DNA from: an uncultured Enterovibrio sp.
GTDB lineage: Bacteria > Pseudomonadota > Gammaproteobacteria > Enterobacterales > Vibrionaceae
Direction of reading: 5' to 3'
Assembly (NCBI GenBank): GCA_947041315.1
Contig: CAMRDW010000009.1
Span: 1-37,623 of the forward strand
DNA length: 37,623 nucleotides
A model generated the notes under the pieces. It saw only the letters and a list, made by a program, of their open reading frames with translations, was not told the DNA's origin and did not search any database. Both the position numbers and the translations under genes were made by a program. Positions within the stretch are counted from its first letter, which is position 1, and each line of letters opens with the position of its first letter. This document shows, one piece after another, positions 1-37,623 of the stretch.

Positions 1-39
1 CCCCCCTTCTTTTGATCTTGATCTTGATTTTGCTCTTAT

Positions 40-260
40 CCCGACCTTTTCAAAATTGCTGAAAAATAAACGACAAATGCGTAATCGTGGCATGGATGCC
101 ACGATAAGGCTTGCCGCGTCGGGAACGCGTTAAGCCTGTTAGCTAATTTTTCGTTTATTTTGAGGTTTGCAATTTTGTTGGTCGCGGCTGGGAGATGCAA
201 GAGGGGTTAGCTGTTGAACCCCTTTTGCTCGGGTGTGGGCTGAAAGCCTGCGATCTTAAG
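40..260. repeat. Dispersed imperfect-palindromic intergenic repeat, copy 1
   Basis: Shares long blocks with 314-667 (cccgaccttttcaaaattgctgaaaaataaac; gaacgcgttaagcctgtta; gtgtgggctgaaagcctgcgatcttaag). Internal inverted arms caaaattgc...aaaataaacg / cgtttatttt...gcaattttg, plus hairpin atcgtggcatggatgccacgat. Confidence 0.75.
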
Positions 261-313
261 AGGTTAAAACAGCAGCCCAAATAAATTAATCCTGAGTGTC
301 CAATTAATCCACT

Positions 314-667
314 TCCCGACCTTTTCAAAATTGCTGAAAAATAAACAACAAATGCGTAATGACGGCAAGGATGCCGTCATAAAGCGTATTGTGTCAGGAA
401 CGCGTTAAGCCTGTTATACCCCTCACCTTTGAAGCTGCCTGGGTGTTGGCTACTCTCGCTCAACCCCATCCATAGCGCCTCTATGTTCAAGGGTTTCACT
501 CGCTTGCCGCCTACATGCAAGATCAAATGTTTTGAGTATCTGCAAATTTGGCGTTTATTTTAAAGCTGGAAATTTTGAAGGTCGTGACAGGAAGATACAA
601 GAGGGATTCGCTGTTGAACCCCTAATGCATGCGGGTCGGGTGTGGGCTGAAAGCCTGCGATCTTAAG
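314..667. repeat. Dispersed imperfect-palindromic intergenic repeat, copy 2 (about 130 bp internal insertion relative to copy 1)
   Basis: Same terminal and internal blocks as copy 1; hairpin atgacggcaaggatgccgtcat at 359-380. Confidence 0.72.
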
Positions 668-727
668 AACTAAAGATGCCAATCTATGTAAATGAGCTTT
701 AAGTGTCTCGATAAATCATCAAAACCA

Positions 728-875
728 TTTCTAAGCCGCTTATATGGCGGTGAACTCATAGCATTCAAAGAAAAGTGTGTTGATAATTTTCTAAGCCGCC
801 TATATGGCGGTAAACCATCCGATACCAGATTCCTATCAACTCATGAATTTCTAAGCCGCCTATATGGCGGTAAAC
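728..875 (-). CRISPR. Short type I-F-like CRISPR array 1 (3 repeats, 2 spacers), in the left flank outside the element
   Basis: 28-bp repeats tttctaagccgcYtatatggcggtRaac at 728-755, 788-815, 848-875; 32-bp spacers. Reverse complement gttYaccgccatataRgcggcttagaaa is I-F-like. Confidence 0.85.
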
Positions 876-1035
876 ACCGGATTCTGAAGCAATAACGCAC
901 TGATAGCAAGGGATCAAAACCAAAAACCCTCTTTTACCCTTCTAAAAACGATGAGACTTAAATTATTGTTTATTAAGGAAATATTTAATAGGCAAAAAAA
1001 GATCAAAACAAGGGTAAAAAGCAAAAAGTAAGGGA
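876..1035 (-). promoter_or_regulatory. CRISPR leader of array 1
   Basis: Shares tctgaagcaa...gatagcaagggat, attgtttattaagg and aacaagggtaaaaa with the sequence after array 2. Confidence 0.6.
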
Positions 1036-1435
1036 TATACCCAAGACACTTGAAAATGCGCACCAGCGACAAACGCGTGAAGACCCTGAGCATATGTTCA
1101 ATGAATTGAATTTACTTTACAATTTATTCTATTTGGCGCTGATGAGAAAAACAGACCTCTCCAGAGGATATGTGAAGATGAAGGCTGGTATCGCAGTCGG
1201 CTGATAAAAAAGAGGGGAATGTGACAAAAAAGCCAACAGCCCAGCCGTTTCAAAGCGACGAGTCCATCAAAGATGAAAAGCGCTCGACAAGAAAAACAGA
1301 CAGAAATTCAGGCGAAACATCCAAGAAAAAAACACAATAACCGCTCAATTTCGTTTAAAAAACAAAACACACATTCAAGATAACCTATTTAAAATAAATG
1401 GGTTAGATACAACTACAGCCACATTAGAGACACCC

Positions 1436-1482
1436 ATGAACAACACAGAACAAGCCACATTTTACTTTATAGATTATGAAAC
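1436..1482 (+). repeat. attL: 47-bp direct repeat with attR; truncated sbcB-like 5' end
   Basis: atgaacaacacagaacaagccacattttactttatagattatgaaac identical to 37569-37615; reads MNNTEQATFYFIDYET then diverges to LTLTL-stop. Confidence 0.9.
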
Positions 1483-1534
1483 CTTAACGCTAACGTTATG
1501 ATTCAACTTACATCTAATTCTAAGCGATAAGAAT

Positions 1535-1554
1535 AAGACGCAAATAAGACGCAA
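1535..1554. promoter_or_regulatory. Putative integrase arm-type sites at the left end
   Basis: Two aagacgcaa repeats 11 bp apart (1535-1543, 1546-1554); a gacgca core also recurs three times near attR. Confidence 0.5.
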
Positions 1555-1591
1555 AACCACCTAAAAATACGAGTGTAGACAGGTATCGTCT

Positions 1592-2287
1592 TTAAAGGTG
1601 ACAGGTAAGCAGTGACGCATCATCAATCACCATTGAAAATGAGTCTTGAAACAACGCCTCGGCAACAGCGGATATCATTACAGAAGAACGCAACTCTCCA
1701 ATAAGCTCATCTCTCGAAGAAACACTAAACTTCAACATCAACCGTTCAATTCTTGAACGGGCTGCCTTTTGAGTAATAAAAAATATCCTTGCGGCCTGTG
1801 AAGCGTTATAGCCAAACTTTAGAGCGACAATGATAAGAGCATCAAGGCGACTAAGCTTAAACGCACTAATCTTTGATGTACGCTTTAATTTCAACGTCAT
1901 ATACAACGATTCTTCAGAGTGTAGGATTGATTGTCCCTCAAAAATGATCCCTATTAATTTCTTATTAAAAAATAATGGCCTTTTCGAGAAGCAAAATGCC
2001 TGACCCCGAGAGAAATCAATTGTTTTTATTTGAATTTTGTTTTTTATGATATGAGAAATTTGTGCTTTGTATTGCTGATGAAGATTGGCGTGCAAAGGAA
2101 ATAGAAATTTCGCTGTTGTATTGATAATTATTGGATTTCTATTTAGATCAAAAATGATGTGTGCTGATTCAGATCCCGCAACATAGCAACCAATAGCATG
2201 AAAATAGAGATCTATGCATTCACCATTATTCGACTCATGTCTCAATTTGGCCCAGTTTCGAGGCAGTCTGCCCCTGTGATCAGCCAT
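1592..2287 (-). CDS. LuxR-like HTH transcriptional regulator
   Basis: 231 aa ORF; C-terminal LSRLDALIIVALKFGYNASQAARIFFITQKAARSRIERLMLKF resembles a LuxR-type HTH. Confidence 0.55.
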   Translation of the reverse strand: MADHRGRLPRNWAKLRHESNNGECIDLYFHAIGCYVAGSESAHIIFDLNRNPIIINTTAKFLFPLHANLHQQYKAQISHIIKNKIQIKTIDFSRGQAFCFSKRPLFFNKKLIGIIFEGQSILHSEESLYMTLKLKRTSKISAFKLSRLDALIIVALKFGYNASQAARIFFITQKAARSRIERLMLKFSVSSRDELIGELRSSVMISAVAEALFQDSFSMVIDDASLLTCHL

Positions 2288-2334
2288 TTCATTGATTTAA
2301 CATTCCTTTGATGATTGAAAAATAAGAAATTAAT

Positions 2335-2526
2335 ATGAAGCACAACTCAACTCAAGCTTGCGCATTACATCAAATATCTAGCGCATTACTTCTGGTTTTA
2401 GATCAGATGGATAAAAATACATTTGAATACGACACTATCGAACTCATAGCTACATACGCTGGAGATCAAGCAAATAAAGCTACTATAAACAAAAAAAAAT
2501 CACTTGTGAAAAACTGTGATAAATAG
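2335..2526 (+). CDS. Small hypothetical protein, divergent from the LuxR-like gene
   Basis: 63 aa ORF, followed by a hairpin at 2544-2565. Confidence 0.4.
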   Translation: MKHNSTQACALHQISSALLLVLDQMDKNTFEYDTIELIATYAGDQANKATINKKKSLVKNCDK

Positions 2527-2530
2527 CGTG

Positions 2531-2565
2531 CATATCAAAAAAAAAAGCGTTACGGATAACGCTTT
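2531..2565 (-). terminator. Rho-independent terminator (minus strand), leader-distal to array 2
   Basis: AAAGCGTTA cgga TAACGCTTT, 9-bp stem; on the minus strand the stem is followed by a long T run (+ strand aaaaaaaaaa). Confidence 0.65.
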
Positions 2566-2890
2566 AGACTTAAAATCCACACCTGCTGGTGATGACCAAG
2601 ATGACTGAAAAATTTTTATTTCACGCGAGTGTGACTCGTTTGTTTGTGACAAGGTCCAGGAAGGACCCAGTCATAAATCTCACATATGCGCATATAAAAG
2701 AATAAGCATTAACGCATATATAAGCCACCAAATAGGATTAAGGGACAACATCAATGGTGACAAAGGATGAAGACGATTTTAGTGGCTCAAAACTTTATAT
2801 GTAGAAACGGATAATTTGAAACGTGTTTTCGAAGATTTTGAAGGAAAAACAAAAAAAGAGACCGCATAAATTGAAACATATTTTTTTGTT

Positions 2891-4179
2891 TAAACCCAAT
2901 AACTACGTGGCGGTGAACTCCATATCCGGTTCCTGTGTTGGGATTAGCTGTTTCTAAGCCGCCTGCGTGGCGGTGAACTTTAAAAAAAATTACGGGGATA
3001 TGAAAATAGATTTCTAAGCCGCCTGCGTGGCGGTGAACAAATCAGCTTGCTGGCGTTGCATAGCAGTATTTTTCTAAGCCGCCTGCGTGGCGGTGAACAT
3101 TATTCTTGAAAATCAAAATCATGCTTTGCTTTTCTAAGCCGCCTGCGTGGCGGTGAACGCATGAGAATGGATGATTGCATGGAATCAAACTTTCTAAGCC
3201 GCCTGCGTGGCGGTGAACATTCTGATTTAATAAAAAGGTACGGTAATAGCTTTCTAAGCCGCCTGCGTGGCGGTGAACTGGAACGAATGGTATAGAGACC
3301 AAAACCTACATTTCTAAGCCGCCTGCGTGGCGGTGAACACGCTAATACAGCCCCTTAAAATCTTACTAAGTTTCTAAGCCGCCTGCGTGGCGGTGAACAC
3401 CCCATCACCCCACCATCACCCAGAAATACATTTCTAAGCCGCCTGCGTGGCGGTGAACCTTTTCGCTCTGCACATGTCACCGAGGAACGATTTCTAAGCC
3501 GCCTGCGTGGCGGTGAACGGATATATGCTTATTGAAATCATATTTGTACTTTTCTAAGCCGCCTGCGTGGCGGTGAACAAATTGATTAGCAAAATCAAAG
3601 AGTACAGAAATTTCTAAGCCGCCTGCGTGGCGGTGAACCAGTAGAGCTTTAAATTTTGCGCCGGTCATTATTTCTAAGCCGCCTGCGTGGCGGTGAACAT
3701 CATCATTGCGTTCATTGATCGCACCTCTAATTTCTAAGCCGCCTGCGTGGCGGTGAACTGAAGAAAAGAAGAAATTAGACCCTTCCTTTAGTTTCTAAGC
3801 CGCCTGCGTGGCGGTGAACTTATTGATCATAAAATGCATTTCTTTTTTTATTTTCTAAGCCGCCTGCGTGGCGGTGAACCCTCTGATTAAGTTAAAACAC
3901 TATAATTGAAATTTCTAAGCCGCCTGCGTGGCGGTGAACAGTAAGACCCAAAAAAACATACAGAGATGTTTTTTCTAAGCCGCCTGCGTGGCGGTGAACG
4001 TTTTCCCGTTTTTTGATAAAGCACCAAAAGCTTTCTAAGCCGCCTGCGTGGCGGTGAACTCAGTTTCGTTAACCGATCAGCTTTTTCAGATTTTCTAAGC
4101 CGCCTGCGTGGCGGTGAACAAGCGCACAATTACAGAAACTCGTTTCAGTCATTTCTAAGCCGCCTGCGTGGCGGTGAAC
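2891..4179 (-). CRISPR. Type I-F-like CRISPR array 2 (21 intact repeats plus a degenerate distal repeat; 21 spacers)
   Basis: Repeat tttctaagccgcctgcgtggcggtgaac (minus: GTTCACCGCCACGCAGGCGGCTTAGAAA) every 60 bp from 2951 to 3731, then 3792 to 4152; one 33-bp spacer (3759-3791); degenerate repeat 2891-2918. Confidence 0.97.
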
Positions 4180-4335
4180 TATAAATTCTGAAGCAAAAAG
4201 CCGCTAATAGCAAGGGATGCCCCCTTAAAACCTTCTTTTCACCTTGTAAAAAACAGGACCTCATAAGCGATTGTTTATTAAGGGAATTATTTTCAATCAA
4301 AATAAGAAGGTCTAAACAAGGGTAAAAATAAACAT
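4180..4335 (-). promoter_or_regulatory. CRISPR leader of array 2
   Basis: Shares aattctgaagcaa, aatagcaagggat, gattgtttattaagg and aaacaagggtaaaa with the array 1 leader. Confidence 0.65.
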
Positions 4336-4422
4336 TGTGGATTTTCAGATAGGGAGAAATCGTCTTAAGACACTATGTGACAGTGAATCCTCATTTGAGG
4401 TTTAAATAAAGGAAATGGCTTT

Positions 4423-4450
4423 TTTCTAATCTACCTACGCGGCAGTTACG
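4423..4450 (-). other. Solitary divergent I-F-like CRISPR repeat unit
   Basis: tttctaatctacctacgcggcagttacg; 19/28 identity to the array 2 repeat. Minus strand CGTAACTGCCGCGTAGGTAGATTAGAAA keeps a CTGCC/GGTAG stem and TTAGAAA 3' end. Confidence 0.5.
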
Positions 4451-4590
4451 GACAGCATTCTGTTAACACTCGAATAGATGAACTATACAAAAAAGAACGA
4501 ACCAATGAAAATAAACCGCATAACATGAGAATTGATCTTTTCCCAAATTATACGGCGGCATTTCCCATTCCAACCACCCGCTTATAGTTC

Positions 4591-4680
4591 TAACTGATGG
4601 ATAAACCAATAAAGTTTTTGCCTTCATCATCATCCTAACTGATGGATAAACCAATAAAGTTTTTGCCTTTATCATCATCC
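4591..4680. repeat. Two tandem 45-bp repeats
   Basis: taactgatggataaaccaataaagtttttgcctt(c/t)atcatcatcc at 4591 and 4636. Confidence 0.85.
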
Positions 4681-4744
4681 TCTTTGATTTATTCAGAAAA
4701 AAGCGCAACGTGATGATATTAAATAGAAATACAGGGAATTGAAA

Positions 4745-5998
4745 TTAGAGCGAGACAGGTGTGAGACAGCTTGACCAGCGCGATTTTAAGTGCAAATGAT
4801 AGTCATTTATCGCTGTTTTCTTAAGATCTTCGATGTGTGAATGCATATAAACTTGATCAAGCTTGTCTTTTGCATGATTCAATAAAGATTCACAAATAAT
4901 GTAATCAATGCCAATTTCTAACCACACTGATTTGGCTCTCTTTCGTAAATCATGGGCTGACCATTCCCTTTTTGAGACCTGTCTCACCCATTGGCTCGCA
5001 AGAGATCCATAAGCCGGCTTATTTTGATGAAAAGAGATTGGAAAGACATAATCCCCCGAATAGCCTTTTGATTTTTGCCAGTTCCGGTAAGAAAGAAGCA
5101 AGGCGGCCATTGGATCGGAAAGAGGGTAAATCATCTCTACGCCTGATTTTGTGTCAGTAGATGGAATAACCCAATGATTTAAGCTGAATGAGATGTTCTT
5201 CCATTTTGCTTTTCTTGTTTCGCCGATTCTTGCACCGTGACCAAGGAGCATCAAAACAAGCATGCGAATTTTAGGCGGTTGTTTTGCGCAATCTTCAAGA
5301 ATGCCTTTGATTTGTTCGCTATTAACTCGGCACCCTCGCACTTGAGCCTTTGTTAAACTGAAATTGTCAGGGAAAAAGTTTTTAAATTTAATCTCCGAAA
5401 GCGGGTTCGATGTGATGTGTTTTAAACGCTTGGCGCTCGAAAATGCGGCTTTTAGTAGACTGAATAAAGCTTTCACGTAGCTGACTGAATACCCTTCATT
5501 AAACATCTCTTGCACCAGGTTCTCGTCAATAATTTCATGGTTGAGGGTTTCGACAGGTTCACCATGGAAAATCCCGATTAAGTGGCGGTTGGACATACTG
5601 CGAAGATTATTCAACCTTTCTTTGCTTGAGTTTTTCTTTTTCACTTCACGAAGTACATGCCACTCAATCAATTGATCGACAGTCTCAAATCGATTGCAGC
5701 TCACCGCTTTATCTTGTGCGATAGTGATCGTAGCGGCGCTCACTAATGACATTATGTCTTTTGCTGATGTCGCAGGGTAAGTGCCAATACGATACGGATA
5801 TTGTTTTCCTCCCTCATAACGATAAAACCACCATGTGCCCGCGCTTCTTTTTGCGTTAAATCGTAAATAAAGGGAGGTTCGCACGTCTTTTAGTTGTCGA
5901 ACTCTTTGATCGCGTAAGTGCTTTTCGATTTGAGCGTCAGAAATCTTAAGGCTAATCGTCGATGCAAAAAACACGCCTTGGTTAAAGGATACTTTCAT
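4745..5998 (-). CDS. Tyrosine recombinase/phage integrase (second, internal copy)
   Basis: 417 aa; motifs HGARIGETRKAKW, HDLRKRAKSVW, LLNHAKDKLDQVYMHSH; N-terminal arm-type DNA-binding domain-like. Confidence 0.88.
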   Translation of the reverse strand: MKVSFNQGVFFASTISLKISDAQIEKHLRDQRVRQLKDVRTSLYLRFNAKRSAGTWWFYRYEGGKQYPYRIGTYPATSAKDIMSLVSAATITIAQDKAVSCNRFETVDQLIEWHVLREVKKKNSSKERLNNLRSMSNRHLIGIFHGEPVETLNHEIIDENLVQEMFNEGYSVSYVKALFSLLKAAFSSAKRLKHITSNPLSEIKFKNFFPDNFSLTKAQVRGCRVNSEQIKGILEDCAKQPPKIRMLVLMLLGHGARIGETRKAKWKNISFSLNHWVIPSTDTKSGVEMIYPLSDPMAALLLSYRNWQKSKGYSGDYVFPISFHQNKPAYGSLASQWVRQVSKREWSAHDLRKRAKSVWLEIGIDYIICESLLNHAKDKLDQVYMHSHIEDLKKTAINDYHLHLKSRWSSCLTPVSL

Positions 5999-6972
5999 TC
6001 TTCAACGACCAACGTTGCAGAGATGCTCATGCTACTTGCTTGTTGCCCTTGCCCCGAAAAACTCACTTTATCGATGCTGCACATCCCTTCTACAAGTTTT
6101 GGAAATGATGCGTCGAAATGAATCAATCCTTCAGCAAATACCTTGGGATTGATGGGGGCCGTTATCGTCAATTTACGCCCTTCTCGCTTTATTTTTCGAA
6201 GCTCAGCGGCGCATGCTTGCTCTGCCTCTTCTTTTGAGTTCTTGTCTTGTCGCAAAGGCTTGAAGGGATCTTCACCGCGCTGCACTTCTTGCCTCACACC
6301 GGTATCTTTTGAAATCCAGAATGCGCGGACGCCATTAAATTCAAAGCGACCATCAAGATCACCTGTTACATTCACAAAATCAGACGAGAGGGGTGAATTA
6401 TAAGCGGGAAGTGACAGGGTCACGGTTTCAATGGCCTGACCCGAGGCGGCTTTTGACATGCCCTTGGGGGCAAAGATAAATTTATCATCAACGGGCTTTG
6501 CGACTGCATCGAATTGCTTTGCCATTCTTCTTAAAAATGCTTGAACAGTTTCATCTGTTCTGTCGATGTGTTTAATGACGATATTTTTTAAAAGGGGGTG
6601 AATAACAGGAATAAAACCGTGTGGCGTAACGCAATCAGAAACAATTTTGCTTATTGTTGCATCGCTCCAGGAGAAGCTTTTTCTTGCTCGAAACTCAGTC
6701 TTATCATTCACTGAAAAGGGGGCGACAGTTAAAACAAGCGTGATCGTTCTTGGTTGCAATGAGAAAGAACGTCTTGATATTTGAAATTCACCGCGATCAA
6801 CCCCACAAAGGAAGGCCGTATATTTTTCGCCTTTGGGCGGCAGACCATCAATATCATCTGAATTGATCGTTAATGTCAGTGAATCCCCATCTAAGCCGCT
6901 GCTGTCTTCTAGCGACCAGCGGGTAAGCCGCGCATGAATAAGATCTGCGTTTTTACCTGTAATTTTCAACAT
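5995..6972 (-). CDS. Phage late control protein D-like (P2 gpD family)
   Basis: 325 aa; position after U and X; DSLTLTINSDDIDGLPPKGEKYTAFLCGVDRGEFQI. Confidence 0.82.
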   Translation of the reverse strand: MLKITGKNADLIHARLTRWSLEDSSGLDGDSLTLTINSDDIDGLPPKGEKYTAFLCGVDRGEFQISRRSFSLQPRTITLVLTVAPFSVNDKTEFRARKSFSWSDATISKIVSDCVTPHGFIPVIHPLLKNIVIKHIDRTDETVQAFLRRMAKQFDAVAKPVDDKFIFAPKGMSKAASGQAIETVTLSLPAYNSPLSSDFVNVTGDLDGRFEFNGVRAFWISKDTGVRQEVQRGEDPFKPLRQDKNSKEEAEQACAAELRKIKREGRKLTITAPINPKVFAEGLIHFDASFPKLVEGMCSIDKVSFSGQGQQASSMSISATLVVEE

Positions 6973-6975
6973 GGT

Positions 6976-7179
6976 TTAATCCCAACTCCGAATAATTTTT
7001 GTAGTATTTTTTTGGTGCGTCACTTTAGGCAATGTCACAAAAGTGTCTTCAAGAAAAACCGCGCTTCGAACGTGCGTGTTTAATGCATAAAAGGCGCGCT
7101 CTGTTCCATCATCATCTTCACCGATGTTTTTAAATAAAAAATCTGTGATTAGATCCCCCTTCTTCGCTTTAATCTTCAT
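6976..7179 (-). CDS. Phage tail protein X (P2-like)
   Basis: MKIKAKKGDLITDFLFKN...; between U and D, start overlapping the end of U. Confidence 0.65.
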   Translation of the reverse strand: MKIKAKKGDLITDFLFKNIGEDDDGTERAFYALNTHVRSAVFLEDTFVTLPKVTHQKNTTKIIRSWD

Positions 7180-7540
7180 TGCGATATTCCATAAGCTGAA
7201 AGCTGACATCCGTCACCATAGCGTGCCCATTATGGATCATTTCAGAACGCCCCTCCGTTAAGGCTTGAATTGTCCATTTTCCGAGATTGCGCCCTTCCCC
7301 GTCGCTCACTTGCTGCGGCTCTGGCATCAATGCGCGCAATTTATCGACACTCACCGCCGCGCCGCTTTGGATCCATTTTGCGGAGAGATCTATTTTCTCC
7401 AGAGCTCGCCCGGTTCTTTCTGATCGCGCACCATTTAACAAAGGCGTCTCCGAATAAACACCAGCACTCACACGGTTAAATTTTGAAAGCGGGGTTTTCT
7501 TTTCAACGCTAAACACAAACTCACCAATGATCATGTGCAT
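7169..7540 (-). CDS. Phage tail protein U (P2-like)
   Basis: MHMIIGEFVFSVEKKTPLSKFNR...GRNLGKWTIQALTEGRSEMIHNGHAMVTDVSFQLMEY; AGAGGAAA upstream of ATG. Confidence 0.75.
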   Translation of the reverse strand: MHMIIGEFVFSVEKKTPLSKFNRVSAGVYSETPLLNGARSERTGRALEKIDLSAKWIQSGAAVSVDKLRALMPEPQQVSDGEGRNLGKWTIQALTEGRSEMIHNGHAMVTDVSFQLMEYRNED

Positions 7541-7565
7541 AAGATTTCCTCTAATTTTAAGCAAA

Positions 7566-7592
7566 AAAAAAGGCCGCAATAAATGCGACCCT
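7566..7592 (-). terminator. Terminator after the Rha-like gene
   Basis: Minus strand ggtcgcatttattgcggcc followed by a long T run. Confidence 0.55.
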
Positions 7593-7612
7593 TGGATAGT
7601 TCACTGAAATGT

Positions 7613-8215
7613 TTAAAGAAGCTTTTTTACCTTGCGGGCGGATTCTGCAAAACCCACTAATTTCTGTGCGGCCACATCAATAATGCGTTTATAGTCTTCT
7701 ATTGAAAAATAGCCAGGTTCTTTGATTACCTGGTGAATTTCGGAAGGTGCAAACACAATACTATTTTGCGGAACTAATGTAGTGCTCACAACTTGACCAT
7801 GTTCCATTGCAATAAGAATACGCATTCTTGTCGCTTGAAGTGTGTTTGTGGTTTTTTCGCTTTGTATTCCAGAAGATGCCTTTGCAACTAGCTCTGAAAG
7901 TTCATTAAACTTATATATAAAAGCTTCTTTAATCGCTGCCGCTTTCTTTCCAGTAAAGCCCATCACAATGAACATAAAGCCATCTTTTGTTATTTCGTAT
8001 AAAGGCAAATTACGGCCTGTATTATCACGATATTCACTGGGCTGAAAATTGAGCTCAGTGAATTCAGCTGAACATTGAAGCGCTTCAATTTTCTGAATAA
8101 CGTTTTTGTGAAGCTTTCCGAATGCCTCGGCAATTTTGAGAGAATTGGTTTTAGGTTCGCCGTTTTGACTTGTGATTGCATCTAAGGGAAGAAGATGAAG
8201 AATTTTATTGATCAT
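7613..8215 (-). CDS. Rha family phage regulatory protein
   Basis: NSLKIAEAFGKLHKNVIQKIEAL...YEITKDGFMFIVMGFTGKKAAAIKEAFIYKFNEL; AGGAG before ATG at 8215. Confidence 0.82.
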   Translation of the reverse strand: MINKILHLLPLDAITSQNGEPKTNSLKIAEAFGKLHKNVIQKIEALQCSAEFTELNFQPSEYRDNTGRNLPLYEITKDGFMFIVMGFTGKKAAAIKEAFIYKFNELSELVAKASSGIQSEKTTNTLQATRMRILIAMEHGQVVSTTLVPQNSIVFAPSEIHQVIKEPGYFSIEDYKRIIDVAAQKLVGFAESARKVKKLL

Positions 8216-8237
8216 GATGAGCTCCTGTAATGATCTT

Positions 8238-8541
8238 TTAATCACCACACAGAGGTGTCAATCTGCTGGGTGGCGAACTGAACAAGGTTGACACTACCGC
8301 TACAGGAACGGCCAGCTTACGCTGCCTCGCCCAGCCCACCATAGATTCAGATGTGCTAAAGCTTACGCATAAAAAATCCAGCAACAAAGCTGACGACAAT
8401 GCGCCTGTAATCGTTCGGGGTGTCAATCCCGGCACCAGATTTTGCCAGTGCAAGCGCAGAATATGTTGAAACTGATACAAGGTCAATGTTTTTTGCGTTA
8501 CTCGTAACGCGCTTAAAAAGCATCAATTTAATCGATATCAA
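8238..8541 (-). other. Ash-family-like coding remnant spread over two frames
   Basis: Frame 1 STYSALALAKSGAGIDTPNDYRRIVVSFVAGFFMRKL, then frame 2 ...SMVGWARQRKLAVPVAVVSTLFSS, resembling phage Ash proteins. Confidence 0.35.
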
Positions 8542-11047
8542 TGCCAGATGTAGCCAATCGAGTAGAGATGGTATTAGCGCCCATAATACGAGGATATTGC
8601 TGATTCATTTGCGTGATGACCTGCTGCGCTATAGAAACCTCATCCATGCCCTGTGACGGGTTTACCGTAATGACGGGCGCAAAATTAACGGGTGCCATTG
8701 TATACGAGTCATTTTTAATTTGTTCCGCTTGCGCGATTTTCACTTCAATCATGTCATTCGTAGCAATTTTATTTGCAGCATGCTCACCCATTTTTTCTCC
8801 GGCATAGCTTCCGACCATTGACCCAATAAAACCGCCGACAGATGTTCCTATTCCAGGCAAAATAAACGTGCCTATTGCAGCACCAATCGACGTGCCAAGC
8901 ACGGATCCACTGAGATCACCCAACGCCCCACCAGCCGCTACCGTATCCTCGCTTTTGATTGCAGCTGCGAGCGTAACACCCGCAGTTAATATGCCTAGAG
9001 GTTTTAATATTTTCCCAAGCATTCCGCCACTACCGTGCATTCCTCCCCTGTCATTATCCCCACCACCACCGCGCATTCCTCCCCTTGCGCTCCTCTCATT
9101 ATCCCCACCACCACCGCGCGTTCCTCCTCTTCCGCCCCTCTCATTATCCCCGCCACCATCACGCATTCCTCTTCGCAGGTTTCGAAGGCGATTTCTGTCA
9201 AGCGTATTTCCAAGAAGAAGCCCTGCCGCCGATGTCGCCATAATAATTGCTTTTAACGCAATGAATGCAGCAATCCCCCCCCCAAGAGCTCCCGTAATAT
9301 CTTTGTTTTCTTCAACAAGTTCTCTTAACCCATCAACAAAATTACCTAAAGGGGGCAAAACAGCATTGAGGACCGGTAACATTGAATCACCAACCACGAT
9401 TGATAGGTTTGTTAATTTAGTTGTAAATGTTGACCATTCAATCTGAGATGTTGCTATCCGTGTTCGAAATTCATGCTCAATAGATGCAAGATGTATCTTG
9501 TCTCCCTGACGCGCAAATTTAAGCGTTTTTTCAAGGTTGGCGGTGTTATTCGCTAGCGATGCAACCGCCCCTTTAACTTCTTCACCGAAAATGCTACTGA
9601 TCAGCGCAGATTGATCTTCTTCATCAGCTTCTTTGATTGCTTCAAGCACATAGGTTAACGTGCCACTCGCATCAGTTTGCATGTCTGCGCTAATGTCCTC
9701 TGCATTTAAACCAATATGTGCATAAGACAGTTTTTGAGCGCGCGTTGCCGCAAACCCCGCAGACAATCGCCCGCTAATGTTTTTTAATGCAGTAGCAGAA
9801 CGCTCTTCGCCCATTCCGTTTGATAAAAGAGATGCGACAAGTGCAGTGGCCTCTTCGATGGAAAATCCAGAAGATAATGCGCTCGATCCTTCCCTTGCCA
9901 TCACTGCCGCAATGTCTTTCGCATACGCGCCCGAATTATTTGATAAGTGATTCGCGAGGCCTGAAAGAGTTCGGGCGCTATCTTGGGTTAGACCCATTGA
10001 CGATTTAAAGATCGCCATCGTCTCACCCGCTGTCGCTGCATCAATATCAAATGCAACACCCATCTTCACTGAATCGGTAACAAAGGCTTTTAGCTCATCG
10101 ATATCCTTGATCCCGCTTTGCGCGCCACTGGCCAGCATTGAATTCACGTCCGTTGCGCTCATTCCCGCGCCAGCCTTGCTTGCAGAGAAATTTAAAGACC
10201 AGCTCTTTAGCTCTTCAAGTTGCTTGGGTGTTGAATCGAGCACTTTGGCGACATTGGCAAAAGAAGACTCGTTTTCCATACCCCTTGCAATTGAACCAAC
10301 AAGTGGCATCGCTTGCATTGCAAGGCCGCCTGCGTCCCCCGCAAGTTGTCCTAGACCTTGCTGACGAGTATCAATGCGGCTTTGGACGGTTTGCATCTCT
10401 TGAAGTCGGCGCGTTTGTTGCGCTAATCGCTCAGATGCACGTTCAGCGATTTGAGCCAATCGTGCCTGTTCCGACGCAAGCTCACGTGTTTCAACACCGG
10501 TTCTTCGAAGTTCACTCCGCAAAGCCCGCGCACGAGCTATTTGCGCCGCTTTTCGGCTTGTTAACGTTTCAACAGAGCGTCCCGCCCTTGCATGCGCCGC
10601 GCCAAGCCCAAGGAGCGCGGTTCTTCCTTCATCTGCTTCTTGATTCAAGCTTGAAAGCCTACGCTCAGCAAGCGCTAATTTTTCACGTAAATCAGATGCG
10701 CCGTCTTCCCCCGCCTCTTCCATTGCAGCGTTAAGGCGCGAGATTTCGCGCTGTGTTGCTTTGGTTTCATTTCGAAGCGCTTTGTTCTTATCTTTTTGAG
10801 ATTCAATCTCACGCCCGAGCTCTTGGTGTTTTGTTTTAGATTTATCTAATTGATCGCCCAGGCGCGCGATGCTTTTGCGCGTTTTATCAAAAGAATCTGC
10901 TTTTTTAACCTGCGCGTTAAGCTCGCGAAATGCCTGACGGCTTTCTTCTGTTTCTCTCGTTAGACGCTCTGTTGCTGCCGTGGCGGAACGAATATTTCCT
11001 AGGCCATTAACGGCGGCATCAATAGCGAAACGAATTCTTTCACTCAT
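8528..11047 (-). CDS. Phage tail tape measure protein (P2 T-like)
   Basis: 839 aa; coiled-coil N-terminus, TP901-like central region (SFANVAKVLDSTPKQLEELKSWSLNFSAS...), transmembrane/Gly-rich C-terminus. Confidence 0.92.
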   Translation of the reverse strand: MSERIRFAIDAAVNGLGNIRSATAATERLTRETEESRQAFRELNAQVKKADSFDKTRKSIARLGDQLDKSKTKHQELGREIESQKDKNKALRNETKATQREISRLNAAMEEAGEDGASDLREKLALAERRLSSLNQEADEGRTALLGLGAAHARAGRSVETLTSRKAAQIARARALRSELRRTGVETRELASEQARLAQIAERASERLAQQTRRLQEMQTVQSRIDTRQQGLGQLAGDAGGLAMQAMPLVGSIARGMENESSFANVAKVLDSTPKQLEELKSWSLNFSASKAGAGMSATDVNSMLASGAQSGIKDIDELKAFVTDSVKMGVAFDIDAATAGETMAIFKSSMGLTQDSARTLSGLANHLSNNSGAYAKDIAAVMAREGSSALSSGFSIEEATALVASLLSNGMGEERSATALKNISGRLSAGFAATRAQKLSYAHIGLNAEDISADMQTDASGTLTYVLEAIKEADEEDQSALISSIFGEEVKGAVASLANNTANLEKTLKFARQGDKIHLASIEHEFRTRIATSQIEWSTFTTKLTNLSIVVGDSMLPVLNAVLPPLGNFVDGLRELVEENKDITGALGGGIAAFIALKAIIMATSAAGLLLGNTLDRNRLRNLRRGMRDGGGDNERGGRGGTRGGGGDNERSARGGMRGGGGDNDRGGMHGSGGMLGKILKPLGILTAGVTLAAAIKSEDTVAAGGALGDLSGSVLGTSIGAAIGTFILPGIGTSVGGFIGSMVGSYAGEKMGEHAANKIATNDMIEVKIAQAEQIKNDSYTMAPVNFAPVITVNPSQGMDEVSIAQQVITQMNQQYPRIMGANTISTRLATSGIDID
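9052..9180. repeat. 45-bp in-frame tandem repeats in the tape measure gene (about 3 copies)
   Basis: cattatccccRccaccaYc... restarts at 9052, 9097, 9142; encodes RGGxRGGGGDNE-like units. Confidence 0.8.
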
Positions 11048-11750
11048 TTTTTAACCCCTAGTTTTGCAAGGATCAAGCTGTATCGGCGCAATGCATCATC
11101 TTGTTTCCAGCTGCGCACTTCTGCTTCAGATGTATTACGATACATAGGAATGAGATCAATCAGCGCTTCGCAGTCGCTTTGGGAAAGAAAGCCGCCGATT
11201 GCGTAAAAAAATTGCTCACCTGTGGCTTTATAGCCAAATAATCATTCATGGCCATCAAATCGAGATCTTGTTTTTCAAGATTGCAAACCACGCGAAACAT
11301 AAATTCTTCTCGCTCGATTGGATCCAAGATCCCCGCTAACTTTTCGCAATGTCCCACCGTTGGCACTTGGAACCGAATGCGCGTAAATTCCTCGTCTATT
11401 TCATTTTTAAAGGTGAACAACAACTCAAAGGAATACGTTTCACCATTAATCTCATGCCCCGTCAGGAGATTACTTGGTGTGTTAATAAAAACCTGAATGT
11501 CAGACCCCAGCTGATTGAAATCAGGCGCGCGAAAATTTCCAAATTCTTCAATGGAGATATCAGTACATTCAAAAATCGCAGCTTTATATTGAGCAAATGT
11601 TTCAAGCTCTGAGATTTCGTCTTTTTTAATAAATGGCAATTTATTGAATGCACCGAATGTAATGGGCTTAATGACGATCTCATGAGAACCCCCTCTCCCA
11701 AAAAATGGCAAGGTTGACGTTCTTTTGGTTTCTGATTTTGATTCTTTCAT
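11044..11750 (-). CDS. P2-like E/E' tail chaperone pair by programmed -1 frameshift (E = 11160-11750)
   Basis: E frame AAT TTT TTT ACG; the -1 frame continues YAIGGFLSQSDCEALIDLIPMYRNTSEAEVRSWKQDDALRRYSLILAKLGVKK-stop, ending in ATGA overlap with the tape measure start. Slippery T_TTT_TTT at 11205-11211. Confidence 0.75.
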
Positions 11751-11766
11751 TTTATTTTTCCCATAA

Positions 11767-11786
11767 AAAAAGGGGCAAAAGCCCCA
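11767..11786 (-). terminator. Rho-independent terminator (minus)
   Basis: Minus strand GGGGC tttt GCCCC TTTTTTT. Confidence 0.65.
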
Positions 11787-11805
11787 TTAAAATATTTTCC
11801 TGCAA

Positions 11806-11928
11806 TTAGAAGAATGAAATCAGATACAAAACCGCTTCAATTGCAGCCCATCCAATCACCATTATGATTAAAGAAAAGATAAAAAGATGTGAGCGCCAAT
11901 TTTCAGGAATTAAATCTCTATCAAACAT
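11806..11928 (-). CDS. Small single-pass membrane protein, 40 aa
   Basis: MFDRDLIPENWRSHLFIFSLIIMVIGWAAIEAVLYLISFF; start overlaps the tail-tube stop (TAATG). Confidence 0.5.
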   Translation of the reverse strand: MFDRDLIPENWRSHLFIFSLIIMVIGWAAIEAVLYLISFF

Positions 11929-12416
11929 TAAAGGATCCCCGCTTGCCCCATTAAATTCTCTCCAAAAATAATGGTTTTACCTGTATCAATATTAATGTCA
12001 TGAATGACGCGGCCTGTATCCGTCATTTTGTACGCCTTGCAGGTGCCTTCAATCGTTACAGAAGGCTTTTCACCCATTTTATAAGCATCTTTTTTTACGC
12101 TTTTAATGATCGCATAGAGAGAATGCTCTTCAACGTAAATAAGCCCTTCTGTATTTTTCCCACGCTCCATGACATTAAGCTGCCCTGGTCTCATTAAAAA
12201 TTTTCCAAAGGCGACAGACAAACCACCATGATCACCACGCAATTTAAGCGTGAAGGAAAGCTTTTCAAGAGCAACGGCATCTTCACTGCCCACAAACGAT
12301 CCTTCAGATTCTGACATTTTGAACGTGATTTCTGGGGGCATAAATTCACTGATTTCATTCATTAAAGGAATGCTTTCTAGCATTGCCGTCAATCGAATTC
12401 TAATCCTGTCAGCCAT
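11928..12416 (-). CDS. Phage major tail tube protein (FII-like)
   Basis: 162 aa, downstream of the sheath gene; PEITFKMSESEGSFVGSEDAVALEKLSFTLKLRGDHG. Confidence 0.85.
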   Translation of the reverse strand: MADRIRIRLTAMLESIPLMNEISEFMPPEITFKMSESEGSFVGSEDAVALEKLSFTLKLRGDHGGLSVAFGKFLMRPGQLNVMERGKNTEGLIYVEEHSLYAIIKSVKKDAYKMGEKPSVTIEGTCKAYKMTDTGRVIHDINIDTGKTIIFGENLMGQAGIL

Positions 12417-13573
12417 TACACTATCTCCTCAAGCCATGATTTAATTAAGCCGTTATCAACACTCATTTCATAGATCATGTGTTCATTCGGAGAATAACGA
12501 CCGTAATTAATACACATAAACCAACGTCCTGATGTGTAGTTTTCAACGCTGTTCTTATCTGGGTGCAAGAATGCATTAAATGCGGGGATCACGCCTTCTG
12601 CAACAAGCCCTTGCCCCCAATTTGTAAGTCGCTCAACAACTTGCTTCATAAAATCTTCTGTGAGCAATTTACCAAGCAAAGGTTGGCTTGTTTCTTCTAA
12701 TTTTCGCGCCATAAGATCTTCAAGGCCAACATGGGCAATAAATCGCCCCGTGTTTGTGCGATTACCAATAATTGAATAACCGCCCATACGAGATCGGGCA
12801 ATTGTCACGACGCCGTGCTTGTTTAAAAAATTGGCCTGGGTTGTTTTATCGTTGATTTTATACGACACATTTCGCGCTGTTTCATCACACAAAACGCCGC
12901 AATTTTGCGGGCTTTCATGCCCCTTAACAGAAGCCATCGCAGCAACCAAAGCAATGGACGCGGGCATTAAAAGCTGCGCGCCGTCATAGGTTTTCAGAAA
13001 CCAGGGATCGATAATGCAGAGCTTATCCTGCCCTGTTCCTTCAGACCCAAACTGTGATGCAAATTCTGCTGCCGCCATATCGTTGGTGTTGGGGCCATCT
13101 AAAACAGGGCGGCACCGCACATCGCGCCCCATTAATGCTAATTTTTGCGCAACAGGCACTGAAGAAAAACCAGGGCATGCCGTGATCGTCGGGGTTTCAG
13201 CACATGCTTTTGTTGTTTCTAATCCCGTGATCGCACCTGTATCGGGATCAATCCCTCCGATTATGTTGGCCTCTGTTTTTGCGATGCTATTGGCAACGGG
13301 AACAACAGTGACATATAAAATGCACTGAACATATTCAAGAAGATATCGAACAACAAAAGGCAATGTTCCCTCTCTTGTTCCTGTTTTATCTAAAGATAAC
13401 ATGGCATCGGAATAGTTAAAAAGTCGAACGGGCTCATTGATTGGGATCGTCGCATTCGGCGCTGTGCCCGTTAAATGAACGACTTGCAAAGCAAGAGGTC
13501 CCATCGAGACCATGGGCTCAATGGTTCGAACTTCGACGCCATTTAATTCAAAATCTTGGATAGGTGTTAGCAT
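12416..13573 (-). CDS. Phage tail sheath protein (FI-like)
   Basis: 385 aa; VVPVANSIAKTEANIIGGIDPDTGAITGL..., GYSIIGNRT, FMCINYGRYSPNEHMIYEM. Confidence 0.9.
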   Translation of the reverse strand: MLTPIQDFELNGVEVRTIEPMVSMGPLALQVVHLTGTAPNATIPINEPVRLFNYSDAMLSLDKTGTREGTLPFVVRYLLEYVQCILYVTVVPVANSIAKTEANIIGGIDPDTGAITGLETTKACAETPTITACPGFSSVPVAQKLALMGRDVRCRPVLDGPNTNDMAAAEFASQFGSEGTGQDKLCIIDPWFLKTYDGAQLLMPASIALVAAMASVKGHESPQNCGVLCDETARNVSYKINDKTTQANFLNKHGVVTIARSRMGGYSIIGNRTNTGRFIAHVGLEDLMARKLEETSQPLLGKLLTEDFMKQVVERLTNWGQGLVAEGVIPAFNAFLHPDKNSVENYTSGRWFMCINYGRYSPNEHMIYEMSVDNGLIKSWLEEIV

Positions 13574-13797
13574 TATTTTTCACTCTCACAATCTAAAATC
13601 TTTCTCGTTTCAGTTAAGACCCCGTGACTTAGAAAAGAATCTGGCAACGCTGGTCCTACTTTCCCGCACAATATAAACATCTGGCTTTGCGCCAAAGTTA
13701 GTTGAATCGTTTTTTCTTCAGGCATTACCCATCGCGAATTCAGCCTAAATGGGTTTAAAATTGGATAATCTAATATCGGGTGTTTTTTATTTATCAT
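13573..13797 (-). CDS. Hypothetical protein
   Basis: 74 aa ORF abutting the sheath gene. Confidence 0.45.
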   Translation of the reverse strand: MINKKHPILDYPILNPFRLNSRWVMPEEKTIQLTLAQSQMFILCGKVGPALPDSFLSHGVLTETRKILDCESEK

Positions 13798-13839
13798 TAT
13801 TTGTCACTCAAAAAAACAAAGCTAAACGAATTTTCATTT

Positions 13840-14400
13840 TTATAAAACAGGATCAGGCCAAGGATTCTCGTCTTGTATTTTCTTCCTCAAGAAAATAGCT
13901 TGCCTTTCTATATTTAGCGCTTCTTCAAGAGATGACTTTGTTTTTATAATCCGCTTAATTTGCGCTTCTTGAAGAAACGGATCAACTATTTCAGAGTATA
14001 AATCACGCCGCTTATTATCAATTTCATTGAATTTACTTATATATTCCGCGCGTTTGTTTTTAATCCATTTGTCATTAATAAACTCATCAAACTGTGACGT
14101 TGGGATTTGCTCTGTCCATTTATCTTGAATTAAACCAAGCTCACGAACAGTGCTTTTTTTATTGCAATTTGATTTTAAATATATCGTTTTACCTCGGTTG
14201 TCTTCGATGTATTCTGAACCTATTGCAATCTCATTTAAATCTAATTTTGCAAGAACAGCAAAACCCTTTTTTTCTTCGAGTGGTTTAATGATCAGCGCGT
14301 CTCTTGGTATATGATAAACGCCCCCTCGGAATTCTGGAAAAATAGGTTCTAAATTAATTTCTTTTGTTTCTTTATTTACTGCCCAATACATTTTTTTCAT
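13840..14400 (-). CDS. Hypothetical protein, possible tail fibre assembly protein
   Basis: 186 aa, directly downstream of the tail fibre gene with an overlapping start. Confidence 0.5.
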   Translation of the reverse strand: MKKMYWAVNKETKEINLEPIFPEFRGGVYHIPRDALIIKPLEEKKGFAVLAKLDLNEIAIGSEYIEDNRGKTIYLKSNCNKKSTVRELGLIQDKWTEQIPTSQFDEFINDKWIKNKRAEYISKFNEIDNKRRDLYSEIVDPFLQEAQIKRIIKTKSSLEEALNIERQAIFLRKKIQDENPWPDPVL

Positions 14401-15590
14401 ATTGCTATCGCCATTGCTCTTGCTACGTTACGTGAAACAGAATCAAATGAAACGATATCAACAGATTCAGTATTCATTCCATCTCTAGCTAAATTACCGC
14501 GATTTCCAGAATCCAGCGTTTTTGTTGAGAGACCTTCTGTTCTGCTAATATGAGCGACTGCATCTCCCCAGGATGATGCACGAGCACCGCCGCCATTTGA
14601 TCTTTCAAAATAATGATGGCGTGAAGACAGTTGTTTTGAGTTAATTGTGCGCAAAGGATCTAGCCCTTTCTCTTGATCTAGAACACGCAAGAACTCACCT
14701 CTTATATCCCCTGTATTTATCAATCCGTTATTAACAAGATAAGGGTAAATTTCAGATAAGCGCCAGTAAACAACAGCGGGCAAATCCGCACCAATTTCCA
14801 TCACGGCCCATTCCGGTGCTTTTTTATCAATCCAGAAAAATGGCATTCCTGTGATTTCTGATTTATATTCAATCCACCAGAAAGGCGCATTTGAATCTTC
14901 CCATCCGTCGTGTCTATTTGATATGTTATTCGGATCTATTCCTTTGCAAGTTAAATTAGGGCCTGCATACATTTGCATTATTTTAAGTTGTTCATTAATG
15001 ATCGTTGTGCATATTTCGCCAGTTCTATAAGTCCTCTTCTCGTCATAAGCTAGAAATTGACAATCAAGCTTCAGCTTATTTATTTCATCAGCTAAGTCTT
15101 CTTGCGTTGCAAGAAGAATAGATTGATCAATTGTAAAGTTAACAACTTCTGCATTCAAAGTTCGAAAGCGCATTCGAATAATATAACTTTTAGACTCTCC
15201 CTCGGTGACTAAATGAAAATCCGTTGGAACTCGTCTATAAGCATAAACAAGCCCGGATTCAAGCAAGCAAGCGGCTTCATTAATCTCATAAGACTGTCCA
15301 TTAATTGAGTGATCTGCTGGGATAGATGCTTGAACAATAAATGCGCCGGGATTTTGAGGGTCTGATTTAACTGAACACTTAAATCTACCCTCCATTCCAT
15401 ATCCATCTATTAAATTTTTAACATCAACAGGTGATTGATTATCGGGTAATTTTCCGCGCCCAATTTCGATATATTTAATATCTAACGTTGTATTTTGTTC
15501 TTTTGCTTCTGCTTCTTTATTAAGTCCCAGCGTCGTCAAATAGCAACGATAATCCTTACTTTGTAGCTCTTCAAGTTGTGTTTTTATCAT
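14397..15590 (-). CDS. Tail-collar fibre protein (P2 H-like N-terminus)
   Basis: 397 aa; MIKTQLEELQSKDYRCYLTTLGLNKEAEAKEQNTTLDIKYIEIGRGKLPDNQSP...; position between I and sheath. Confidence 0.75.
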   Translation of the reverse strand: MIKTQLEELQSKDYRCYLTTLGLNKEAEAKEQNTTLDIKYIEIGRGKLPDNQSPVDVKNLIDGYGMEGRFKCSVKSDPQNPGAFIVQASIPADHSINGQSYEINEAACLLESGLVYAYRRVPTDFHLVTEGESKSYIIRMRFRTLNAEVVNFTIDQSILLATQEDLADEINKLKLDCQFLAYDEKRTYRTGEICTTIINEQLKIMQMYAGPNLTCKGIDPNNISNRHDGWEDSNAPFWWIEYKSEITGMPFFWIDKKAPEWAVMEIGADLPAVVYWRLSEIYPYLVNNGLINTGDIRGEFLRVLDQEKGLDPLRTINSKQLSSRHHYFERSNGGGARASSWGDAVAHISRTEGLSTKTLDSGNRGNLARDGMNTESVDIVSFDSVSRNVARAMAIAI

Positions 15591-16149
15591 TCGCTTTCTC
15601 TTTTTTTTCTAAAAAATAAGGCTGACAATCCAAAATAACCCCTGTCTCATTGAGGATACCCGGATATATTTGTGAATTAGAAGATCTCACAAGGCGTAAA
15701 TCAAGCGTGTCTCGCTCAGATTTATAAGCCCCTGCTCGCGAATTAAGTCTCAATTGAATTTCACCAGAGAGCGATTCTTTTTCTAATTCAGCGGAAATAA
15801 CCAAGGAATAAGGCAAGGGTGAACGCTCAACATCAGCTTTAAACCCCAGCGCTTCAATGGCCATCTTTAAACCAGCGCGAGAACCTGCTTTACTGTGAAT
15901 TTCAAATGCTCTCGCGGTTGTTTCCCGTCGTTGATGCGGCATGTCGATTGGTTGCCAATCTTGCACGCCGCGCTCGCTCGCAAGCAGAGAAACAAATTCT
16001 TCTTGTGTGGTTAAAGGGTTTCTTAGATCTGGGTACGGAGAATGGGCGCTTTCAATTAATTTATGCCAGGCGTATTCAATGGCCTCTTCTAGTGCTGTTC
16101 TGTTTTCAGGTTGAACAGATATAAATTCAACATCATTCGGCTCTAACAT
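15571..16149 (-). CDS. Phage tail protein I (baseplate)
   Basis: 192 aa downstream of J; YAWHKLIESAHSPYPDLRNPLTT...LASERGVQDWQPIDMPHQRRETTARAFEIHSKAGSRAGLKMAIEALG. Confidence 0.75.
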   Translation of the reverse strand: MLEPNDVEFISVQPENRTALEEAIEYAWHKLIESAHSPYPDLRNPLTTQEEFVSLLASERGVQDWQPIDMPHQRRETTARAFEIHSKAGSRAGLKMAIEALGFKADVERSPLPYSLVISAELEKESLSGEIQLRLNSRAGAYKSERDTLDLRLVRSSNSQIYPGILNETGVILDCQPYFLEKKEKANDKNTT

Positions 16150-17146
16150 CGATTAAAATCTCAGTGCAAAAAGGCGCTTCATCCCATGCACAAACCACAT
16201 CTGAAGCGGGTTCAATTAATTCAACACGAACCGGATTTAATCCATAAAAAATTTCACCCAATTTTAGTTGGTCAATGCGCCCCTCTAATCGATGAGAGGA
16301 ATTCGCAAAATCTTGCGCATGGGTAATGGCATTTAATTGCGTGATATCGTGATTGGGATCACCGCCTGTAAACAAGATTGCATGGATACGAAAAGGCTTA
16401 ATAAGGGCTGATTTCACAGACAGCTCATCACTTTCTTGTGCGATATCATCACGATTTAAATATTCAAGCATACGCGAAAGCAGATCATCGCTTGCAACAC
16501 CTTCAAGGCTCTCTCTACTCAAAACAGCCACACAAACTTTGCCAGAGCTTGGTTTGAGCATGCGAGCGTTGGCATCTTTAACTAAATTCGGTTGAGCCTC
16601 TTTTGGAAAATCAAAATGCATCGCCAGGCCACCTTCAGTGCTCTCAATTCTCACGAACGGTCTTTCACCCAAAGTCATTGCGTGAAATTTGTAACCCGCG
16701 CGGGTTCCGGTACAATGAAATTGGTAAGGAGCCATATCAAAGCGCCTTAGAAGATCTTTATCCGCCTCCATCACAGCCGGAACAGGTGGAAAAATGGATG
16801 TGTCCGCTTTTTTTAATATTTGGCGCTTTAGGTTGTATTGCAGCGCGAGCAAATCAACCATTTCACTTTCAGAGACAAATTTTCGAAACATCTGCAAAGC
16901 TTGATGATTATCTTCGCGCTTTTCTGCTATACGCTTTAAGACAAGAGCTTGAACAACTTGAGCTAATAATTCACTTTCATTATTCAATGCATCAGCAATC
17001 AAAGGCGTTAGTTCTGGATTTTTAGCAGAAACATATTCAAGAACATAAGCAATATAATCGGATAAAAGCGTTTCAAAATTTGGGGTTTCAAATGCATTGG
17101 GTACGCTCATATATCCCCTTTTAATGTGATTTCTTTTGTTCGCCAA
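16133..17146 (-). CDS. Baseplate assembly protein J-like
   Basis: 337 aa; RFDMAPYQFHCTGTRAGYKFHAMTLGERPFVRI; P2 gene order. Confidence 0.8.
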   Translation of the reverse strand: MANKRNHIKRGYMSVPNAFETPNFETLLSDYIAYVLEYVSAKNPELTPLIADALNNESELLAQVVQALVLKRIAEKREDNHQALQMFRKFVSESEMVDLLALQYNLKRQILKKADTSIFPPVPAVMEADKDLLRRFDMAPYQFHCTGTRAGYKFHAMTLGERPFVRIESTEGGLAMHFDFPKEAQPNLVKDANARMLKPSSGKVCVAVLSRESLEGVASDDLLSRMLEYLNRDDIAQESDELSVKSALIKPFRIHAILFTGGDPNHDITQLNAITHAQDFANSSHRLEGRIDQLKLGEIFYGLNPVRVELIEPASDVVCAWDEAPFCTEILIDVRAE

Positions 17147-17439
17147 ATGCCTTTAACTACAACCTTAAACCCGCCGTCACTTGCCATTGCAACACATCTT
17201 GTCGCTTTAAAATCACTTAATCCGTTGGCGGGGTTTGCCAAAGATTCGAGCGTTAGGTTCTGAACAATTAGAGCTGCATTCGGATTTTGCATTTGTCCAA
17301 GCTGCAATAGCGCCCGATTACCAATGCCCCGTCTTTTAATTCGGCTCGTGAGTTCGGTGGTTAAAATCCTGCGAAATCGACATGACAAAGCAGCAACACC
17401 GTAAACAGTGCGCCCATTTATTGGGTCAATGGCCATCAT
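17107..17439 (-). CDS. Baseplate protein W-like (gp25/lysozyme-like family)
   Basis: DPINGRTVYGVAALSCRFRRILTTELTSRIKRRGIGNRALLQLGQMQNP. Confidence 0.78.
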   Translation of the reverse strand: MMAIDPINGRTVYGVAALSCRFRRILTTELTSRIKRRGIGNRALLQLGQMQNPNAALIVQNLTLESLANPANGLSDFKATRCVAMASDGGFKVVVKGIWRTKEITLKGDI

Positions 17440-18047
17440 TTCTTTTTCTGCTTTTCTTTCTTTTGTTTAGGGGGGGATGTTGGATTACCAGGGCTAGATG
17501 AAATGTGATCATGTTTGTTGTAGATTTCACGGTCAGCCTTCATTGAGCGTATGCCGTCGCTAACATCTCCGCTCGATTTATAATTTCCGTCCTGCTCTGT
17601 GTTTCCGATTATTTTAAGGCCGCCTGGATAATGCGCCTCCATCGATCCTTTATCGAGATCGTAACGTTCTATCATTCCGTTTCCATAGTCCGTGACAACT
17701 TCGTTTTCTTTTACAGAAGGAAAGGGAAATTTAGTTGAAGGCAAACCCATTAAGGCAACGGCGTTATTTAAATTATCTCCGCTGCCTAAATTAATCAAAA
17801 TACATAATTCACCCTCGCTAGGACGACGATAATGAGAAACGCGCCCTGCGCAATGAACAAAAAACGGAACCGTTGTCGCTTTGTTTTCGCCTGTCTTAAT
17901 ATCCACCGTTGTTTCACCTACTTTATCAACAACACCGATACGTATGATATTCGCCAATGCACTGCGGTTCGCCTCGACTTCCTCACGTAGAAGCAGCATT
18001 TCTTCTTCAAGTGATTTTGTGTGTTCCAGTATTGCGGTTAGCATCAA
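17436..18047 (-). CDS. Baseplate assembly/spike protein V-like
   Basis: IRIGVVDKVGETTVDIKTGENKATTVPFFVHCAGRVSHYRRPSEGELCILINLGSGDNLNNAVALMGL. Confidence 0.82.
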   Translation of the reverse strand: MMLTAILEHTKSLEEEMLLLREEVEANRSALANIIRIGVVDKVGETTVDIKTGENKATTVPFFVHCAGRVSHYRRPSEGELCILINLGSGDNLNNAVALMGLPSTKFPFPSVKENEVVTDYGNGMIERYDLDKGSMEAHYPGGLKIIGNTEQDGNYKSSGDVSDGIRSMKADREIYNKHDHISSSPGNPTSPPKQKKEKQKKK

Positions 18048-18059
18048 GTGCCTCTATTT

Positions 18060-18512
18060 TTACGCCTCTAATGGCCCCATGCGGATAACTTGTTTAATCA
18101 CAACAACACGCAAAAAGAAGCCGGCTTCAGGTGAAAATTTCCGAGGGGTATTTGAGATTAATTTTGAAATGTTATTTATCGATCCGTTGTCAAATGTTTC
18201 ATCTAAAAGCTCACGCTCTATTCGACATGAAAGATCTAAAGCTTCAAGCTCAAAATCTTCAGAACTTAAAGGTACATAGACGAGAAAACGCAGCTCAATT
18301 TCATGCTGCTTTCGTCCATCATTCGCATAACCTTTACTCTCCACTTCGCCCGTGTGATAACAGATAAATGCGAACAAGATCTCTTCTGATTCGCGCTTAA
18401 AAGCGCTTTCTATTTTAAGGTTTAATCTGCTCTCTAATTCTAAAATAACGGCTTTCACATACTCACTGGGCGCTTTGTAACAATCTAAATTCACGATTAA
18501 AAAACTCCTCAA
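18060..18512 (-). CDS. Hypothetical phage protein (head-tail junction region)
   Basis: 150 aa ORF in a contiguous late operon. Confidence 0.55.
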   Translation of the reverse strand: MRSFLIVNLDCYKAPSEYVKAVILELESRLNLKIESAFKRESEEILFAFICYHTGEVESKGYANDGRKQHEIELRFLVYVPLSSEDFELEALDLSCRIERELLDETFDNGSINNISKLISNTPRKFSPEAGFFLRVVVIKQVIRMGPLEA

Positions 18513-18987
18513 ATTTTTTATTTAATTCAGATTGATAACTCCCTAAAATTTCTTCTGCTTCAGAAGAAATATCAAGCATCACCATCTCTAAAGATTTTCG
18601 AGATTTCCCTGTTCTTCGAAATACCAAGAGCTCACTGGAATTCATCGGCGCAATAAATGCCTTATCAAAAAAATGAGTGCCAACTTGAACGCCCTTTCCT
18701 TTTTTTGTCGGCGTTCCTAATCGATGAACGCCAATATTTCGGATCCCGACCCAAAGAGTTGTTTTCATTCCGCCTTTTTTGTAACTTCGAAAACGGGTTT
18801 TAAGCGCTGATTTTGTGTCAATTTGAAGCGCATAACCCAGCTCCGCTTGAGTGACAGTGCGAAGCCAATGGTTCGTTTTTTGCAATGCCCGCGCCGCCGT
18901 TTTTTCAATGTCATCCGGCAAATGTCTTAATTTTTCAATAAAGCCGGTATCAATCCAAATCTTTGAATTCAGACCATCCATTCCCAC
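18463..18987 (-). CDS. Putative minor tail/tail completion protein (GPZ-like)
   Basis: 174 aa; IEKTAARALQKTNHWLRTVTQAELGYALQI. Confidence 0.5.
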   Translation of the reverse strand: MGMDGLNSKIWIDTGFIEKLRHLPDDIEKTAARALQKTNHWLRTVTQAELGYALQIDTKSALKTRFRSYKKGGMKTTLWVGIRNIGVHRLGTPTKKGKGVQVGTHFFDKAFIAPMNSSELLVFRRTGKSRKSLEMVMLDISSEAEEILGSYQSELNKKFEEFFNREFRLLQSAQ

Positions 18988-19285
18988 CTCCAGCCAGATT
19001 TTTAGCAGGCAAGGACATCACATATTCACGCATGATTTGTGATTTATTACTCGCCATTTTAGAAAATTCCAGGCTATAACTTTTATTGTTATAAAGAAGA
19101 CGGCTTCCGATTTTAATTTTTGCATCTGAATAAAAGTGAAAAGACGTTACGCCATCGGCCTCTGTTTTTTTGACGTAACCAAGGGCTTCTATCGGCGCGC
19201 CCTCAAAAGTTACATGATGCTTTTTTCCGAATGTGCTCACGATAGAAGCGCGAATAAGATCGCGCCCTGACTCAAAAAGACTCAT
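18950..19285 (-). CDS. Hypothetical phage head-tail protein
   Basis: 111 aa ORF between the DUF2190-like gene and the minor tail gene. Confidence 0.5.
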   Translation of the reverse strand: MSLFESGRDLIRASIVSTFGKKHHVTFEGAPIEALGYVKKTEADGVTSFHFYSDAKIKIGSRLLYNNKSYSLEFSKMASNKSQIMREYVMSLPAKNLAGGGNGWSEFKDLD

Positions 19286-19596
19286 TCAACAAGAACCCCG
19301 GTGAGCAAAACGCCTTCATCTATAAAAGCGCCTACTGCGACAGTCACGCCCGTTTCGGGCTTGGTTTTTGTAAATGCGCCATCAGCAAAATAAGCGGGTT
19401 CTCCAATGAATGCGGGATTGTCACCCGCTTTAATTGGGCCTGAAAAAAGGCCGTTTCGATGAGCTGTAACCTCTTGCCCTTCTGTTGCATTTTTTACAGG
19501 CACAACAATTAACGAACCGTATTTAACTGGCACGTCTTTTTTAAATCCGCCTGCTGGAGTGATGATTGTGATTTTATTTCCTGGTGCAATGTGCAT
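19282..19596 (-). CDS. DUF2190-like capsid decoration protein
   Basis: MHIAPGNKITIITPAGGFKKDVPVKYGSLIVVPVKNATEGQEVTAHRNGLF...; start set at 19596 rather than the longer ORF start. Confidence 0.65.
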   Translation of the reverse strand: MHIAPGNKITIITPAGGFKKDVPVKYGSLIVVPVKNATEGQEVTAHRNGLFSGPIKAGDNPAFIGEPAYFADGAFTKTKPETGVTVAVGAFIDEGVLLTGVLVE

Positions 19597-19610
19597 AAAT
19601 TTTTTCCAAT

Positions 19611-19637
19611 AAAAAGCCCCGCAAAATTGCGAGGCTT
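19611..19637. terminator. Hairpin between capsid and decoration genes
   Basis: aaagccccgcaaaattgcgaggcttt. Confidence 0.5.
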
Positions 19638-19654
19638 TGGTTAAATATATTTTT

Positions 19655-21655
19655 TTAAGCGAATGTTGCGCAAGCGATGCCGCGTCGATCAACAACTTTA
19701 GAAGCGATGTCATAAGTGATCCGAAATTTAGCGCCATCACTGCTCCATCCATCGCCAGTTTCGAGCCAAGGCTCTTGCGCTCCATCAAGGAATCCCATAA
19801 TGACGGAATCAAAATCACGAGCCGTCAAGGCCAGTGCGCCATTGAGATTATCAAGACGAGCAGTCTCAATAAGGGTTTTGATTTTCTTATAAACTGGATT
19901 GAAATCAGGAGCTTTACTGGGGGTATTCAGAACCGCTTCAATAAAAGAAGCGTGATCTGGGGATGCTAAAATAAATTCGCCGCGTAGATCTAATGCGTCC
20001 CCCTCAGAGGTTTTCGCTCTAGCAAATGATTTATGCAATGCCATTATCAATGCCGTGTAATCGCCTTTTTTAATTCCTTCAAATAGATTGATGTCTTTTT
20101 TGAAGACCGCGCCACCATCACCCATCTTCCCCGCAAGCATTGCATTAAACATTAGTTTATCGGACAGTCGATATGCTGCTTGCATGAGCTTTCGCGGTGC
20201 TTTTGAGATTAGGCTAATCTCATCATTAATAATCGCATGACGCGTAAATTTAATTGAGCGACCAAAAGTAGCTAGTTGAATTTTTTCGCCCGTTCCCGTG
20301 ATTAATGCTGTTTTGTACTCGCCGTCGTCAGCTATTTTCATTAAATCAGGCGCATCATTAATAATGACTAAATCTGTCTCTTTAAAATTCGGAAGATCTT
20401 CAGTGTTTGCTATTTCTCGCCAAAGAGGCTTGCGAACCTTCGCTTCATCACGCATGACAGTGCGCACCCCTTCAGTGATGATTTCAGAAAAATCACCACT
20501 GTTAAAGGCGCGTGCCACAAGCTCATTTCGACTCGATGCGCCCGTTGCATTTTTCCCTAAAGCGATTTCCGCCATATCAATGAGCGTTTTGTGCTTGTAC
20601 GGATTGTCTTTATCCGCCTCACCTACACCGCACCGCGCATTAAGGGCATTTTGCAATGTATCTTTTGTAATTTTCCCATTACCAACATAAAGATGAGAAT
20701 TCGTTAGATTGTCGCTTTGCGTGGGCTTTAGCGGATCGGTTCCATCTACAGAATGCTGACCGATATTTTTCAATATTTTTACCGATGCCGCAGTGGTGCA
20801 ACACAGTACATCATTGAGCATTTCATCACGCAATGTGTCATTTACTTTATGCTGCGCACAAAGTGCGCGGATCCCTTGTTGACGCTCATTTTCTTCTTTT
20901 ATTGCTGCTTGTAATTCTGCGGGACTTGCCATTTCAGTTACCTGTTTTTCTTTAGTTAGATCGGGATTCACGGCAAGAGGCGATTGCGCTGGTGCCTGTT
21001 CTGTTTTTTGTTTTGATACTGCATTGATGTGATTAACTAAGGAGGAAGGGGCGTTTTTAAATGCACTCAGAAAATCAGCGGGGACGTCTTTGATGCAATT
21101 TGTTAAATTAACAGGATCTATAACGGCATCAATCAAACCAAATTCGAGCGCCTCTTTTGCGGTAAACCATGTTTCTTTTTCCATGGCAGCAAGCACGTCT
21201 TCAAGCGCTTTCCCGCTTCGCATTGCGTAACCATCTGCAATCGTTGCTTTTGCATTTTTTAGTTGTGTTAACGCACTTTCAATTTCCGCTTCCCCGCCCC
21301 AAGCTCCGATTTCAGGATTGTGGATCATAAATGCGGCATTTTCAGGCATCTGTATTTCATCACAGGCCATTAATACATAAGTGGAAATAGAGGCAACGTA
21401 ACCATCAACAACGCCTGTTGTTTTTCCTTTGTGTGCTTTAATCGCGTTATACATTGCGAGCCCTTCATACACCGAGCCCCCGCCGCTTTGCATGCGCATC
21501 ACCAAATCGCGATCACCGATTTTCACCAGCGCTCGTATTAAATCAATCGCGTCAATTTCCCAGTTTCCAATGAATCCATGGATATACAAAGTAACTGGCC
21601 CAGACGCGCTTTCATTTTTTAAGGTATACCAACTTTGCTCTAAAGGTTTTGCCAT
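19655..21655 (-). CDS. ClpP-like prohead protease fused to major capsid protein
   Basis: 666 aa; N-terminal GGGSVYEGLAMYNAIKAHKGKTTGVVDGYVASISTYVLMACDEIQMPENAAFMIHNP (ClpP-like); C-terminal capsid region FGRSIKFTRHAIINDEISLI...DKLMFNAML. Confidence 0.88.
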   Translation of the reverse strand: MAKPLEQSWYTLKNESASGPVTLYIHGFIGNWEIDAIDLIRALVKIGDRDLVMRMQSGGGSVYEGLAMYNAIKAHKGKTTGVVDGYVASISTYVLMACDEIQMPENAAFMIHNPEIGAWGGEAEIESALTQLKNAKATIADGYAMRSGKALEDVLAAMEKETWFTAKEALEFGLIDAVIDPVNLTNCIKDVPADFLSAFKNAPSSLVNHINAVSKQKTEQAPAQSPLAVNPDLTKEKQVTEMASPAELQAAIKEENERQQGIRALCAQHKVNDTLRDEMLNDVLCCTTAASVKILKNIGQHSVDGTDPLKPTQSDNLTNSHLYVGNGKITKDTLQNALNARCGVGEADKDNPYKHKTLIDMAEIALGKNATGASSRNELVARAFNSGDFSEIITEGVRTVMRDEAKVRKPLWREIANTEDLPNFKETDLVIINDAPDLMKIADDGEYKTALITGTGEKIQLATFGRSIKFTRHAIINDEISLISKAPRKLMQAAYRLSDKLMFNAMLAGKMGDGGAVFKKDINLFEGIKKGDYTALIMALHKSFARAKTSEGDALDLRGEFILASPDHASFIEAVLNTPSKAPDFNPVYKKIKTLIETARLDNLNGALALTARDFDSVIMGFLDGAQEPWLETGDGWSSDGAKFRITYDIASKVVDRRGIACATFA

Positions 21656-23124
21656 TATTTCTTCTCTTTTTCTTGCTGAATTTTTAAGGCCAAATTGTGC
21701 GCTGGATCAGAGGTGCTCACGATGCCCATTTCGTTCATCGCGTTGCGTTCGGCCTGTATCTCTCTGCGTGTCGAGAGCGGATTAATATTGCGTTCGCGCT
21801 GCGTGTGACTGAGAGATTTAAGAGACATGCGAATAGCTTTTTCTATGCCCTCCATTTCTTTTTTTGGGTCGATCCAGGGGATCACAGGCGCTTGATAAAT
21901 CGAATTTAAAACGCTTTTAGGATCCACCTTTCGAGGCACTTTTAGCTCACCTGATAAGAAAGCCATCGACAAGGCTTGTCGATGCTGCGGCCTTGTCCAG
22001 CCCGTTATAAATTTTCTTTGTAAAAACCCATATCGGCTGAATGAATCAACCAGCTCTTGGCGCTGCGCTGAGTAACTTCCTGAATAATTTCGGGTCACGC
22101 TTGAGTTGTTCACTCCGGTTCCCGCGCTCACTAATCGAAGCTGACTATCACGAAAAGTGGAGCTCATCACTTCACGCCGGTTGCTTTGAATTACACCCGC
22201 GTCTTCTCCTGGCGCTAATTCAAAAGAATTCCCATAGCCAAGGCTTGTTTCTACGTCATTTTCTTGATGAGCCTCTTCGCCAATCCCCGCATCACGCTTG
22301 ATGAAATAAGCAAAGCGGCTGGCGATTTGCGCACTAATACGCTCTGACTGATCGTAATCTTCAATATCAGCAATCAAATCTAAAACAGAGTGCAAAATAG
22401 TCACGCCCCGGTTTTGATGTAGACGCCTTGAATATTTAAGATGCGACATGTATTGAGCGGCAACTTCAACAAACTCAAAACCAAGGCTATCTTTTTGAAT
22501 TAAATAATTTTGCGCCTGGCCAAGGCGGTTTCTTTGGATCCCTTCACAAAGCCCACGCTCAGGTTCATTGATATGCGCGGGGATAAAATCAGGTTCAAAA
22601 GGCTGAATGGCATAGGGCGTCGATGTTGGGTATATCACTTCGGGATGATGCCCCATATATGCGCGCCCAAAAACTTCTCCATCACGAAGCCAGGTTCTGC
22701 ACGAAAGTTGCTCTGTTTCAGAGCGCGTGGTTTCTGCATCAATGTTTTGATTTAAAGAAAAAAGATCAAGCCAGGTGCTAATTTCTTCTGAAAATTTTAC
22801 ATCCACCTCCCCTTTAAAGTTCAAAGGTTGTGGCTCTATCATGATCCCGCGCGCGCCCACCACATTCACCACCAATTCATCTAAAATCGCGGTCACTACA
22901 GGATTGTTCTCATCCATAAACCGCGCGCGCTCACGCAAAGCGCGGGCGCTTTGGTTGAGCTGATTTGCATTACCAGTTGAACGTGGATTTCGTTTTTTGG
23001 TGTGAGGGTTAGCGGGAAGTGCGGCTTGATATTTATTTAAAAGCTGCCTGTCCTGCGCTCTGCGCAAGCCCGCCGTGGGACTGAAATACCCAATTGCGCG
23101 ATCAAGGAGTGTGAATTTATTCAA
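21655..23124 (-). CDS. Phage portal protein (lambda B family)
   Basis: 489 aa; ARFMDENNPVVTAILDELVVNVVGARGI, GVTRNYSGSYSAQRQELVDSF-like block. Confidence 0.88.
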   Translation of the reverse strand: MNKFTLLDRAIGYFSPTAGLRRAQDRQLLNKYQAALPANPHTKKRNPRSTGNANQLNQSARALRERARFMDENNPVVTAILDELVVNVVGARGIMIEPQPLNFKGEVDVKFSEEISTWLDLFSLNQNIDAETTRSETEQLSCRTWLRDGEVFGRAYMGHHPEVIYPTSTPYAIQPFEPDFIPAHINEPERGLCEGIQRNRLGQAQNYLIQKDSLGFEFVEVAAQYMSHLKYSRRLHQNRGVTILHSVLDLIADIEDYDQSERISAQIASRFAYFIKRDAGIGEEAHQENDVETSLGYGNSFELAPGEDAGVIQSNRREVMSSTFRDSQLRLVSAGTGVNNSSVTRNYSGSYSAQRQELVDSFSRYGFLQRKFITGWTRPQHRQALSMAFLSGELKVPRKVDPKSVLNSIYQAPVIPWIDPKKEMEGIEKAIRMSLKSLSHTQRERNINPLSTRREIQAERNAMNEMGIVSTSDPAHNLALKIQQEKEKK

Positions 23125-23326
23125 GTCTATTGCGCTTGATCATGCTTCTGCGCCCCCCGCTTCGCTCTCTTGCAATTAGTCCTTGGAGACGAACAATTTC
23201 ATTTCGAACTGTTGATAAATTTGCGAGCGTTAATTTTTCGCCTTCTGCGGTTTCAACAGACTGTTGCATCAAAATTTTACGCTCAGCTTCTAGATACCAA
23301 TCAAGCCGTTCTTGATTTGTTGTCAT
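23117..23326 (-). CDS. gpW-like head-tail joining protein
   Basis: 69 aa between terminase and portal. Confidence 0.6.
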   Translation of the reverse strand: MTTNQERLDWYLEAERKILMQQSVETAEGEKLTLANLSTVRNEIVRLQGLIARERSGGRRSMIKRNRLE

Positions 23327-25407
23327 CCGTAAATCCCCTTTGAGTGCCTGTATCGACGCTTTGCTTGTTTTTCAAAAATTGGCGTTTGATCGGCATCAAT
23401 AACATTAGAGTTAAATTGCCAATCCGCAGCCCACGCTGGCGGTGAATCCCATTTGATGTCATCCCCGCCCAATTTGTGCATTCCCGCCTCTGCGTAAACG
23501 CACAGATCAAATGATTCATTTCGCGCCTTATCTGGCGTTTGCCACGCACCTTTATCATCCAAAAATTCAACGGTTAACTCATCAAACCACCCTCGTTCGG
23601 CCCATGACGGCAACCAAAAATAACGGCGGCCAAATTCAACCCGTGCGTAACTGGTCGACACCCGATTTTTAAGGCGATTGGTGTTTAAGATATAAAGAGG
23701 GATTTCACCGTGAGCGAGTTTGCTGCGCTTGTCTGGATAGCTTTCTTTCACGAGCAATTCTTGATCCCGACTTGCACCTTTAACGAGACGAAAAAGGTGC
23801 TGAAGACCAAGGCTTTTAAGTCGATTGTAAAATTGATAAGCGTTCTCTGTTACTGAGCAGGCTTTACCGTCTTTATATTCACCAGAGCCTCCAGAATCAC
23901 AAAGCGTCATAACTGGCTTCATCACGCGCCCGCTCTTATCTGAGAGTGGATAGGTTTTTTTGATCACTTGCGCAATCAGCAAATCCCAATCTTCTGGATA
24001 AACAGCGGGATTAATGCGATCTCCATTTTTTCTCGTTAAAATCTCATAACGATCAATAACCCAACGCTGTAAGCCCTCACCAAATACTTGCGCTTGAACC
24101 ACAAAACGCGGGTTACTTTTTCCACCTTGCACATCGATGGCCATAATGAGAAAGCGCCCCCCTTCAGGAATCACCGCGCGATCATAGGGGTTCTGATTTG
24201 CTCGCTCTTGAAGTTCATGAGCGCCAATTTCTTGAGAGCGAGATTTCAAAACATAAGGGCGACCGACATCAATGTTATAAAATGTTTTGAGCTGATCTTC
24301 ATCGCCAGTGTCTTCAAGCACTTCCATGCTAGAAAAATAGCGATAAACCAAATTCTCCCAGCCTTGATAAGCAGCAATGACACCCTCAAACCAAAAGCTC
24401 GCCCATTTCGATTGCCTGATCTCACTCTCATCTGCCACTAAGATCCCGTATTGATCAATTTCTCCCTCTCGGAACCATTGGCCGTCAAGATTATATTGGT
24501 ATTTTCCACGCTCAAAAATACGATACGAACAACGAGGACATTCAACTCGAACCGTTTTCACAGCATCAATCACGGGGAGATCATCCCATTTTAAGGTTTC
24601 AAAATCAGGCCTAAACCATGCATCACAATCAACACATTTCCAATAAAAGCGACGTCGATCTCCCGCATTATAAAGCTGGGCTATGCCCCCGCACGGCTGA
24701 AGTTCATGGGGAGCCAATTCGCTTTGTGCCTTTGGGTTTCGAACCACGCGTCCGGGCGAACTTTCTGCCATAGCCATACCGGATGATTTTGCATTTTGAA
24801 CTCGTTTTAAAAGAAGATTGAACTTACTTCCTTCTTGACCCACGGAATCATCCGCGCGGTCATAATCCGAATAACCAGCATAACGATACGTATTCGCTGA
24901 AAGGCTCGTTTCTGTTGCCGAATCCAACAGAATATGCATACCATTTTTGAATTTTTTATAGAGAATATTGTCATCAGATTTTCGGCCAGTGCGAAGCTTT
25001 GAAATGCCAGGAGTTGCATTAAAGCATCGGTCTAGATCCAACTTTGAAATATCCGTGGCTTTAGTTTTTGTGCTGTATATAAGCAGCATATCCCCTGGAG
25101 CCTGCGTAACTGTGTAATTAATCCATCCTTCCACTAATGCCTTTGTTTTCCCGCTCCTCGCCGGCCCACCCAAAATCACAGCTTCATGAATTCGACGCGC
25201 TAACGCATTAAGGGGGGCTCGCATGTAAGGAACTGACGAGGAAAAAAACTTGGTCGTATCTGTACCATCCGCAATCCACAAATCATCATCCGCAGCTTCA
25301 ACGGGCGTTTTGTCGGTTGGTGAGCAAAGATAAGCCAGACCCTTTCTGATTTCAGCGCCGTTTGCAAAGCCGACGTTTAATAAATGGCTAATTTGATGCA
25401 AGCTCAT
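23323..25407 (-). CDS. Phage terminase large subunit (GpA family)
   Basis: 694 aa; GGPARSGKTKALVEGW Walker A, CPRCSYR zinc motif, AIDVQGGK nuclease motif. Confidence 0.93.
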   Translation of the reverse strand: MSLHQISHLLNVGFANGAEIRKGLAYLCSPTDKTPVEAADDDLWIADGTDTTKFFSSSVPYMRAPLNALARRIHEAVILGGPARSGKTKALVEGWINYTVTQAPGDMLLIYSTKTKATDISKLDLDRCFNATPGISKLRTGRKSDDNILYKKFKNGMHILLDSATETSLSANTYRYAGYSDYDRADDSVGQEGSKFNLLLKRVQNAKSSGMAMAESSPGRVVRNPKAQSELAPHELQPCGGIAQLYNAGDRRRFYWKCVDCDAWFRPDFETLKWDDLPVIDAVKTVRVECPRCSYRIFERGKYQYNLDGQWFREGEIDQYGILVADESEIRQSKWASFWFEGVIAAYQGWENLVYRYFSSMEVLEDTGDEDQLKTFYNIDVGRPYVLKSRSQEIGAHELQERANQNPYDRAVIPEGGRFLIMAIDVQGGKSNPRFVVQAQVFGEGLQRWVIDRYEILTRKNGDRINPAVYPEDWDLLIAQVIKKTYPLSDKSGRVMKPVMTLCDSGGSGEYKDGKACSVTENAYQFYNRLKSLGLQHLFRLVKGASRDQELLVKESYPDKRSKLAHGEIPLYILNTNRLKNRVSTSYARVEFGRRYFWLPSWAERGWFDELTVEFLDDKGAWQTPDKARNESFDLCVYAEAGMHKLGGDDIKWDSPPAWAADWQFNSNVIDADQTPIFEKQAKRRYRHSKGIYG

Positions 25408-25861
25408 CAGAGGCTGCCTTAAGATCGAAGTTTAATAATCTGTCTAAGTCTTCAAGTTGATTGGGTGAAACCGTCGGAATAACAGTTTCTATCCGCGTTA
25501 TTACCTTTTCCTTGAAACCTTTAATGCCTGCAATGCAACGTGCTAGCTCAGTTTCAAATTCCATAACCGAAACGAGCAATCTCGTGTCTTTAGCCAAGCT
25601 GATTTTTTCACGCTCGGCTTGAATAAAGGCTCTAAATTCTGCTGCGGTAGGAAACCCCATTAAATCTGGGGCGTCAGTCTGTTTCTGCGGTCTTTGACAA
25701 AGATGTGGTGCAACTTGAATAAGATCATACAAAGGGGCGTTTTTGGGCCCGGTCGCGATAGGTTCAATTCCTGCTGCGCGAAGGCGTTTTCTGATCGTTG
25801 CACGGTTTAATCCAAAAGCTTCAAGATCCGAAAGATTCCAAAGCCTCTTTTCCTGGTTCAT
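25388..25861 (-). CDS. Terminase small subunit-like (Nu1/DUF1441-like)
   Basis: 157 aa; LSDLEAFGLNRATIRKRLRAAGIEPIATGPKNAPLYDL; overlaps terminase. Confidence 0.72.
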   Translation of the reverse strand: MNQEKRLWNLSDLEAFGLNRATIRKRLRAAGIEPIATGPKNAPLYDLIQVAPHLCQRPQKQTDAPDLMGFPTAAEFRAFIQAEREKISLAKDTRLLVSVMEFETELARCIAGIKGFKEKVITRIETVIPTVSPNQLEDLDRLLNFDLKAASDELASN

Positions 25862-25905
25862 TTATTAGACCTTTAAAATTAATTACTGTCTCTCCTAAAG
25901 CGGTC

Positions 25906-26442
25906 TTAATAACCATTTAAACAGATCTCCTTTTCTGCTAAGCGCCTCTTAACAATACCAGCACAATTGCTCGACTCTTTCCGGCAATCCTTGCCATTCA
26001 CATAAACCCACCGAAGGAACTCATAACACGCGGCATCAAATGTTCCAGATTGGAGACTGGTCAAAAAAGTCGAACTACGAAAATTACCGACACCCAAATT
26101 CATAACAAAACTCACTGCCATATCAAATTTTGGGCTGGCTGGTAAATTCACATAACGTTCAACATATTTTTCAGCCGTGGCCACATCTTCAATAAACCAA
26201 TCTGCAATTTCTTCTGTGTTGGCCATGTCCCCCGCCTTCGTATCTGACGTATGCCCTAAACCAATCGTCCAAACATCTGCGCTGCATTGGTATGCCGAAT
26301 TTTCACACCCTTCCAAGTTTGCAATAAACGCCAGCCCCTGGGGACTGGTTTTTAATTTATGATCATTTTGAGAAACGAGCGCAAGAACCGCAGCAACAAT
26401 GCAGCCACCGAGGCTGCCGCTAACCGCCGTTAATTTTTTCAT
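25906..26442 (-). CDS. Phage endolysin (GH24-type lysozyme) with N-terminal signal-anchor-like segment
   Basis: LEGCENSAYQCSADVWTIGLGHT; hydrophobic N-terminus GGCIVAAVLALVS. Confidence 0.87.
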   Translation of the reverse strand: MKKLTAVSGSLGGCIVAAVLALVSQNDHKLKTSPQGLAFIANLEGCENSAYQCSADVWTIGLGHTSDTKAGDMANTEEIADWFIEDVATAEKYVERYVNLPASPKFDMAVSFVMNLGVGNFRSSTFLTSLQSGTFDAACYEFLRWVYVNGKDCRKESSNCAGIVKRRLAEKEICLNGY

Positions 26443-26674
26443 TCAAATCCTTAAGATCTGGATAACCACGTAATCGCTTTATTTTTTTTAGCTCCTTTAA
26501 GGTTCTGTGCTTATAAATCCAATTTATGGCAGTGGTAATGGCCGTCAGAAAAATTGAACTGATCACTGCAACTTCATTGATTGAAAGTTCAGTAAAAAAT
26601 TCAGATAAACCTGAAACGACCCCAGTTACACCCGCCAAGCCATATGCTACAAAACTAGTGATCTTTTCTTTCAT
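26420..26674 (-). CDS. Phage holin-like protein
   Basis: Two hydrophobic segments, charged C-terminus, immediately upstream of endolysin. Confidence 0.68.
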   Translation of the reverse strand: MKEKITSFVAYGLAGVTGVVSGLSEFFTELSINEVAVISSIFLTAITTAINWIYKHRTLKELKKIKRLRGYPDLKDLNEKINGG

Positions 26675-26828
26675 AAAATTCAGGCATAAAAAAACCACCC
26701 GAAGGCGGCGTGGAAAAACACTATCATCATATCGCTTACTTATGCATTAATGGGGTGCGAGCCCAACCTCATCCCTGCCTATATGGCCTCGTGCGGGAAC
26801 ACCTTTTATTTACATTGGGACTAAAACG

Positions 26829-26857
26829 CAAAAACCCCGCTGTTAAGCGAGGTTTTG
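26829..26857. terminator. Terminator-like hairpin
   Basis: aaaaccccgctgttaagcgaggtttt. Confidence 0.5.
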
Positions 26858-27011
26858 GACGATGGGAATTTACAGACATTTAATTAGATTGTCAATATTG
26901 TGACGAGCAATAACTTGATAACAAAGAGATTAGCATTCAGAATGCGCGAAATTAACACAATTGAAACTTACCTATCTAAAAAGTTCTATCTTATCAAACA
27001 AGGAATAAATA

Positions 27012-27779
27012 ATGCCTGAAACTGAAAATTCACCCAACATTTCTGAAAAATGGCTCAAGAAATTTGAACTTTTAAAAATGATAGGCGCGGATAAAAAATC
27101 TTATTTCGCCGCAACTAAAAGTCCAGAATTTAAAAAACTTTCATTTAGAGAAAAACATAAAATAAATTTTAATTGGTTGGCGTTTTTCTTTGGGGCATTT
27201 TACTACTTTAGCAAGAAAATGTGGTCTAAAGGTAACATTATTCTGGGATCTACATTCCTTCTTGCTGGAATTTTATCATTAATCGAATCAGCATTTTCGT
27301 TCACATTTCCCGCGACGATATATTGGATTATACCTGCCTCATTTTGTTCTTCTCTCGCGAATTACGACTACTTTAAATTCGTTACTGAAGATGAAAAGAT
27401 CTGGAAATGCTGGCCTAAAATTTTTACCAAAACAAGTTCTATTCTATATACAACAACCTGCTTCGTTTTCTTTCTCTATTCGATTGGTGAATTGAATTCA
27501 AATGTTCCTGCATGCTCAAGCTCTGAAGTAAAACAATTGGTTATGAAAATATCAAAAGATGAACTTGCAAGACAAGTTGATGCATCTATCTCCCAGAACA
27601 TTCAAATAACACTCACAGCAATCCGAACAACCTCTATTAATGATCAGACAGGTGCTTACCAATGTGCAGCAAACTTAAACTTGATAGGCTCGACTAATGA
27701 AGAGCCATATCCAATAACATACACGGTCGAAATAACAGATGACGGCCAAGAGTTTTATGTTAGTGTATTTGGTCTATAA
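27012..27779 (+). CDS. DUF2628-like membrane protein (accessory cargo)
   Basis: FREKHKINFNWLAFFFGAFYYFSKKMWSKGNIILG; plus-strand gene in a minus-strand late region. Confidence 0.6.
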   Translation: MPETENSPNISEKWLKKFELLKMIGADKKSYFAATKSPEFKKLSFREKHKINFNWLAFFFGAFYYFSKKMWSKGNIILGSTFLLAGILSLIESAFSFTFPATIYWIIPASFCSSLANYDYFKFVTEDEKIWKCWPKIFTKTSSILYTTTCFVFFLYSIGELNSNVPACSSSEVKQLVMKISKDELARQVDASISQNIQITLTAIRTTSINDQTGAYQCAANLNLIGSTNEEPYPITYTVEITDDGQEFYVSVFGL

Positions 27780-27792
27780 AACACGCAAAATC

Positions 27793-27827
27793 AAATAAGA
27801 AAGGGGCTTTCGCCCCTTTCTTTATTA
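27793..27827. terminator. Bidirectional terminator
   Basis: aataagaaaggggc tttc gcccctttctttatt. Confidence 0.75.
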
Positions 27828-27846
27828 ACTTACTTCATTACATCTT

Positions 27847-28065
27847 TTACACATCATCTCTTTCTAACTGAAGGATAAAAGCGCGGCGCATATAGTCATT
27901 CATGCTCCCCGTTATTTTCCCTTCCATTTTCATTCTCTTAAATTGGCTGCGCGCTCGCTTTGGCATATCTCGAAGGCTCATGTTAAAAGTGCCTATATCA
28001 TCATCTTCTGATTGAGTTGTCGTTAACGCTGGCTTATTGATGTTACCTATATTTATTCTTGTCAC
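27847..28065 (-). CDS. Small partition-partner-like (RHH-type) protein
   Basis: 72 aa, downstream of parA; basic C-terminal SLRDMPKRARSQFKRMKMEGKITGSMNDYMRRAFI. Confidence 0.5.
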   Translation of the reverse strand: MTRINIGNINKPALTTTQSEDDDIGTFNMSLRDMPKRARSQFKRMKMEGKITGSMNDYMRRAFILQLERDDV

Positions 28066-28104
28066 ACAACACCTTTAAACACAATTTGATACACAAAATA
28101 TATT

Positions 28105-28692
28105 CTATAACGCGTTTATTATTTTGGCTAGAGTTGAAAATTTTGCCGCAACGCTGCCACTCTGAACGCCACGACCAAGAAAGGCCGCTTTAGGAATTTG
28201 TGCCGATGCAGGTATCACAACTGGAAGCAAATTCATATGAGAGAGACCGTCAACCAGCTCCTTCATGACATCAAATTTTTGGCGTGATGGATGTACACGA
28301 TTTATAACCACATGGGCAACCATACGTCGTTTATTTTTTACGGATAAAAAGGCTAACACTTCATTAAAAGCAACTAACGCAAATTGATCTTGAGGATCAT
28401 CAGAAGATGGCGTGATTATCACATCAGCAAGCTCAAGGGCGCGGCGCGTGATGTCTGAATCAAAGCCACCACAATCAATAACCGCACATTCTGTTGTTTT
28501 TAAAATGGAGAGATCCAAGGGGGATGCGGGACGGATAATTTTAATTTGGGTATCAGATAGTTGAAGCAGCTTGCTGATACCCATATGAATATCAGCATCA
28601 ACAATGAGAGACGGTGAAAGATGCCCAATAAGATTTAATGCCATCGTGCTCTTACCCGCACCGCCTTTTTCATTTGCAATTACAGTTTTCAT
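28105..28692 (-). CDS. parA: ParA-family partition ATPase
   Basis: NEKGGAGKSTMALNLIGHL deviant Walker A; VIDCGGFDSDITRRALELADVIITPSSDD. Confidence 0.88.
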   Translation of the reverse strand: MKTVIANEKGGAGKSTMALNLIGHLSPSLIVDADIHMGISKLLQLSDTQIKIIRPASPLDLSILKTTECAVIDCGGFDSDITRRALELADVIITPSSDDPQDQFALVAFNEVLAFLSVKNKRRMVAHVVINRVHPSRQKFDVMKELVDGLSHMNLLPVVIPASAQIPKAAFLGRGVQSGSVAAKFSTLAKIINAL

Positions 28693-28697
28693 ATAAA

Positions 28698-28790
28698 CTC
28701 ACTTTGAGACACGTTTTGTATTTAAAGTGAGCTTACCTTAAAGCCACACAAAGACAACCAAAAAACACAAAATTAAACACGTTTTGATAC
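28698..28790. promoter_or_regulatory. Putative par operator/centromere sites
   Basis: ctcacttt...aaagtgag inverted repeat flanking acacgttttgtat; second acacgttttgatac; related acacaatttgatac near 28079. Confidence 0.5.
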
Positions 28791-28817
28791 CTATTTTAAG
28801 TTCTTGTTCGTGTTTAC

Positions 28818-29411
28818 TTATGCTACTTTCAAGGCATCAAGCCTCTCTTTCTCTAGCTGTTTTTGAATTGACGCTATCGCAATGCCTCTCGCATCAGAAA
28901 GCCAGCTGACAAGTGAAGTCAAAAACGGTATGTATCGAATAAATCGTTCGTGCTGTATAGGCGCAGCCTGAGAGAATATGGCGTATCGCGTAAAATCATT
29001 CCATTTGATATGACCGTCATGGCATGCTGGACATTTGCGAAGTTTTCCTTTTGAGAGCGCCTTTGATGCCCCTTTGCACTCACCGCAAATAACGCCACGC
29101 GGTTGCGTGATTTCTGCAATCGCCGTTACGGATAACGCACGTAAAACGGATCCATGCAGAGGACCTCGCCATTTTTGCATCATCACGCTCACTTCGCATA
29201 TCAACATAGTAAGAAGTTCACGATATGCCGATTGATCACGATTACATTCGAACATTAAGCAATTCCAGCCCGCTGGCGACTCACGCCAAGAAATCCCCAC
29301 CATCGCCAATTGCTCATCGACACTGAACAGCGGCGTACCTTGTGCATGCTCGCCATAACGCTGTCCCTTGCAGCCAAATTTTGCCAACAAGCTTTCGATT
29401 TTTTCAGACAT
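28818..29411 (-). CDS. Zinc-finger phage protein, possibly Q-type antiterminator-like
   Basis: CGECKGASKALSKGKLRKCPACHDG CxxC-CxxC motif. Confidence 0.4.
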   Translation of the reverse strand: MSEKIESLLAKFGCKGQRYGEHAQGTPLFSVDEQLAMVGISWRESPAGWNCLMFECNRDQSAYRELLTMLICEVSVMMQKWRGPLHGSVLRALSVTAIAEITQPRGVICGECKGASKALSKGKLRKCPACHDGHIKWNDFTRYAIFSQAAPIQHERFIRYIPFLTSLVSWLSDARGIAIASIQKQLEKERLDALKVA

Positions 29412-29581
29412 CCTAAATACCTCAAAATAATGCATATTCCATATCTCTATTGTATCTCTCACGCTTCACAGAACGAAGAAAAGCATGATTCCCGTCCCAT
29501 AAATCAAATGTAAAAAAAACCAGTGCGCGTATACAATGGTACGGGTTTCATGCTATTTCACTTTGTTGTAATGAGGTTTAT

Positions 29582-29722
29582 ATGCTAAAGAAAAAAAACA
29601 CATGGGGCGGGAGCCGAACCGGAGCGGGACGAAAAAAAGAAGAAGAAACAATGCGAATAAGAGTACCAGTGCGACTTCATGAAGCGATCCTTGAGTTACT
29701 AAAGAAAAATCCCTCTTGTTAA
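29582..29722 (+). CDS. Small basic protein with GSRTGAGRKK motif
   Basis: MLKKKNTWGGSRTGAGRKKEEETMRIRVPVRLHEAILELLKKNPSC, 46 aa, below ORF-track cutoff. Confidence 0.5.
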   Translation: MLKKKNTWGGSRTGAGRKKEEETMRIRVPVRLHEAILELLKKNPSC

Positions 29723-29858
29723 TTCAAGTAATGGCCACCTCAATTATCTGGCGGCCACCTTACTTCCTCTAAAGTTCTTTTTTATTAAGAACATGCAGTA
29801 AAAAAATATTTATATCGAAATGAATATTGATATGCCCGTGCTGATGCCGCATAAGTAT

Positions 29859-31217
29859 TCAGGTCATCAGGTAGATTGCTTTTATCGCATCAATTACGAT
29901 TTTAAGTCTTTGCTCTTTTTGTACTGTAGGATGTTGGATGGGATAGAAACTTCTAATCTGTGAATCCCAATACTTTTTCTGTTCATCTTCATGGCATACA
30001 AAATGTTGATTGTTGTGTTTGCACTCGGGTCCAAGTATGACTGTTATTATATCGAGGACAGATGGCTCAGTCTCTCCATCATTAAACACAGGTAAATTAT
30101 CGAGACCAAGAAAGTGACCTAGCTCTTTTGCATCCAGCTCTTCACGCAATGCTGCATTTGCTAAATTCGGCTTACAACTTACGAGCAATATTCCTACCAA
30201 GCTTAATAAGCTGACAATCAACCCATAACCATTTAATCTCGATTCTTTATCTGAAAGGGTTTGATAAATCTCAATGTGACGAGCGAGTGTTTCTACTTCT
30301 CGCAAAGAAAGATGATTTATTTTGATGACCTGTTTAACCAGATCAAAAAAATGAACTCGATTCAGGGGAAGATCCTTCAGCGTTTCACTTTTATTAAGCA
30401 ACTTTTTATAATGAAAAACAGAAGCCGAAACACTTTCACCCCCGCTCTCATTCTTCGTACTTGGCAGAGTGAAAGTGAATTTAAGAAATTTATCTAGATA
30501 GCGCTGGGCGTCAATCGTTCGACCATAGCAGTGATTAATTGATGCTTTGAGCTGATCGGTATTTGTGATTAAGACAAACTGTAGCCCTTCGATATCAAAG
30601 GTGTGCTTAACCGTTTCAAGCATCAAGACTGCAAAGTCAGGACGGCAACGATCAAGCTCATCCATAAACAAAATCATCGGCTTCTCATGAGCAATACTTT
30701 TTAATGCCCCCTGCAATGCCTGTAAGTTTTTTTCTGCTTTAGCATGATCTTTTAAAAGCGATTCAATAGATGCATCAATGGCTTTATCAGTCACTTGCTT
30801 AATCTCTTTTTCGAGATTTTCTGCTACTGAATCAACATCTTGACGTAAAAGATGAGAAACGAGGGCTTTTCCTCCAACTTTTAAACCGTACCGCAATGCT
30901 GGCATCGCTTTTTTAATCAGGGTTCTTTGTTTATTTTCAGGCAGAACGGCCAAAACGTTAGTGAGCACAGTAAGCAAAGGTTCATCAGCGTGATCAGCTT
31001 TGAATGCATCGATATAGATAAGATGGTGAGTATCTTCAATCTTCATTAGATTGATCATTTTTAGGCAAAATTCTGTCTTACCCAATCCCCATGAACCATC
31101 CACGACAAGCGGCGAAACGGATATGTCCGAGCGAAGAAGTTTAATTGCTTTTTCAGCGATGCTTTTTCGATTAAATTCATCACGTCCTTCAAACGTGATG
31201 TCAGTGTCCAGCGCCAT
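29859..31217 (-). CDS. KAP family P-loop NTPase
   Basis: DGSWGLGKTEFCLKMI Walker A; PMILFMDELDRCRPDFAVLMLETVKHTFDIEGLQFVLITN. Confidence 0.87.
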   Translation of the reverse strand: MALDTDITFEGRDEFNRKSIAEKAIKLLRSDISVSPLVVDGSWGLGKTEFCLKMINLMKIEDTHHLIYIDAFKADHADEPLLTVLTNVLAVLPENKQRTLIKKAMPALRYGLKVGGKALVSHLLRQDVDSVAENLEKEIKQVTDKAIDASIESLLKDHAKAEKNLQALQGALKSIAHEKPMILFMDELDRCRPDFAVLMLETVKHTFDIEGLQFVLITNTDQLKASINHCYGRTIDAQRYLDKFLKFTFTLPSTKNESGGESVSASVFHYKKLLNKSETLKDLPLNRVHFFDLVKQVIKINHLSLREVETLARHIEIYQTLSDKESRLNGYGLIVSLLSLVGILLVSCKPNLANAALREELDAKELGHFLGLDNLPVFNDGETEPSVLDIITVILGPECKHNNQHFVCHEDEQKKYWDSQIRSFYPIQHPTVQKEQRLKIVIDAIKAIYLMT

Positions 31218-31282
31218 TATTGCCCCATCGTATTATTTCCACATGTGAAAAACATGATATCATTTCTTAATATATCAATATG

Positions 31283-31855
31283 TTATTTAATTTTTTGTTT
31301 AAACTCATCCATCGCTTCACTCGCAACATAGCGCAACGTTCGGATGTTTAAATAACACGTTACTCCGTACTCTTTGACCGCCGCTAAAAATGCTATTTTA
31401 AAATCACTCCCAGCGAGCAAAGCACCATGTATCTCCTTATTTTCATCCATAACTCTCGCAAATTTATCTTTAAATTCATCCCGCTGCTCAAGGGTCAATT
31501 CCGTTAAATCTAAAACATCGTCCAGTACATCGATAACCTCCCGTTCATTGCAAGGTTGACTCCGTTCCACGATTGTTCTCTGTCGATAAATCCGCGCTGA
31601 TTCTAAGCGCCCAGCATCACTCAGTGAGATAGATAGGCTGAGATCCCGCTCTCGAACGGCATCCAGTAACCCGCGAGAACAGAGAAGATGAACACCTTTG
31701 CGAAAATTTGATGGATCCAATTCTTTTTGAATGGATTTCTCGATCATTTTTTTCACATGAGAAACGGGGGTTGGAGCATGGCGGCCGTTCAGTTCAAGCA
31801 GTGATAGCACGAAAAAAATATCTTTTTGGTTTTTTGATAATCTAACCTTCATCAT
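31283..31855 (-). CDS. Winged-helix-like regulatory protein upstream of the KAP gene
   Basis: 190 aa, same strand as KAP; N-terminal HTH-like region; two palindromes just upstream. Confidence 0.45.
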   Translation of the reverse strand: MMKVRLSKNQKDIFFVLSLLELNGRHAPTPVSHVKKMIEKSIQKELDPSNFRKGVHLLCSRGLLDAVRERDLSLSISLSDAGRLESARIYRQRTIVERSQPCNEREVIDVLDDVLDLTELTLEQRDEFKDKFARVMDENKEIHGALLAGSDFKIAFLAAVKEYGVTCYLNIRTLRYVASEAMDEFKQKIK

Positions 31856-31864
31856 TTACAGCTC

Positions 31865-31938
31865 TTAATCACCTCAAAGGTGAATAACGTAACAAATAAA
31901 AAATCAAGAAACCACTTAATCACCCCTGAGGTGAATAA
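31865..31938. promoter_or_regulatory. Paired palindromic operators upstream of the wHTH-KAP genes
   Basis: TTAATCACCTCAAAGGTGAATAA (31865-31887) and TTAATCACCCCTGAGGTGAATAA (31916-31938). Confidence 0.7.
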
Positions 31939-31995
31939 GTAAAATCATCATTAACGAAAAAATAGCCACAGCTCGCTATCAAGACCAACGGATGT

Positions 31996-32075
31996 GAATT
32001 TGATATAACAGCATATCAACGCCCCTACCACGCAAGCATGAGCCTGTGAGAGCGTAAATTCATGCCTGCGTGGGG
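31996..32075. repeat. Partial copy of the 171-bp repeat family
   Basis: gatttgatataac..catatcaa....ccacgcaagcatgagcctgtgagagcgtaaattcatgc shared with 32815-33330. Confidence 0.7.
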
Positions 32076-32107
32076 ATGGAACAGTAAGAACCGATCATCT
32101 GGTTGCA

Positions 32108-32435
32108 TTTCTAAGCCGCCTGCGTGGCGGTGAACATGCGCTAGATCATGCAGGTATACCGCGGAGATTTCTAAGCCGCCTGCGTGGCGGTGAACTTTGG
32201 TATATCAAAAACTGCGTGGAGAAAATGTTTCTAAGCCGCCTGCGTGGCGGTGAACTCTCGCTTGATACACTAGCGAAAAGCACAAGCTTTCTAAGCCGCC
32301 TGCGTGGCGGTGAACAGACATTATTTTATGGCAATATTTCTTTTGCTTTTCTAAGCCGCCTGCGTGGCGGTGAAGCCGTTTAGGTAAAAAACCAAGCGGT
32401 GAACAGTTTTCTAAGCCGCCTGCGTGGCGGTGAAC
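32108..32435 (-). CRISPR. Type I-F-like CRISPR array 3 (6 repeats, 5 spacers)
   Basis: Same 28-bp repeat as array 2 at 32108, 32168, 32228, 32288, 32348 (last base changed), 32408. Confidence 0.95.
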
Positions 32436-32580
32436 CGGAGATTTTGAAGAAAGAAGAGCGTGATAGCAAGGGATTGATGGCAAAAACCATGTTTTGACCT
32501 TATAAAAGCACAATGACCATAACTAATTGTTTAATAATGGTATTTTTTAGGCTCCAAAAAAGAAGGTCAAAATTAGGCTT
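32436..32580 (-). promoter_or_regulatory. CRISPR leader of array 3 (more diverged)
   Basis: attttgaaga, gtgatagcaagggat, accttataaaa, aattgtttaataa shared with the other leaders. Confidence 0.6.
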
Positions 32581-32814
32581 TCATTTACCTCTTTTATACA
32601 CATCAAATGAGTGCCGCTATGCAATTATGTTGAACAAAAAAACCTAGAGTACGATAAAGCTAAAAATCACACATATTAATTGATGAAATCATATTTTTCA
32701 TCAAGTTATAGTGCGGTAGATGTTTTCTTTCAACAAATGATCGATGGAAAGCGCATCACATTTTCAAATGTTGACCTCCCAGCCAGCCCCTCTTGCAGCG
32801 ATCAAATGTAAATT

Positions 32815-33330
32815 GGTATAACGCCATATCAAAGCTCTAACCACGCAAGCATGAGCCTGTGAGAGCGTAAATTCATGCAATGCGCACCACCTTGCTAAAC
32901 CGCTCTTGCTCTAAATGTAAAAAGAGCCGCCGCTCTTGTATGCCAAGCTGCACGCAGGCCTCTTACCGCTATCCTGGATAGATTTGATATAACGCCATAT
33001 CAAAGCTCTAACCACGCAAGCATGAGCCTGTGAGAGCGTAAATTCATGCAATGCGCACCACCTTGCTAAACCGCTCTTGCTCTAAATGTAAAAAGAGCCG
33101 CCGCTCTTGTATGCCAAGCTGCACGCAGGCCTCTTACCGCTATCCTGGATAGATTTGATATAACACCAAATCAAAGCCCTAACCACGTAAGCATGACGCT
33201 GTGAGAGCGTAAATTCCTGCAATGCGTACCCCCCTGCCAAGCCGCTCTTGCTCTAAATGTAAAAAGAGCCGCCGCTCTTGTATGCCAAGCTGCGCGCAGG
33301 CCTCTTTCAGCTCGATAACTGTTTGGTGTA
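32815..33330. repeat. Three tandem copies of a 171-bp repeat
   Basis: Equivalent points at 32821, 32992, 33163; first two nearly identical, third diverged. Confidence 0.92.
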
Positions 33331-33696
33331 GATGCAGGCTTAAAGCGTCGATTAAGAGTGTCAGCTCGCTTGCGAGCAAGAAAACTCGCTTCATTAGAAG
33401 ATCTTTTCTTTTTTAGTATCTTTTATTCCTCAGTATCTTTAAAAGCCTTAAAGAAAGAGGACGCTTTTTATACTCCCATTACTAGGTTCTAAATTAAAAA
33501 CGATATCCAAACGATATCCGCAACTTATTCACAGCTAGTCCAAAAAGCCTCACTTCTGACTAAATTCAAGACTGAAATTTGCACTCAAAGAAAATTAAGA
33601 TGGATCAAAAAAATCCAGTAGTTTAAAAAATGAACGCTGAAAATGCATAGACGTGAAAAGGTCTACGCAAAAGCGCATTAGATTCACTAATTGAGT

Positions 33697-34344
33697 TTAA
33701 GTGTGGGGGGTGTCGTGGAGGTTTGTTTTTGCTTCTTCTTGGGCTTGAGCGCGTCTTAGCGCGTCGCGCCTTAACTTGCGATCATCATTGAATTTTATGT
33801 AGCCTAGCCAGAGATTTGACAATTGTTTTTTAATTCGCGACGCTGTTGATTTTTTACGTGAAAATTCAATTGCATTTTTATCATCAACATCCATCAACGC
33901 ATTCAGATCACTAAAAAATAAGGGCGTGAACAATTTATTTGATGCAATTGATCTGATCTGAAGATCCTCATCATCAGAGTCAAAACTGAAAACCCAAGCA
34001 ATGATAGATTTAAAATATTGAGCATCAATCAGCTGAGCGATTGCACGAAACCAACATCCTTTGGTAATTTCATACCCGAGTATTTCAGCTGCGCGTTTAG
34101 TCCGAAGGTGAAAGTGCGTATAGCCATTCATTTCTTCGCGTTCGTGCTTCCCTATCTGATTATTTTCAGCGTCCATCAGAGATAACAGAACCGTTACAAC
34201 GTCGCGCAGTGTTTTACGTTGACGCAATTGCAATGGCTTTTTTGTTGAATGGACCGTATATAAACGACGCAACAACGAAGGACGATTCACAAATTTTGCG
34301 AACGCCTTTGCAGTTAAACGCGCATATACAGTGAGCTTTTTCAT
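33697..34344 (-). CDS. Hypothetical early protein, possible replication-associated protein
   Basis: 215 aa, TAATG-coupled to the cro-like gene. Confidence 0.4.
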   Translation of the reverse strand: MKKLTVYARLTAKAFAKFVNRPSLLRRLYTVHSTKKPLQLRQRKTLRDVVTVLLSLMDAENNQIGKHEREEMNGYTHFHLRTKRAAEILGYEITKGCWFRAIAQLIDAQYFKSIIAWVFSFDSDDEDLQIRSIASNKLFTPLFFSDLNALMDVDDKNAIEFSRKKSTASRIKKQLSNLWLGYIKFNDDRKLRRDALRRAQAQEEAKTNLHDTPHT

Positions 34345-34646
34345 TAAACTTCAACTTCAACCGGATATATATCGGGACGCAAAACTGATTTATTCACTTC
34401 ACCATTTGTTAGTTCATGCAAATGCAGCGTGATTTTAAAACCTGCCTTTTTTTGCCCTCGCATGATCATGCGAAGATAGCCAACGCTGGTTTTAGCTTTC
34501 AAAGCCAGATTTTTCTTCTTCTCAGCTGATAGGGTTTTCCAGTATGTCGAATACACAAGCGCACCTTTTTTGTCTACTTTCTCAAAGTGTACCAATTTAG
34601 TACCTCGGATAGCAACAAAAAAAGCACTCCTTAGATCATGTACCAT
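34344..34646 (-). CDS. Cro-like repressor (true start probably inside the ORF)
   Basis: YWKTLSAEKKKNLALKAKTSVGYLRMIMRGQKKAGFKITLHLHELTNGEVNKSVLRPDIYP; divergent from cI-like gene. Confidence 0.68.
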   Translation of the reverse strand: MVHDLRSAFFVAIRGTKLVHFEKVDKKGALVYSTYWKTLSAEKKKNLALKAKTSVGYLRMIMRGQKKAGFKITLHLHELTNGEVNKSVLRPDIYPVEVEV

Positions 34647-34654
34647 TTTAGTGC
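34589..34654. promoter_or_regulatory. Putative cI/cro operators
   Basis: gtaccaatttagtac (34589-34603) and gtaccattttagtgc (34640-34654) in the divergent region. Confidence 0.55.
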
Positions 34655-34673
34655 GATAATTTATGATGAAATT

Positions 34674-35327
34674 ATGAAAAAAATAGAAGATATCAGATTA
34701 GAAAATGCCAGGTTGCTGATTGATAAATGTGGTTCAATTACTTTCCTTTCGGATAAAATTGATCGTTCAACAACTCAGCTCAGCCGGCTAATGGGAAAAA
34801 ACCCAACAAAAATTATTGGACGTCGATTGTCGCGTCATATAGAGCACTCATTGCGGCTGGAAGATGGATGGATGGATCAAGATAGAAATGCAAGTGTTGT
34901 TTCAGAACAAAATAATAACACTCTTCAAAAAATTGTTATTCATGAATTAACCTATCCATTAATCACTAAAAATCAAGCCGTTAACTGGAGTGAAACTCAT
35001 ACAGATTTAAGCCATTTTAAGCATTTTTCTTGTCCTGTTCCTTGTGGAAAAAAAACATTTCTACTCGAAGTCGACGGGATCAGCATGGAGTCTCAATTTA
35101 AAGCCGGATATTTAATATGGGTAGATCCAGAGAGAGAAGCAATAAATAAAAGCTATGTTGTTGCCTTTCTAAAGAATAAAAACGAAGCTACATTCAAGCA
35201 GATTATCATTGAAGACGGGTTAAAAATGCTCAGAGCAATGAATCGGGACTGGCCGGAGCAATATATACAGATAGATGAGAATTGTGAAATTATAGGAACG
35301 GTTGTTTTTTGCGGGTGGTCTCTTTAG
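34674..35327 (+). CDS. CI-like repressor with S24/LexA-type peptidase domain
   Basis: LEVDGISMESQFKAGYLIWVD...KSYVVAFLKNKNEATFKQI; N-terminal HTH. Confidence 0.82.
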   Translation: MKKIEDIRLENARLLIDKCGSITFLSDKIDRSTTQLSRLMGKNPTKIIGRRLSRHIEHSLRLEDGWMDQDRNASVVSEQNNNTLQKIVIHELTYPLITKNQAVNWSETHTDLSHFKHFSCPVPCGKKTFLLEVDGISMESQFKAGYLIWVDPEREAINKSYVVAFLKNKNEATFKQIIIEDGLKMLRAMNRDWPEQYIQIDENCEIIGTVVFCGWSL

Positions 35328-35418
35328 AACGCCCGAACCGAAAACATTAAGCCTGGTTATTGTATCGATCAACATTGCCCGCTCTCTTTATGTAAAATGT
35401 TAGCTATAACAAAAAAAC

Positions 35419-35452
35419 AACGACGCTAATCAATACAATTAGCGTCGTTTTA
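35419..35452. terminator. Terminator after the cI-like gene
   Basis: aacgacgctaat caatac aattagcgtcgtttt. Confidence 0.75.
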
Positions 35453-35728
35453 GTCTAATAGATTTTAATGCATCTGTTACAACCAAAGTCCAGATTCCTC
35501 AAAAACCAACTGCTAATGTTCATATTTGAATCTTTTCATTTTTAGTTCAAAAGTGCTCTCCTCTCACAAAATTTATTGTCCATTTCAAATTTCATTTAGA
35601 GGTCTTTGGCACACAAAAAAAAGAGGCACTTTACAGGGACACTTTCATGATGTACCTTTCGGGTGCGTTTTAAGTTCGGAAACTCATTGGATTTGTTAAA
35701 GGTGTAGATAAAGGAAACATAAAAAAAA

Positions 35729-35881
35729 ATGAACAAACAAACTAGAATTCGACATCAATGTAAGATTCGCGCACAACGATTACGCGATAAGCGCAAAGCC
35801 TGTGGAATAACAATATTCCAGCTCTCTATGAATCAAGCTGAAAAAGACAAGCTCAACGAAATTTCACGGGATTACATATGA
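35729..35881 (+). CDS. Small basic protein upstream of the excisionase-like gene
   Basis: MNKQTRIRHQCKIRAQRLRDKRKACGITIFQLSMNQAEKDKLNEISRDYI; ATGA overlap with the next ORF. Confidence 0.55.
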   Translation: MNKQTRIRHQCKIRAQRLRDKRKACGITIFQLSMNQAEKDKLNEISRDYI

Positions 35882-36156
35882 ACGTCTCGTTTACGTACAC
35901 TCCTCCGAAATTTATAAATAGTGCTCAAGAAAAAGAACCGATTATTTTTGACCAAGAACTGTATCCCGAATCATCAAATAAAATAATTTCACACAAGGAA
36001 GTGTTGGCGTTTTTTTCTAAAAAACGAGGAACCATTATTTCATGGCGAAAAACGCGAGGATTTCCTGAGCCAATAAGCAAATCACCTATGCGCTGGATAA
36101 GAGCCGCTGTGATGGAATGGGTTGAATACCAAGGTGGATTCAAAAGAAACAATTAA
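35878..36156 (+). CDS. AlpA/excisionase-like DNA-binding protein
   Basis: ISHKEVLAFFSKKRGTIISWRKTRGFPEPISKSPMRWIRAAVMEWVE. Confidence 0.68.
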   Translation: MNVSFTYTPPKFINSAQEKEPIIFDQELYPESSNKIISHKEVLAFFSKKRGTIISWRKTRGFPEPISKSPMRWIRAAVMEWVEYQGGFKRNN

Positions 36157-36168
36157 TCACGATAAAAA

Positions 36169-36200
36169 GCGACATTTTTGTTTTTGTAATAAAATGTCGC
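36169..36200. terminator. Bidirectional terminator between xis-like and int genes
   Basis: gcgacatttt...aaaatgtcgc. Confidence 0.7.
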
Positions 36201-36208
36201 GCCCTCTC

Positions 36209-37387
36209 TTATTTTCCTTCTAGCGTCTTTTCAATCTGCAAAAACAATGCATCTCCGAAAGTCTCATACGCAATTTGTTGTTCCACAATCCAATCATGCT
36301 TGTTATATACACGCATGACACCTACAAGTTCATGTCCCAGCATACGCTCAGTCACATGCGGCATCGCACCTTGCTCGGAACAAATCGTAGAAATACTGCG
36401 CCTAAAATCATGGGTGCGCCAGTGCGGTAACGCCAATGTGTCACGTAATCGTCGTATATATCGATTAGCCGCCGAAATGGTGATAGGCCGATGAAGTGAA
36501 GCGCCTGGAAATAAATAATCATCATAAATATTCATCAAGCGTAAAAGCAGCGGTTTGATCTGCTTTGTTATCGGTCGTCGAATAACATTCCCCATCTTTG
36601 TGTTCTCAGCCGGTACAATCCAAATATCATTTTTCATATCAAAGTGGATTTTCTGAGCCAACCTGAGTTCAGAAAGACGATTTCCCCACAGTATAGTTAA
36701 AAGATGCAGATTTTTAGTTGACGTTCCAGCGCGACTTCTTTCGATGGCGATCCAAATCTCCGCCAGCTCATTTACAGATAAAACGCGCGTCCCTTCATCC
36801 GCTGATGTACCAACATCTCGTTGACGTATTTTTTCAATGTTCGTCCCGTCAATCAAGAATTTTGACTTGCAAAAATTCAGGCAAGCCCGTAACTTCGAAA
36901 ATGCAGCTTGTGCAGTTTTGGGAGATGTTTTCGCGATACCATCAAACCAGGACATCCATTCGCGTGCAGAGATCGTTTCAACATTCATATCATGAAAAGC
37001 TGGATAGTAGTAATTTTTAGAAAACGACGCGTATATGTCTTGTGTTCCTGGCTTTTGATACTTCACCTTCTCTTCTCGCCAAAAATCAATGCAGTTCGCT
37101 AACGTGATAAAATCAGTTTCGCCAGTTACGGCGATTTGAGGGTTTCGACCGGCGTCTTTCAATTCCATCATTCGTTGATGTATTTGTCGAGCTTGCTTTA
37201 AACTGACGCAGGGATATCGGCCAATTTTGTACCGTTTATTTTCACCGTTAAATCTGCATCGATATTGAAATGTAATTCGCCCTTTCGGAGAAATCTTTGC
37301 AATCAGGCCACCACCATCATTTAACTCAGATGCTCCCGAATATTCTTTATTGGATATTGCGTTCAATGTTCTATTTATCAGACTCAA
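36209..37387 (-). CDS. int: Tyrosine recombinase/integrase of the element
   Basis: 392 aa; LNDGGGLIAKISPKGRITFQYRCRFNGENKRYKIGRYPCVSLKQAR arm-binding; GNRLSELRLA, HDFRRSISTICSEQG, LGHELVGVMRVYNKHD. Confidence 0.93.
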   Translation of the reverse strand: MSLINRTLNAISNKEYSGASELNDGGGLIAKISPKGRITFQYRCRFNGENKRYKIGRYPCVSLKQARQIHQRMMELKDAGRNPQIAVTGETDFITLANCIDFWREEKVKYQKPGTQDIYASFSKNYYYPAFHDMNVETISAREWMSWFDGIAKTSPKTAQAAFSKLRACLNFCKSKFLIDGTNIEKIRQRDVGTSADEGTRVLSVNELAEIWIAIERSRAGTSTKNLHLLTILWGNRLSELRLAQKIHFDMKNDIWIVPAENTKMGNVIRRPITKQIKPLLLRLMNIYDDYLFPGASLHRPITISAANRYIRRLRDTLALPHWRTHDFRRSISTICSEQGAMPHVTERMLGHELVGVMRVYNKHDWIVEQQIAYETFGDALFLQIEKTLEGK

Positions 37388-37408
37388 AATTTACACTCAA
37401 AAAATTAG

Positions 37409-37450
37409 GACGCAACACACCTTACAAATAGACGCAGAATTAGACGCAAC
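37409..37450. promoter_or_regulatory. Putative integrase arm-type sites at the right end
   Basis: gacgca cores at 37409, 37431, 37443, matching those at 1535-1554. Confidence 0.5.
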
Positions 37451-37568
37451 TCAAAATGTAAAACATGCAACAACACTAAAAATTAACTTTCAAAAAAGAA
37501 CAATTATATCCATCAACCAACTGATACTAAAGGGCTAAGAAAAAAAGCCCGAACAAAAGATGACAAAT

Positions 37569-37615
37569 ATGAACAACACAGAACAAGCCACATTTTACTT
37601 TATAGATTATGAAAC
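37569..37615 (+). repeat. attR: 47-bp direct repeat with attL
   Basis: Identical to 1436-1482. Confidence 0.9.
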
Positions 37616-37623
37616 ATTTGGAA
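37569..37623 (+). CDS. sbcB: 5' end of exodeoxyribonuclease I, truncated by the window end
   Basis: MNNTEQATFYFIDYETFG matches the ExoI N-terminal TFxFxDYETFG motif; alternative in-frame ATG at 37560. Confidence 0.65.
   Translation, partial: MNNTEQATFYFIDYETFG

Follow-up and report, generated by a model that had tools for sequence, protein, structure and literature searches.

A tailed-phage prophage at the 5' end of sbcB carries type I-F CRISPR arrays in an uncultured Enterovibrio

What kind of element lies between two identical repeats at the start of a conserved gene, which recombinase placed it there, and what became of the gene? These questions were addressed in a 37,623-nucleotide stretch of an uncultured Enterovibrio sp., called here the window, which is the entire contig C9 of a draft genome (3.69 Mb, 325 contigs). 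The 47-bp sequence ATGAACAACACAGAACAAGCCACATTTTACTTTATAGATTATGAAAC is found exactly at positions 1436-1482 and 37569-37615 of the + strand, in copies 36,133 bp apart that bound an element of 36.1 kb. The repeat is preceded by CCC at the left copy and by AAT at the right copy, and is followed by C and A, respectively. Such an exact direct repeat of 47 bp within 37.6 kb is far beyond chance. The left copy provides 21 codons, MNNTEQATFYFIDYETLTLTL, and is then closed by a stop codon, and the final 55 bases of the window are identical to positions 1-55 of contig C14, of which positions 1-1425 form a complete sbcB gene (474 codons) encoding exonuclease I (ExoI). The right copy (attR core, assigned by contig overlap) is therefore the true start of the gene, which runs on in C14, and the left copy (attL core, assigned by the sequence repeat and by alignment to an empty site) is a displaced fragment of the sbcB 5' end. 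The initial annotation had proposed that the left copy frames out and that the right one continues as ExoI, and the full 474-aa protein of C14 bears this out. It should be noted that the element boundaries were read from a draft assembly, in which attR sits at a contig end.

The empty site was found in a sister species of the same genus (G014), whose sbcB carries no insert. When the left flank of the window was joined to sbcB at the core, the resulting sequence aligned with that of G014 from approximately 400 bp upstream, across the joint and into the gene, and the sbcB DNA was 96% identical over its first 400 bp. The proposal of a complete integrative element of about 36.1 kb with identical 47-bp ends is thus supported both by the exactness of the repeat and by this empty site. 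Two repeat copies in relatives with nothing between them, named beforehand as the contrary case, were not seen; the sbcB 5' end of G014 is single and uninterrupted. Among 29 other sbcB loci of relatives, seven (L053, L057, L069, L070, L072, L073 and L080) have an integrase or an integrase remnant adjoining the gene, and the site is therefore one that is used repeatedly within the family. Regarding the 55-base overlap, contigs C172 and C174 likewise share an exact 55-base end, which indicates that the assembly breaks at branch points and leaves overlaps of this length. The 55-mer common to C9 and C14 begins precisely at the divergence point of attR and attB. A minority of excised chromosomes would produce a branch of this kind at the core boundary, a hint that is only suggestive because the left junction is unbroken in the assembly.

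The gene content of the element identifies it as a tailed-phage prophage, a more exact description than integrative element. An S24-peptidase phage repressor of the CI/LexA type (34638-35327, + strand; PF00717, E=7e-19) is followed, on the - strand, by a Cro/repressor-like regulator (34344-34646; phrog_35, E=1e-4), a KAP P-loop NTPase of the candidate defence family PDC-S20 in the early region (29859-31217; PADLOC, E=2e-174), a ParA-like ATPase (28105-28692; PF01656, E=5e-10) and the lysis genes (25906-26698; lysozyme 25906-26442, holin 26420-26698). Further left on the same strand are the terminase genes (23323-25861; PF05876/PF20454 for the pair), composed of the large subunit GpA (23323-25407) and a DUF1441 protein at the usual place of the small subunit (25388-25861), a portal protein of the lambda family (21655-23124; PF05136, E=1e-60), a head protease/capsid fusion (19655-21655; PF00574, PF25209) and a P2-type contractile tail operon (5995-19285) encoding gpU, gpX, gpD, tape measure, tube, sheath, fibre, gpI, gpJ and baseplate proteins. 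The head is thus of lambda type and the tail of the contractile P2 type. Terminase, portal, capsid, tail and lysis genes are all present in phage order, as in Caudoviricetes, and an integrase, a repressor, attL/attR bounds and an empty site in a relative are present, as for a temperate phage. The sequence itself establishes the element boundaries, the existence of an empty site, an intact sbcB and the phage gene set.

The order of the head and tail genes, including that of the tail operon, matches that of the Vibrio cyclitrophicus phage PQ189354, and is also common to Vibrio phages 10N.286.54.F2_PE001 and Va_PF430-3_p42, whose terminases are 71-72% identical to that of the prophage; the closest phage match of the large terminase is that of 10N.286.54.F2_PE001, at 72%. 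In 10N.286.54.F2_PE001 an annotated recombinase closes the tail operon, as it does here. By contrast, the early region and the cargo of these two phages differ from those of the prophage, and CRISPR repeats of the prophage type were found in neither. The early region of the prophage also holds a 171-bp unit in three tandem copies (32813-33325), and a related piece of 68 bp lies at 31998-32065.

Two tyrosine recombinases are encoded by the prophage. The integrase at the right end (36209-37387, - strand; Pfam Arm-DNA-bind_3 and Phage_integrase, E=1.6e-16 and 3e-15) belongs to the sbcB-site family and begins 181 bp away from the start codon of sbcB. Beside it, an excisionase-like small regulator (35878-36156, + strand) matches phrog_33798, of unknown function (E=6e-41), and phrog_66 (E=2e-4), which is labelled 'excisionase and transcriptional regulator'; an integrase and an xis-like gene had indeed been predicted next to the right copy. 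The small gene is presumably the excisionase of the adjacent integrase, which is itself predicted to be active. The other tyrosine recombinase (4745-5998, - strand; PF00589, E=1e-17), near the left end and passed over in the initial annotation, is encoded by the gene that closes the tail operon and overlaps the end of gpD. Most of the related prophages retrieved from Vibrionaceae likewise have a recombinase in this final position after gpX-gpD.

We conclude that the element is almost certainly the 36.1-kb prophage of a temperate tailed phage, whose integrase (36209-37387) recombined attP with the 5' end of the chromosomal sbcB; the analysis found no evidence against this reading. The phage attP would have carried the first 47 bp of sbcB and recombined, through this integrase, with the identical chromosomal sequence, leaving a dead 5' fragment at attL and an intact, rebuilt sbcB frame at attR. 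Phage DNA now precedes sbcB in place of the native upstream region, and the crossover segment overlaps the codons of a conserved exonuclease motif (F-x-D-Y-E), the sbcB product being unchanged. The phage is probably able to leave the chromosome.

A non-phage integrative element, either an island or a conjugative element, could also carry cargo such as the ParA-like ATPase, the candidate defence ATPase and the CRISPR arrays described below; this reading is barely tenable in view of head, tail, lysis and repressor genes that are complete and in phage order, and Pfam scans of the main ORFs detected no conjugation genes. It is also very improbable that the left-hand recombinase, rather than the right-hand one, integrates at sbcB. 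Its gene lies 3.3 kb from attL and closes the tail operon right after gpD in most related prophages, and in phage PQ189354 the integrase is a separate gene at the opposite end; in favour of such a role, a degraded relative of this recombinase adjoins sbcB in one genome (G022, L070). The right-hand integrase lies 181 bp from attR and its relatives adjoin sbcB. Because of this position and these relatives, integration at sbcB is most likely catalysed by the adjacent right-hand integrase.

A further alternative concerns the fate of the gene, which integration might silence or weaken rather than preserve, since the native upstream DNA is displaced and a simple scan of the new upstream region found no sigma-70 promoter. 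We regard this outcome as unlikely: integration restores the full reading frame together with its start codon, and the same scan of the native upstream region was equally without a promoter, which makes it uninformative for sbcB. As far as can be read from the DNA, the prophage has rebuilt sbcB rather than broken it, the upstream DNA alone being exchanged and the product kept, and the gene is probably still expressed in the lysogen.

The first reading thus stood with respect to the element, its att ends and the sbcB target. It had also held that the 5' end of a protein gene is an uncommon target for tyrosine integrases, and this part did not survive comparison with published sites. For phages Sf101 and 2851, the published integration site is likewise the 5' end of sbcB, and its 13-bp core is CGTAATCGTGAAA (PMC4159516). 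SXT/R391 elements use a tyrosine recombinase at the 5' end of prfC, their attP and attB being nearly identical (PMC2791158). Reverse-complementing CGTAATCGTGAAA gives the TTTCACGATTACG of E. coli sbcB (L020), whose codons align with TTTATAGATTATG in the 47-bp core (the same F-x-D-Y-E codons); on this alignment the crossover segment falls in the F-x-D-Y-E codons of sbcB, as in the sbcB-site family. The integrases of Sf101 and of the prophage are 46% identical over 98% of their length (E=7e-110). Sf101 and 2851, which are lambdoid (related integrases also occur in mEp234/HK544), share with the prophage a homologous integrase, the gene and its 5' codons, and in their annotated records a small regulator adjoins the integrase, as here. 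They differ in their phage body (Sf101 is a lambdoid phage with an Sf6-like genome architecture; PMC4159516), in a published core of 13 bp compared to 47 bp in the prophage, and in their enteric hosts. Like the prophage, SXT/R391 elements employ a tyrosine recombinase and enter a conserved protein gene at its 5' end, but they are conjugative and their body is unrelated.

The relatives of the integrase were then scanned in named genomes, yielding 35 related loci. In 27 of them the integrase starts 135-228 bp, mostly 176-184 bp, from the sbcB start codon. The hosts belong to several gammaproteobacterial families and include Vibrio, Photobacterium, many enterobacteria, Pseudoalteromonas, Alteromonas and others. 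In a phylogenetic tree, the prophage integrase falls inside a supported group (100/99) with three sbcB-adjacent integrases of Vibrionaceae, from which its closest named relatives come. Five integrases of the 35 (L022, L024, L025, L039 and L044) are instead neighbours of a tRNA-Arg(CCT) gene, which lies at a distance of about 190 bp with its 5' end towards the integrase; in the tree they group, with full support, in a single branch among the integrases that use sbcB. This branch appears to have switched its target from sbcB, a direction that we infer because the tree is rooted at its midpoint. An sbcB-like 5' fragment adjoins the integrase at one further locus (L026), and the same codons are shortly duplicated in a Serratia element of about 40.5 kb; no far-end duplication of the sbcB codons was found in Vibrio albus. 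Given the Sf101/2851 site, this integrase-family scan and SXT/R391 at prfC, the claim that sbcB is a rare and notable integration site is weak, as the site is already known, and the present finding adds one Vibrionaceae prophage to it. What the scan brings out is the breadth of its use: members of one integrase family are found beside an intact sbcB in Vibrionaceae, enterobacteria, Pseudoalteromonas, Alteromonas and their relatives.

The element is in this respect an ordinary sbcB-site prophage, and its CRISPR cargo is more interesting than its insertion site. Three type I-F arrays, two in the element and one in the left flank, had escaped the initial annotation. Array A1 (2892-4330, - strand) has 22 repeats, the first of them degenerate, and 21 spacers, with a leader at approximately 4180-4330; array A2 (32108-32577, - strand) has 6 repeats and 5 spacers, with a leader at approximately 32436-32577. 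Both leaders measure about 150 bp. The third array, of three repeats, lies in the chromosomal flank to the left of attL (728-875, leader to about 1020). As array and leader DNA is also present upstream of sbcB in G014, this array is probably chromosomal and older than the prophage. None of the G014 arrays checked for location lay in a relative of the prophage.

No cas genes were detected among the ORFs scanned in the prophage. Its host carries two I-F cas loci, on contigs C172 and C174 (cas3, csy1, csy2 and csy3). Genome-wide Pfam searches for Cas1 and Csy4 gave no matches, and the idea of a cas-less host was dropped when Csy3 and the NCBIfam Cas1 model revealed these two loci. Both contigs start inside cas1 and end just past csy3, so that cas1 and csy4 of the host probably lie in unresolved repeats. 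A1 and A2, with leaders and repeats, no cas genes in the element and cas genes of the same type in the host, are therefore cas-less virus-borne arrays. Such arrays are known from the mini-CRISPR arrays of Sulfolobales viruses, which have a leader and match the cas genes of the host (PMC6858448). These resemble A1 and A2 in combining leader and array without cas in a virus genome, but hold 1-2 spacers, whereas A1 holds 21 and belongs to a bacterial tailed prophage. V. cholerae and V. metoecus have also been reported to carry an I-F array associated with a prophage, in that case alongside genes of type III-B (PMC6360697).

A second phage-like contig of the same genome, C12 (34.5 kb; L087, L048), encodes a lambda-type portal and a contractile-tail sheath and carries an array whose leader is near-identical to a prophage array leader. 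Its two ends match the window at 2583-4579 and 4635-4788; C12 may be circular, because these two matches border on neighbouring positions of the window (4579 and 4635). A1 and A2 may be transcribed or used in the lysogen; if functional, this CRISPR cargo would be the bacterial equivalent, on a larger scale, of the mini-arrays of 1-2 spacers in archaeal viruses. We tentatively suggest, as a possibility that we would not yet call probable, that the arrays of the prophage and of C12 borrow both I-F cas systems of the host for processing, for the acquisition of new spacers and for attack on other viruses, which would provide the lysogen with a mobile adaptive superinfection-exclusion device.

In searches of phage records and loci, no spacer convincingly targeted a rival tailed phage, and a gokushovirus-type match alone stands out. 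The A1 spacer at 3279-3310 agrees at 29 of 32 bases (E=0.1) with the gene for the major capsid protein of many gokushoviruses (Microviridae), in frame with the motif W-N-E-W-Y/F-R-D. In the two gokushovirus records read, the bases beside the match are not GG, the motif expected next to the target of a type I-F system. A 24-nt match to large Vibrio phages is at chance level. An exact match to the CRISPR repeat was not found in viral contigs. Beyond the A1 leader, a lone degenerate I-F repeat is present at 4427-4454; solitary phage repeats can act as RNA anti-CRISPRs (PMC11656645).

Follow-up and report, generated by a model that had tools for sequence, protein, structure and literature searches.

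In the genome of an uncultured Enterovibrio species, a 36.1-kb P2-like prophage integrated at the 5' end of a gene that we take to be exonuclease I (sbcB), a name given from similarity rather than from a family search, carries two leader-equipped type I-F CRISPR arrays and no cas genes. The reading favored here, to which a probability of about three in four is assigned, is that these arrays borrow the type I-F Cas proteins of the host. Under this reading, which is proposed from sequence, transcription of the two prophage arrays (arrays 2 and 3) would start in their own leaders, either in the lysogen or during infection, and the transcripts would be cut by host Cas6f. The crRNAs would then be loaded into the host I-F Cascade with Cas2-3, which would destroy the DNA of rival phages, such as tailed phages resembling the prophage on contig C29 and gokushoviruses, while new spacers would be acquired in trans through insertion at the leaders by host Cas1-Cas2-3, or arrays would be swapped by recombination.

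The longer of the two arrays, array 2, occupies positions 2951-4179 (minus strand) of the window, meaning the whole stretch of 37,623 nucleotides that was analysed. It consists of 21 identical 28-nt repeats (GTTCACCGCCACGCAGGCGGCTTAGAAA) with a period of 60 nt and a single exception of 61 nt, and all 21 repeats match the Rfam family RF01317 (CRISPR-DR4). At the leader-distal end, a degenerate terminal repeat (GTTCACCGCCACG) at 2891-2918 (minus strand), followed by unrelated sequence, closes the 21st spacer, so that the count of 21 spacers (32-33 nt) and the start at 2891 given in the earlier note are correct; the array is real. The repeat also possesses the two features by which that note had assigned it to subtype I-F, a 5-bp hairpin typical of the type and 3' CTTAGAAA; the 28-nt repeat, the hairpin, the CTTAGAAA-type handle, and the 32-nt spacers are together those of a type I-F array. 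The array 2 leader was placed at 4180-4440 (minus strand) from its identity to the leader of an array on phage contig C12 and from conserved blocks common to other leaders, and a promoter scan of it returned scores no better than those of shuffled sequences.

The boundaries of the prophage are defined by a 47-bp direct repeat (ATGAACAACACAG...GATTATGAAAC), the sole long direct repeat linking the left part of the window with its right end. The copies lie on the plus strand at 1436-1482 (attL) and 37569-37615 (attR), and the core, which reads MNNTEQATFYFIDYET, is the start of the presumed sbcB gene; attL is identical to the first sbcB codons, and attR continues into the intact gene on contig C14, which opens with exactly the final 55 nt of the window followed by an intact reading frame. 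An integrase gene adjoins attR at 36209-37387 on the minus strand (Pfam PF00589/PF13356, PHROG 1), and the empty site is found on contig C51 of a sister genome (G015), where the sequence runs unbroken from the leader of a host array via the upstream region into an intact sbcB. On the basis of the att core, the adjoining integrase, and the empty site, the prophage extends from about 1436 to 37615, enclosing arrays 2 and 3, in agreement with the earlier description of array 2 as lying inside a prophage, and leaving array 1 in host DNA. The right end of the window contig coincides exactly with the first 55-mer common to attR and the empty site, which suggests that prophage-free copies are present in the sample. 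At 1036-1094 lies a repeat of about 60 bp that is dispersed in dozens of copies through this genome and the sister genome.

Judged from its gene content, the prophage has a P2-like tail with a lambda-like head. Its tail, baseplate, head, terminase, and lysis genes (5995-26698, minus strand) are syntenic with those of Vibrio phage 10N.286.54.F2_PE001, as is a second integrase-like gene situated beside the tail genes, which here lies between them and array 2 (4745-5998, minus strand). The early region of that phage contains a retron, where the comparable region of the prophage contains array 3 together with a gene at 29859-31217 (minus strand) that adjoins the array and encodes a KAP-family P-loop NTPase of the PADLOC candidate defence family PDC-S20. 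The CI-like S24 repressor of the prophage is encoded at 34638-35327 (plus strand). Rfam matches to C4 antisense RNA and isrK were observed side by side at 8266-8451, next to a Phage_pRha antirepressor gene at 7613-8248.

Two arrays of the window had been overlooked in the earlier note. Array 3 (32108-32435, minus strand), in the early region of the prophage, comprises six repeats, five identical and one with a single change, and five spacers, with a leader at 32436-32600 (minus strand) placed by an alignment of nine leaders. Array 1 (728-875, minus strand), with three variant repeats, belongs to the host and lies outside the prophage, some 560 bp upstream of the att site. All three arrays are oriented along the minus strand, and the leader of each lies to its right; conserved blocks span the nine leaders from this genome and the sister genome, and the genome holds 57 repeats in total on five contigs. 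Array 3 and its leader are located among copies of a 171-bp tandem repeat (31998-33325), with one partial copy to the left and three to the right.

Since the assembly is a draft of 325 contigs with breaks of a k=55-like pattern and many arrays sharing the same repeat, host arrays might have been wrongly joined to the prophage through identical repeats. Such an artefact is considered highly improbable, because the 28-nt repeats are shorter than the 55-nt overlap, phage genes stand on either side of array 3, and unique flanks connect array 2 to phage DNA at both ends, the order of flank, leader, and flank being repeated on C12.

The prophage itself contains no cas genes, and the statement of the earlier note that the window lacks them is borne out by the genome's Cas7f matches, which fall on contigs C172 and C174 only. 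These contigs carry two I-F operons, each encoding Cas2-3, Cas8f, Cas5f, and Cas7f. The host thus encodes cas genes of the same subtype as the arrays, as a cas-less array using host Cas would need, and the host I-F Cas proteins with which array 2 had been proposed to work in trans are represented by two effector operons, so that a lack of host I-F Cas, named in the earlier note as counting against the proposal, does not apply. For Cas1 and Cas6f, no match was found elsewhere in the draft genome, only fragments at the contig ends of C172 and C174. Both contigs begin in a common cas1-end sequence and end in a common 55 nt at the cas6f start, which (MNYYQEITLLPD...) resembles Cas6f of Oceanospirillum sanctuarii in locus L025. 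The break of the assembly at cas1 and cas6f is attributable to the presence of two operons with common sequence at exactly those ends, and complete cas1 and cas6f are presumed to be present in the host.

The two operons (loci L065 on C172 and L066 on C174) have in common the cas1 end, the start of cas6f, and the beginning of cas2-3 that encodes the Cas2 domain, and diverge strongly in Cas8f, Cas5f, Cas7f, and the Cas3 body. Two repeat classes occur in the genome, CACCGCC...GGCGG and CACGGCC...GGCCG. A solitary I-F-like repeat (GTCACACTGCCATTAAGGCAGTTTAGAAA) was further observed in the sister genome, between cas1 and cas2-3 on contig C168 (locus L067), near the cas1 end.

The cassette of array 2 also occurs on C12, a phage contig of an unrelated phage whose portal protein shows 24% identity and which has its own sheath and baseplate. 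Identity in the flanks of the array amounts to 96-98% (255 of 260 positions in the leader and 333 of 347 in the trailer), and both copies close with the same degenerate terminal repeat, while not a single spacer is shared, the oldest included. On the cassette, the two ends of the C12 contig lie only a few bases apart, and C12 is thus probably circular. The conservation of the cassette together with its wholly different spacers indicates that arrays on the phages of this lineage are kept and refilled, through adaptation or through recombination. A common cassette in two unrelated phages with zero common spacers makes host adaptation and recombination testable against each other as routes of updating.

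These observations bear on whether the arrays are passive hitch-hikers, that is, former host arrays gained by recombination that are now inert or decaying and bring the phage no benefit. Such an origin would fit the shrinkage of the nearby host array 1 to three variant repeats, the failure to see cas1 and cas6f in the draft, and the large share of prophage spacers for which no target was found. It is nevertheless judged unlikely, given that 26 of the 27 repeats of the two prophage arrays are identical, that the leader is preserved in another phage despite entirely different spacers, that the two host effector operons appear intact over the parts present, and that in a co-resident phage a target of one prophage spacer is flanked by CC and has its seed intact.

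That target emerged from a scan in which the spacers of this genome and of the sister genome were compared with one Vibrio phage, the phage contigs C9, C12, and C29, and two further contigs, C20 and C151. Allowing for as many as 8 mismatches, the scan gave 24 matches, 12 of them with the 5'-CC PAM, and 630 shuffled spacers yielded 13 matches, none with CC. The PAM support comes mostly from arrays on other contigs and in the sister genome; the prophage's own spacers contribute one match, with CC. All five matches with at most two mismatches carry CC. They comprise exact matches to C12 by a spacer of the C29 array and by the array on sister contig C55, the latter also matching the window prophage exactly, and matches within two mismatches by a sister C189 spacer to C12 and by a sister C301 spacer to C29. 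The arrays of the lineage have protospacers in co-resident phages and other elements with the I-F CC PAM.

The single match from the prophage's own spacers is that of array 3 spacer 3 (32256-32287, minus strand) to positions 11562-11593 of prophage contig C29, with six mismatches, a perfect match over the first 10 nt, and a CC PAM; none of the shuffled versions of this spacer came closer than 10 mismatches. A second target is indicated by array 2 spacer 15 (3279-3310, minus strand), the complementary strand of which encodes WNEWYRDQNL, a motif of the gokushovirus major capsid protein VP1. The peptide agrees with VP1 at every residue and scores 66, where the null reached at most 40, and the spacer matches gokushovirus major capsid genes at 26 of 26 nt in one and 29 of 32 nt in others. 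A CC PAM is present at this site in 3 of 12 microvirus relatives, which are relatives rather than the actual target virus. The C29 prophage and a gokushovirus-like capsid gene are accordingly regarded as good leads to other viruses at which the prophage spacers may be aimed. Together with the CC-flanked protospacers of the wider arrays, they lend indirect support to the earlier idea that the array acts against competing phages.

The remaining 24 of the 26 prophage spacers gave no convincing target in the genomes, phages, and plasmids searched, and the window spacers gave none in 19 genomes of the genus except for a similar spacer on C151. Several candidates were set aside: one weak plasmid match (30 nt, E=0.08, in an SNF2-related gene), matches to large Vibrio phages and E. 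coli phages at chance level (E about 7), and a match of array 2 spacer 20 to its own cassette and C12, which, being AT-rich, with 7 mismatches and no CC PAM, is ascribed to chance. The remark in the earlier note that several spacers translate to open peptides carries no information, since at least one of the six frames is open in 26 of 27 window spacers tested. Its example, NTAMQRQQADF, bears a weak likeness to a microvirus pilot-protein motif (p about 0.08), and NTAMQRQQAD was rejected as a gokushovirus pilot-protein motif because its score lies inside the null.

The prophage is itself a target. The sister genome, which lacks the prophage at the same site, carries spacers against it, and the protospacer of the C55 spacer lies at 2584-2615 (plus strand), matched at 32 of 32 positions and preceded by a CC PAM at 2582-2583. 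In the C12 copy of this site, the PAM is now GC and three mismatches are present, as would be expected of an escape variant, in a single case.

Inhibition of host CRISPR would benefit a prophage exposed to such spacers, and type I-F RNA anti-CRISPRs that mimic repeats are known in prophages (PMC10651486). The arrays might accordingly act as a decoy whose repeats soak up host Cas6f and Cas7f and so protect the phage, targeting being secondary. This is considered very unlikely, because RNA anti-CRISPRs are solitary repeat units, from which array repeats are excluded by definition (PMC10651486), whereas the prophage has 27 full repeats with unit-length, all-different spacers, leaders, and CC-flanked targets. 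RacrIF1 resembles the present case as a type I-F repeat in a prophage without cas genes (PMC10651486), and differs from it as a solitary inhibitory repeat differs from full arrays with spacers.

The use of host Cas by prophage arrays has its closest counterpart in the Clostridioides difficile prophages phiCD630-1 and phiCD630-2, which carry cas-less type I-B arrays from which crRNAs are made and with whose spacers interference was shown (PMC8406132). The likeness extends to multi-spacer arrays and to a host in which several arrays coexist with at least two cas operons (PMC8406132), while the difference lies in subtype I-B and in Firmicutes, as opposed to type I-F here; the prophage array pairs of C. 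difficile 630 are identical to each other, whereas the present cassette is common to two unrelated phages and its spacers are entirely different. The portogloboviruses SPV1 and SPV2 of Sulfolobales, non-lytic archaeal viruses, bear mini-CRISPR arrays with a leader and host-type repeats but no cas genes, have different spacers at the same position in related viruses, and target co-occurring viruses (PMC6858448). Mini-arrays contain one or two spacers, compared with 21 and 5 in the arrays described here, which reside in a tailed-phage prophage and match a target phage that is not a close relative. The array of cyanophage N-1 is likewise phage-borne and cas-less, with an AT-rich leader and host-like repeats (PMC4916379); it has four spacers without known targets and DR5-family repeats, in contrast to a type I-F array with identified targets. 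ICP1 is described as a phage with a type I-F CRISPR-Cas system and its own cas genes (PMC11656645), thus sharing I-F arrays with the window prophage, which has no cas genes.

Given the C. difficile, archaeal-virus, and cyanophage precedents, virus-borne cas-less arrays are already known, and the present arrays constitute an I-F case. They are set apart by their unusual length, by their pairing within one prophage, and by the swapped cassette; in the INPHARED set, no deposited phage carries the array 2 repeat. A leader-equipped I-F array of 21 spacers, whose targets include a recognisable rival phage and an ssDNA-phage capsid, carries the idea over to a gammaproteobacterial subtype that has been studied in depth. 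Beyond the borrowing of host Cas by this one prophage, a more tentative proposal, for which the odds appear slightly below even, is that leader-equipped I-F arrays could be standard exchangeable cargo of temperate phages in this lineage, with several unrelated phages of a single host each bearing an array that host adaptation keeps up to date and that is aimed at the other residents and at ssDNA microviruses, forming a phage-versus-phage network operated through host Cas.

Several further observations concern the spacers and elements of the lineage. The window spacer at 3519-3550 and a spacer of locus L028 (8804-8835) belong to different repeat classes and differ at 2 of 32 nt, and they were probably acquired in separate events, at one and the same site of related phages. 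Another near-identical pair, with 4 differences, connects C151 with sister contig C189. Genes for a 599-aa replication-type protein, an integrase, and, next to a possible capsid gene, a small ATPase lie in an integrated element on C20 (4066-14498, locus L139). This element may represent a non-tailed prophage of small size, and it is matched by spacers of the host array, of C151, and of the sister arrays on C55 and C301. The 25-repeat array on sister contig C301 (locus L074) contains a five-spacer block that is present twice, representing an internal duplication.
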